Positions 1-64,000 of a stretch of 64,000 nucleotides of DNA are shown piece after piece; the first letter of the stretch is position 1, and every line of letters begins with the position of its first letter. The notes under the pieces were generated by a model, which was given only the letters and a program-made list of their open reading frames with translations, did no database searches and was not told where the DNA came from. Made by a program: the position numbers and the translations under genes. The DNA is from Tetracentron sinense (Eukaryota > Streptophyta > Magnoliopsida > Trochodendrales > Trochodendraceae). The DNA lies in assembly GCA_015143295.1 (NCBI GenBank), contig CM026571.1:9614501-9678500 (forward strand), given 5' to 3'.

Positions 1-360
1 GCACCAAAACCACTCGAAGAAGAAAACGTCGAAGGAACATGTCCTTTGCGTCCAATGGCACCAAACCATGCATTGTTGCTTCTCAAAAGTTGACCCATTG
101 TGGTATCCATCAGACTGAATGTCGACGATGGCAGTGGGTGTCGTGTCCTCAGCAACGCTCTGCTCATCTAAAAAGGGACGAAGCGTAGAGCCTAAACAAG
201 GCCCCTATTATAGCAAACCTAATTTTAGGACAGATGGCCAAGATCGTTCCACCTGTCGAGATCCAAGGACCTGAGAATTGGCCTAACTCCCATCAGGCAT
301 TGCCATCTTTGCTTGGGCCTCACGAGCGGCCCATGAGCTTGAACAAAACCCAACAAACCT
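1..360. other. Unassigned sequence inside GAUT1-like intron 1
   Basis: No host exon is recognisable on either strand. By position it lies in the first intron of the minus-strand GAUT1-like gene. It may be the 5' part (ORF1 side) of the plus-strand LINE that follows, because short basic peptides can be read on the plus strand, but no zinc knuckle or other ORF1 hallmark is clear. Confidence 0.4.
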
Positions 361-630
361 TTGATCCAGGCCCCTCTTCCTCCGATAAGATTGGACCGAT
401 TCCAACACATGGGGGTCCAGCCCACTAACAAGGTAAACCGAAATGTACCTCCTCTAGATATGGATATGGATCTTGGGCCAATGGAAACGAACCCCTTTAA
501 TATGGATCCCCTATTTGAGCGGCTAGGTCTATCGTCTTCATCAGCTTATCGTTTTCACAGGTCTTCAGGGGCAGCTATGGTGGACACCAAAGGCAAAGCT
601 GTCATGGAGTCTTCAGGTTCAGTAAGTCGA

Positions 631-860
631 GGTCCAGAGGGGCAGCACCCCTCTAGCGCGGTTTCAACCGTCCCCCAATCTACTTGCTACGAAGGTGGGA
701 CCAACTCAGGACCTCCCGGAGTCTTTGTCCAAGGAAAACAGGTTCAGGAAGTCAAGGTCCAAAGGGGCAGCACCCCTCTAGCGCGGTTTCAACCCCATCT
801 TGGGTCCCCAATCTACTTGCTACAAAGGTGGGACCGACTCAGGATTTCCCGAAGCCATTG
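631..860 (+). repeat. Two-copy direct repeat in LINE-A ORF1-like region
   Basis: The block starting GGTCCAGAGGGGCAGCACCC at 631 recurs at 756 as GGTCCAAAGGGGCAGCACCC. Both continue through CTCTAGCGCGGTTTCAACC and a 'caatctacttgctac(g/a)aaggtgggacc' type stretch. The period is about 125 bp, with a few differences per copy, so this is an old internal duplication. Confidence 0.85.
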
Positions 861-2132
861 TGCAAGTAAAACAGAGGTTACAAATGCAGCTTTTGCCACA
901 ATCACTCTATCTAGAGACTTCGAGAGTCGCTACAGGCACTCCGTGATTATGAATCAACCCCGAGCTCACGATTTTCATTCGGCTTTGATGCCTCCCGATC
1001 CTCAGAGGAGGACTGCACGTGGAATTATGACACCACCACGAGCAGCCATGTTGTCTCAGTGCACTCCAAGCAGTATACGAAGTCACCAAATGGAAATCCT
1101 TCCGATGGGACGCCGATGCTAGACCATAAGCAGAATATCGTTTGTGCTCTGAATTGAACTACAGAACCATAAGTTGTCGATCAAAATCCAACGTTGGATT
1201 ACCATTCTGAGTCAGTATCAGTAAACGGGAACCCATCTAAAGATTCGGAGAAGACACCAATCAGTCCGCTTGTAGGAAAGGAGTGCGCAAGCATATCAAT
1301 CATGTCAGTGGATTGTTGAGCACTTGTCTGGTCTGGAATTGATTCCGAACTCGCACCGACAAGTCAAGAACCCACCTGTTTTGCGGAAGTAACGATGGGC
1401 GTGTGCACCAAGAGCCTTTCCTCTACTGAACCAGAGTTGGACCAACTTCGATCACTAAAGCAACCCACTTCCTTGGTAAGAGATAGTCTGAGGCACGTGC
1501 TTACACCCTCTTTTCCTGGCTCGGGTACGCTTGCACCCTCTCCCCCATCCCCATCCCCTATTTATCATATCTTAAATAGGGTTGGGGGATCGGCTCTTTC
1601 TCAGTCTTTTGATTTGAATTCTTTATTGAGCATGCTATCCCAATGAACTATGATATCACATAACCTATGCTGGAAAGGAAGAGTCTCGTAAGGTCTCATT
1701 CTTTGCCCTGTATCAATTATCTCACTAAAAACACCACCAGACCAGAGTCTGTGCCTCCCAAGCCTATCCAGCGAGATCAGTCTTATTCCATGGTGGGGGA
1801 GGTCAAAATCTGACCACCTCAAGGAACCCATATGGGTTTCGGATTGGGTTTTGAACAATATAGAGGTCTTAGTAAATTCCTTGGTCTCTCTTTTGAGGAC
1901 TGCGACAACGAGGTTAAGAGTCTTTTCCAGTCCATAGAAAAATCAGAGGGAGGTTGTACCCCAAATTCTAAACCCCGGCAACCACTAGGATCGGCAAGGA
2001 AGTCAGCAAGGGAGTTGCAGCGATTAGAGTGCAACATCAATTATGATAGGCCGGACCAACCACCTTGATCTAGAAATACTTGGTTGGGTGGGAGTGCGGG
2101 CAGGTATAGTTGTCCATGTTAGAGGCTAGCTT

Positions 2133-2369
2133 TCTATACTGGAATATTTTTTTTTAATCGATAATGCAAGCAAATATATATAAAAATGAGAAGTAGAGCT
2201 ACAAAGAAAGGAACAGCACAAAGCTCACAAGATCATGAACCTAAACGATGAACCAGAAATACACAACATGGGACCCAAGGTGACCCCTAAACTCCACCAA
2301 AAGAACCCTAGACCGCGTCACCCAGGCAAATTATCCAAATCCACCCCCACCTGTCTATACTGGAATATT
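2133..2369 (-). mobile_element. 5'-truncated LINE tail (2149-2353) with 16-bp TSDs inside LINE-A
   Basis: The 16-mer TCTATACTGGAATATT is present at 2133-2148 and again, unchanged, at 2354-2369. Between them lies a run of T followed by AATCGATAATG and about 190 bp more. On the minus strand this reads as a LINE 3' end finishing in poly(A). The same TTATCGATT-type 3' end occurs on the other LINE copies here (45540s and 45758-45916). The insertion splits the endonuclease start of LINE-A between YWN-I and RGLG, so it is younger than LINE-A. At about 205 bp it is a strongly 5'-truncated product of target-primed reverse transcription. Confidence 0.92.
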
Positions 2370-4676
2370 AGAGGTCTAGGATGCCCAACCAAAAGAATGG
2401 CCATCAAACAATTCATCTTATCCAAAAAGCCATCAATTCTTTGCATCAAAAATCCAAATTGGAAATTATTCATCCCCAGTTGATTCAGGATATTTGGAGT
2501 GCTTCGATATCAGATTGGCTTTCTATCCCATCCCTAGGAGCTTCAGGGGGAATCATATTATATTACTTTGGGACCAAGCCAAGATAGAAGTTCTAGAGTC
2601 AGAACTGGGAGCGTATTCGATTTCCATCCTCTGTAGATCGATGAGTGGGGGAAACAACAGGGTATTTTTAGGGGTCTATGGGCAACTAGGGCCACTGCTG
2701 ACTCTGATATTTGGCATGAACTCGAAGAAGCGAGTGGGCGGAGGGACGCCCCTTGGTGCTTGGGTGGTGTCTTCAATTGTGTTTGCTTCCCTCATGAATG
2801 AAGAGGAGCTCAATCCTATTCGGCCAAAATGCAACGATTTGAGGAGTTCATATCAAGTTTTTGCCTTATTGACTACCCACTTAGAGGCTCCCGGTTCACA
2901 TGGTCACAATCACTGACTCACCATCGGGATCACGTGCTAGCCGATTGGATAGATTTTTATTCACAACCGATTGGGAGGAAGTGTTTCCCAATCTCCCCCA
3001 GTCCTCCTTACCCAAACCTACATCTGATCATGGCCCCCATATGCTAGCTTTTGTAAATTACAAGGGTGGACCTTCCCCATTCTGGTTTTGAAAACATGTG
3101 GCTCGGGGCTGAAGGCTTCAAAGACATAGCTTCTGTGTTGTGGCGATCTCTCCCAATCTAAGGTCCACCTAGCACTAGATTTGGCCACAAACTAAAAGCC
3201 CTAAAAGCTAGACTTAAGATATGGAACAACGAAGTCTTCAGCAATATCTCAGAGTTAAAGTCTAAGCTCCTTATCGACATTGAGGCAATTGACTTAGTCG
3301 AGCAGTCTCACTCCTTATTGTTGGACGAGACCCCCTCTAGAGAGAGCAAGAAGTTGGAGTACCTAAAAAAGGCAAGAATAGAGGAAATCGGCTGGAAACA
3401 AAAATCCAGGATCAAATGGCTCAAGGAGGGGGACAAAAACATTAAACTTTTTCATCGAATGGCCAACTATCGTCAAAAAACAAATTTTATATCCAATCTT
3501 AACATTGTCGGCATCTACAAGACTGATCTAAAGGATATCGCCGATAGTGTGGTTACCTTCTACAAGGAGATATACACAAAAAAATCTGGGTGGAGACCAA
3601 AATGGGATGTGCTCCCTCTAGATGCCATATCTCTAGACCAAAGCGAGGAACTAAAACTCCCTTTCAAGGAAAAAGAGTACTACTTGCTATCCGTGCTATG
3701 GCTAGGGACAAAGCTCCTGGCCCCGATGGGTTCTCCATTGACTTCTATAAATCTTGTTGGGATATTGTGATTTGTAGGTCTGACCTTCTGGCGGAACTCC
3801 ATGCGTCCGATCACTTTGACAAGGCAATCAACAATACATTTGTGGTCTTAATCCTAAAAAAAGTCAAGGCTTGGGAACTAAAGGACTTCTGTCCCATCAA
3901 CTTGGTGAGTAGTGCCTACAAAATCATTGCTAAGGTCCTAGCTACTAGACTCAGATGAATTCTAGGCTCCATCATTTCCCCTGCTTAGGGAGCCTTTGTG
4001 AGTGGCAGACAAATCTTATATGGCATTCTCATTGCCAATGAGTGCGTGGACGAGCATCTCAGGTTAAGCCTTCCGGGACTTATTTGTAAAATTGACATGG
4101 AAAAGGCTTATGACAATGTCAACTGGGAGTTCCTCCAATAAATGTTGCAGCGAATGGATTTTGGCCTCAAATGGCGGAAATGGATGTTAGCATGCGTAAC
4201 CTCAGCCTCATTGTCCATCCTCCTTAATGGCAACTATAACAGATATTTCAGGAGCACTAAAGGATTAAGGTAGGGTGGCCACTTATCCCCGGCCCTCTTT
4301 ATTATCGTTTTGAAGGCTTTGAGTCGGATGCTATCTTGAGCGAATGGGATGTTCTTCGAAGGATTTTGCATAGGACGAGAGAACCTTAGTATACCCTAGT
4401 CTTTTGTGGGGCATCTTGCAGTGAGCTCCTCTATCTTAGGTGCATCCTCCAATGCTTTGAAGCAGTGTCAGGTCTTAGGGTCAATTTCAGTAAAAGTGAA
4501 ATCATTCAGGTGGGTGAGATCCCTAATCTAGCAACCTTGGCCAGTTTCTTAGGTTGTCGCTCAAGATCCCTCCCATCCAGTTACCTTGGTCTACCTTTGG
4601 GAGCCCCCTTTAAAACCAAATCGGTATGGGCCCCAATGATAGAAAAATTCTCAACCCAACTAGTAGGATGGAAATC

Positions 4677-4965
4677 AATCTGGACATGTTTGCTCTGGCA
4701 TTGCCCGGTTATCTTCGGGATTTGGGCTTGGTTCTTGGCTCGTATGGGTGTGGAGTGGGTCTTCTCTCTCTCATTTCTGATCTTCCTATCTGGATGGCAC
4801 TTAACGACTTTGTGGGTGCCGAGGAATCCATCTGAACCTGTTTGCCTGGTGCTTCGTGGGTTACTTGGAAGGAGAGGAATGGTCGTATCTTTGAAAAATC
4901 CTCTTCTTCACATCTTCGGATCCGCACCCAGGTGCGGCAATCAATTGTGGACTGGAGCGCCACAA
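4677..4965 (+). mobile_element. Displaced LINE C-terminal (zf-RVT) segment inside LINE-A RT region
   Basis: The RT thumb reads VGWKSI up to about 4680, then switches to HCPVIFGIWAWFLARMGVEW and WKERNGRIFEKSSSSHLRI-like peptide in nearby frames. That is the far C-terminal zf-RVT region of the same LINE type. At about 4965 it returns to the RT connection region (LTIPLPTYFLF...LQWNFLWHE). LINE-B at 42918-45560 has these blocks in the normal order, with the zf-RVT block last. The block is therefore out of place and replaces only about 40-50 bp of RT. Confidence 0.8.
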
Positions 4966-5605
4966 GCTCTATTTGACAATTCCTCTTCCCACCTACTTCT
5001 TATTTGCCCTATCACTGCCCAGATTTATAGCTCTAACCCTTGAACACTTACAGTGGAACTTCCTGTGGCATGAGAGAGGGGCAAGATGAAATACTACCTA
5101 ATTGAATGGAATCAAATTTGTAAACCATCTATAGCTGGTGGCCTCAACCTAATTCCCCTTAGTAAAGTGAATAAGGCTCTCCTTGGTCAATGGGCGTGGA
5201 GATTCGGCATGTTATCATCACTAAATATGGAGCATCCTCTTGGTGGAAGCCAAAAGAGGTGAGATGCTCGCATGGGGTCGGTCTTTGGGAAGGAGTCATG
5301 TTAGTAGCGAACCTCCTACATCCTTACATTAATTTTAAGGTTGGAAATGGACTCGACGTCCAATTTTGGAATGACCTGTGGTGTGGTCAATCCAGGCTTA
5401 AGGACGACTTTGGAAACATATTCTTATTTGCCCTTAATAAAGATGGCCTAGTGGCTAACTGTTATAAAGGAGCAGAAAGTGAGTTAGTTTGGTGCCCCAG
5501 ATTGAGGAAAAACCTAAATGATTGGGATATCGAATGATTTACAAAACCTTTTGGCCCGATTATACTCCTCCCCCGTGTACCCAGATTAGAGACTGCAGGT
5601 TTGGT

Positions 5606-6041
5606 TGACAATTGACAAGCATACAAGGTGGGAAGCTCACTTCCCACGAAGCTCGATTCCCAGACTCGCTTTCTCGGACAAATTCGCTTCCTAAGAAGCT
5701 CACTTCCTCGGGCAGACTCACTTCCTAGGAAGCTTGCTTCCATCACGTCTCATTTAGTAGTCAAAGGAAGTTATATGTGTAAAGTGATGGAGGAGACCAT
5801 AGTTTATGTCCTAGGGCGTAAACTCTAAGAAAGTATCGTTGGTTTGAAACCTAAGGCATCTACTTTTCCAGAAAAATCTCATGTAAGATAAAATCAAAAG
5901 TATAACTATCCATTATAACATAATGGAGATGAGGAGTCTGTATCTCATTTCTCGCTTCCTTTTTCCTAAGATTTTTTTTAGCCTCGCTTCCCACTTCTCG
6001 CTTTCGTTTTGCTTCTCGTTTTCGCTTCTCGCTCTGAAATT
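5606..6041. mobile_element. Insertion in LINE-A rich in GAAGCT/CTTCC words
   Basis: LINE-A is interrupted between its DCR-W and SRRNNGQFSV codons. The inserted 436 bp contains repeats of the kind CTTCCTAGGAAGCT and CTCGCTTCC, which are partly self-complementary, at both ends. The interior (about 5730-5930) resembles 42200-42390 ('...catttagtagtcaaag..' against '..tatttagtggtccaag..'), so it is a dispersed family. No clear target duplication was found; the exact ends are uncertain by a few bases. Confidence 0.55.
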
Positions 6042-6325
6042 ATGTCTAGAAGAAATAATGGTCAGTTTTCAGTGAGATTTTTTTTACAGACCTTTGTACC
6101 GATACCTTTGCCCTCCTTTCCATCACAGGTTGTTTGGACTCATCACGTGCCATCGAAGGTATCTTTCTTCTTAAGGACCGCAACTCTGAATAAAATTCTT
6201 ACAATTGACCACTTAAAGAGTAAAGGGTGGAGTATGGAAAATCGTTATTTCATGTGTCTGATGGCGGAAGAGACAGTGGATAACTTGCTCTTGCAATGTC
6301 CGGTTGTCTTTGGGATATAGGGTTT

Positions 6326-6956
6326 ATGATGCCCACAAACTCAAATGTGGTGTTATTTGGTTGAATAGGTCCTCAATTCCAATAAATATCAAACAAGACA
6401 GTCAGCTCTTGAATCCCAACAGAATGATAATTTTTATTTTTATTTTATCGGTAAAAAAAAAATTATTATTTTTTAAATAATCAAAGTGATTCAGTAAATG
6501 CCGCATCAGCAGAAGAGCAAACCAACGGAACACTACAGAAACACAGAAAGCATTGAATGTAAAGGCAAAACAGAGACCAATTCTACTAAATTCCATTCAC
6601 AGGAACCATAAGCGAAAGTAATATTCAGTCATTAACTCTTCACAATACTTAACTTTAAGCACACTTTCATGATTAATTGCGACAATTATAAAAGGACATT
6701 CCTCTCATCCCCAATTGCTACATTCGTCAGATTACAAGCCCTAGTTCCAAAAGTAACCCTACACTAGTAGAATTGCTATTTTCTTTAAATGAACAAACAA
6801 TAATATTTTAAATTTTTAGTGTTCGCATACTAGGGTCTAAATCAAAGCAGTAATTGGGACTGTTAACACATCATAAACAGAACTAAAAAAAAAAGAGTGA
6901 AAATCCCAATTTCGCCAAATCTAGGGCTGTAAATGCACAAAAAAAAAAAAACTAAC
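6326..6956. other. AT-rich part of GAUT1-like intron 1
   Basis: No coding exon or clear element can be seen. There are A/T runs at about 6430-6480 and 6940-6950. A GAUT1 second exon, expected to encode a DWRERLA-like stretch, was looked for on the minus strand and not found. The intron therefore continues past the left edge of the window. Confidence 0.5.
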
Positions 6957-7107
6957 CAATTGTAGTCGTTTTGTGAATTCCTCGAGCAACGAGGAAGATC
7001 AATGGTGCGAGAACCGAAAAGAAGAGGAGAATCACGACAGGTACACGAGATCCACCGCCTCTACTCCTTTGAAGCCCTGCGCCGGAGAAACCCCGTTTCA
7101 AAGCCAT
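6957..7107 (-). CDS. GAUT1: GAUT1-like galacturonosyltransferase, first coding exon (partial gene)
   Basis: Minus strand, ATG at 7107-7105, followed by 50 codons and one extra base before a GTTAGT donor at 6956. The peptide begins MALKRGFSGAGLQRSRGGGS and continues with a hydrophobic stretch (about residues 22-43, VPVVILLFF...IFLVARG). Known GAUT1 proteins start MALKRG, have the same basic GSGGGSR-like segment and then one signal-anchor helix. GAUT1 is the Golgi alpha-1,4-galacturonosyltransferase of homogalacturonan synthesis, a type II membrane protein anchored through GAUT7. The catalytic GT8 domain lies in later exons outside the window. Intron 1 exceeds 6.9 kb because of LINE-A. Paralogues such as GAUT2 or GAUT3 cannot be excluded from this exon alone. 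Confidence 0.82.
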
Positions 7108-7583
7108 CGTCGATCAAAACCCTGGACTTAGAAAAAATAATTATGAATCAGGAATCGACATTGTAGCGAGATTGTTACTGAAAATACAAAGAAAGATGAG
7201 TGAATTACAGCACAGAAATCTTGAAATCCAGAAGAAGTGTTGTTCTGTTCTAGACCAACTTCACTCGCTTGAAATCGAGAATTGCCATTAAAAAATGACT
7301 GTTATTAGAGAGGAAGAAGAAGAAGAAGCAATGTAGGAGAGTGTGCGTGAGAAAGGAGAAAAATGAGAATAAAATAAATTGCAATGACAAGAAAACAATA
7401 ATATTAAAAAACTGTCGGTAGGGGTGTTTGGATCGGGAAATGTGGTTTTTCGTTGCCCTAGTTAGATGGGGACACTTTTGGGAATAACCACTTCCTCTTT
7501 TTGCCCTTTCGCCCTCCTTTGGTAGACCGTAGTTGGCTGTATGGATATTTGGGAGCAATGTTAACTTCTTGTCGGTTCCCTGG
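7108..7583 (-). promoter_or_regulatory. 5' leader and proximal promoter region of the GAUT1-like gene
   Basis: Lies directly upstream of the GAUT1-like ATG. On the plus strand it shows a GAAGAA-type run at about 7313-7330, that is CT/TTC-rich on the gene's own strand, as is common in plant 5' leaders. No TATA box is certain. A 129-codon open frame on the minus strand (7250-7639) has no recognisable domain and is not taken as a gene. Confidence 0.4.
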
Positions 7584-7591
7584 GTTTGAAG

Positions 7592-8051
7592 CAATGATAC
7601 CTGGTTCGCTCTGTTCGAATTTGGGTTCGCGGTTTGCAATTCGTCACTCTATAATGAACCTGTTTCGTTAAGGGTAGTATGAGATAGTTCGTTTTTCGGT
7701 TCGCTTAGATTCTTTAGTTGGGTTCGCTAATTTGGTTCTCTACTGAAGCATGTAAAACAAAATATGTATTATAAAAATATATGTTTTAAGCGGGTAAACA
7801 ATATATTACAAATACTTATTTGAAAAATAATAATAATAATAAATATATTTTTGTGAACTCAAAGTATAAATTTGTCAAAACTAATAAAAAATATCAGTGA
7901 ATTTTAATAAAAAATTAGACAAATTAAGATTATTTTAAACCCAATATGTGGTTCGCTCAATTTCACGAACTATAACGAACCGAACCACGAACCAGTTCAA
8001 GTTCGCTCAGTTCGTGGTTTGCTATAGCATATAGCGAACTTGGTAACCCTA
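7592..8051. mobile_element. Word-repeat hAT MITE, GGTTCGC/GCGAACC family (copy A)
   Basis: The 460-bp element is flanked by the 8-mer GTTTGAAG at 7584-7591 and 8052-8059. Left end CAATGATACC; right end, read inward on the other strand, TAGGGTTACC. The arms are full of GGTTCGC, TTCGCTC and their complements (GCGAACC, CACGAACC) and the middle is AT-rich. The 8-bp duplication and subterminal short-word repeats fit a non-autonomous hAT element. It sits about 0.5 kb upstream of the GAUT1-like ATG. Confidence 0.8.
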
Positions 8052-8059
8052 GTTTGAAG

Positions 8060-8346
8060 TCGGTTCGCAGTTTGTCACTGTAGAATGAATCGAGTTCGTT
8101 AGGGATAGGACGAGATAATTTATTTTTCGGTTCACTTAGGTTCTCTAGTTTGGTTCGCTACTTAAGCATGTAAAACAAAATGTTTATTTTATATTAAATT
8201 GTAAAAATAATTGTTTGAAAATTTTTAAAAAAAATAAACGGTTTGTGAACTCAAAGTATAAATTTGTTAAACCTAAAAAAAAATATTCCAAATCAAACTA
8301 GTTCGCTCGGTTCGCTATAGCATGTAGCAAATTTGGTGACCTTGCA
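8060..8346. mobile_element. Remainder of an older GGTTCGC-family MITE (copy B)
   Basis: Sequence after the copy A duplication continues as a second member of the same family (TCGGTTCGCAGTTTGTCACT..., CTAGTTTGGTTCGC..., ending GGTGACCTTG). Copy A was therefore inserted near the left end of copy B, a same-family nesting. The left end of copy B is presumably in the 7560-7583 flank. Confidence 0.65.
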
Positions 8347-8454
8347 TGGGAGTATCATTGAAGGACTTTTCTCTAATTTTAGCATGTCGCGGCATTACAC
8401 GATGAACAATTGTGCTCGTCTCTCTAACCATATAGTTCAACTTTTTTTGGTTTC

Positions 8455-8603
8455 ATTGGAGGCCACATGGACCTACAGGCTACACAGTGAGGGGTAACCC
8501 TCCTCCTTCCATAAACCTCCCAACCTTTATGTACGTGGGATTCGATACCAAGTATCTGATACGATGTTAAAGACTTTACCAACTAAACTAGTTGGCACCT
8601 TTC
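8455..8603 (-). mobile_element. tRNA-derived SINE fragment
   Basis: On the minus strand the A-box TAGTTTAGTTGG (8579-8590) matches TRGYNNARNNGG. It is followed at tRNA-like distance by a B-box-like GTATCGAATCC (8538-8548). This is the internal RNA polymerase III promoter layout of tRNA-derived SINEs. No cloverleaf of a working tRNA is present. The ends are approximate. Confidence 0.65.
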
Positions 8604-8653
8604 ATAGTTCACTTGATTATGGCACAATTTCATTTAATAATTAAGGGCTCCAT

Positions 8654-11265
8654 TGTAAGTTTTTTTGGCTCGAATTGCAGTGGGTGATCGATCGGCCACT
8701 GATGGCCGATCAATCGATGGACGCTGATGGTTTCTGGGAAATTCCTAAATATCAATTTTAGAGAGTTTTTAGCTTTGGGAAACTTCTATTTTGGTAGAGT
8801 TCGTTTCCTCTTGTGTTTGGAGTCTCTTTTGGGCTATAAAAGAGAGGCTTGGGGTTAGGGGTTGTAATGAGAAAAAGGTAAGATTGTCATAGCTAGAGTT
8901 TGAGTTGAAAGAACAAGAAGACTTTTGTAAGAGAGAGCATTGTGGGCTTTCCTTGAGGTTTGATTTTCGTTGTAGGTTCTTCTCTTTTGTATTCTTCTTT
9001 TGGATTAGTGAAGATTTTGGTGTGTTGTGACCATGGACGTAGGCATTTAGGCCGAACCACGTAAATCTTGCTTTGTGGTGTGTTTTCCTTTTTGCTGTAT
9101 TTATTTTCTCATTGTCGTTTATTCTATCCTAAGGGGTTTCCGCACAACAAACTGGTATCAAAGCTATTGGTTTAGAATGACAACAAAAGCTTCGAGTTCC
9201 ATATTCGAAATAGAGAAATTCGATGGAAGTAAAAACTTCAGGTTATGGTAAATAAAGGTTCGTGACTTGTTGATTCAACAAGGTCTGCACAAAGCTTTGA
9301 AGGGGAAGGATAAGAGGCCTGAAAATCTGAAGGAAGATGATTAGGAGGACTTCAATTGAAGGCGATTAGTGTGATTCATCTATGCTTAGCGGATGAGGTT
9401 CTATACAACATTCTCAAAGAAGAGATGGATTCAAGACTTTGGTTGAAGTTAGAGAGCTTCTACATGACGAAATCGCTCACTAACCGATTATACTTGAAGC
9501 AAAAGTTGTTTACACTTAAGATGGTAGAAGGTACGAAAATTTCTCATCATCTTAGTGAATTTAATAAGATTATTGCTGAATTAACAAGTATTGGTGTAAA
9601 ACTTGATGAAGAGGACAAAGCCCTACTCCTTATTACTTCCCTACCTCCTTCGTATGAGCACCTTCGTACGATGTTGATCTATGTAAAGGAGGATATCAAT
9701 TTGGAAGATGTTATTGTTGCCCTTCTTTCTAATGAGTTAAGAAATAATTCACAAAGTAGTGAAAGTCATTAACAGACTTTACTAATAGAATGGAAGAAGA
9801 GGAGTAACGGGTCTAAAAATGGGTCTAGATCATACAAGAATGTTGAGTGCTATTACTGTCATAAGAAATAGCATATAGCGAGATATTGTCGATTAAAGAA
9901 AAGTGAGAAGGAGAAGGAGGAGGAGGAGGAGGAAAGAAAATCATTCAGTACAGCTAATGTGGCTAATGAAGATTCTAAGGATCCAGATGATGATCCCATG
10001 GTCTTTTTGGTTACTACAAAGAATGGTTGGTCAAAGAACAAGTGGATTCTTGATTTTGGTTGTTCTCATCATGTTTGTCCAAATAGGGACTGGTTTGCTA
10101 CCTACAACTAGGTTGAAGACGACACTGTCTTAATAGGTAATAATACACTCTGTAAAATTCTTGGAATAGGAACAATCAAAATAAAAATGCACAATGGTGT
10201 AGTGAGGACATTGACGGGAGTGAGGCATGTTCCAGATCTGAAGAAAAAATTTGATCTCTTTGAGCTATTTAGACTCTCGGGGGTGCAGATTCTATATACA
10301 AGGTGGAGTGCTAAAAGTTTGAAAGGGAGTCTCAATTATAATGACAGGTAGAAGAAACAGGAACTTGTATGTGTTGTAAGGAAACACAGTTTTTGGTGGA
10401 GCATCTAAGGCAAAGAAAACTCCTGTTGTTCCTAATTCTAATCCGACAAAGGAGGCGCGAGTTTTGGGAAATAATGTGGGTTTGCATTTGAAGATGAAGG
10501 TTGCTGAAGATATGACATTCAACTTTAATGATGATTTGCAGGTGGAGTCGGAAACTCCACATCTTTCGCAATAGGGAGAAAGAATTTGGGTGAAGAAGTC
10601 TAAAAAATTATTTAGACTTACTCCAAGTTCAGCGAGGTAGAGCCTTGTATTCAATTTGGATTACGTTGGTGAAAATGAGATGACACATCATAGGGTGTTC
10701 GCGGGATTCTCGCCAAGGTCGAGATTTGTAAGTTTTTTTTGCTCGAATTGTAGTGGACGATCGATCGGCCAAACAGTGGCCGATCGATCGGTGGCTTGGG
10801 CGATCGATCGGCCACTGATGACCGATTGATCGGTGGACGCTGATGGTTTCCGGGAAATTCCTAAATATTAGTTTTAGAGAGTTTTTAGCATTAAGAGACT
10901 TCTATTTTGATAGGGTTTGTTTCCTCTTGTGTTTAGAGTCTCTTTTGGGCTATAAAAGAAAGGCTTGGGGTTAGGATTTGTAATGAGAAAAAAGTAAGAT
11001 TGTCATAGCTAGGGTTTGAGTTGAGAGAACAAGAAGACTTTTGTAAGAGAGAGCATTGTGGGCTTTCCTTTGGGTTTGATTTTCGTTGTGGGTTATTTTC
11101 TTTTGTATTATTCTCTTGGATTAATGAAGATTTTAGTGTGTTGTGACCGTGGACGTATGCATTTAGGCCGAACCACGTAAATCTTGTTTTGTGGTTTGTT
11201 TTCCTTTTTGCTATATTTATTTTCTCATTGTCGTTTATTCTATCCTAAAGGATTTCCGCACAACA
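8654..11265 (+). mobile_element. Reduced Copia LTR element with TSD tccat
   Basis: LTRs at 8654-9149 (496 bp) and 10727-11265 (539 bp), both TGTAAG...CACAACA, flanked by TCCAT at 8649-8653 and 11266-11270. A tRNA-Met-type primer site (TGGTATCAAAGC) follows the left LTR. The internal part (about 1.6 kb) shows a Copia gag (EIEKFDGS near its start), a CCHC-like region and a protease-like SHHV stretch. No integrase, reverse transcriptase or RNase H is recognisable, so it is a shortened, non-autonomous and broken fossil with several breaks. The LTRs have diverged moderately and one carries an extra hairpin segment, which suggests a middle-aged insertion. Confidence 0.9.
8680..8720. repeat. GATCGATCGGCC inverted repeats in Copia LTR
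   Basis: The left LTR holds GATCGATCGGCCACTGATGG followed by CCGATCAATCG. The right LTR (10755-10835) has two such hairpins, CGATCGATCGGCCA...TGGCCGATCGATCGG and a second copy. These are strong palindromes near the 5' end of the LTR, in the U3 part upstream of the TATA-like CTATAAA. Confidence 0.8.
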
Positions 11266-11317
11266 TCCATGATGTGATATATATGTAATCCGGCCCCCAG
11301 TTGATGGGTTGCGTATA

Positions 11318-11442
11318 GGAGTGGCAATCGGGTCGAGTTCGGGCTTCAAAGCCTATGACACATTATGTAAATGTGTTGAGTTTCAAGATAAACCTACTTA
11401 AAAATCACTAAAATTTTAGCTCATATCCAACCCATTGCCACA
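11318..11442. mobile_element. Short MITE with GGRGTGGCAAT ends
   Basis: Left AGGAGTGGCAATCGGGTCG and right CAACCCATTGCCACAT form terminal inverted repeats around about 90 bp. The interior shares 'cttcaaagcc' and 'catttacaaagg'-like stretches with 14573-14680 and 35411-35526. It is a hAT-like MITE family commonly seen with GGGGTGGCAAT ends; no convincing target duplication was seen. Confidence 0.65.
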
Positions 11443-11656
11443 TACGGAGGAGAAATGCTAAGCCTAGATGCGGTTCCAGTTTTAGTTCCAATTTCAGTTC
11501 ATGTTCATGTTCCCTTAAGAATTGGTATAGACCATAACTTCCTTTTGAAAATATTTGATTTCCTTAACATGTTGAGGAGTAGCAAGTAGTAACATGAGGT
11601 GTTGCGCTCACAATTAGAGTTTTTAGAAAGAAAAAAATTTCTTCATCTAGGGCTAG

Positions 11657-11900
11657 TGTAAGCACCCCATTTTAATTCATTTAGCAATTTCAACCTAATT
11701 AACTTAAACTTAGGAAATAGGTTACCGCCTTTGGATGGGGTCAGGGGTGCCTAACACTTTCCTTGAGACTGAAGTAAATCTCTCAACTTGAATTTGGACC
11801 GGACCTTAGGCCCTTATTGAAATGAGAATGGGCTTCGTCGAATGAACCTTAAATACCTATATTTTGTCGGATAAAAAATGTCTATACTGAAAATACCGAC
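11657..11900 (+). mobile_element. LTR fragment related to the 46-57 kb long-LTR element
   Basis: Starts TGTAAGCACCCCATTTTAAT, like the TGTGAACACCCC start at 46107. It carries an AGGTTACC...GGATGGGGTC...GGGGTGCCTAAC block matching the 3' part of those LTRs (47848-47885). It is a decayed, internally deleted LTR fossil of the same family; the ends are approximate. Confidence 0.6.
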
Positions 11901-12650
11901 ATTATTAGTTTTAGATTAATTTGAGAATGATGGTAAATGAATTACAACTATTGTGGCTTTTGCATTAAAATGAGTTTTTTTTGGGGTTTTAGGGCCTATG
12001 TCATTCCACTTACCAGTCTACACTAATTCCTTTGTTTTATTATATAAGAAGAATAAAAATATGGGTTATAAGAATATTTTTAGCATGGTTCTATATTTTA
12101 TACACGAGTGAGTCAGAAGGTAATTTATACACATTTTGGTCAATCTTGACCGTCCAATTACTGGTTCCAATGTAGGACTCCTCGTATACAAAAATCTAGG
12201 TTGATAGAATGAACTGTAAAACTGATTATGATCTCACTATTTTTTGGATATAGATTTAAAATATTAATACACTTTGCCTTCTAATATGTGGTGAGCGGAT
12301 CCTTCGACTATGTCACCCTAAAAATTTCCATCAATTCATTCATAGAGAGTTTTCATCTCCAACTCCCCTCCTCCACTAATGAGAGGCAGACACACAATGT
12401 TCCTAAAAGATGAGTGAGTGTCTATTTGAATTATTCAATTGTATTGGTTTTAGGTTCACAAATTTTCAATAGATGATCCAACTAATTTGACTACTCCAAA
12501 TCCAAGCCAACTCAATTATTTTAATTGGGCCAGGTTAGGGGCTAGTTCAGCCATTGACATCCCTAATTTGACATTTTCATTGTGAAGCATGGTTGATACA
12601 ATTGAAGCTTATATTCTATGGACTTATATAATCCATTTCACATTCAAACT
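11901..12650. other. Intergenic AT-rich sequence
   Basis: No gene, RNA or clear element was recognised here on either strand. Confidence 0.4.
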
Positions 12651-12654
12651 CTAA

Positions 12655-12795
12655 TGGTATGTTTGGTTGCTAAGAAATTGGGTGAAATATGGAAAATAAT
12701 ATAAAATTTTGGAATACTTACAATTCTTAATTGTTTTTCGCTCAATTTTAATTTCTTTTATCTTTTCACTTATTTTCTTGACAACCAAGGGTAAG
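12655..12795. mobile_element. TTTGGTTG-ended foldback MITE, short copy
   Basis: Left GGTATGTTTGGTTGCTAAGA and right TTCTTGACAACCAAGGGTAA are inverted repeats separated by about 100 bp. Both ends match the ends of the next two foldback elements (TTTGGTTRC / GACAACCAAA style). Confidence 0.6.
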
Positions 12796-13415
12796 GGTGT
12801 GCTCGTTTGGCAAAAAAGTGGGTGAAAGGAAATAAGGGAAAATGAACTTAAATTTTATTTCAAAACAACCATCAAAAGATTGAGAAAGTTTTTTGGAATA
12901 TTTTTTTCACTAGGGTGTTTTCGGTTGAGGGGTAAATGGGTGAGAGAAAAGAAAGTGAAGTAAAAGAAAATAAAGTAAAGAATTGTATAATTTCTCTTGT
13001 GTGTTTGGTTTTAGAAAAGAGTATTAGGGAAAAGTATAAAATTTTCCAAAATCCATTGCTCTCTTTAAGAATATAGTCATACAAAATGGTAGAATTGGAA
13101 CAGTGGGGTTTTTACTTCACTTTCTTTTACAATTCCTTCATTTGGTTGGAATATGGTTTGGATGAAATTGAGAGAAAGTGATGCACTGTAGAGAAAAGTG
13201 AGGTTTCACTTTCCCTCAAAATCCCTCAAACTGACCATGGTGAAAGTTGAGTTTTCTCCCACTTTCAATCACAAACATTTCAACCGAACACCCTCTATTG
13301 AGAAAATGCAAAAAAAATGAAAGTGTGCTTCATTCACACCAAACACATGAAAAGTGCAAGAAAACTCATTTTTCTTTAATTTTACCTCACTTTCTCGCCA
13401 AATAAACGCATCCCA
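12796..13415. mobile_element. Foldback MITE with a second foldback MITE nested in it
   Basis: Outer ends: GTGTGCTCGTTTGGCAAAAA at about 12796 and CTCGCCAAATAAACGCATCC at about 13395-13415. Inner element 12912-13301: AGGGTGTTTTCGGTTGAGGG against CATTTCAACCGAACACCCTC. Both interiors are rich in GAGAAAGTGAGG and TTTCACTTTC words, so each folds on itself. Target duplications were not clear; the coordinates are approximate. Confidence 0.6.
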
Positions 13416-13416
13416 C

Positions 13417-14380
13417 TGTGTTTGGTTACTGAGAAAATTGAGGTGGAAAAGAAAATTGAAAGAAAATGAGATTTTTCATTGTTTGGTTACTAAGAAAATA
13501 GAGGAATGAAAATAAAACATAAATGAAATTTTTAAAAAATTTCTCCTAAACAATAAATTTAAAATCCTTACAAAAACCTTGGATTTTAAAGGGAAGAGAA
13601 AATAAAGGAGAGATAAAAAAAGATCGGGGGGTTTAACCCCACTTCTCTGCGTTTACGATAGAGATTCCGGCAAGGATTTCGACGGAGATTTTGGCGGCGA
13701 CGACTCTAGATTTGCTCTCCAAAGTGTTCTTCAAATTTGTTCTCCATTTTTCGTTTGATAAATGGAGTTATTTATATATTTGAAATCGAGGTACATTGTG
13801 GTGAAAATCTCTATGGATAGGGTTGAAAACGGATGAAAATGAGAGAGTTTTGGTTTTATCCAAACTCTCCTAAACTCACAGTTTTGGGGGTTGGATTGAT
13901 TTAAACAAGTTGGAATATGATATGTTTCAATCTTGATTTGATAAGGATTCGAGTATTAAAACGCTATTTAAGAATTTCATTATTGATTTTTAGTTGAAAT
14001 AAACAAAAAAAAAAAAAAACTGAAAAAAATAGTGTTGTCGTGAGGAAGAAGATAGGGACACAATCGGTAATGTTTTAATCGTTTTGGGTTTTTTTGAAAA
14101 AAAGTTTTGAAAAATATTTTTAAATGTAAAAAAAATATTTAAAAAAGTGTAAAAAACAATTTTGAGTAAAATAAATTAAATTAAATTTATGAAGCTATTT
14201 ACAGGATCAGGAGTATTTTGGTAATTTTGAAAATGTTGGGGCATTTCGGTAATTGAAAAAATTCTCATAAAATTTTCTCTCTATTTTTCTAGACAACCAA
14301 ACGATAGAAAGTTTATAGTTTTCTCTTATTTTCTTTTCTTTTATCTTATTTTCCAGATTTTCTCGACAGCCGAACACAAC
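13417..14380. mobile_element. TTTGGTTAC-ended foldback element, about 1 kb
   Basis: Left CTGTGTTTGGTTACTGAGAA and right TTTCTCGACAGCCGAACACA form the terminal inverted repeat; GAGAAAATTGAGG words recur inside both arms. No transposase is recognisable. It is probably a non-autonomous DNA element of the same group as the two preceding MITEs. Confidence 0.6.
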
Positions 14381-14572
14381 ATAAGGGATCTAATATTTCT
14401 TTTTTGCATACAACACCACCAATAACACTTCGGATCAATCAAGTTATGTTGGAACATTTGTCTCAAACTTGTAAAAGATGCTCGATTTTTGTTTGTTTAT
14501 AATTCTTTTTGCAAAGTAAATTTAATGAGACAGGTGTTGCTTCTATACTATAATCGGATATTAGGGGTGGCA

Positions 14573-14680
14573 ATGAGCCGGTTTTGAACTTGAAATTTAG
14601 TGATTTTTGTATAGGTTCAACATGAAACCCGATACATTTACAAAGGCTTTAAAGCCCAAAATAGGTCTCATTGCCACCCA
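14573..14680. mobile_element. Short MITE with GGGGTGGCAAT ends
   Basis: TIRs AGGGGTGGCAATGAGCC and GGTCTCATTGCCACCC enclose a 108-bp element. It is the best-preserved of three family members in the window (also 11318-11442 and 35411-35526); all share the internal GGCTTTRAAGCCC and CATTTACAAAGG stretches. Confidence 0.75.
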
Positions 14681-14888
14681 AAAATACAATTTAAATTGGA
14701 CTCGAAAGAGATTGGTTATAACCTGGTGATTACTCCTGGCCATTTTCCTCGCATATTAATGACCACTAATGAACGCAAATGGAATGGCCAGGTTAAATCA
14801 CCAAGTTACAACTCACAACCAATCTTCTTTGAGTCTAGTTATAACTTGAGAGAATTCTAAATCTTTTTTCAAGTGTTATAAGCGGAGA

Positions 14889-15196
14889 GAGATTGAATCA
14901 CAGTCAATTTTAATTGAACTCTTCTTGAGTTCAATTGCTCCCATTAATAGTATGTGTCCCTTTTAACCCCTATTAACTATGGTTAAGATTCATTAATTCT
15001 TGGGGTTCAATAATATAAAACTGGTTAAAAATAAAAAAATGAACCGTAAGGCTAAAAAAATATTAATAAGAGTTAAATATTTTGTTCCTAAAAACCAAGT
15101 TTATATATCTTAACCATAGTTAATAAGATTTAAAAGGGACACCTGTGCGATTGAGCTGAGGGAGAGTTCAATCCCAATTGACTGTGATCCAATCTC
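14889..15196. mobile_element. Mutator-like MITE with ~100-bp TIRs and 9-bp TSD
   Basis: AAGCGGAGA at 14880-14888 is repeated at 15197-15205. Inside, the ends GAGATTGAATCACAGTC and (other strand) GAGATTGGATCACAGTC start inverted repeats of about 100 bp. These run through GTGTCCCTTTTAA and TATTAACTATGGTTAAG. Long TIRs with a 9-bp target duplication are the hallmark of Mutator-like elements. It is 308 bp and has no coding capacity. Confidence 0.85.
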
Positions 15197-15217
15197 AAGC
15201 GGAGAAGATATTGTAGA

Positions 15218-15335
15218 TATTGAATCACAGCGAATCACGATTGAATTCAGGGAGAGGGAGAGTTCAATTGCTCCCACAGCTAAACACGTGTCCCCTTTAA
15301 ACCCTATCAATCGTGGCTACTATTCTCTAACACTT
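15218..15335. mobile_element. Single arm of the same Mutator-like MITE family
   Basis: Contains AATCACAGCGAATCACGATT, GAGTTCAATTGCTCCCA and ACACGTGTCCCCTTTAAACC. This matches the left arm of the 14889-15196 element, but no partner arm follows. It includes one CACGTG at 15285. Confidence 0.55.
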
Positions 15336-15437
15336 AGTGTTCATTGTTTAATAATATAACCTTAGTTTTTTGTAAAAAATGTTAAATAAATATTAATACT
15401 AAGAGTTAAAATTCTTAACTATAGTTATATATATCAT

Positions 15438-15808
15438 CAGATGGCACGTGTGATGCACGTGAGAGCGAGGGGAAGGAGTTAACCACAATTAATAGGAGTT
15501 AAAAGGGACACGTGTTAACCCACAGGTGTGATTGAACTCGCTGGTGGCACATGCGATGCACGTGATAGCGAGGGGAAGGAGTTAAAAGGGACATGTGTTA
15601 ACCCATGAGTGCGATTGAACTCTCCCCAAGTTCAATCACGATTGACTGTGATTCTAAATAGATAGATGAGCAAGGGGTAATTTGGAAATTAAATAAAAGG
15701 CAAGGGGTAGTTTGGGTTTTAAAGCAAAACATTAAATCAAAATTTTGTTTTTATATAAGGGTAGTATGAGAATTTGTAAAAAAATCATCTATGCCTGCCT
15801 CTCCCATT
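15438..15808 (-). mobile_element. Two nested minus-strand mini-Helitrons
   Basis: Two minus-strand Helitron 3' ends are visible. One is at 15441-15461 (GGCACGTG-TGAT-GCACGTG hairpin). The other is at 15543-15564 (GGCACATGCGATGCACGTG), after which a nearly complete copy runs to about 15808, where its 5' start meets a plus-strand copy. The body is homologous to the plus-strand copy at 16012-16312. The first copy is cut at about 15537 by the second. Confidence 0.65.
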
Positions 15809-15815
15809 ATCTTTA

Positions 15816-15995
15816 TCTTTACTATTATAATGCAAGAGCCAGGCGTAGCCTGCTTTTTCCAAAATTCTCAAGCTACCCTTATATGGGAGAGTTCAATCAC
15901 ACCTATGGGTTAACACGTGTCCCTTTTTAACTCCTATTAACTGTGGTTAACTTCTTCCCTTCACTCTCACGTGCATTGCACGTGCCACCCGTTAG
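15816..15995 (+). mobile_element. Mini-Helitron, 180 bp, plus strand
   Basis: 5' end TCTTTACTATTATAATG preceded by A (15815). 3' hairpin CACGTGCATTGCACGTG at 15968-15984, then CCACCCGTTAG followed by T. This is the Helitron pattern (TC start, hairpin, CTRR-like end, A|T target), with the final CTAG changed to TTAG. Confidence 0.75.
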
Positions 15996-16011
15996 TAATG
16001 GTAAAGATAAA

Positions 16012-16312
16012 TCTTTACTATTATAATGCGAGAGGTAATCGTAGATGATTTTTCTGAAATTCTCATACTAGCCTTATATATAAACAAAACTTTGATTTAA
16101 TATTTGTTTTAATTTCCAAACTACCTTTGCCTTTTATTTAATTTTGAAATTACCCTCGCTCATCTATCTATTTTGAATTACAACCAATTACAATTGAACT
16201 CAAGGAGAGTTCAATCACACCCACGGGTTACCACGTGTTCCTTTTAAGTCGTATTAACTGTGGTTAACTCCTTCCCTTCGCTGTCACGTACATCGCACGT
16301 GCCACCCGCTAG
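16012..16312 (+). mobile_element. Mini-Helitron, 301 bp, plus strand, intact termini
   Basis: Starts TCTTTACTATTATAATG after A (16011) and ends GCCACCCGCTAG before T (16313). The hairpin CACGTACATCGCACGTG lies about 10 bp from the 3' end. No TIR or target duplication and insertion between A and T fit Helitron rolling-circle transposition. It carries no gene and is non-autonomous. It ends 243 bp before the PGRL1 start codon. Confidence 0.85.
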
Positions 16313-16555
16313 TAAGAAGATAAAGATAAAGAAAAGATTTTAATACTTTTTTCAAAAATCTAATCTTTAGAAGGCAAGGACAAGCGATTGAATTTCCCTC
16401 CACCCATTCCACTCGCCTTATCCTTGCGTCTGTTCGTCACTCTCCTCCTCTCACGATGCATCCACTCTCTCACTGTCACTCCCATTTGAAACCACCGTAC
16501 CCAAGCTTTTCCACCTCCACAACATCACTCCTTCTTCCTTCTCTCATCAACTCAA
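16313..16555 (+). promoter_or_regulatory. PGRL1 proximal promoter and 5' leader
   Basis: The 243 bp between the last Helitron and the start codon include GATAAAGATAAAG (I-box/GATA-like) at about 16320. They then become C/T-rich (CTCTCCTCCTCTC, CCACCTCCAC), as is usual for a plant 5' leader. The transcription start cannot be placed from sequence alone. An upstream ATG at 16456 opens a 93-codon frame overlapping exon 1, which is an upstream ORF if the transcript starts before it. Confidence 0.45.
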
Positions 16556-19500
16556 ATGGTGAGGGAATTAGGGTTTACTGTAACATCTCCTCGGTTCTTC
16601 TATACTCCTGTCCCAAGGCCATTGATTTCTCTCTCTTCTCTTCCTTCTTCATCGTCTTCTTCAAGAATTCACCACTCTTTTCAACTTATCGGTCACCAAT
16701 ATTCGCTTCGGCGCAAATTATTCATACTTTCCCTTAAGGCCACTGCTGACCAGCAAGGTTTTGCTGCTTATCATATCTCTGAAATCAAATTATTGTTTTT
16801 TTTAATCCAATTACTGATAGTTAGCCTATGTTTAATGTAGTTGGAGTATTTAATTTGGTTAATTAATGTGCAAATGGATGAAATTTCGTAGGTATATCTT
16901 GCATTTTATTGGGATGATTATATTATTCGCCCTCGAATTCATGGGCATGTCTAATTACCATTTGGGGTCTGTTCTTTTGCTTAAACTTATTAAGTCCGGC
17001 ACTTTGCGGATTCTCATTTGACAATATGCATTTTCTTTTGAGAATTAGATGTATAGTGCTTTTTATCACTTGGGTTGTAATTCCCGTAAGACTTCAAATG
17101 CAGCAACATGAATGATTTTAATTCTCATAAAAAATGACGAGATTTGAAATCTCATGATGGTAAGAATTATTTTTGTTAGAAACCTTGACAAAGTGGCTCA
17201 AATTTTCTAACAACTACCATGGCAAAGTGCAAATTGCCAAGCTTTTTAAGTCTCAGCAAAAGAACGGACCCTTACGGATTTCTATGATTATCTCTCAGTT
17301 TACTATAGAGTATAGAGACATATTGAATTTCGAGAAATTGTTATGCTTTTTTGGTTTATTTCATAGTCGCACTGATTCTGGTATTGATACAATATTGTGT
17401 TATATTGAAGGCTTATCAATGTCGTCCTGAACTCCTGATTGGCATTTATGTGTTTTATGAGTTTCTCACTGTTTAAAGACATTAATTTGCGAGTTTATAG
17501 AAATTGTTATGCTTTCTGATTTGGTTTAGACGATTCTAGTATCAACAAATTTCTTGGTATATTTAGGGCTTACCAATGTTGTTTTATTAAGTACACTTAA
17601 TCTACATTTCTGTACGTCTATGATTGTCTAGTTTCCTATAGATACATATACATATAGGGCTTATTTATGTTGTCTTCTTAGTTATAGAGGATGCGTATTG
17701 CCATTTATGTGTATATCTGATTATCTCAATGTTTATTATAGAGAATCATTGATTTTCTCTAGTTTCTGGATGTTGTTATGCTTTGTTAATTCAGTTAAGT
17801 CGCGGTGATTTTAGTATTTATAAATCAATTTTTTGATTGTCCTTTGTTGATGGGCTATCATCCACTTGTCAGCAGCCATTGTAGAGTTTGACAGATACTT
17901 TTGTGCAAAAATGATTATAGAACCTGTTGTTTGCCTTTGTATGTGCTCTCAGAAGCATGCTTTTCTAAGTCTTCGGTTGGATATTATGGAAGGATCTGCT
18001 GAATTTAGTGTTGTTTCCAGGCCAGGTCAAAGAAGATGAGGTTGTTGATGGTAAAATCTTGCCCTATTGTAACATAAACAAGAAAGAGAAGAAGACGTTG
18101 GGGGAGCTTGAACAAGATTTTCTTCAAGCACTACAAGTACTAAAACAGATTCTCCTCATTTTTCTTTTTCCTTCTTTGTTTTTACTTAATACATAATAGT
18201 TTTATTATCAGAAAGAGAATATACAAGTATTTATCAGAGAAGAGACGTTTCTGTATAGTACAAAGATATATTTAGTATTTACACCACTTGCATCCAACAC
18301 TTCTGCTACCTCACTAGTTTTCATATGAATATAGAAGAAAAAGGTACTTAGTTTTCTTGTTCTTATATATTTCTCATGCCTGATATATTTTTCGTTTTGA
18401 GTGCCACCTTTTTAAGCAATAACAAGTTTGTTCCTTTTCTCTGCTAAAGTCATTCTATTATGAGGGAAAGGCTACCATGTCAAATGAGGAATTCGATAAT
18501 CTAAAGGACGAGCTAATGTGGGAAGGAAGCGACGTTGTCATGCTAAGTATGGATTATTCTTTTCAGAGCAACCTCCTCAAAGATTTATGTCCTCCAATGG
18601 CTATCTGACATTAATTCTTGCATCAGAGTAAGGAGATTTCTCTTAAGCGTCATTTGCACGCCTTTCTTAATTCATCCGCAATGCAGGTTCTGATGAACAG
18701 AAGTTTCTGGAAGCTTCAATGGCTTATGTTGCTGGGAAACCAATACTGACTGATGATGAGTTTGACAATTTGAAGATGAAATTAAAGGTTCGTGTTCTTT
18801 TGTTCATTCTTACATAGGAAAATTTTAGTGAATAATTCAAACTCAAATAAACTGAAATGGTCTACATATTACAATCGTAGAAAGGAAGACATAATAGTGG
18901 AGGAGTAGGAAGTTTGTAAGAATCCAAGTCCACTTGTTATATTTCTTCTGTTTCATTCCCATAGATACAGATATACGAATTGATTCAGTCTAGATTATAG
19001 ACATTCTATGACATTTCCTGCTTATGACTAACTAAAGGGATGGTGTTATTGGCATGGTTCTAAAAATTGACGTATTTTGGTATGTTTCTGCCGAAATGTG
19101 TTGGCTTCATTTCAACAGTCTTCGAGACAAAATGTTGGTGTAATATTAAAATACAAGACTTCAGTCAAAAGGTTGACTTCAACATTTTGGTTGAGTTCAA
19201 CAGAAACGATACTTTTACATTATATTATACCAGTGGGCAGCACGTGCGATGCACGTGAGAGAGAGGGGAAGGGGAGAGAGACTAGGAAGAGGGACTCTAG
19301 TGAGAGATTTCATTTTAAAATTTTAACTTAAAAAGATGGGGTAGTGGGTTGAAACTATCTTATAACACATGTCCCTACTTTTTCTCTTAAAAAGTAGTTA
19401 CAACGTAGAGAGGGTGTGTCTCTTTGTTGAGAGACCAAGAAGAGAGCATGATTGAAGATAAGGATAAGGATTTGAGGGAATCGTGGAGATATTGAAGGAT

Positions 19501-22500
19501 TATTGTTAGTTGTAGTTGATATTACTTCAATACCCCTACTAACTTTTCTCATGTAAAATAAGATAACATAATTTCTTATTTTTTTTTATATGGAGTTATG
19601 GGCAAAATAGGAAAAATATAAAAAATTCACCCTTATACCATAAAATTGGGACTCATTAGGAATATTAGAAAAAAATCAACCAATTTTTTAACCCCGCTTC
19701 TCTCATTATAATGGTAGAGATAAGATGATAACTTCGGTGAAAATGTGTGACCGAAACTAATTCAAATATAACTTTTATTAAAAAACAAGCACTCCTTTAG
19801 TCTTTTTCGATCAAAGTAGATTAAAACATGAGATCGAGGATTGAAGGTCATTGAGGATTCTTCACCAGGAAAAGTTAACTCAATTTATAATCTCCACCTT
19901 TTTTTTAGATTCAGGTTATGTTTTATGAGAACATGTATAAATGCATTAAATCTATGATTTGGTGATTTTATGGATTATTTTTTGGAACCTAGAAAAATAA
20001 GTTTCGAAAAATTGTTCAAACCCTAATTTCATCCTAGATCTCCCATGTTTATAGTTGATCGATTTTTATGTTGTTAAGCTAGGCCTGATCTACAATTGGT
20101 CAGGTTAGATTTTTTTTTCCTGAAAAACATTTCTTTCATTTTAACTTTTTTTTTTTTTTGGATATTTTAATATTTAGTAATAAATCAGAAATATGTCATG
20201 TTTATAGTTGAATGAAATGATTTATATGTTTTTGAGGTTGGCCCGAACTACAAGTTATTTGGGATAATTTTTTTTTGGAAAATATTTTTAAGGATTTTAA
20301 TAAAATTGATGTAAATCAGATATGTAATATGTTACCCATATTGTTGAGTATGGATCTGTGAGTTGTTAACCAATTTTTGTAATTAAAACATTCATATATT
20401 TATGTTATGGCTTAAATTATTAATAACGAAATAATATTTTAAAAATTATATATTATTTTAAAACAGAACAAATCAAAGAGTCTATAGGTCGATGAATTCA
20501 TATGTTTTTGATGAATTTTATTCATAGTTTCCTAACTAAAAATAGAGGGTGGAGTTTGGCTAACCATTGTTTCTTTTGCCTCCAAGCTGAAGAGACGGTG
20601 GATCATCTGCTGCTACATTGTCCTAATGTGGGTGAGATATGGGGTTTCTTCCTTTCCCGAGTAGGGGTGGACTGGGTCTTCCCTTCTTCCTTTCTGAGCT
20701 TCTTATCCTGTTGGTCGTTGGTAAGTGTGGATAGTGTGCGGGAAGCTATCTGGCCGGTTCTTCCTAGTGTCATCTCTTGGTCGATTTGGAGGGAGCGTAA
20801 TAGGAAGGTCTTCGATGATTCCTCATCTTCCCTACCTCGCATTTGTCATCGCATCCGCAGACTAGTGGCAGATTGGATTTCCATCCGCCGAAACAGGGTG
20901 GACTTGGGTTCTTTGTTGGTTTGAGTGTGTCTATGTCATGATATTTGTTTTGGGGATTTGGAGGGATCCTTTATCCTTTTCTTTTGAGTTTACACCCTTG
21001 TAAACTCTTCTTTGTAGATTCGTTCTTTTATTGCAATTGCTGGTTTATTGATAAAAAATAAAAATAAAAATTACTAAATATAAAAGTAATATTTATTTGG
21101 AGAAATAAAACTGAGAAAAGGAAAAAATTAGGAAATTGTATATGAACATAATTGCATGTGCATATGACATATTTTAGCTGTATATTCTGCTATTGAATAG
21201 TACTTTTATGAACTTATAGTTAATAATTATATATTAATTAAAAACTACAAATACAAAAAAATGTGGGGAACACTACGGTATGAAACTAATCTTTTCATAT
21301 GTAGTGTTTCTTGCTAATACAATGAGTACACATTTGTTTTAATATTATGTGTACCTTATGTAAGACATTATGTTGGTTGTGGTGTGTCCTTACCGTGTAA
21401 CTAGCTAGTGTAGAAGTTACAACTATTGAGAGTAACAGCCTCCTCGGCCCTCTTATCGGGATGGAGATGATGACTTTGAGGCGAATAATAACTCCATGTG
21501 TATATGAGTTTGTTATGTGACCTTATTGTAATTCTTTATCCTTTTTGGGGATTTATTATTTATGACCATGGCCATAGACCATTTATCATGTGTAACTTTA
21601 ACCTTTACAGTTTTCTACAAGCGCATCGGCTTATGTCACTTTTATTGATCTCAGGTTTACTATTCTAAATGGTTGTTTCTGGTTGCTATAATGTTTTTTT
21701 TATTACCATTTCCTATGATTTCATCCTAGCTATCAAATGTTTCCATAGCTTACATAATTTTAAAAATGGTTTAAAGTTTATACTGAACGGAATTTCCAAA
21801 CATTATTGGAGCCTATTAGTCCATACAAGGAATCTAATCACAAATAAGATTTGTGACAGTTGAAAATTCATCTCATTGTGGTGTATGGACCTATTATTAT
21901 AGGGAAAGAAACACAAAGGTAGAAAAACCAGTCCACTATACTATGCATAGTATGCTTTTTTGTTCTAATAAAACTTCATGTGTTTAAAACAGAAAAGAAG
22001 TAATGCATTTAGAAGTGCTTTGATTTCCTTTATACATTGTAAGTTCAGGTCGTAAAAGTTAGAAGACACCAATTTATTAGGTGAAGAAGGTATAATTAGG
22101 TGATCCTTGCACATATTATTAGCTCTGTATATACATCTTATTTGTTATCGTCATGATCGTTGTCCAAGCCTTATCCCAACTATTTGGGGTTGAGATCAGC
22201 TGCACGAATCCTGTTCTGCCATTAGAAAAAGAAGTGTTTAGTTTTTCGTTTGAGAGTGATTCAGTTATACAATCAAAGTCCATGGAATCACATTGTCCCA
22301 GTTAGTTATTAGCCTAAGAACCTGTTATTTCATGTCATCAGTATATGATCCTTGTTAAATAATTTTTTTTTATAACTTTTTCTATATGGCCATTGGTAGG
22401 TTTTAGAGGCCTTGCAATCCTTTCTGCTTAACACTGACCCACTAATGTGTTCAGTTCTTTTCTATGTACATGTAAGGCAATCTCTTCGTTGTTTTAATTT

Positions 22501-25500
22501 TTTAGTCTCATGGCTTGAGAAAGAGACTTATCAAGTGGTCACTTGCTTTCAGTCTCAGATAGTTACAAGAACCTCAATTGTTTGGAACTTATGGTTTGCT
22601 GAGAGCAATTTTTTTTCTCAATTGGGTGATCATGTTTACTTAGAAATGCAGTAATGGTCTGTTAAAACTAGATCTGGGAGTATGTTAAACACTAAATATA
22701 CCTAAGTGATATCAAATATCTAAATGGCCTAAGATGTCAGCTTATGAAGCTAGTAAGCTTGTGAGTGTTCATACCACAGCGTTGGGTTCGAAACCCGTTT
22801 CACTGCTAAGTCACTAAATATCCCACTTGCCTACTGAATGTGTGTGTGTGTGAGGGAGGGAGGTTATAACACGTCTCAACCTGGTCTATTCATTTATTAA
22901 ATTTGAAAAATCTACATTAAAAATGTAGACCTTTTTGAAGAAACTTCCAAAATATCTGCAGTGTTGTGTTGGCAGTGAACATCCATTTCCATGTACATGT
23001 TAGTGTGTTTGAAGTTATTTGAACATATGTTCCCCACTTCCATCGAGGTAATTCTTGTTGATACTCTGTTCCATGTTTCCAAATGGACCAAATCCACTTG
23101 TTTCGTTGATTTAAAACCATAACAAGTTAGCTGGGTGATTTAGAATCTTAACAAGCTAGCAACGTTAATTATGAGTTTACATCATTGCTTTTGTCCTTGT
23201 CCCTTATTCTTTCTCCTGATGTTATTATTTATTCATAGTTTCTTCTTCGTATGCATAACCATTCTGTAGAAAGACGGGAGCGAAATTGTAGTTGAAGGTC
23301 CCCGGTGCAGTCTACGCACTAGAAAGGTATGTGTCATACTGCCTGCTTCCCTGTGGATTTATTCACTGCTTTATTTTTTCATTTATAAGGAGATAAATAT
23401 TGAGTGCTTGTTTTTTCTTTTAAGTGTTTGTCGACTAGCTCTTAGTTTTTCAAGGAAATCAGTTGAAATATATCTCTAAATTTATGGTGTATAGACGTAT
23501 AAATTATAGATGATTAGTTTGTTTGTGGGAAGTTGAGAAAATCATTATTGGAAAATTACACCTAGCAAGCATTAGATTAGTCTTTGTTTTTGTTATCTCT
23601 TAATGTATTTACTATTTTATCATTAATTAATGCCGAATTTGTATCATGCGTAAGTTAACCATCTAATAAAGCTTAATGGATCCAAGAGAAAACTTACATG
23701 CAGGTTGTGGTAGTCTTCCTTTAATCCACTTTCACATGGTAATATAGTGAAAATGTCTTTCTTCATAGAAGTGCAACTTTGGCCGGTCGGGTTGATTTGG
23801 GGCCAACCCAAGGTCAACCCTAAGATCAGAACAGTCAGCCAATGACCCAACCTAACCCAAGCTTCAGTTGAACCTGTATTCAAGTCAAGCTGAGCTGATT
23901 TGGCCAAGCCCGAGCTTGGCTTGAGCTCAAATGTTCAGGCTTGAGCTTGGCTTGAAAAAGCTTGATTGAGCTCGAGCTGAGTTAGCTCGAGTTGGCTCAA
24001 GCTTGATTCACAGGGTTATTTTGATCAATTTTTCATGATTTTAATAAAAAGCATTTATTATTAAATTACAATACAAGAAACTACACAAAATTAATTAATT
24101 TATATTTTGTACACAAAAATATAGAGAGTAGATAATCAGGGTTAGGGTTCTTGCTTTTAACTTCTCAACTTTCTTATGCTACTATTATCTACTAGACTTA
24201 TTTACTATAATGATAAATAAAATTAAAAAGTATTATTATTTATTAATATAATCATCATTACCAAAAAAAATTATAAATATATATATATAGGGTAATGATA
24301 GGAGTCACGCAATGCGTGAACTCTCTTAAAGTTCACGCAGGCCCAAATGATGGATATCCTTGGTAATAGATAAAAGGTATAAGGGCATTCTTGGAAATAT
24401 TGTTCTTAATTGATTTTATCAAATTGCCATCCCTATTTTAAGTAATTACAGAAGTGCCATATGCACCTTTGAAATTTAAGCTTGCGTGAAGGTTTTGGAG
24501 TTCACGCATTGCGTGAACTCTAGCACAACCCATATATATATATGTATAATATTTCGAGTCAAGCTCAAGCCAAATAGAGCCCTACCAAATCAAACAGGGT
24601 CTGGCTCGAGCTCGACTTGTTTAAACATTCGACCTCAAATAAAATCTTGGCTTGATTCCTTTGAGCTCAGCTTGAGCTTGGCTCGAACGAGCCGACGAGC
24701 CAAGCAGCTTGGCTTGAGTGCAGCTCTAGCTTCAACATATGGTGCTCAACCCAAGGCTCATTTCTCAACCCTTTCCCGACTTGGGTTTAGTCAGATTGGG
24801 CCGAGTATGTCAGGTTATTCTTGAATTAGCGAACCTTATATACTTATTTGGAGGAATGAAAGAAAGTTAAGAGGGAATTATGAGACTTGAACTCACAACC
24901 TTCCATAGTCACAACCATAGTTCAAAAACTTGAAAATTCGACTCGACTCGACTCGAAAGTTAGTCGGGTCGAGTTACTTGGAAAACTCGAAAAAAACTCG
25001 ATTGACTCGGAAATATATAAATAATATCCAACATAGATAAAAAAAAGTTCTACTGCAAAATAATTTCTACTACTGCAAACTTACAAATTAAAATCAGTCT
25101 TAAAGTAGTTGTAATGCTAAAAGCCTAAAATCAATCATAATTTCAGAAATTATAATATTATTGTTAATTTCAAAAATTAAAAGTAGACATGGTTGTAAAT
25201 TGTGATGTGAAAATCAATCCTAATTTCAATGCAATTGACATTTATGTCCTCAAATGACTCGGCCGAGTCTTTCGAGTCAAGTTACTCGGCCTGACTTGAC
25301 CGAGTCACTCGGCCTGACTCGACCGAGTCACTCGGGTAAAAGAGAGTCGAGTTTTTTAGCCGAGTCGAGTTACTCGGCCTGACTCGACCGAGTCACTCGG
25401 GCGAGTCGAGTCGACTCGCCTGACACAGAGTGACTCGACTCGGCCGAGTTTTGAGTCGACTCACTGAGTTTTTGTCAATGGTCACAACAAAGAGCCAAAG

Positions 25501-28500
25501 TCGGTACTGAACAAAACACCTCTAATGTTTTTCCAAGGCTCAACCCAACCTAAAGTCAAGTTCTATTTATTCAACCCTCGCCTGACACAAAGTGAAAATT
25601 TCACGCTCCCAGCCCATGCCCGCTCAGTGTTTAGGTTGGGCTCCATTTGGGCTGGATTGAGCCCACCCAAGTTGCATCCTATTTCTCCGTCTACATGTTA
25701 TGAGAATGAAGAAATGAAATCTACGTCTAATCAGTGTAATCTAATTTGGGTTGGATTGAGCCCACCAAAGTTGCATTCTTCTCTGTAGTCGGAACTATGC
25801 AGGAGGACATCAACTTTTATAATCTAATTTCAGTTCATTATCCTCACAAAGGAGTGGCACATCAAGTTGGAGATGAAAGAACATAAGAGCTTCTGGCTGG
25901 GTTGAGCCCTGAGAATCTGTTTTTATGTGCAGGTATTGAGTCCTGTGTGGCTTGAATGTAAGTAACAAGTCATCTTTTTTGTGGTATAGTAAACCAGAGT
26001 AAGAAGGTTAAACTGGATAATCATAAGAATGTGAAGGCACAATCTGCTGAACAGTTTTTGTTTACCACTTTACATTAGAAACTATTTGTGGAATTAATCA
26101 ACCACATGCCATATCAGTGAGGTTCAAATCCTCATCTGAGAAATCATCTCTCAATTTAATGTCAGTCATCTCGTCTCCATCATGGCCTTGCCTGAGCCCG
26201 GTCTCGATTCCAAAGCCCAAATTCTTAAAGCTTTTATGTCGTATATCTGCCAATCTGCACGAAGCAGATGTCATGTGAAATTTATGTTGTTGCTGTTCTG
26301 CATTTAGTGAGAATCACATACAATTATGAACAATTTACAATATCAAGTCTAACGATTATTGCAAGTCACTGAGGAACAAATGAATGACTAAAGTACCATT
26401 CTAAGATTTAGTTCTTTGACAAAGTTAATATCTGTTTTAGTTGAACTAATTAAATTCTAGGTTTGTGAATTATATTTTGAATCTTTGATTCCAGTGTAGT
26501 CAAGGCGTCTAGGCGATGCTAGGCGATTAGCCCCGGCTAGGCGAGGCGTTGCTTAGGCGATAAATTTAATATATATATATATATATATATAATTATATAT
26601 ATATCACGTATATATATAACATCCAAAAGACCAAAACTCCACACCCACATTCCACAAAAACATAAAATAAAAAGTCTATTACAATCATTCATCACATAAC
26701 CAAAGACATGTTAACATAGTGGAGTATTAAACATTTCAAAATCTAGGCAAAATACCCAAATTCGTGTCATTGTCCATGTATAATATTAGGCAGAGCTCCC
26801 TATGATTGCCCGGGGGGGCAGCGCCCCCCTGCGACGCATGAAGTGCGTCCGCAATCTAGGCCTAATAGGCCCAGATTGCGTCGAAAACAATATTTTTAGT
26901 GAAAAAAATTGATATTTTTAGTGAAAAAAATGATTTAGAATCTTATTACTACTTCATTACATGTTTTTATATTATTTATTAGGAAATTTTGGATTTTTTT
27001 AATGCAAAAAAAAATAAAAATAAAAATTTAACTAGGATCGCCCGCCTAGAGGAGCGCCTAGGCGACGCAGGCCCAAAATCGCCTAGGCGTCGCCTTGACT
27101 ACACTGTTTGATTCCCTGACTTGCTTGTAAAAAGTTCCTAGTGTGGGAAAGCCTGTTGTGTAGAACTTTGTACTTGGTGTATACTAAAAGATAGTATCAG
27201 TAACATTATATCTTGAATATTTTATCCTTTATGCGATATAAAATTGGATGTCTACCTGTTATTATTGCAGATTTGAAGATATTTTTATGGGAATGTGTGC
27301 TAGTGAAATAACTAATTAACGGTTAGCAGATGTCCTTGGATTAACTCTCAATGGTTGTTTTTCTTCCCATAGGTTTACAGTGATCTGTCTGTTGACTATT
27401 TCAAGATGCTTCTGTTGAATGTCCCAGCTGCTGTTATTGCACTGACATTGTAAGTAACATTCTGCATTTATATAGGTTTGAATTCACAAACTTGATAACC
27501 ATTTTAACAGAAATCTTGATTCCATAGCTATTGTTAATAGCATCTCATATAAATATGTATCCCCTAATATTAAACAATCTGATATCATTTGGCTTCTTGG
27601 CTCTATGTACCAAACGTATCCATAACCTTGTGAAATATCTTCTATGGACATTTCATAATTCATAATGACAGTTGAATTTTTCTTTCTGTTTAATAATTCA
27701 AAAATGTTCAGCAATAGCATCACACCTGTTTCCACTTATTTCTAGTTTTCTCAATCACTTTGAGAAGTGAGAACCCCCAATAATGTGATGTGCCCAGTAC
27801 TTGATTATCACCACTCAAATTGACTTTATGAAGTCTTGGAGTAAGTTGACTATATTATTGATTGAGTTTCTCATCAAGTCAACTCAAAATTTGAAGTCTT
27901 TGATGAGGTCCTATGCATTGCGTACATGTTTTGTGCATGTTAAGGATGTCAGCTTGCTAAGTTGGTAAAGTTGTTGGGTCTCGAAACTATGACTTGGGTT
28001 CAAAACCTATCCTTACCTGTTAACTCACAAACCATCATGCTTGCCTATAGTTGGAAGTGAAACCCTAGAGAGAGAGAGAGAGAGAGAGGAGAAGAAGAGA
28101 ATGAGTGAAAAGATTAGGGGCTGATTATTCTTTCTTATTAGTTATACTATTTGTAAAAGAAGATTACAATAAAGCCCTTACTAACATGATATGGTGTATC
28201 TACGCCCATATAATAATATCTCAACACACTCCCTCAAGCTGGACATAGATATCTATTATGTCCAGCTTGCTAAGAACCGATGTTAAGGTTGTATCGACAA
28301 CACCTTTAGTGAGAATATCAGCAAATTGGTTTTTGAATGTAACAAATAGTAAACACAAATTCTGAGAAATAGTCCGATCCATGATGAAGTGCCTGTCGAT
28401 GTCTGTGTTTAGTACAATCATGCTGAACTGGATTCTGAGTAATGTTAATGGATGCCTTGTTTTCACAGAACAATTTCATTGGAACATCTATCTTAATTCC

Positions 28501-31500
28501 TAAATCACGCAGTAAGATTTTTAGTCACAACAATTCAACCACTCCATGGGTCATTGCCCTATACTTGACTTTTGCACTAGACTTAGCCACTACACTCTGC
28601 TTCTTACTCCTCTAAGTTATGAGATCACCTCAAAGGAAGGTTTAGTAGTACCTTGACATTTTATCATCAACATTTGCAGCTCAGTCAACATCAATGTAAG
28701 CTACTAGACGGAGATGTCCATGATTAGAAAATAGTATACCTTTTCCTTGAGTGGTCTTCAAATAACACAATATCCTCTCAAGTCTCAATAGCTTCATAAT
28801 GAGGGATTGGAGGTTCATGCATGAACTGACTTACCACACGAACATCATATGCAATGTTTGGCCTAACGAGAGAGATAAATAAGACGACTGGCTAACCTCT
28901 GATCCATCTATTTATCTTTAAGTAATTTTTCATCATTGGAGCTGAACTAATAATTTGGCTCAATCAGAGTATCAATAGGTCAAGCACCTAGTTTTCCAGT
29001 TTCTTTAACTAAGTCTAAGGTATATTTTTTTTATGATATAAGATGCCTTTCTTGGAGCGAGCCACCTCTATACCCAGAAAATACTTGAAACTTCCTAGGT
29101 CAGTCCTTGATTTCAAACTCCCGTGTCAAAAAATTTCAATTTTTCTACCTCTAGCAAATAGTTATATGTCACCACAATGTCATCAACATAAATAATTAAA
29201 GTTGTAATTAGATCCCCATGACGTCTCATAAAGAGAGTGTGATCCGTGACCGCACGACTCTATGAATAATCCATCTTCATCACAACCTAATTGAACCTCT
29301 CGAACCAAGCCCTGGGCGACTGGTTAAGAAGATAGATTGACTTCCTTAATCTACATACTTTTCCCTCATTGTTGGGAAGCTTGAACCATAGTGGAGGAGA
29401 CATACATTTCCTCCCACAATTCTCTATGAAGGACGACATTTTATATATCCAGGTGATATAAAAGCCAAGCAAATCTCGTTGCCAATGATAATAGAACTCT
29501 GATAGAGTTCATCTTTTCAATAAGAGCAAATATTTCCCTATAGTTAATCCCACGTCTATGTGTATCCCTTAGCAATCAACCTCACCTTATATCTCTCAAT
29601 CGACCTGTCAGTCTTGTGTTTCACAGTGATGAGTGAATGCTCACTTACAACCAAGTAGCTCCTTTCCTTCAGTTTAGTCCATCATTTCCCATATACCATT
29701 CTTTATTAAAATACTCATCTATTTCATCATAGCCTCACATCACTTAAGATCGGAGACTGTCTTTTGAAACCTGGAAGGTAAAGACACAAAAGATAAAAAA
29801 AACACAATAGGCAGGGGACAAGGATGCATATTAGACATAATTAGAAATAGGATATATAGTACACTGAAGTTTTCCTTTGCGTTAGGCAATGGGAGCATTG
29901 TTGTCATCTATCGGAACAAGTACCAAAGAGGAAGAAGTAGGATTACTTGAATCTGAATTAGAGCTTAGTTCAGAGGAATCTGAATTGGTAGCTGACCTTA
30001 TTACGCTGGTCCCTTCCCTATTCTTACGTTTGGTATTAACTTGTAATTCTTGTTCAGTAGTATTTTTAGTAAGAGCCAAGTTCCCTGAAACAACTTACTA
30101 GAAATGAACATTAATGGCCGGCTGAGAAAGAGGAACAGTAGAATATTGTCTCTTTTTCAACTCACTATGCTCCCTTTAAGAGAGGTAGGGGGACTAGGAA
30201 AAAGGGTTACGACTCAAAGAAAGTGACGTCCATGGTAACAAACCATTTCCGCGACATTGGATCAAAACACTTGCATCCCCTTTTGAGTGGAAGAATACAC
30301 TAAGAGAACACCCAGAATGGATTTGGGGTCCAATTTAGTCCTAGTTGGACCCAATACATGAATAAAATACACAACCGAAGACTCAAGGAGGAGTAACGAA
30401 GGGGGATTGATCTGGACAAAGAAACTTATGTGGAGACTTCAACTTCAGTACTTGAAACGACATATGAATTATGATTGATAAGGTAGGCACTGGAAGAACT
30501 GTTTCTGCCAAGAACCTCTTTGGTATATTCATTCTTGTGCGGAGGCTTCAAGCAACTTTCATGAGGTGACAGTTATGGTCAGTGAGGATAGTGTGTGGAA
30601 GGTAGTTTGGGGATTCTTCCGGGGGCTATAGCATGGGCAATTTGGAAAGAGCGGAACAAGAGAGTATTTGAGAACTTTCACTCTTCCATCCACTGCATTT
30701 GTACTCGCATACGCTCATTGGTCTTCGATTAGGCAAGCATTTGTCAGGAGGAAGTGGATTTGAGAGTCATTCTAGGGTGATAGCTTATGTCCCTTAGTAC
30801 AAGGACCACATGACTTCTGTGCTTTTCTTTTGATGCTTGTTGTATTCTCTTTTCTTTTGGGTTTACAATCTTGTAGACTCGTTCTGTACCTCTCTTTGAT
30901 TAATATATGTCTAATTGATAAAAAAAAATGAGGTGATAGTTTTTCTGTCTGCTACCCCATTTTGCTGAGGAGTATATGGACAGATACTCTGATGTATCAT
31001 ACCATAATTTTGCAAGTATGTTTACAGTTCACCTTCAAAGTATTCTCTTACATTATTAGATTGGAAAACCTTGATTTACTTCTCAAACTGGGTTAATATC
31101 ATCTTATGAAACCTTTTGATAATAATTGGAACTTCATCATGGGTCTTCATCAAGTAGAGCCAAGCGCACCGAAAGAAGTCAGGTGATAAAATACCGATAA
31201 CCATGTATAGACATTGTAGGAGTAGGTCCTCAGACATCAAAATGAAGAAGTTGGAATCAAAAGGAACTTTTATTCATACTTTAGAAAAAGTAGTTCTACA
31301 ATGCTTGGACAACTCACACACTTCACATTGTAAAGGATGATCTGAGACGAACTAAAATGAGTTAGGAAAGATTAATTGTAAAGAATGGAAAGATAAATGA
31401 CCTAGACGACTGTGTCACAATTTGATTTGGACATTTTTATTACTTGTAATAAGACTACTACTAGATTGTAAAACATAAGGAGAACTAGTGGCATCCAAGA

Positions 31501-33840
31501 GGTAGAGACCATATGCTTTACGACCATTCTCAATTATTTTTCTCGTCGCCAAGTACTGGTAGACACAATCGGTAGGAACTAGGAACAAAGGTTACACAAT
31601 TGTTAAGATTTTTAGTAATACTACTAATGGATAACAAGATTGTCGATAACTTTGAAACATGAAGAATATATGAAAGAGATAAGTTATTGGAAAGGTTGAC
31701 ATCTCCATTTTCAGAGATAGAAGAAATGGATTCGTCAGCAATCCTTAGCGATCCTTACCTTATCTCTTCCAGATTATAAAGTACAGGTAGAGAAAATAGA
31801 GGACAAACTAATCATGTGATCAGACGCACTTGAATCGATAATACAAGCTAGATTGGACGAGGAGTGACTTACAAAGTTAGCAGATGCATGAATAATTGAT
31901 TGTGCAAAGGGTGTGGAGGCTGAAGGACCTTCCAACTGGTTTAGAAGGCGACAGAGATGATTAGTGTCATCCGTAGCAAAAGTGTCTGAGATTGATGATG
32001 CACTTTCTGTAGGAGGGGCTGATAAAGGGGTACTGAAGGAAGGAGTCAGTCGTTGCGGTGTGGCCAGTAGGAGCATTCATTTGCTGTCTGAGACAGTTAT
32101 ACCTCGTCGATCTATAGTTACCAAGCCCCCTATTATACCCGTATAATACTTTTAAGGGGGTTGCCATTTAAAACGACACACTTTATCGAATACGTATTTT
32201 ACATGTATCGCCGTATAATGCACGTTTAATACACAGATTCTGTATTAAACACGTTTAATACGCGTATTGTTTTTCCTACTTTTGTCGTGTTAGACGAATA
32301 TTCCGTATTAAATGGTTGTCACTAGTTAGTATCTTGATTCATATTTATTTAAAATTATGGATTATTTTTTAATTTTACCATACTTTTGCCGTGTTTTTGT
32401 CATATAATACCTGTACTTCTCGAACAAATCATTGCCGTATTATATCCGTACTTGGTAACTATGCGTCAATCTGCCATGTAGATCCTAACAAGTCTCCTGA
32501 GTATGTCGAGTCTTCCCACAATGTTCACACTTTAGTTTGTCCTTATCATCGAAAGGTCTGTACTTCCTATTGGGGCCTTTCCCCCTTTTTTGACCATTAT
32601 AAGATGCAATAATGACTAAATGATTGTTGGTCAGAGTGGGCTACATAGCCTTTTTGTGGCTTATCTCACTTTGTACCATAGAATAGACTTGGTCCAAAGT
32701 AGAAAGTTCATCTCTTTCCAAATTTTGAACCTAGTTTACTCAAACTTAGGGTTCAGTCCAGCTAAGAAGTCGAAGATCCGATTTTGCTCTTCCTATTGCC
32801 GATGTGTATCCCCGTCTATATTAGTGTCTCACTGTATGACTTGTTAATGATTTAACTCTTCTGAAAGACCTTAGAGAGTAGAATAGTAAGTAGCTAAACT
32901 CTTATCCCCCTGTCGAAGAGTAGCAATATTTTCCTCAAATGATAGACCATGACAATGTTCTGACATTGGGAATAAGTTTTGGTAACTTTATCCCAAACCT
33001 CTTTCATTGTCCGAAGGAACAAAAAAATCTACTATTGTGTTAATGCGTGGTATTGAGTAACCATGACATCACCATAAGGTTTTCTTGTTCCCATTTGTCA
33101 TTCAACATATTTTTCATAGAAGGTTCATTCACCATGCCATTCAAGTAACCAAGATTTCATCTTCTGTCGATGTACATCTTCATGGATTGAGACCATTCCA
33201 GAAAATTAGTGTCATCTAGTAACTTTATAGTTGTGGTCTATACACTAGGATTATCACCATAATTGCTTGTGATAGACATCAAACTTGGATTCTTGGATAC
33301 TCTGGAAATCGTTTCAGAACCTCCTTAAGTTGACATTGGTAATAAATTTTTTTAGCAAGTTGTTGAATCTCCACGTATTCCCAGAATCTTATAGTTATGA
33401 GATTTGGAGCCTCAAAAAATTTCAATAAACAGCCCTAAAGAGGGAGAAGAAGCATCACCCCAACTTCAATTCTTCACGGAACTTTCCCAAAAGAGTTTAA
33501 GAAATTCTGAAATATTTAAAATTATCAATCAATACCAATTTTTCCCGGGAAAATAGCACGGACAAATCACACCAATCAGATTTTCAAAATTTGAAATTTT
33601 CTCACAAAACACCTCGAGTGAGAAAAAAACTCTCTAAACATCATCCAGAAATTCCAAAAAGAATTTTTTAAAAATCAGAATTTTCATACCCTTTAGAAAT
33701 TCAGATTTTGAAGGGGAGACTGTGTCCGTACGGTCTATTGACGTCAGCCGTATGGTCCTTTGTGTGTGTGTGTGGTTATTGACGTACTCCTTTGAAGCTC
33801 TTGATCGAGTAGAACTGTTCTGATACCACGTTGGAAGTGA

Positions 33841-33879
<39 letters not shown>

Positions 33880-36800
33880 CAGCGGCTGATTCCCCTTTCT
33901 TATTATTTACTACTTATAAAAGAAGATTACAATAATGCTCTTATTAACATGATGGGTGTATGTACACCCATAATAATAATATATCTCAACACCTATCAAA
34001 AAATGTTTCGTACATGTTTGGTACATCAGGTTGAGGTGTACACAAGCACACACATGCACACGCTCACACACATATAATGTACCACAGCGTGCAATCACTT
34101 AATTATGTCATAATATGTACCACAGCGTGAGGGTATGTGCTGTCAATGTCAAGTGTGTTACATAGTGATTAGGAATCTCTCGTTTTAGATTTGTAATAGA
34201 GTAAAATGTGCACACACACACGTATTTAATGTGCCACAGCATGCAATCACATAATTTACAGTGATATATGTACCACAGTATGCAATCACATAATTATCTC
34301 ATGATTTTATAGCATGACTGAAAGAAATATGACTACATAATAATCTGCAAGGGAATATGAATGAGGTACGTGCTGTCAAGCTCTACGAATCTTTCGTGTT
34401 AGATTTTTATTAGAGTAAGATGTGTGTGGAAGAATAATTAGATCATAGGTGTGTTTTATTTTATTCTTGGAAGGTTTTCTGTGGAATTTCTTCCAAATTT
34501 CATATCTTGTGTAAGTTTAAAAAGACTTTATTTTGTGTTATTCAAAGATATACTCGTGATGTTAACGTATTGTGATCAACTAACATTCTGATCGACTCCA
34601 TGGGAGAGGTTATGGCCTTAGTGGTCTCAACCAAGTCTTCAATAGATTCTGAGATGTTTTCTTCAGGAGACTTACGTTGTGTATAGGTTGAGCTATGGAA
34701 TTAAAATTTTATTTGAACTCAGCCTGCTCCCTCTATAAGGCTGAAGGGCATCCATCTCGACTAATGAAAAACTAAAAGAAAATGTTTGCATATATCTCGT
34801 TTCCAATATATAGCTACCATGTAACTGAAATGTATCAGCAAATTCTTAATATTAATTGCATCTATTTTGCTGTAAAATTTTATTGGAGAGTTAAAGCTCT
34901 AATTGAGTTCTATATGATGGTTCCTCTGGTGGTTGAATGCTCCATTTCTATTGTTTTTTTATATTTTTCCAACTTCATCCCCGTTAATAGCTTTCTGTGA
35001 AGCAGTTTGCCTTATGCTGTTTAAATATGTGAAAATGGTTCTTTGTAATGATCCTTAATGGGCTGGCGAAGTCTCATTCCTTAGTGACTAAAATGACAAG
35101 AATTGTATATTTTATGGATTCATATCCAACTTCGGTCAGAAGTTAAGGTTCTCATGCGCTTTCCTTACTTTTGATTCTAACAGGTTTTTTTTCCTGGATG
35201 ATTTGACTGGATTTGAAATCACATATCTTTTGGAGGTTAGTAATAATTCCTCTTCATATTCTATCCCTATTCATAAGGCAAAATGGTTAAATGCAATTTG
35301 TTATTGAAACTAATGTTGCTTGATAGGGTCTCATATTTCTCTAGTACTTTCCCATTGTTCAATCTTTGGATAAGTGTTAACTGGGTCCGGATTGACAGTC
35401 TGAAGGATTGGGTGACAATGGGCCGGGCTTGGGCTTGAATTTTGGTGATTTTTTAATAGGCCCTGCCCGAAGCCCAACACATTTACAAAGGCTTTGAAGC
35501 CCAAACTCGGCCTGATTGCCACCCCTACGGAGGAAGCAGGTCTGGTGCAACTGAACGATCTGGGAACTGGGCCCCTGGGTGGGTCATTCAGACAACTAAA
35601 CTGAAATTGCGAAAAAAAGGACAATGCCAGTGATTCGGCCAGTGTTACATTCTAACTGCTTGATTCAGGCGGTTCTTGTTGAACTGGATGGGTCCATGCC
35701 GAGGGAGGGAGGAAAAAAATTGTTTTCCCCCTTTTCTCTTTTTTCTTATTCTTTTAATATCCTAGTCATTTATTTATTCAGCTCGAGAAAGGGGAAGACG
35801 AGGAGGAAAGGAAGAAAGAAAAACGTATCTCATTTTTTTTCTGGATCTTTTAATAGTCTAGTCACTTGTTTGTTCAGCCAAAGTCATCGGGCAACCCAGG
35901 TCTGTTATACCTGACCCGTCCCCTTGGAGTCTCTGGTCCAGGTTTTAAAACATTGTTTTTGGATCATTGCTTTTTGATTGAAAAGTATTAGGTTTGGGTA
36001 TCTTTGGGTTGATGCATCATGGTTTATTTCCTCCATAAATCATTACTGAATGACACCGTGGTAGACTTATTTCCATCAGGTTGATCATCATAATTTGGGG
36101 ATTTGGGTGTTCCAAATAATTTAAAATCAATAATCTCTGTGGAGTTTTAAAATACCCATTCGATACTTTTTTGGTGTTGTGTCTACTTTTTCAACATCTT
36201 AAAGCAAGAAATTTGTTGCTTGAACTAGTTGCATAAGTAGCCGGGAAAAGCAATAACTCTATTGAGTCTGAAAATACCCACTCAATATTTTTCGGAGTAA
36301 AGTGAGAATGGTAGCTGGTTCATAAGCCTATAATGGTGTTTCTATTTCAATTCTTCTCTGGAAATGTGATCTATGGGCCCATAAAATTTCTGCAGTAGGA
36401 GTTCTCAGAAGTTAAACTTTAATGAAGAAATTCTGAGATAAGATTGATCAAAATCATATGTAATATTTGCTCCTTATATCTCTCACTACATACTTGTGGT
36501 ATCTATGCTCGTCATGTTTCTTACTATGCATTTTTTTAAACTTATCTTTCTTAATTTAATTTTTATAATCGTTCAAATGCAGCTTCCGGAGCCATTCAGT
36601 TTCATTTTTACATGGTTTGCTGCATTACCTCTCATATTTTGGCTAGCTCAATCACTCACAAATGTTATTGTGAAAGATTTTTTGATTTTGAAGGTAGCAA
36701 GCCCATCCTCGACTCTGAATTTTTTTTGAAAAATTGAAATTCCATATGATATTGATTTTTAGTGCATATTAACATATAAATTTATTTTCTAGGGCCCCTG

Positions 36801-37108
36801 TCCAAATTGTGGTACTGAAAATGTCTCCTTCTTTGGGACTATTCTATCAGTTTCTAGTGGTGGTTCTACCAATGCTCGTAAATGCTCAAAGTAAGTTTAA
36901 TGCTATTTGGTGACTGCATTAATCAATGAACCTTGTGATTTTAAATAATCTCATTCCCGATTTTCATGTTTTTGGCATCATGTAACAAAAGGTGAATTTA
37001 ATTCATATTTATAACTCTTATTGGTTTGTTTTTCTTAGTTGTGAAACTCAATTGATGTATGATTCGGGAACACGCTTGATAACATTACCAGAAGGAAGTG
37101 AAGCTTGA
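16556..37108 (+). CDS. PGRL1: PGRL1, PGR5-like protein 1, chloroplastic (10 coding exons, 326 aa)
   Basis: PGRL1 is a thylakoid membrane protein that works with PGR5 in antimycin-sensitive cyclic electron flow from ferredoxin to plastoquinone around photosystem I. Coding exons: 16556-16757, 18021-18136, 18450-18546, 18687-18787, 23270-23326, 27373-27449, 35184-35235, 36583-36693, 36793-36890, 37039-37108. All introns are GT..AG and the phases join without a break (981 bp with stop). Residues 1-60 are a Ser/Arg-rich transit peptide. ILPYC (Cys84) and GPRCSLR (Cys185) hold the redox cysteines. Two membrane helices lie at about 201-221 and 240-260. The C-terminus has two CxxC pairs (CPNC 274-277, CSNC 302-305) and ends TLPEGSEA. 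Length and order match the Arabidopsis protein (324 aa). The gene spans 20.5 kb because introns 4, 5 and 6 are full of mobile elements. No broken exon was seen. Confidence 0.97.
16758..18020 (+). other. PGRL1 intron 1
   Basis: Intron of 1263 bp between a GTTTTG donor and a TTTCCAG acceptor; it splits the Gly68 codon. AT-rich, with no clear repeat element. Introns 2 (313 bp) and 3 (140 bp) that follow are also plain. Confidence 0.8.
19230..19720 (-). mobile_element. Helitron, 491 bp, with complete termini, in PGRL1 intron 4
   Basis: Read on the minus strand it starts TCTCTACCATTATAATGAGA after an A and ends with the hairpin CACGTGCATCGCACGTG, then CTGCCCACTGG before a T. The TC start, 7-bp-arm hairpin near the end, CTRR end (CTGG) and A|T insertion site are all present. 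The inside has no helicase or other ORF. It belongs to the same broad family as the promoter copies, with different internal sequence. Confidence 0.88.
20536..21065 (+). mobile_element. 5'-truncated LINE 3' end in PGRL1 intron 4
   Basis: An open frame (to the stop at 20922) encodes the L1 C-terminal zf-RVT region: RGWSLANHCFFCLQAEETVD, HLLLHCPNVGEIWGFF, WSIWRERNRKVFDDSS. A 3' UTR follows and ends TTATTGATAAAAAATAAAAA. The same region in LINE-B (about 45040-45420) is clearly homologous. The frame is open over about 125 codons, so the insertion is fairly young. The target duplication was not resolved. Confidence 0.85.
22155..22230 (+). mobile_element. Au-like SINE 3' fragment
   Basis: CCAAGCCTTATCCCAACTAT, TTGGGGTTGAGATCAGCTGC and ACGAATCC resemble the conserved 3' part of plant Au SINEs (..CATCCCAACTAAGTTGGGGTCGGCTACATGAATCC-like). 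Only the 3' part is visible. Confidence 0.5.
22724..22885 (+). mobile_element. tRNA-derived SINE
   Basis: GATGTCAGCTTATGAAGCTA near the start and a perfect B-box GGTTCGAAACC at 22785-22795. A similar unit (GATGTCAGCTTGCTAAGTTG) with B-box-like GGTTCAAAACC lies at 27944-28040. It ends in a TG-rich stretch (about 22840-22860). Confidence 0.65.
23868..24727. mobile_element. Word-repeat hAT-like MITE, GAGCTTGGC/CAAGC family
   Basis: Arms are built of GAGCTTGGCT, CAAGCTGAGCT, GAGCTCGAGCT and their complements. Probable 8-bp target duplication AGCTTCAG (23860-23867) / AGCTTCAA (24728-24735). The inner ends match as CTGTATTCAAGTCAAGCTG on the left and, on the other strand, CTGCACTCAAGCCAAGCTG on the right. 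The AT-rich middle hosts the MITE at 24290-24531. Confidence 0.7.
24290..24531. mobile_element. MITE with palindromic GTTCACGCAATGCGTGAAC ends
   Basis: Each end contains a near-perfect palindrome: TCACGCAATGCGTGAACTC at about 24304 and GTTCACGCATTGCGTGAACT at about 24500. Outer ends are GGGTAATGATAG and, on the other strand, GGGTTGTGCTAG. ATATATATA stands directly on both sides, which may be a 9-bp target duplication or just an AT run. It is nested inside the GAGCTTGGC element. Confidence 0.75.
24916..25480. mobile_element. Word-repeat hAT MITE, ACTCG/CGAGT family (copy 1)
   Basis: Perfect 8-bp duplication GTCACAAC at 24908-24915 and 25481-25488. Ends CATAGTTCAAAAACTTG and (other strand) CATTGACAAAAACTCAG. 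Arms consist of ACTCG, CGAGTC, GACTCGGCCGAGT and similar words with long self-complementary runs; the middle is AT-rich. 565 bp, no coding capacity. The same family recurs at 42401-42838. Confidence 0.9.
26492..27116. mobile_element. Word-repeat hAT MITE, AGGCG/CGCCT family
   Basis: Perfect 8-bp duplication TTTGATTC at 26484-26491 and 27117-27124. TIR CAGTGTAGTCAAGGCG at the left and CGCCTTGACTACACTG at the right, with hAT-like CAG..CTG termini. The words CTAGGCGA and CGCCTAGGCG fill both arms. The 625-bp element includes an AT dinucleotide run (about 26568-26592) and a GC-rich hairpin block (26798-26885). Confidence 0.93.
26798..26885. repeat. Three adjacent GC-rich hairpins inside the AGGCG MITE
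   Basis: Consecutive inverted repeats: GGGGGGGCAGCGCCCCCC, then GACGCATGAAGTGCGTC, then GCAATCTAGGCC..GGCCCAGATTGC. They stand in otherwise AT-rich sequence and are not part of the AGGCG word arrays. Confidence 0.75.
27944..28043 (+). mobile_element. tRNA-derived SINE adjoining the Copia element
   Basis: GATGTCAGCTTGCTAAGTTG carries an A-box-like TTGCTAAGTTGG (27954-27965) and a B-box-like GGTTCAAAACC (27997-28007). It is the same family as 22724-22885. The Copia left end follows immediately, so the Copia landed in the 3' part of the SINE. Confidence 0.6.
30561..30941 (+). mobile_element. LINE tail (30575-30927) with 14-bp TSDs inside the Copia
   Basis: ATGAGGTGACAGTT at 30561-30574 and ATGAGGTGATAGTT at 30928-30941 flank a 353-bp insert. 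The insert reads as the LINE C-terminus on the plus strand (AIWKERNKRVFENFHSS-like), then a 3' UTR, then TTGATAAAAAAAA. It is a 5'-truncated L1 copy inserted after the Copia; one mismatch separates the duplications. Confidence 0.92.
32113..32463. mobile_element. Word-repeat hAT MITE, TAATACG/CGTATTA family
   Basis: 8-bp duplication CGTCGATC (32105-32112) / CGTCAATC (32464-32471). TIR TATAGTTACCAAG at the left and, on the other strand, CATAGTTACCAAG at the right. Arms carry CCGTATAATAC, CGTATTAAACACG, TTTAATACGCG and TATTATATCCG words. 351 bp, inserted into the Copia element. Confidence 0.85.
34070..34440. repeat. Degenerate tandem duplication
   Basis: The block TAATGTACCACAGCGTGCAA..., TACGTGCTGTCAA-like..., AATCTCTCGTTTTAGATTTG, TAGAGTAAAATGTGYRYA recurs after about 150-240 bp with substitutions. 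ACACACAC runs lie at 34045-34070 and 34212-34222. No coding potential. Confidence 0.65.
35411..35526. mobile_element. Short MITE with GGGGTGGCAAT ends in PGRL1 intron 7
   Basis: Left GGGTGACAATGGGCCGGGC and right CGGCCTGATTGCCACCCCT are inverted repeats. The inside has GGCTTTGAAGCCC, as in the related copy at 14573-14680. PGRL1 intron 7 (35236-36582) is otherwise plain. Confidence 0.7.
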
Positions 37109-37928
37109 GTTGAGGTACACACCCTGTCTGCTTTATGGTTCCTCTACCCAGTTACAGTAGCATCAAAAAGTTTGTTAAAGCAATCACAACTTTTGTGTTA
37201 ATTCACATGCGCTAAAGAAAATGTCCGGCCACTAATCAACTGAGGGTCTACACAATCGATAGAAAAATGGGAAGATGTTAAGAGAGTTGAACATAGTGAT
37301 GAGAATTCCTCTTGCACTGAAAGTTGCAAATATGTTAATCTTCGTGAATGGATTCTTTTCAATCCATAAGCACTGACCATGAGGGCTCCATCGTGCTCGT
37401 GCAGGATCAAACTGTCTGAAGGCACCTACAACTTTGCAACTTGTGCTAACTTATAATAATGTCACTGCTTTGGGCATACATTATGTATATCTGAGATCAT
37501 CTATGAAATTGAAGGAAAAATATATTTTTATTATTGGAACACGTTTACGTGTATTTGTATGTATGTAATATGCATATTTGATAAGACTTTTTCCACCATG
37601 AGAAAGATGCATGTGTTGTGACAGAAGAAGAATTACGTTGCATGTATAGCTTTAGTTACAGTTAGTCATTTATCACAGCTTCAACTTGGTTTCCAAACAC
37701 CCTCTTCATGTGTAAAGTTGAAGCTTACCCATTCTGACACCATGTGCTTATTCCTTGACTCAGCTCCCTCATGTGGAGATTATTACCATCATCTATGTAC
37801 ATTTGAGAGGACCTACAGTTCAGTGGATCCCACCTAAAACTCTTATTAGAACTATAATATATGATCATTCAACCAAGTGAGTTTTTGTCATAGATCTCTT
37901 GGGTGGGGTTTCAAAGAGTAAGAGACAA
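37109..37928 (+). other. PGRL1 3' untranslated and downstream region
   Basis: Follows the TGA at 37106-37108. It probably contains the 3' UTR; AATAAT-type signals near 37454 and elsewhere are not decisive. No other gene was recognised. Confidence 0.5.
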
Positions 37929-38108
37929 GATCACAGCCAATTGCAATTGAATTCATGAGAATTCAATTGTGCGCATATGTGGCGCATGTTTATTGGAAGA
38001 GAAAAAAAAACCAAAATTTAAAATTTCTGCCTTTTTTCCCTCATCCAATCCACATGTGCCACATATGCAATTGGATTCTCTTGCTTTCAATAGCAATTGG
38101 CTGTGATC
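37929..38108. mobile_element. Foldback MITE with GATCACAGCCAATTG ends
   Basis: GATCACAGCCAATTGCAATT at the left and AATAGCAATTGGCTGTGATC at the right are inverted repeats. They extend inward through GAATTCAATTG and CATATGTGGC(GC)ATGT. It is 180 bp and lies 0.8 kb after the PGRL1 stop. The ends resemble the Mutator-like MITE at 14889-15196. Confidence 0.8.
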
Positions 38109-38340
38109 CTCTCTCTCTTGTGAATGATTCAAGTATAAAAGAGTAGACCAAGGGCTCTGCAAAAAAAAAGGGCTATGCAACTGGACGTGTGAGCGTGAAT
38201 CTTCTTTGGCAATGAATTCTGATGTCTTTACTTAAGGAAGTGGTTAGTTAGGGACCCTGCAGTGATTGTTTACCTGGGCCTAATCAAGATGGCTTCTCCT
38301 TCATAGATTTACTAACCTTTTGGGGTCGCATTTTTTAACC

Positions 38341-39591
38341 TTAGGGTGCATTTGGATATGTGGAATTGAAATTGACCTAAAGAATTGAATTCCACGGAAT
38401 TGAATTCACATAATTAAATTCCGTAGATTTCATAATTCTCCCATTTGGATATATTACTAAGTATATGGAATTACGCGTGATTACATGTGGAAACCCCTAA
38501 GATGGGTGGTTGTAAGTAGGCAAACCACAATACCCCCACTTGTACCTTTCCTTTCCTTCTCCATCCATCAATAGATGCAAATGGTGCTACAGATGGAGCC
38601 GTAAAATAACATGCATTGGGTTTTAAGGGTATTACACCTTTTTGTTAATTCTATTTTTAATGTATGTTTGACATTCTGTACATAGGGAATCCTCTTCTAA
38701 ATATGTCTGTTGTGTGGTTCATGCTTCTCTATTGATACAATCTTTGACTGTTACTTTGGGGGGGGGGAATATAAAGAGGTGCTTTTGAAGAGATGCTCTA
38801 CTAGACTTATAAAAGCACAACAGTTTTCACGTTGAAGCAACTGGGATACGTCTCGAGTTACAAACTGATAAAAGTTGTGGAATAGGGTACCAGATTCTAA
38901 AGAGGTGCTCTACTAGATGAATTGAAGAGGGTTTGAAGAGGATGAAGAGATTAGATCGAAGAAAGTGATGGACAACACGTGATTGGTGATACTTTTGAGG
39001 ATACCCATCTGCCTATGCTCTCAAATGGGATCTTAATATTCAAATCTCAAACTTAATGAGGCAGCCAACAATATATAAGAAAACAAAAAGAGAGTTATAA
39101 TCTTGGATATCAACATTTAGAGATTACAGTCTGAATGGAGTTGCAATCCCTCAAAGGAGTAATAGATTATTGGATATACATCTTCCCCAATCCACCAATA
39201 TTATCTATCCACAATATAGAGATGAAAAAGTGAAGGATGAAGAAACAAAAAGTTCTTACCTGGTTATTTGCAGTGGCGATGGCAAAGAGGAGTTGAGGAG
39301 AAAGGCAACTATAAGTTGAAGGAGAAAGAATCCACAAGGAGAGAGACGACTGTTTCATCGGGCCTCTTTACTTTTAGAATTTCACGCTAGTGTGGAATTG
39401 TTAAATGACTAGTTTAAGAAAGGATTTGAAAGCTACACTTTTATCCTTTGTATTCCACTCTTCAAATCCATGTGGATTTCCCCTCAATCCAAATCCATGC
39501 GTTTTAAGTGCACCCAAATGAAGGAAACGGAATTGTAAAACGGAAATAACAAATCTGCTCTCCAATTCCGTAAATCCAAACGTACCCTTAG
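38341..39591. mobile_element. Foldback element with TTAGGGTGCATTTGG ends, 1.25 kb
   Basis: Left TTAGGGTGCATTTGGATATG and, on the other strand at the right, CTAAGGGTACGTTTGGATTT; GGAATTGAATTCC-type words recur in both arms. Possible 8-bp duplication TTTTAACC / TTTTAAGA (6 of 8 matching). No transposase is recognisable in the interior. A G-run (about 38759-38767) is present. Confidence 0.65.
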
Positions 39592-40658
39592 TTTTAAGAA
39601 AAAATCATGATTAAAAAGATTAACCACAATTAAAGAGAGCCCTACACTGGAGAGAAAAGGGGGGACGAGACACCACTCCTCGCGGGGTGCAATATACTGA
39701 TGTGAAAGTGCATGAGGTGCATAAACAAACAACCAAATAACATACTTTTTACCATCATTCGAATGGCTTTATGTGAACCAGATCCAAACTGAATCAATTG
39801 ATAGAACTCAAGAGATGAAAAATAGCCAAAATTTCACACAATTAGTTGATGATATTCATCAAATTAAAGAATCATATTTCAGAATCAGCATGAAACTTTT
39901 AACAAATATTCAAAATCAAGTAACTACTCTGATATATATGGCCACCCAATAACTGATCTTCTGAGTCGTTGTCCATATAAGAGAGGTTGCTATCATTAAG
40001 ACGAAATGGATCCAAAGCAAAAACAGTGGCTGTATAGGTGTCCCAATATGTGATTTAGTTCACGCAGAACCTGATTTTTCCTTGTTCTGGCTATAATTTT
40101 GACTGGCAGGGTTTATTATTCGTGCACTAGTGTTGAAAGATGTTCTGACTTCAATAGAATTGCAAAAAAGAGATGATACCTTGAGTTATTTCCCCCCTAT
40201 GAAGAAACAAACTTAAAGAAAATCCTTTCACGAAAGATTTTGATGAGAAAGTCATTCTTCCGGGCTGACCCCATAGATCTTACCTTGTGTTGGTCGACAT
40301 CCAAGCACATGAACAACGGAAGCTCAAGCTTTTTCACCCAAATGAGATCACTCCCAAACTTTAAATAGATAGTACAACGTTAGGAAACAAAGAAAATATG
40401 CTTCAAATTCAAACAAGCTGATCATGTTTTGACATATAATATCTGCTTAGGTCCATGAAAATTCAAAACGGCACATTTCTATCCCTGTATCACATTTAAA
40501 GACATGTAAGAAGTTGCAGAAAACCACGTCTACGTGCCCATACAAACAGGCATCAGTACAAGTCGTAAATCAGCTGATATGTATTACCCCCGCCAACCTA
40601 ATCTGGAGCAACCTAAGTAGAATATCAGTACCACATTTCTATGCATTCACAAGCTTCT
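39592..40658 (-). other. SAP18 3' UTR and spacer
   Basis: Sequence downstream of the SAP18 stop (minus strand). Part of it must be SAP18 3' UTR. No other gene or clear element was recognised. Confidence 0.45.
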
Positions 40659-43600
40659 CTATAGGATTGCCACATCCAAGTAATCTCCAATCTACAGAAT
40701 TGGATTAAATGTAAGTGTAATACAATCCAAATGAATCTAAGATATAGGGAGCCAATAAGAATATGCGATTTTACCTGGAAGCTAAGTTCGGCCAAGGCCC
40801 TGCTGTCATCTAGTCGTCTCCCATTTCCATAAGAATGAGTCATCCCGACCTTCACGAAGGCATTGCAAACACCACAATTATAGATCTTTGTTAAAGTTGT
40901 TCTATTTGTGTATGACTGTGCTATGTACATGCATGTATTGATATGATAAATGTATGTCTTTTAAATTATAATAGTTTGTTTCCTTTTGGTGGCAGGGGAT
41001 CAATAATGTTGAAGGGTTCTTCATGATGGGTGGTGGTGTCGTGAGATCACTGTAATGACAATGGTCTCACTGTAATGACAATGGTGGACTGAATTGTAGC
41101 AAACTAAAATTCTAAAAAAGTTCAGAGCCACATGAGATTTAACCGTAACTTGGGTTATAAACCAGGAAGAGCATAAATGCCACCACTTTGCTCTATTCAT
41201 GGGCAGCTCAGACTCCCTCCCTCATCGTTTGTTATTTTTTTTGTTTTATTAATATTTAGGTTGATGATTATCAAGGGTATCAGGCTGTTGGCATAATAAT
41301 GACATTCAACGGAAGCAGTACATGAATCAGGAAGAGCATAAAAAAATCCATGTACTTTTTTATTTGCCGATAAAGAAAAAGTACATGGACCTGGGTGAAA
41401 CAAATCCAATCCATCTGCATTAATATATGTAAACCACACAATTACATTTTCAAAGCAAATGAATGCATGGTCACCCTTTGTCTGGTTTTATGTCCACTGA
41501 CGCGTACAAATGAATGCAAAATCCCGAGAAAAAGGAGTACCAACTACCAACTACCACCTACCTGTCTCACCACATGACGGCCGTGTTTATCGGGATATAC
41601 AAACGCAAATGACAGTTTTGTATCTCTTCTCCTTGCTGCTGGGGCAACCTCTTTGACCTAAAATATTGAACCATAATCAACTATACAACCAATAAAATAA
41701 GCATGTCCAGAAATAAACATTGGAGAAAAAAGCATTGTACATACCAGATCAGTTAGCTCACGAAGAGTAGCATCTTTCCATGTGTAAATTTGGACTTCAT
41801 CCTTGGGCTCCTTGCCTCTCACTGCAAAATCTTCCATTGAATGATGACTTCCAACCTGCAAAAGATACAAAAGCAAATCACAGAGAGCACATGACTTTTG
41901 TCACATATATCTAGGTGTAATTTTTTTGTCTATTTCAATTAACTGGTGGGGTCATGCCAAACCCCACACCTCCTCTGGGTGTTTTTTCCCCCTTAAAAGA
42001 AAACCACATAGAAGTATCAAACATGCATACAACACTGGAATCATAGCTTCACAATTTAAAAATCATGTCCAGTGTACAAAAGACAGAACACCAATGGTGT
42101 CTGAACAATGATTTAGAACTAGTAACCAAAAGCTCAAACTATTGACTTATTTTGTTTCAAGCATTATTTGAACGGAAGTTGTGTTCAGGGTGGAAAAATC
42201 ACTTCTTAGAAAGCGTGCTTCTAACATGCTCTATTTAGTGGTCCAAGAGGGACATGTATTTAACATGATGGGATAGATCCTAGTCTACAACGTAAAGTGT
42301 AGATCCTGAGATGCGCCTAGTTCTCCACACATCTCATGTAAGGCAAAATATAAGGTATCATTGCCCATACAAATATAACGTGAGGATCATGTATTACAAT
42401 CATAGTATCAAAACTTGGCTAGTCGACTCGACTCGGCCAAGGTTTCAAGTCGAGTTTGGGGCAAAACTCGGTTTTGACACTGAAAACCGAGTAACTCGCC
42501 CGAGTTGTTGCATATTTTTTTAAAACAAAAAATTGAGTAAAATGCCTACTCAATTGATTAAATTATGTTTTTTTCTTTTTTTTTAACACACCCCACTCAC
42601 TCTTAAGTATAAATACAAAACAAAAAGGGGGTGTTTAGTATATATTAAATTATATATATCATTTTAGGCATGTTTTATCATTAATTTTGAATTTATACCA
42701 TGCATATAGTATTAGAAAAATATTATATATGTCCGAGTTTTAGGTGTCATTACTCGGACGAGTTTTGCTCGAGTTTCCGAATTGACTCTACTCGGCAAGT
42801 TTCCGAGTTGAGTCGAGTTTTCGGGTTTTAAAACACTGATTACAATTAATCAAACAGTATAAATAAGACATGAATTAAAATAAATGAAGTAATAAACAAA
42901 GTAATAAACAAAGATCACAGAATGACTAATTTCCATAGAAAAAACAATTTCATTTCTAAGTTGTGGGTGGACGGGAGTTGGAAGGAGGGGAAGGATGAGA
43001 TTGAAGATAGCGTGGTTTCCTTTTACAAAGATTTGTACATGGAAAAAGAGGGTTGGCACCCAAAGTTGGATGGTCTTACCTTTGATGGGCTGTCCCCGGA
43101 TCAGAGGTCAGCCCTAGAGGCTCCTTTTGAGGAGGAGATTCTTCGAGTGATTCGAAGTTTGGCTATTGATAAGGCTCCTGGGCTAGATGGTTTTTCTTTG
43201 GAATTTTATAGAAGTTGTTGGGAGATTGTAGGTCAAGACTTCATGGATGTGATGGGGGAACTGTTTGAAAAAGGGCAGTTTGACAGAGTCATGAATAGCA
43301 CTTTTCTCATCTTAATTCCAAAGAAGGAGGGATAGTGGACCTTAAAGACTTTCGGCCATTTAACCTAGTGAGTAGTACGTACAAGATTCTCTCAAAGGTA
43401 TTGGCTTCTCGTCTCAAGGAGGTGATGGTAGATCTTATCTCCCCTCAGCAGAGTGCGTTTGTAGAAGAGCGTCAAATTTTAGAGAGCATTCTTATTGCGA
43501 ATGAGTGCATAGATGCAAGGGTGAGATCCAAGGCTCCGGGAATCATGTGTAAGGTGGATATGGAGAAAGCTTATGATCACATCAATTGGGAGTTTGTGCT

Positions 43601-46600
43601 TTATGTGCTAGGCAGGATGGCTTTGGTTTGAAGTGGTGGCTTTGGATGCGATCCTGTATGACCTCGGTTTCTTATTCCATCTTGATTACTGGAAGTTCAG
43701 TGGGTTATTTCTCTAGCTCTAGAGGTTTGCAACAAGGGGATCCTCTTTCACCCTTTCTCTTTGTGCTTGCTTCGGAGGCTCTGAGCCGGTTGTTGTCTAA
43801 AGCAGAGGGTCTTCTCTTTGAGGGTTTTTGGGTTGGTGCTTCAAGACTGAGGATTTCTCACCTCCAATTTGCAGATGATACTCTTATTTTTGGGCAGGCT
43901 TCAAGAAGGGACCTTCTTTACCTTAGATGTATTCTAAGATACTTTGAAGCAGTGTCTGGTCTTCGTGTTAATTTAGCCAAATCCGAGCTCTTTAGGATAG
44001 GTGTTGTCCCTATCATGGATCATCTGGCCATCTGTCTAGGATGTCGAGTGGGCTCTCTTCCCTCGGTGTATTTGGGAATGCCGTTGGGGGTTAGCTTTAA
44101 AGATAAATCGGTGTGGAATCTTGTGCTAGATCGTTTCGCCAAGAGATTATCAGGATGGAAATCGTCCCACTTATCGAAAGAAGGAAAACTTATTCTTATT
44201 CATAGCACCTTATGTGGCCTTCCCACTTTCTTCATGTCGACGCTCACCATCCCTCAATCTGTGGCTAAATCTATTGAGAAGCTTCAAAGGGAGTTACTGT
44301 GGGGCGCAAGAGGAGATTCAAATAAATATCATTTAGTTGCATGGCAACAGATGTGCAGGTCCAAGGCAGCTGGGGGTTTGAATCTGAAGCCGTTGAGCTT
44401 AGTGAATAAAGCCTTATTAGGGAAGTGAGTGTGGAGATTCGGAGATGAGAGAGAGAGAGAGAGAGTTTGTGGCGTGCGGCGATAGTGGCCAAATACGGGG
44501 ACACATCGTGTTGGATCCCAAAGGGGGTTAGAGGCTCTCACGGGATGGGCTTTTGGAAGGGGATCATGGCTAATGCAAATTTGGTAGTGCCTTATTTTCG
44601 TTTCAGTGCGGGGAGAGGGTTGGAGATCAGGTTCTGGAAAGATCTTTGGTCGGGGTCTTCCAGATTAATGGATGACTATGGTAATCTAGCTACAAACAAG
44701 GATGCCTCAATGGAGGATTCTTATGAGATAAATATTTCGGGGGTAGTGTGGTGCCCGAGGATGAGGCGGAGCCTTAATGACTGGGAAATTGATGATATGT
44801 CCAGCCTTTTGGAGCGCATTTTCTCGTCGGTCCTAAGCTTAGAGGATTGGGATTGTAGGATGTGGTCCAGGAGCAGCCAAGGCAAGTTCTCGGTTAAATC
44901 ACTGTTACTGTCGATTTCCCCTATATGGAGGGAGTTTTTTCCTCATAAAGTTGTGTGGAATCTGGGTATCCCTTTCAAAGTCTCTTTCTTCTTATGGACT
45001 GCTTCCTTGAACAAAATTCTGATTTGTGAGCATCTGCAACATAGAGGTTGGAGTTTGGCCAACCGATGTTTTATGTGTCTTCAGGCGGAAGAGGAGGTGG
45101 ACCATCTTCTTCTGCATTGCCCCGTGGTGCAAGAGCTATGGGGTTATTTCCTATCCCGATTAGGGGTAGCATGGGTTTTTAATTCTTCCCTTCTCAAATT
45201 CTTAGCTTGTTGGTCCTGGGAGTGCGGGGCAGGTGCTAGAGAGGTGATTTGGGGGGTTCCTCTTGGAGCTATTCTTTGGTCTTGTTGGCAAGAAAGAAAT
45301 CTTAGAGTTTTTGAGAACGTTGTTTCTTCCGTTCTTCGGATTTGCGATCGCATAAAGATGATAGTCATGAAGTGGGTCGGGCTGCATGGTAGTAGGGAGG
45401 AATTGCGGGGGCTTTTGTATTAATTGTTTCCTTCCTAGGGCTAGGTCCATGCTCTCTTCCTCCCGGCACTTGGGTTTATAACCTTGTAAGCTCATTTTCT
45501 GGGGGTTTTTCTTGTACTTATTCTCTTGTTTTATCTAATGCATTGCTTTATCGATCAAAATAAAAATAAAATCAAAGGTATGGATAGTAGTAACTCAAAG
45601 AAACAAAATGCAAGTTCAAATCCAAGTCCAAAGGTATGGATAGTAGTAGTTCAAAGAAAAACATAACAGTCCGTGGCGAATTCAAGTCCGAAACCGTGTC
45701 GACACTTAATGAGCACACCACTTGCCTACATACTCGAAGAGTCCGCACAACATTGTTTTTTTTTTTTTTTTAATCGATAATGAGACATAAATATATAAAT
45801 AGGAAATAAACAATACTACATAGGCATAAGGCTTACAAGAGTTCACAAGGTCGTGAACTGAAAATCAAGAAAGAAGAAAGAAACAATCAAAGCCTGGAGA
45901 CCCTAGGTGGCTGAACCACAACACTGTTGAAGGTGTGATTCATCTCTTAATCAAGTATTACTTTATTCATATTTCAACATGATTGATCGGATAAAATATA
46001 GATACTAATATTCGACCCTAAACATGTGCAATGTAATTGCAATTTAAGAGAATAAGGTGACCATGGCACATTCTTTTCTTCTTTATGGAATGAATTGGGA
46101 ACATTGTGTGAACACCCCATTTTTACACCCCCAAAACCCTTTTATTAATTTAATTTAATTTAATTTAATTTTGTTTTGTGAGCCTGAGTGTTGAGAGAGA
46201 GAGAGAGAGAGACAGAGAGGCCCAAGATCATTTCCATAAACCCTTGATTAAAACCCTAAAATCCCAAAGCCTTAGACCCATGTTTCCAAGCCCAAGACCA
46301 AGATCTATTATTTAAGGCCCAAAGCCCACAATCCTAAAGCCACCATGGCCCATTACTAGCGCCTATATAAAGCAAGAGATAAGGTTAATCCAGAATCCCA
46401 TTCGTATGAGAGCAACAGCTCCCATCTCACTCCCGTTTTCTTCTTCTCCCACTTCTTTTTTTTTATTTCTTTTTTCTGTTTACCGCAACAACAGGGAGTT
46501 GCTCAATCGATCAGCCACACCTCCGATCGTCCATCAACACCGGCGTCTGCAACTCCACCAGCATTCAGTTCTCTCTCCCTACGAACTCCATCATCCATAG

Positions 46601-49600
46601 ATCTCAGTCTGTTCCCGATCATCTTCTCCAGTGATGATTCCCTTGTTTCATGCCGGACCAGTCCCGACCAAGTAATTGGCCCAGATCCAGCAGCTCCACC
46701 TCTTTACCTGCCACCACCGGAACATCTCCTCCCAGCCATCACCACGACAACAACTCGTAGCAGAAATTTAGATCGGCAGCAGCATCTCCATCTCCATTCG
46801 GCACCATCTCAGCTCCCCGGTTCGCACCTAAGATTTACTTTGAATCTGGCCAAGGAATTGCAACTCCAATAATCACCTCCGGCCAGTCTAGATCAGTCAT
46901 CCATTTTTTCTCTTTTCTTTCGCTCCTGATTGCATTGGTCCTTTGGGATCCGAAGTGATAGGGAGAAATCTTCTCCATCGGAGCAGTGTCATCATCCTTT
47001 GTCCTCCACAAGCCTTCACGACAGGTATAACCCCTGAACTTTTCATTTTCTTTCCTACATTCTGGTTATATTCATGTGCTCTTGTTGGTATTTTCCAGCG
47101 AGCAGTAGTAGCCTGTTTCAAAGCCTGGGCTAGATTCAGCCATTGGTTTTAGTTTCTATTTGTCTATTGAATTAAAGCGGGCCGACTTCTCTAATGTCGG
47201 CTAGCCTTAGTTTAGTATCATTAATGATCAATAAGCTGTGGCCCATTAGCATCTTTGCGGCTTGATATCAGGTTATGTGTTAACCATGGGTAATTATTGT
47301 TTTGTAATTTATCTCCATGTATGTACGTATGTACAGCTTATAAGACTAGGCCGTAGCTTATTTTCCTTTTGCCTACCTTGGGCACTTAGGTTAGTTCTTG
47401 ACTAGTTAAACTTGCCAAAATTAAAACAAACAAAAAAAAATCAAAAAATACAAAATAACAAAAACATTCAAAAAATCTAAAATGAAAAAGGACTTACCCT
47501 AATAAATGAACGCCCCCTATAGCTCCTCGGCTCCTCCACGAGCACCTAGCTACGCAACCATCTCCCGGAATGAGATTCATAAATCTCAATTCCAATTCCC
47601 CCAATTCAAGCATGAGTTGGAAGTGACCACACTCCGAAACGAGTATAAAAACAGTCACGGACCCCGAACTACTATGAGGGTCTGATTCCGACTAACCGGA
47701 TAAGTAGGCAGCCCAAAACCAGGGTTCGACCCCAACCAAAAATAAAATTTTTACACCCCATATTGATTTGTGTTTGATTAGCAAAATTAATAATTATTTA
47801 GGAAATTTTAAGTGATTTCAAATGTTTGGCTTGGACCTAATGAGTAGGTTACCATCATTGGATGGAGGTCCTGGGGTGCCTAACCCCTTCCCCAGGACCT
47901 AAAGGGATCTCTTACCTAGACTACTTTAGACCGTAGACCCCCTTATTTTGGATTATCTCGGGATCCTACTTCCCCTAAGTAGGTGCCGACTCTTAGAATA
48001 AATTTAGTGTTATTCCTCTACTCTCGGACCTTATCTCAACACCTAGAGATGACAGGGGAGGAAAGGCGGTAAATTTATGCGTTTACAGCTTAGGCGACTC
48101 TGCTGGGGAGGTCTAAGATCCAACCTGAAAATTAGGTATAAGTCAAACATTATTAAAATCACTAATTATTTCCTAAAGTAATTCTTATTTTTGCTAATTC
48201 TTTTTATATTGTGGGTATGTTCATATTTTCTCTTATGTGCATATCATATTCATTGCATATTAGTGTAATAACCCCTAAACCCTTTAGTTTGACTTATTAC
48301 GCCTACAACTGTTTGATGATTATCTTCAGTGATGGGGCTTAACAGTCATGGTTTAGCTGTATCACCCCTGTGGGACGATTATTCTCAGGAAGGGATATAG
48401 ACTAAACCTACTTGCGCCAATCGGCCCATTTTTGGGAGTCGCATATACGGCCAAGTGTCCCCTAACCACCTTAAGAACACCTTGCATTACCCCAGCATAT
48501 GCATATAGTTTAGGTAAAGATATAGTCTATAAGCATCTATTTAGGAAGGCTTCTCCTAATCCTACTTTGCTTATAGCCTATACCCGCCTTGCCTTTTGAT
48601 TGAACATGAAGGTACCCATTTGTACCCATATGTTCATTCAGAAAAAGGACCTGTGTGAGCCTTTGTTGGTTTCAATAAACTCCCAACTCATCTCTAGACT
48701 TTGCATATGGGGTTCAAAAACCCAGATTTTATTGGATGTCCATATCCATATTCTATCTTAAATCCAATGGGCCTTGGTTTCCAATAACCCAACTTAGTAG
48801 GTAGACCCCTATCTACCTACCCCATTGGTTTACATATGTCAAGGATCACCCCTTTCAACTAAATAATTGGTGAAAAAAAAAAAATCAAAATCAAAATTCA
48901 ATAAAAACAAAATCAAAAATTCAAAACTCAGAAAAAGAAAAAAAGATGAAGTTAAAATTTGAAACCTTAAACAAAATCAGAAATTCAAAATCCAAAAAAG
49001 GAGAAGGTTCAAAATTCAAATAAAAAAAAAAAACAAAAAAATGAAATGAGAAATTCAAAGTCCAAATAAAATCAAAAGTAAAAAAAAAAAAAAAAAGTCA
49101 AAATTCAAACATAAAAAAAAATGGAAGCTCAAAATTCAAATAAGTCAAAAAAAAAAAAATCATTAATTCAAAATTCCAAAAAAAAATGAAAACTCAAAAT
49201 CTGAAAATAAATAAATAAATCTGAACTTCAATTAAAAAAAAAAAAAATGTCATTAACTCATAGTTCAAGAAAAATAAACAAATCAAAAGTTCAAAATTCA
49301 GAAGGAACAAGAATTCAAAATTTGAAAAATTCAAAGATCCAAATGTGTTGAAAAAAATTCAAAAATCCAAATTGAAAAAAATCAAAAAAATATCAAAATT
49401 TAAAAAAAAAAAAAAAAAATCAAATATTCAAAATTCAAAAAAATATATAAAGTTGAAAATCCAAAAAAAAATTAAAAAAAAAAAAAAATTCATCCTCTTC
49501 ATGGCACTATCCGTAATTGCACATTCACCTGCTAGTATAACATTTTCACTGCACTACCAGTACATCTACACTTACTGCATGCCCCTGTGGCACTGTGCTT

Positions 49601-52600
49601 CATCATGGCATTGTACTGCACTTCATCATTGCACTACACTCACACTATCATTGCACCGTGCTCACTTTATCACTGCACTCCGCTCACTTTAACATTGCAT
49701 TGGCTAGGTCAAGCATAGTCTCCGTCATGCATCATCTAGTTGGCAACACCCCCAGAGGTAGCACAACCATGAAGTCCAATTCCAAAAGTCTATCATTCAA
49801 AACATGTCCTGACCCTTAATTTGGCACATCTCATTTAGGAAGTTGCTTAATAGGCCATTCATTTTGAGTCTCACATAGCACTCACCTCATTCATAATTCA
49901 TCCATGCATACTCATGCAGCATCATAATCCAATCACCCCAGTCTGGTAGTGACTCGCTCTTTACTTTCATCTTTGGACTTGCCCAAGTAGTGGAACAAAA
50001 GCAGAAAATATGGAGCACGGAGACACATCGAGTGACCAAAAGATCATCACGATGACTCCTTAATCATGAGCAAGACATCAGAGAAATTAAATTTGTACTC
50101 AAAGATATTACTCTGGCTCTCAACAAACTCTTGGTGGCACAGGGGCAAACCCAGATTCACCCATCAACCATCCTAACAAACACCCGCTCATTATCTTAAT
50201 GACACAACCACAATCTTCTCTTACTCAACATATCATTCCATGCCCACCCTCTGCACCGTAAAAGTGCGGGCACCACCCAAAACTTGACGGATGTGGCCAA
50301 ACTTAATTTCGAACTTGAGACCCTTGAAACATCTGTCTCCATACATCCCATACATCATCCTGCTACATCAACAAATCACCCTTGTGCCATCCAAGAAAGC
50401 CAAGCAGAACATCTTCGAGGCCCGTCAGAAAGGAGCTCCAAGAGCAAGATGTCGAGTGAGATTGATCGAAATCAAGCCAGGTCTGAGTCAATCTTAGCTA
50501 GGTTTTCTTTCCGTCAGAGTCGGCCACAGTGGCCCATGCATATATCCAGTTTGCAATAATTGAGTCATCTCCACTTTTCAATTCCTTGAAATCTCTCTTC
50601 CTTTCAAGAGTCTCATTTCTCATTTGGCTAATGAAGGCATGACCTAGTACTTCTCAAAGAGTCTAGCGATCTGAAGCTATCAAAAATCCAAAAATATCTT
50701 TCTCCCAATAAAAAATGCTAGCTAAGCTTATTGGTTTAAATAAGGGATCACTCAAACAAAAGTCAAACTCATAACTCTCGGGGGCAGAGTATGATGAAGA
50801 GCATAGAGAGGGATTTCCAACAGTAAACCCTCAATCCCATGCGAGTGTTACAAAGCAGAATAGAGTTGGATAATGATCCTATGTGTGCAAGAATTAGAAC
50901 CTTGTTACGCCAAGGGCAGGGATCAAGGTCAAGACCGATCAGGGAAAAAGCAAGTTCACATCCTGTTGTCCTCCGAACCCTCCAGGACACATTTCAAAGG
51001 AAAAATTGCAGGATCCTAGTTGTTGTACAGATAAAGCTCCTGACTATGACAAGGATGATCAAATGCAAAATTGTCAGACTCGGTCAATACATGAAGTACA
51101 TTTACTGCATGCAGAGGGGCAAGAGAAAAGATCTGCTTGAGGTGAGATTCAAAAACCCCCTAAGATTTCGATATAAGTTGGGGTAACAGATTCACCACAA
51201 CAGTACCCTTACCGATGCTTGGGGCAGGAATAGTGTGGTTGCTCAAGATCCAAATTTGAGAAATGCCGCGGAGCAATTATCATAGACAAGCGAGAAAGCG
51301 GATCTAAATCAAGATTTGTCCATGCCTGGGCAAAGCCACTTTCATTAAGATATGAGATTTTTCTTCATGTGACATATCTCATCAGAACACTCACTCAGAG
51401 TAAAAGTGGTCAAACTCTTCACACAGTTGTGCAGATCAACAAGCCAGAGCAAATGATTCGTTTTCACCAAGGCATCATCGAGCTATGCAGATGCAAGGGG
51501 CAAACTCAACATTTGTACAAGGAGCCCTGAGCCAATCAACATGGATAAGGTTAAAAAGTATTATGCTTAGGGTCTTGTTTGATAAATGCTTGCACTCTTA
51601 GCCTCTTCGGGAAAGGACAGGAGGCCATTTTTGTCACCTAATTCCCTTATGATTCATGTAACACCCTCGATATATCATCAAATTCCGATAGTTAGCCATC
51701 TCGAGCCTAATAGCCCTTCTTTCAAAAAACTTCCAACGGGACACCCTGTACTCTGTTCGCTTGAACTACGTCAATGACCTGATCCTGTAAAAGGGTACGT
51801 AGGCAGCCTAGAAAATTAGGTTCGGTCATAACATTCAATCTATTGAGCAAAAAATCAGCCTAAAAAAAAAAGGCACGTAAAAAAAATATAGAAAGACAAA
51901 ATGTCAAAAGACAAACAAAAAAAAATGGGCAAGAAAAAAGTCAAGAGGCGCTCAAGTAGATGAATTTTCAATGGAAATTTTTATCTTCTATCAGAAGCAA
52001 AAGAATCAAGATTCTTCTCCCCATAGTTGAAAATGATTTCTCAAGTAGAAGGGTGTCCCAAATATTCGGTCCCCTCAGCCTACATTTCGTCCTATCTTAA
52101 GTCCACCCCGATCCCCTAGAGATTACGAGTGCAGACAATTTATCAGACAATATTCAAAAGCAGAATGCAAGCATCCAAGGCAATGAAGGGAGCAAAACCT
52201 ATCTTGAAACAAATCGCGGGCATGAGTGAAAACCTGAAAAGGCCTCATTGCGCAAAAATTACGCGAACCCCAGGCCTAGTCTTGCGACTAGGGGCAAAAA
52301 AAGGGAAATACAAAAATTGATCAACTTCGCATGCATGAGTGAAAACCGGCAACGGCCTCATTGCACAAAAATTATGCGACCCCACGACTTGGTCATTCCA
52401 AGGGTAAAAAAGGGAAAGTTGAAAACATCAAGCGTTCAACAGCAGTTTCCTTGAGATCAGTTCGAAGGAACTTCAAGTACCAATTGAAGGATTTTATGGT
52501 CGAAACAGAACTTTACCTCAAGCAAATCGCAGACATAAGTAAACACCAGAAACGGTCTCATTGCGCAAAAACTACGTGAACCCCAGTCCTAGTCTTGTGA

Positions 52601-55600
52601 CTAGAGGCAAAAAAGGGAAATACAAAAATTGATCAACTTCGCATGCATGAGTAAAAACCGGCAACGGCCTCATTGCGTAAAAATTATGCGATCCCCAGAC
52701 TTGGTCATTCCAAAGGTAAAAAAAGGAAAAGTTGAAAGCAACAAGCATTCACTAGGAGCATCATCGAGATCAAGACAAAGCACTTTCGGGCATCATCTGA
52801 AGAATCTTATCGTCAGAGTGGACTAAGTGTCTCTTGTTCGTAGCAAGGCCCAATTCAGCATATGTCAAGGATTAAAGATCAACTTTACCACTGACACAGC
52901 ATGACGGGTCATATTTGCTTAGCATCATGTTCTACCCTTGAGGACAAAATTCAATCGCCTTGTGAAGGTGATCACCTTATTAAATCCAATGAGCAAAGAG
53001 AGCATTTGCATTCGAAAATTTCGGTTGTCTTCAAAATAACCAACCAAAATCAGGATCTTGATATTCGTATGAAGTCAATCTCACTCAAACCGTAGGGCAT
53101 TTCCAAGAAATATCTCATCATCCTCCATTTGGTCATCAAGGTCATAGTGTCGGTTATGTCTCTTGGCTTGGTCAAATCAATCTCATCTCAACAACTGTTC
53201 GGGAGCCAAACAACCTCGATTGGAAGCAGGAGCAAGGTCAAGAACATCTGAAATCTCTGACAAGCATGAAACTGGTATCTAAGAGCGAGTCATATACTTA
53301 GCCTATCATCAATCTGTATCTTCCATTAGTACTGCATTGGTTCAATCCAGGTCTAGTCGCATCATCCGCGCATTTGCATAAGTTGAGTCTTGCATTGTCC
53401 TGCTTCTCATACATGTTATACATGCATACCATTCAAGTCCAGTCAATACACAGTCAACACACTACACTTTAGTTAACACTAGTTGCATACATTCGTTGGC
53501 TTAATCGAGTCGCACACTTTGCACTCTTGTAGCACTCAGTTGCACACATTTGATGGGGTCGCACACATTACACTCTAGTTGCACCCATCTTGCACACACT
53601 CATTTGCACACTATAGTTGTACATATCGCACTAGTTACACCCATCTTGCACACTCAAGTTGCACACACTCAATCGAGTCGCACACATCACACTTTTACTA
53701 CAACATTTGAGTTACACATTTTGCACTCTTGCTGCACTCAATCGCACACATTTAATGGGGTCGCACACATTTTGCACTCTTGCTGCACTCAGTTGCACAC
53801 ACTTAATCGAGTCGCACATATTGCACTTTAGTTGCACACAGATTGCTCATACTCATTTGTACACTCAAGTTGCACACACTCAATCGAGTCACACATATTG
53901 TACCTAACTGTATTCCAGTTGCACACACTCAATCGAGTCATATTTCAGCCACTTTGTCACTTAGCACAGATGTAACTCCACATACACCTCACCATATTTG
54001 CATCATCATGCATTTCTCTCAAGTCGCGTACATGCCAAGCTAGGTAAGACCTCGAAGTCTCTAGCGCAAGGCTCGCACCAAACACTTTTCATCAGTCAGA
54101 CTACCTTCATCCATTTTGTTGGTTGACATTGAAGGCGATGTCACTCTTATTTTGTTGGTTGACATTCAAGGCGATGTCACCATCAATCCTCTCGGTTGAC
54201 ATTGAAGGCGATGTCACCCTCCCATCTTGTTGGTTGACATTGAAGGCAATGTCACCATCAATCTTTTCGGTTGACATTGAAGGCGATGTCACCCTTCCAT
54301 CTTGTTGGTTGACATTCAAGGCGATGTCACCATCAATCCTTTCGGTTGACATCGAAGGTGATGTCACCATCACTCTTTTTGTTGGTTGACATTCAAGGCG
54401 ATGTCACCATCAATCATTTCGGTTGACATTCAAGGCGATGTCACCATCAATCCTTTCGGTTGACATTCAAGGCGATGTCACCCTCCCATCTTGTTGGTTG
54501 ACATTCAAGGCGATGTCACCATCAATCCTTTCAGTTGACATTGAAGGCGATGTCACCCTCACTCTTTTTGTTGGTTGACATTCAAGGCGATGTCACCATC
54601 AATCCTTTCGGTTGACATTCAAGGAGATGTCACTATCTTTTTCGTTGGTTGACGTTCAAGGCGATGTCACCATCAATCCTTTCGGTTGACATTCAAGGCG
54701 ATGTCACCATCTATCTTGTTGGTTGACATTCAAGGCGATGTCACCATCAATCCTTTGGTTGACATTCAAGGCGATGTCACCATCAATCCTTTCGGTTGAC
54801 ATTCAAGGCGATGTCACCATCTATCTTGTTGGTTGACATTCAAGGCGATGTCACCATCAATCCTTTCGGTTGACGTTCAAGGCGATGTTACCATTTATCT
54901 CATTGGTTGACATTCAAGGCGATGTCACCATCAATCCTTTCAGTTGACATTGAAGGCGATGTCACTCCCCATCTCGTTGGTTGACATTCAAGGCGATGTC
55001 CGCTCCCCATCTCGTCGGTTGACATTCAAGGCGATGTTATCCTCTCTTTTGTCGGTTGACATTGAAGGCGATGTCATCCTCTCTTTTGTCGGTTGACATT
55101 GAAGGCGATGTCACCATCAATCCCCTCGCTCCGGACACTATATCAGTCTCCATGCAGTAGGGTTCGCAAGCTCCCTTCAATCCATGTTTCGGTTACATCC
55201 ATTTTCCCCAACAATCCATCAATCCATGGTCCATGTACACCCATTTTCCCCAGCAGTCCTCCGCAATGAGCTCATAAACTACTATCCATCACTCCATCTA
55301 TTGGTTTTGGCAAGTTTAACTAGGATTATAATTTATTTTCCCTTTCTTTCATATTTGATTTTCATAGGCTTTTTCAGGGTTTTCGTGTGTAAAAATGACG
55401 ATGTTTCAGTCTTTGTCGTTCAATTGCCAACACTCTCCGACAAAGAGGGGCAACTGTGAACACCCCATTTTTACACCCCCAAAATCCTTTTATTAATTTA
55501 ATTTAATTTTGTTTTGTGAGCCTTTGAGTGTTGAGAGAGAGAGAGAGAGAGAGAGGCCCACGATCATTTCCATAAACCCTTGATTAAAACCCTAAAATCC

Positions 55601-58600
55601 CAAAGCCTTAGACCCATGTTTCCAAGCCCAAGACCAAGATCTATTATTTAAGGCCCAAAGCCCACAATCCTAAAGCCACCATGGCCCATTACTGGCGCCT
55701 ATATAAAGCAAGAGATAAGGTTAATCCAGAATCCCATTCGTATGAGAGCAACAGCTCCCATCTCACTCCCGTTTTCTTCTTCTCCCACTTCTTTTTTTTT
55801 ATTTCTTTTTTCTGTTTACCGCAACAACAGGGAGTTGCTCAATCGATCAGCCACACCTCCGATCGTCCATCAACATCGGTGTCTGCAACTCCACCAGCAT
55901 TCAGTTCTCTCTCCCTACGAACTCCATCATCCATAGATCTCAGTCTGTTCCCGATCATCTTCTCCAGTGATGATTCCCTTGTTTCATGCCGGACCAGTCC
56001 CGACCAAGTAATTGGCCCAGATCCAGCAGCTCCACCTCTTTACCTGCCACCATCGGAACATCTCCTCCCAGCCATCACCACGACAACAACTCGTAGCAGA
56101 AATTTAGATCGGCAGCAGCATCTCCATCTCCATTCGGCACCATCTCAGCTCCCCGGTTCGCACCTAAGATTTACTTTGAATCTGGCCAAGGAATTGCAAC
56201 TCCAATAATCACCTCCGGCCAGTCTAGATCAGTCATCCATTTTTTCTCTTTTCTTTCGCTCCTAATTGCATTGGTCCTTTGGGATCCGAAGTGATCGGGA
56301 GAAATCTTCTCCATCGGAGCAGTGTCATCATCCTTTGTCCTCCACAAGCCTTCACGACAGGTATAACCCCTGAACTTTTCATTTTCTTTCCTACATTCTG
56401 GTTATATTCATGTGCTCTTGTTGGTATTTTCCAGCGAGCAGTAGTAGCCTGTTTCAAAGCCTGGGCTAGATTCAGCCATTGGTTTTAGTTTCTATTTGTC
56501 TATTGAATTAAAGCGGGTCGACTTCTCTAATGTCGGCTAGCCTTAGTCTAGTATCATTAATGATTTGTAATTTATCTCTATGTATGTACGTATGTACAGC
56601 TTATAAGACTAGGCCGTAGCTTATTTTCCTTTTGCCTACCTTGGGCACTTAGGTTAGTTCTTGACTAGTTAAACTTGCCAAAATTAAAACAAACAAAAAA
56701 AAATCAAAAAATACAAAATAACAAAAACATTCAAAAAATCTAAAATGAAAAAGGACTTACCCTAATAAATGAACGCCCCTTATAGCTCCTCCACGAGCAC
56801 CTAGCTACGCAACCATCTCCCGGAATGAGATTCATAAATCTCAATTTCAATTCCCCCAATTCAAGCATGAGTTGGAAGTGACCACACTCCGAAACGAGTA
56901 TAAAAACAGTCACGGACCCCGAACTACTATGAGGGTCTGATTCCGACTAACCGGATAAGTAGGCAGCCCAAAACCAGGGTTCGACCCCAACCAAAAATAA
57001 AATTTTTACACCCCATATTGATTTGTGTTTGATTAGCAAAATTAATAATTATTTAGGAAATTTTAAGTGATTTCAAATGTTTGGCTTGGACCTAATGAGT
57101 AGGTTACCATCATTGGATGGAGGTCCTGGGGTGCCTAACCCCTTCCCCAGGACCTAAAGGTATCTCTTACCTAGACTACTTTGGACCGTAGACCCCCTTA
57201 TTTTGGATTATCTCGGGATCCTACTTCCCCTAAGTAGGTGGCGACTCTTAGAATAAATTTAGCGTTATTCCTCTACTCTCGGACCTTATCTCGACACCTA
57301 GAGATGAGAGGGGAGGAAATGCGGTAAATTTATGCGTTTACACATTGCACTAGAATTTCAAGGGAATTCTTACTATTTCATAAAAACTTACTATTTCATA
57401 AAAACAATCATAAAATCATCACAAAGTTCTTAGGCTTTCCAATCTCACATCATATATAGCAATGGAACAGTAGTACTTCAGTAGACTAGGATGTTATAAG
57501 ATGTTTGCCCCATCTCTTTGTTCTCTAAATGTGCAGGAAGCATCTCTTACCCTTCCCTAGAAGTTTAATGAATCTTATTGTCACTAACATCTACAAAATT
57601 TCCTTTGGGATGAATTGGGTTTTAATGCCAGGTGCAATAGATACATGCATGGGTGCAAAGTTCAGTGATTATAATTTTTTTTGATCGGTAATCAAGGATT
57701 ATATTAATCAAAAGAGAGAGGTACACTAGCAATCCTATGAAATTGTAAAAGCAAGGTACAGATTCTCATACTATAGATAGTCAATAATATAATGATATGG
57801 AGTAGATGATCACTGTCAAACAGTTAAAAATAGTGATGCTTTGGTTAATTATCAAATTCCCTCACTAATTCTTTCAGGATATTGCACCTACACATTTAAA
57901 AAAGTTTAGAGGTGGATAATAATGCAAATTTTGGCATCAACTACATTCTACGGCTATGTTATCAATTGTCTTGCTGCAGATATAATTTGATCCCTCTTGT
58001 TCTAGTGGTATATTTCTTTCATTTAGAGAAAGCCACCACCTTGCATCATCTTTTCAATGCCTTTTATAGTCCATATTGCCAATTTCCTACTCTTAAGCGT
58101 TAAGAATACAATGGCGTTCATTAAAACACTGACTGTTTATTTACAAGGCTCACTAAAAAAAGGCATGAACCATCTGTAAGTTGTGCCTTAGTAGTGTAAC
58201 TACAAAGGCATGAAAATGTACAAACTGAGAAAATCAAAAGCAACAATACATAACCCACGACTGGTTAATAACGAAATTAGTGATGGTGAAATATGAGAAT
58301 GTATATGAGCATTATAATACTGGAGTGTAAAAAAAGCAAGTCGGGTTTTTTGGTGAACAAGAACATTCAAGAAAGAATAATCCCATATAGGGCAGTCAAG
58401 GGTGCACGTACCTTAGTGAAAACTCGAAGCAATAAAGGGCAAGTCTGCATTTGACAGTAAAAAAAATCCTCGTCAATAAAGGTAGATATGAAATAAGTGA
58501 AAGAATTTTTTTTACAAATCAATAGTGTAGTTATAATGTCAAACTATGCTCTCATTTTTTGTAGTGACATTTGGGTCTTATGTAAGATTTTTTTCTAATT

Positions 58601-59885
58601 TCTTTATATTTTTTCATAACATAAGAATATATTAAATTTTTACAATTCAACAAAGTAAAAATTTTGATCACCTAAACAACACATTGCCTAGGAGACCCCT
58701 ATTAGTATCATGTAGGCATCGCCTGGGCGCTTAGACTACATTGTAATCTAATTAAGAAGAACTTCAATATAGAAGTTGTATGCTGTCTCTGGATCATAAT
58801 ATCGACAGGAGTGAGAAAAAAAAATAATATCACCGCAGTTGATGAGTGAAAATAGAATACATAAGCCAGCAAGGCACCTATCCAGTATGATCAGTACTAT
58901 AACCTACTTACTCAAAAGTCAAAACACAAAATTTTCACCGAACTTAGCCAATGGCGTTTGTACTCGGGGATTGAACTGCGCTCACAGAGCCCCTTTAACT
59001 GCCTTTTTAACTTTGGTTAAAAAGTTTTAACCCTTAGGGTAACTATTTTTTTCCCTAAAAAACAAGGTTAGATTGTTGAACCCTAAGGGTTAGTGAATCT
59101 TAACCGTAGTTAATCAGGGGTTAAAAGGAACACATGTTGACCTGTGGGTGCCATAGAACTCTTCCGAGTTCAATCGCTATTAACTAAGATCCCAACTCAT
59201 TTCACCAAGTTCGACAGTTTATATTTCTTTTGATTCCTTGATAACCAACCCCACTATAGACAACAGATGTGTTATGGTGGCAAAGCAAGAAAGAAGGCCA
59301 ATTTTTTTTATAATACTTCACTGACTTGTCATACAACGGCCATTTAGGTCATCTTTAGTGTCATTTGCTTAATTACCCATCAGCATGGTTAGAAAAAAAC
59401 CATACCCACCAAAGATACAGGTCTAAAAGCAGTTGAAACAGATTTCCCAAAAATGAAAAAAAAAAAACAGAAAAGTACTGCAGCCAAATAGAAAGAACAA
59501 GAAAATTTCACATTTGAATCAGAATGCACAAATGGGGAAGTTTCAGCGATTGTTCATCGAATTGGGTGTGTGAATCGAAACTTAATCAAGATTCTAAAAA
59601 ACCCTAAAGATTTCCTCCATGGGTCCTCCATTTTCAAGAATCTTAGGTTAGTAAACCCTAGAAAGACTCTCCGAAACGAGAAGAAAACACTATAAATGTA
59701 CGACTTAACAAGGAAAAAAATAATAATATATTTATGTAGAGAGAGAGAGAGAGAGGGATGGGATGGACCTTCTCACGATCAACGGATTGGAACCGGGGAC
59801 GACCGGCCGGCGGAGGACCCCTGGCCGGAGGAGGTGGAAGATGTCTTGTTGCGACTCTGTTTTGCGCTTCGGTGACTCCCGCCAT
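40659..59885 (-). CDS. SAP18: SAP18, Sin3-associated polypeptide 18 (6 coding exons, 154 aa)
   Basis: SAP18 is a small ubiquitin-fold nuclear protein. It links histone deacetylase complexes to transcription factors and forms the ASAP complex with Acinus and RNPS1/SR45 in splicing and silencing. Minus-strand exons: 59885-59769, 58444-58412, 41855-41745, 41657-41562, 40849-40775, 40691-40659. All junctions are phase 0 with GT..AG, and the total is 154 codons plus TAG. The N-terminus is Pro/Arg-rich (HLPPPPARGPPPAGRPRF). The conserved core follows: VDREKTCPLLLRVFTK, EDFAVRGKEPKDEVQIYTWK, LRELTDLVKEV, RRRDTKLSFAFVYPD, RRLDDSRALAELSFQ and the terminal IGDYLDVAIL. Arabidopsis SAP18 has 152 aa with the same order. 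Exon 2 is only 33 bp. Intron 2 is 16.6 kb because of a LINE, a hAT MITE and an LTR element. The exon 1 donor (GTCCAT) is weak but gives the correct junction. The start was chosen at MAGVTEAQ; an in-frame upstream ATG would add ten residues. Confidence 0.96.
42178..42390. repeat. Relative of the 5606-6041 insertion
   Basis: Shares with 5720-5940 the series CACTTCTTAGAAAGC-like, CTATTTAGTGGTCCAAG and CATCTCATGTAAGGCAAAAT (against ATCTCATGTAAGATAAAATC). It indicates a dispersed non-coding family; the ends were not determined. Confidence 0.5.
42401..42838. mobile_element. Word-repeat hAT MITE, ACTCG/CGAGT family (copy 2)
   Basis: Perfect 8-bp duplication ATTACAAT at 42393-42400 and 42839-42846. 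Ends CATAGTATCAAAACTTGG and (other strand) CAGTGTTTTAAAACCCG. Arms contain GTCGACTCGACTCGG, ACTCGCCCGAGTT and GAGTTGAGTCGAG. 438 bp; same family as 24916-25480, with a different interior length. Confidence 0.9.
42918..45560 (+). mobile_element. LINE-B: long, young, 5'-truncated L1-type LINE
   Basis: Lies antisense in SAP18 intron 2. It starts inside ORF2 after the endonuclease (no EN domain) and keeps the reverse transcriptase: IDKAPGLDGFSLEFY, FRPFNLVSSTYKILSKV, CKVDMEKAYDHINWEF, RGLQQGDPLSPFLF and QFADDTLIFG with the catalytic FADD intact. The zf-RVT C-terminus follows (GWSLANRCFMCLQAEEEVDH, HCPVVQELWGYFL, stop at 45421), then a 3' UTR and TTATCGATCAAAATAAAAAT tail. Three breaks in the frame are seen: near 43330 (PKKEG then stop), near 43615 (frameshift in the VLGRM region) and near 44430, where a GA run (about 44443-44465) interrupts the frame. 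Long open stretches of 280 and 318 codons indicate recent insertion. Confidence 0.93.
45577..45685 (+). repeat. 54-bp tandem duplication after LINE-B
   Basis: AAGGTATGGATAGTAGTAAC at about 45577 recurs as AAGGTATGGATAGTAGTAGT at about 45631; both are followed by TCAAAGAAA and similar sequence. It is a short two-copy repeat directly after the LINE tail. Confidence 0.75.
45746..45928 (-). mobile_element. 5'-truncated LINE tail (45758-45916) with 12-bp TSDs
   Basis: CACAACATTGTT (45746-45757) and CACAACACTGTT (45917-45928) flank about 159 bp. The insert opens with a T run and AATCGATAATGAGAC, and on the minus strand is the 3' end of an L1 copy. The layout matches the tail inside LINE-A. Confidence 0.85.
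46107..48087 (+). repeat. Left LTR of the 11.2-kb element
   Basis: Contains a GA run (about 46196-46220), a TATA box (TATATAA at 46364-46370) and a C/T-rich transcribed part. The right LTR lacks one segment of about 70 bp present here at about 47230-47300. Confidence 0.9.
48088..48112 (+). other. Primer-binding-site-like stretch
   Basis: GCTTAGGCGACTCTGCTGGG directly follows the LTR end. GGCGACTCYRCTGGGGA-like sites are typical of large Tat/Ogre-type elements, which are reported to use a tRNA-Arg primer; the tRNA match was not checked. Confidence 0.55.
48870..49495 (+). repeat. A-rich CAAAATTCAAA tract in the LTR element
   Basis: Over 600 bp of AAAAATTCAAAATTC-like sequence with almost no G on the plus strand. 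It reads as a Lys/Ile-rich frame only because of composition. It lies in the interior of the long-LTR element. Confidence 0.85.
52190..52735 (+). repeat. Alternating repeat units, about 120-130 bp
   Basis: The core GCATGAGTGAAAACC...GGCCTCATTGCGCAAAAATT recurs at about 52218, 52333, 52535 and 52645. It is followed alternately by GACTAGGGGCAAAAAA and by TGGTCATTCCAAGGGTAAAA types. Two unit types alternate as A-B-A-B, with one spacer between the pairs. Confidence 0.8.
53500..53960 (+). repeat. GCACAC-rich degenerate tandem repeats
   Basis: Stretches of the type AGTTGCACACACTCAATCGA, GTCGCACACATT and TTGCACTCTTGCTGCACTCA recur at irregular 25-45 bp spacing. Encoded peptides (LHTLNRVAHI) simply mirror the repeat. 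Confidence 0.8.
54118..55110 (+). repeat. 37-bp minisatellite with TGACAT..ATGTCA hairpins
   Basis: About 27 copies of a 36-38 bp unit containing GGTTGACATTCAAGGCGATG then TCACC. Each unit has a 6-bp inverted repeat TGACAT/ATGTCA around TCAAGGCG. Two spacer types alternate (CATCAATCCTTTCGG and a DTTGTTGG type), so the higher-order unit is about 75 bp. Both strands stay open over long runs only because of the repetition. Confidence 0.9.
55455..57342 (+). repeat. Right LTR of the 11.2-kb element
   Basis: Nearly identical to 46107-48087, with TATATAA at 55700-55706. Open frames read in it (for example 55681-56208) are mirrored only in part by the left LTR and have no domain, so they are not called genes. 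Confidence 0.9.
57675..57775 (-). mobile_element. LINE tail, antisense
   Basis: A T run followed by GATCGGTAATCAAGGATTAT, ATTAATCAAAGAGAGGTAC-like and CAATCCTATGAAATTGTAAA is the complement of the 3' UTR seen at 30855-30927 (GTACCTCTCTTTGATTAATA...). It is a very short 5'-truncated L1 copy; the target duplication was not resolved. Confidence 0.65.
58521..58742. mobile_element. Decayed AGGCG-family hAT MITE in SAP18 intron 1/2 boundary area
   Basis: Left CAATAGTGTAGTTATAA and right GGCATCGCCTGGGCGCTTAG followed by ACTACATTG resemble the ends of the 26492-27116 element (CAGTGTAGTCAAGGCG). It lies in SAP18 intron 1, just upstream of exon 2. No clear target duplication was seen; this is a tentative call. 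Confidence 0.4.
58985..59190. mobile_element. Arm of the Mutator-like MITE family
   Basis: AATCTTAACCGTAGTTAATC, AGGGGTTAAAAGGAACACAT and GAGTTCAATCGCTATTAACT match the right arm of the 14889-15196 element. A further small piece of the arm occurs at about 60584-60625 (GGTTAAAAGGGACACCTG). Confidence 0.5.
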
Positions 59886-60053
59886 CTTTTCCTTTCCTCT
59901 CTGTTTGCACTTCACACACTTTGTTCTTTAATAAAGCCTTGCATGAATCATGTGTTAGTTGAGGCATAAGGGTTTTGGAAAGGAAAATGTTCAAGGGTCA
60001 CGCCCCCCCTTTGTTAACACCCACACTCTGCTTAGGATTCACTCACTTCTAGG
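59886..60053 (-). promoter_or_regulatory. SAP18 5' leader and upstream region
   Basis: Directly upstream of the SAP18 ATG on the minus strand; only about 170 bp separate the start codon from the hAT MITE at 60054. No certain TATA box was seen. Confidence 0.4.
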
Positions 60054-60509
60054 GCAACGTTTGAAATTTGGTTGAAATTTTGCGAAATTTTGGGTTCGGC
60101 CAACCCCAATGACATCGAAATTGGGCTTATTTCGAAAATCAGATTTTGGTTGAAATTTCGGAAATTTCAAGTTGAAATTTCGGATTTCGAAGATTTCAGA
60201 ATTTCGGCAGAAATTTGATTTTTTATTTTTAAATAAGTTTTTTTAATTAAAATTTTGAAATATTTACTGAAATTTCAAAAATTTATATATTAATTTTAAA
60301 AATAAAATAATAATATTTATATAAATATATAAAATTTTAATAAAATAATATTTTTTAACATATATATATATATTAATAAAAAATATATATAATGAATAAA
60401 ATATTAATATTTTAGATTTCGAAATTTCGCCAAAATCCCGCAATTTTTCGGGATTTCAGTTCGGGTTGGCTGGCTGAAATCGTCAAAAATTTCGAAATTA
60501 AAAACCTTG
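60054..60509. mobile_element. Word-repeat hAT-like MITE, GAAATTTCG family
   Basis: Ends CAACGTTTGAAATTTGG and (other strand) CAAGGTTTTTAATTTCG, flanked by TTCTAGGG (60046-60053) and CCCTAGGG (60510-60517), matching at 6 of 8 positions. Arms repeat GAAATTTCGG, TTGAAATTTC and CGAAATTTCGCC, all self-complementary. AT-rich middle; 456 bp. Sits 0.17 kb upstream of the SAP18 start codon. Confidence 0.75.
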
Positions 60510-60978
60510 CCCTAGGGTTCATCTATCCATCCATCCATCCTTTTAATTTTTTTAAAAAAATATATTTTAATTTAATTAAGTTTAATCATAGTCAAAAGGA
60601 GGTTAAAAGGGACACCTGCTCTTTTGAAAAATTAATGTTAAGGAGCCAAAAAAATCCTAGACTTGAGATTCTCTTACGTTGGAGTTGACATCTGTGTCAA
60701 CTGTTAGTGTGTTGTAGTGTTGAGTCTGTTAACATTAACATGGATGGAAAAATGACAGATGTCATGCGACGGGTTGGTGCAAAAACCTGAAGGGACTAGT
60801 CAAAACCCTAATCTTGCTTGTGTGAAAGCAACAAGTACCTCATCAACGTTGTTTAAAGCCTTGTGAGGGGATGTATTAACCCTAGATTTAATGCTGATGT
60901 GTTGTGAGAAAGGTGCACATGCAACGGGTCAGTGCGAACACATGAAGGGACTACTCCTTGCTTTGAAGGGTTTGGGAC
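60510..60978. other. Intergenic sequence upstream of SAP18
   Basis: Contains a (CATC)n run near 60525 and a small MITE-arm fragment near 60590. No gene was recognised. Confidence 0.4.
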
Positions 60979-61439
60979 ACCTCTATGAGCACTGAGTTTT
61001 TACCCTCCTACACACATTAGAGTTTGACTAAGAGTCACCACCTATTCATTCTTAGGGATAGGTCCCAAATGGTTGGATAAAGTCTTAATAGTCTATCAGA
61101 GTTAGGGTAAGCGGTTTGATTAAGTCCTGGGAATGTGTTAGGCACCCCAGGACCCCCATTTGATAAATGGTAACCTACTCCCTAAATTTAAACCAATTTA
61201 ATTTCAAAATTAATTAATATGCCTAAGTGTTTAACCAAATACTAATCCAAGAAAATGAGAAAGCTAGATGGGTTAGGGTCGAACACGGGTTGAGTTGCCT
61301 ACGAATTCACATTGGAGTGAGATCAAACCGAACGTAGTTCTGGCACATGAGCCCGTGACAAGGCTAGGGGTGTGTGTGTGTGCGCATGAGGTGGTCAAGG
61401 GTCTAGCCCGGAGACTAGGGTTTAGTTGACCAGGTTGGT

Positions 61440-63745
61440 TAAGTGCAAGGTTTAGGTCTAACCGCGGTTAGAAGGGTATTAACCATGGTTAGGTGAGCTA
61501 ACCAAGGTCAAGAAAGCCTAGCAAGCATTTTTTGGTCTTTTTGGATTTTTTAAATGTTTTTTGTATTTTTTTGGATTTTTCACAAGGGTTAAGAATCGCT
61601 TAACCATGGTTAAGAGGGTAGGTCACCATGGTTAGGATTGCTAACCAGGGTTAAATAGATGAAACATGCCATTTTTGGGCTTCTCAAAATATTTCTGATT
61701 TTTTGAGTATTTTTTTTAAAAAATTTTGGTTAATGGCCGCTTAACCATGGTTAAATGTTAACCAATGATGAAGTTTGACCATGGTTAAGGGTGATAACCA
61801 GGGCAAAAATGATCACAGAAGATCATTTTGGATTCCTTGAAATATTTATGATTTTATGAACATTTTTTCATTATTTTATGGGTTAAGGACTACTTAACCA
61901 TGGGTAAAGGTCTGGTCAGGTTAGGCTTGGGCCCAAAGACCATGGTAGGGCCTAGACTGGCCTCCTATCTAGTCTGGGCCTTGTGCAAAAGCTCAGAAGT
62001 TAAAAAAACAGAAATTACAATCACACTTTTAACCATGGTTTGCGGAATGTTAACTCGGGTTAGGGACTGAACCAAGGGAAATTGAGATTACAGGAGTGTA
62101 GCCTGGACTGTAAGGAAGACCTTGGGCCTTTGGTGGGCACAGGGGGAGGTCGGGTGTGGGCTCCACAGTGAGCCAAAAGTACTCTGTTTGCAATTATATG
62201 AAATGACGAATTTCAACAATCAACTTTTTAACCGTGGTTTGCAAGATATTAAATCAGGTTAGGGGCTGACCCAGGGTAAACTGAGACCACAATGGGATAG
62301 CCTGAAGTCCAGGAAAGACCCTGAGCATTTGGTGGGCCCAGGGGGATGTTTGGTTTAGGCCCCACAGTGGCCCAAAGAGGCTATGTTTTAGTAGTTGCGC
62401 CAAACTGTACACTTAGGTTTAGACCTAATTTAACCACGGTTAAGGGCTGAGTTAAGACATGAGAAGGTCAGGGTAGGTAGTCAGGTGTGAAGTGAGACTA
62501 ACCATGGCCGTGGACTTAACCAGGGCCTAACTTAACCATGGTTAAAAGGTAGTTACAGTGGAGGTGAAAAAATGCCCAAAAAAAAAATTGATTTTTTTGG
62601 GGGCTGCAACAGTGTGTGTCCAGGGGGTTCCTCATGGCCTGAGGACCCCTAGAACACTGAGGGAGGGTTCCATGCACGCTATGGGGGGCCTGTTAACCCG
62701 AGTTTGTCCTCGAGGGGGTTCTCCCTCACCTATGGTTAAGGCAAGAGGACCCCTGTCCTTGGTTTGAGCTGATCTACTATAAAAAAATATGAAGAAGGGA
62801 CCCCCTGGAGCAAGACCAGGGGGTCTTACACTGAGTTATAACAGAAAGAAAAAAAAGGGAGAGGGTTCTACCCTCTGTAGACTCTTGATGGCGCATTGTA
62901 GCAAGTGGTGGCTGACTGAGCAAGGTTGTAGGAGGTTGAGGGTGGCCTAACTAAGCTCCAGGGATTGGATTAAAGTATGTGGTGGAAGGCTGGTTTATGC
63001 TGGACAGAGGCTGAACCTATTCGGACAGGGGTTTTTTTACAACCAAAACCAAGTTGGAAACCGTGGTGGTGCACTGTGGTGCTAGGACAGAGCTGGGACA
63101 TGCCTATGGATGATTAAGGACTGAGGTTGAAACTAGGTGAGGGCTACAATGGACTGGCTACTTTTTGGCAGAGGTTTGGTATGGGTGTTCAGGTGTGGTC
63201 AATTCATGGGGGAGGTGTGGTTTATATAGAGGAGTGGGAATGGTCCAAGGGTATTTTGCGGATTAAGGATGGCGTGGGGGACACCTGAGGAGCAAGCTAG
63301 AGAGGAGCAGGGGGCTGGCTGTACTCGGTTCTGCTGGGAACAAAGATGAACAATACCCTTGTTTTTTCCTTTTTTTTTGTTTTGTTTTTCTACTTTGGGC
63401 CCAAACCTCACATGGGCCGGTGAAAGCAAGTTGACTTTTGCTATTGGAGGGTTTAGGTGCCCTAAAAAATTCAAAATTTTGAGGTGGGCCCCACCCTAAA
63501 GAACTCTAAAAGGTCATGGGCCCATGTTTGTCCCCATAGGAAGCCTAGGTTTACTATGGTTTTGGAGATTGGACTTGCTAATGGGCCTTGAGTCCGTAGG
63601 GTTTGGCTTCTAGGGTTTAGGGTTTTTCCTAGGGTTTAGGGTTTTACTTAGGATTTAGGGTCTACCTACGGTATGGTCTAGTGTTTAGGGTTTACTTAGG
63701 GTAGGGTGAACCGACCATGGTTAAATTGATTAACCATGGTTAAAA
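61440..63745. repeat. TTAACCATGGTTAA palindrome array in the solo LTR
   Basis: The 14-bp palindrome TTAACCATGGTTAA or close variants (TTAACCACGGTTAA, GACCATGGTTAAG, TTAACCGTGGTTT) occur at least a dozen times. Examples lie near 61479, 61597, 61627, 61741, 61777, 61896, 62029, 62229, 62431, 62532, 63713 and 63730. Spacing is irregular, so this is not a simple tandem repeat. Confidence 0.85.
63611..63705 (+). repeat. Telomere-like TTTAGGG repeats
   Basis: Several copies of TAGGGTTTAGGGTTT and GGATTTAGGG in under 100 bp near the 5' end of the solo LTR (minus-strand orientation). They match the plant telomere unit but are degenerate and inside an element. Confidence 0.7.
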
Positions 63746-63777
63746 GGGGGGTGTAAAAATGGGGTGTTGACAACCTC

Positions 63778-64000
63778 CGTTACCAAAAAAAAAAAGTGCA
63801 CATGCGATGGGGGTTAGGGTTTTGGGAGGTCATAGCTGATTTTGAAATATCAAGTAGATACAATTTTCTAGTGAGTTACAATTCATATCTCTCTCCAAGG
63901 GCCTCAATTGTCTGTGGCAAAGCCAGAAACCCCTCTCGGGCAACCATAAAAAGGGGACATGTGGCGTTAAAAAAGGGGAGAAGTCATTTCATTTTCTCCC
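63778..64000. other. Right edge of the window
   Basis: No gene or clear element was recognised. Confidence 0.4.

Follow-up and report, generated by a model that had tools for sequence, protein, structure and literature searches.

Short hAT-type elements in Tetracentron sinense with two-part ends: a similar tip followed by an array of one family-specific word

Short repeats lying behind the terminal tip are said to be present in most hAT transposons (PMC10368747). For example, the Ac transposase is reported to bind subterminal AAACGG repeats (PMC3260210), and AAGT is the subterminal motif of both Tol2 and Hermes, in which the repeats behind the tip are bound by several BED domains of a multimer (PMC10368747). 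Similarly, Herves has the subterminal motif CG/AATTCAT, for which binding has been shown (PMC3143072), and Kat1 has the motif AATTCA, where a role for the repeats is the authors' speculation and DNA binding by Kat1 is described as non-specific (PMC4763223). In the maize account, Ds1 elements are described as having little in common with Ac beyond the tip and a few hexamers, and Ds-like elements that possess tips and AAACGG repeats were, when tested, not excised by Ac (PMC3260210). As these Ds-like elements did not move and Ds1 elements without the hexamer can be mobile, such words are, on that account, neither shown to be sufficient nor always needed.

Here we describe seven elements from six families in one stretch of 64,000 bp (C21:9614501-9678500; hereafter the window) of the 1.16-Gb genome of Tetracentron sinense. 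They are a new set of a known kind of element (Ac/Ds, Tol2, Hermes). Like maize Ac/Ds, they are short and nonautonomous, with a hAT tip (11 bp in maize) and 8-bp target duplications (PMC3260210); like Hermes and Tol2, they have numerous short repeats of either orientation directly behind the tip (PMC10368747); and, as in Herves and Kat1, each family has its own short subterminal motif (PMC3143072, PMC4763223). In contrast to Ac/Ds, where one family has one word and binding is reported (PMC3260210), nine words, six in MITE families and three beside transposase genes, are described here in one genome. Unlike the AAGT bound in Hermes and Tol2 (PMC10368747), the words are other sequences and are candidate sites only, and they also differ from the motifs of Herves, which is from an animal, and Kat1, which is from a yeast (PMC3143072, PMC4763223). 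As nonautonomous hAT elements with subterminal repeats they are not out of the ordinary, but the set is unusually legible, since this number of words is found in one genome behind similar tips. The six tip strings had no match in the literature searched, which has little bearing on novelty as most journals and repeat databases lay outside that search.

The original prediction had proposed seven hAT-like insertions whose arms are packed with a family word, and all seven exist, each with hAT-like termini and with lengths of 351-860 bp. The GGTTCGC-family nonautonomous hAT element (7592..8051; tips CAATGATACCTG and TAGGGTTACCAA) has the 8/8 duplication GTTTGAAG, and 8/8 duplications also flank ACTCG element a (24916..25480; GTCACAAC; 20 ACTCG in its arms), ACTCG element b (42401..42838; ATTACAAT), which has a tip similar to that of element a and the same word, and the AGGCG element (26492..27106; TTTGATTC), which has the tip CAGTGTAGTCAA at both ends. 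The duplication of the TAATACG element (32113..32463; tips TATAGTTACCAA/CATAGTTACCAA) is 7/8, and those of the GAGCTTGGC-family element (23869..24728; tips starting TGAACCTG and TAGAGCTG; duplication GCTTCAGT/GCTTCAAC) and of the GAAATTTCG element (60055..60509; tips CAACGTTTGAAA/CAAGGTTTTTAA) are 6/8 in the window. The 8-bp duplications claimed for all seven are therefore exact in four, 7/8 in one and only 6/8 in two. Four elements keep the ends first given to them, and the others shift by 1-10 bp (27116 to 27106, 60054 to 60055, and 23868-24727 to 23869-24728).

Two further features had gone unmentioned in that prediction. Firstly, the 7592 element is inserted in an older member of its own family (7556..8344; duplication TTTGGGAG/CATGGGAG, 6/8), and because it sits in this copy the GGTTCGC words run past its own duplication; a second GGTTCGC-family piece adjoining the 7592 element turned up in the genome search too. 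Secondly, a 242-bp element (24290..24531) with terminal repeats of ~34 bp, starting GGGTAATGATAG / GGGTTGTGCTAG, is nested in an AT repeat inside the 23869 element, whose own length is consequently ~618 bp. From its ends, the nested element is a candidate Mutator-like element.

Elsewhere in the window, two inverted-repeat stretches of ~120 bp (14562-14679 and ~35410-35527), with TAGGGGTGGCAAT-type ends and GGGCTT/AAGCCC arms, are possibly further hAT MITEs, and a word-dense stretch at 61400-62540 (TAACCA/TTAACCATGGTTAA) contains a CAAGGTTTAGG start close to 61446 and could represent another hAT-like family. The window also contains a minisatellite at 54117-55123 (27 copies of a 37-bp unit, TGTCGGTTGACATTCAAGGCGATGTCACCATCAATCC) and, at 42874-45420 and 9341-9769, reverse-transcriptase frames (RVT_1, zf-RVT) and a copia-type gag frame. 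An Rfam search of the window and a phage similarity search with 20 kb of it gave no match.

The density of words in the arms was compared with chance by counting each family word on both strands of the first and last 150 bp and in 1000 dinucleotide shuffles of the arms. The core words (GTTCG, AGCTTG, ACTCG twice, AGGCG, TAATAC and AATTTCG) occurred at counts that 0/1000 shuffles reached in 7/7 elements, in agreement with the predicted word-packed arms. The full words, as first given, were equally beyond all 1000 shuffles in 6/7 elements, the exception being TAATACG, which was weak (41/1000) although its core TAATAC was reached by 0/1000. Similarly, the commonest 6-mer of the arms was reached by 0/300 shuffles in 6/7 elements and by 2/300 for TAATACG. 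Per element, the arms held 6-20 core words and the cores 0-2, but 8 in one ACTCG element; the 2-kb flanks held 0-3, but 7 for GGTTCGC, because that element lies in another copy of its own family. The shuffle, palindrome and tip-identity tests used 24727 as the right end of the GAGCTTGGC element, one base short, which slightly lowers tip identity. A block-shuffled word scan of the window was set aside, its control being too noisy.

Words occurred in both orientations in 15/17 arms, counting window and transposase-gene ends together, with irregular spacing, and were in a single orientation only in the left arms of the window GGTTCGC and AGGCG elements. They clustered within ~150-200 bp of the tips, as in the Ac/Hermes type. 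This arrangement bears on a reading in which the transposase of these hAT MITEs binds not to the visible word but to a shorter or other motif nearby, the arrays having arisen by local duplication in the arms. Hermes offers the strongest caution in this respect, as the repeat first proposed there from its repetition, GTGGC, was not the BED site, which binding data indicate to be AAGT (PMC10368747); in addition, the right arm of ACTCG seems, by eye, to be locally duplicated in parts. However, words in both orientations at irregular intervals are not in tandem, the word follows the transposase lineage, and word-rich arms are common to elements with unrelated interiors (both described below), and we regard this reading as unlikely.

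The words had also been described as partly palindromic throughout, which did not hold: perfect palindromes of at least 8 bp were above shuffles in only 2/7 elements. Single palindromes such as CGCCTAGGCG are present in arms, and with an excess in just 2/7 elements self-complementarity is not a general property. That the arrays serve some other role, as a hairpin or foldback, a promoter or enhancer, or a source of small RNAs, would fit the excess in those two elements, but 5/7 window elements and the three transposase arms tested lack any such excess, and the arrays are placed at tips and downstream of transposase genes of the matching lineage, making this explanation highly improbable.

Copies of the six families were found throughout the genome, with at least 40 scored places per family (the window's own included) from 1,748-2,628 first-look candidates. 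The best 8-10 copies per family were examined, 58 in total with the window's own six loci; the GAGCTTGGC query was 23868-24320 only, and the ACTCG search covered copies of element a rather than those of element b separately. Duplications of at least 7/8 were present in 42/58 copies, again with the window's own included, at 10/10 for GGTTCGC and AGGCG, 8/10 for TAATACG, 7/10 for GAAATTTCG (two at one site), 5/8 for ACTCG and 2/10 for GAGCTTGGC; support for the GAGCTTGGC family thus comes from 2/10 resolved copies, and its copies L086 and L088 have 8/8 duplications. Of the loci sampled, L071 and L078 share one site, as do L034 and L037. In the 42 resolved copies, arms had 21-52 words per kb, compared with 0-12 for cores and 0.5-1.2 for flanks, and arms were denser than flanks in 42/42; excluded from this count were the 16/58 loci in which no duplication of 7/8 or better was resolved, among them L004 (7/8, but with no proper tip). 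Copies across the genome therefore have the 8-bp duplications and word-dense arms anticipated for them, and the sole array extending past its duplication is explained by nested insertion.

When 340 kb of sequence were searched de novo, 19 elements combined tips matching at 11/12 or better with duplications of at least 7/8, versus 0 in each of six shifted controls; this sequence was largely obtained through matches to the six families, and the result confirms structure without estimating frequency. One de novo candidate, L075:842-1325, has hAT-like tips at 11/12 and an 8/8 duplication. Two others, L063:2675-2910 and L027:1270-2277, have 8/8 duplications and tips of only 9/12, a level at which shifted controls also give 1-5 candidates; the L027 candidate encloses the AGGCG copy. 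Within the window alone, a scan for tips and duplications gave no excess at tips of at least 8/11 (51 versus 33-56 in eight shifted controls) and a weak excess at 9/11 or better (18 versus 4-13 in shifted controls); this is slender evidence on its own, and a clear excess is obtained once the genome copies are pooled in. For the AGGCG family, the tip and first word together mark 3,787 ends genome-wide at up to one mismatch, versus 0 for the reversed pattern, and among the first 100 ends listed there are many facing pairs ~460-800 bp apart and a few at 1.2-7 kb. The window elements are short and of high copy number, as MITEs are.

The ends of these elements consist of two parts. Among 17 ends, several of them typed as family consensus, A is at position 2 in 17/17 and G at position 5 in 16/17, and the actual window ends fit this YA..G type except for the diverged left end of the 23869 element (TGAACC). 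By their 8-bp duplications and YA..G tips, the six window families are nonautonomous hAT elements, as the original prediction had proposed. Identity between families (17 ends, nine words) is 0.47 at positions 1-12, or 0.52 with typed, partly consensus ends, and falls to 0.28 at positions 13-24 and 0.25 at positions 25-60, so that beyond the tip it is near chance. In 9/17 ends the first word starts no later than position 14, namely in those of all three transposase lineages, in the two ends each of AGGCG and GGTTCGC, and in one end each of GAAATTTCG and GAGCTTGGC; in the rest it starts at positions 18-32. Interiors, in contrast, can be unrelated where ends are common, as in the two ACTCG elements, whose arms match and whose cores give no significant match (best E 0.03), and in the two AGGCG end types. 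For example, an AGGCG end at C1:28658556 has ~68 bp in common with the MITE arm and then diverges (600 bases read).

Similar ends are found beside hAT transposase genes in the same genome. A profile search with PF05699 (the hAT dimerisation domain) gave at least 150 scored hits, and the best 30 were examined as 3.2-kb loci, 12 of them on the minus strand, with the downstream side read by gene strand; the evidence from these genes covers their 3' ends only. In 24/30 loci the hAT tip TTG.CA.CC[CT]TA (inward TAGGG.TG.CAA) lies downstream of the gene, and in all 24 the 250 bp preceding the tip contain a dense array of one word, which is AGGGC in 20 loci (8-19 times), CGGAT in three (9-17 times) and GGGGCGG in one (6 times). 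Outside the ends of the loci the tip motif is rare, with 7 hits when both strands of 265 kb are counted, three of these being one site sampled thrice. The three words correspond to three transposase lineages, 39-45% identical over the aligned stretch compared, with 0 exceptions among the 24 loci; as many lineage-1 loci are near copies, the independent cases are three lineages and not 24. The 12-bp tip TAGGGCTGTCAA is present at 12/20 lineage-1 (AGGGC) ends and 3/3 lineage-2 (CGGAT) ends, the remaining lineage-1 ends having G, or once T, at tip position 6. One identical 12-bp tip is hence followed by quite different words in lineages 1 and 2, whose transposases are 39-44% identical. Literature matches listed for this 12-mer were unrelated by title.

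The six loci of the 30 without a recognised end were L031, L040, L044, L053, L055 and L056, though L055 has an AGGGCC cluster. Downstream of the hAT gene in L044 there is a CAAGGTTCTAAATGTCGATATCG start followed by repeated ATATCG, a tip like that of the GAAATTTCG family with another word. L045 contains a partial BED finger (E 0.0033; 17.9 bits, below the cut-off of 20.6) that is cut by the end of the locus.

The lineage-1 end also occurs beside hAT hits beyond the sampled loci. The exact lineage-1 pattern TAGGGSTGTCAAAGGGC occurs at 796 places genome-wide and 0 times reversed, and on C1 and C2 the lineage-1 tip and word lie within 2 kb downstream, in the correct orientation, of 7/25 listed PF05699 hits, with 0 in the wrong orientation and 0.02 expected; six of the seven are at 440-501 bp. 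Four of these seven are outside the 30 loci, and two of the four (3606510, 3551164) are probably one duplicated stretch. The lineage-2 end TAGGGCTGTCAACGGATCGG, with one mismatch allowed, occurs at 1,531 places and 0 times reversed. As this is far above the three transposase loci, most of its bearers are presumably nonautonomous or broken, and since no MITE-sized facing pairs are present among the places listed, its two ends must differ.

A transposase gene bearing one of the window words was not found among the 30 hAT loci and the listed DUF659 and PF05699 hits, hAT/DUF659 genes being abundant in the genome. Arrays of GTTCGC, AGCTTGGC, GACTCG, TAGGCG, TAATACG or AAATTTCG were absent from the 30 hAT loci, where whole-locus counts were 0-2 apart from 4 GACTCG in L034 and L037, the two being a single site. 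The proposal of one hAT lineage per word is therefore partly supported: for three other words, the word follows the lineage at 24/30 transposase loci, and the expected autonomous relatives carrying the six window words did not appear. At one place an AGGCG end is 3.2 kb away from a hAT gene of DUF659 type (chance ~5% by hand estimate), and the pairing was unsupported: the genome has 61 places where this type of end occurs, and at none of the other 60 is there a listed hAT hit within 10 kb, although one of them is 11 kb from a listed hit, on the outer side. Proximity was compared by eye, against the best 150 of 1,783 DUF659 and 150 of 1,709 PF05699 candidates. The locus of this lead (L089) has the AGGCG end with a different interior, and L090, which covers 900 bases on the other side of the DUF659 gene, contains no tip, no AGGCG and no array, and one CGCCT.

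The similarity of tips across families, and the identical tip of two transposase lineages, could also mean that one or a few hAT transposases reading only the common 12-bp tip moved all families, with the words as passengers that tag ancestry; some maize Ds1 elements are indeed mobile without the hexamer (PMC3260210). However, passenger arms should not remain word-rich once interiors have been replaced, and the maize hexamer is elsewhere in that account described as necessary for transposition (PMC3260210), and we consider it distinctly unlikely that the tip was all that was read. As the transposase genes end in the same kind of tip and array as the MITEs, each word is probably a mark of the enzyme by which an element is moved.

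The account we favour, and hold to be reasonably probable, is that the six families are hAT MITEs with two-part ends, in which the word array is a putative BED landing patch that sets transposase specificity. Each end has a hAT-like tip of ~12 bp (roughly YA..G..nncAA) followed by a patch of ~150 bp of one family word. The tip would be the site cut by the catalytic core, and the array would present multiple landing sites to the many BED zinc fingers that a transposase multimer has, such that the word would decide which transposase mobilises which MITE and the interior would be free to change. It is possible, and we suggest it only tentatively, that hAT ends are modular in a stricter sense, combining a near-generic 12-bp cleavage tip with an exchangeable, lineage-specific array, and that specificity resides in the word alone.

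If the word is a lineage address, it would account for a given MITE family being mobilised by one transposase and not by its neighbour, and any genome rich in hAT MITEs would list transposase binding words. Two lineages that can have an identical tip and different words provide a ready-made test of tip versus word. Under the modular reading, lineages with one tip and different words would make the recognition code of BED fingers readable from genome sequence, and paired transposase genes would allow this code to be solved by comparison.
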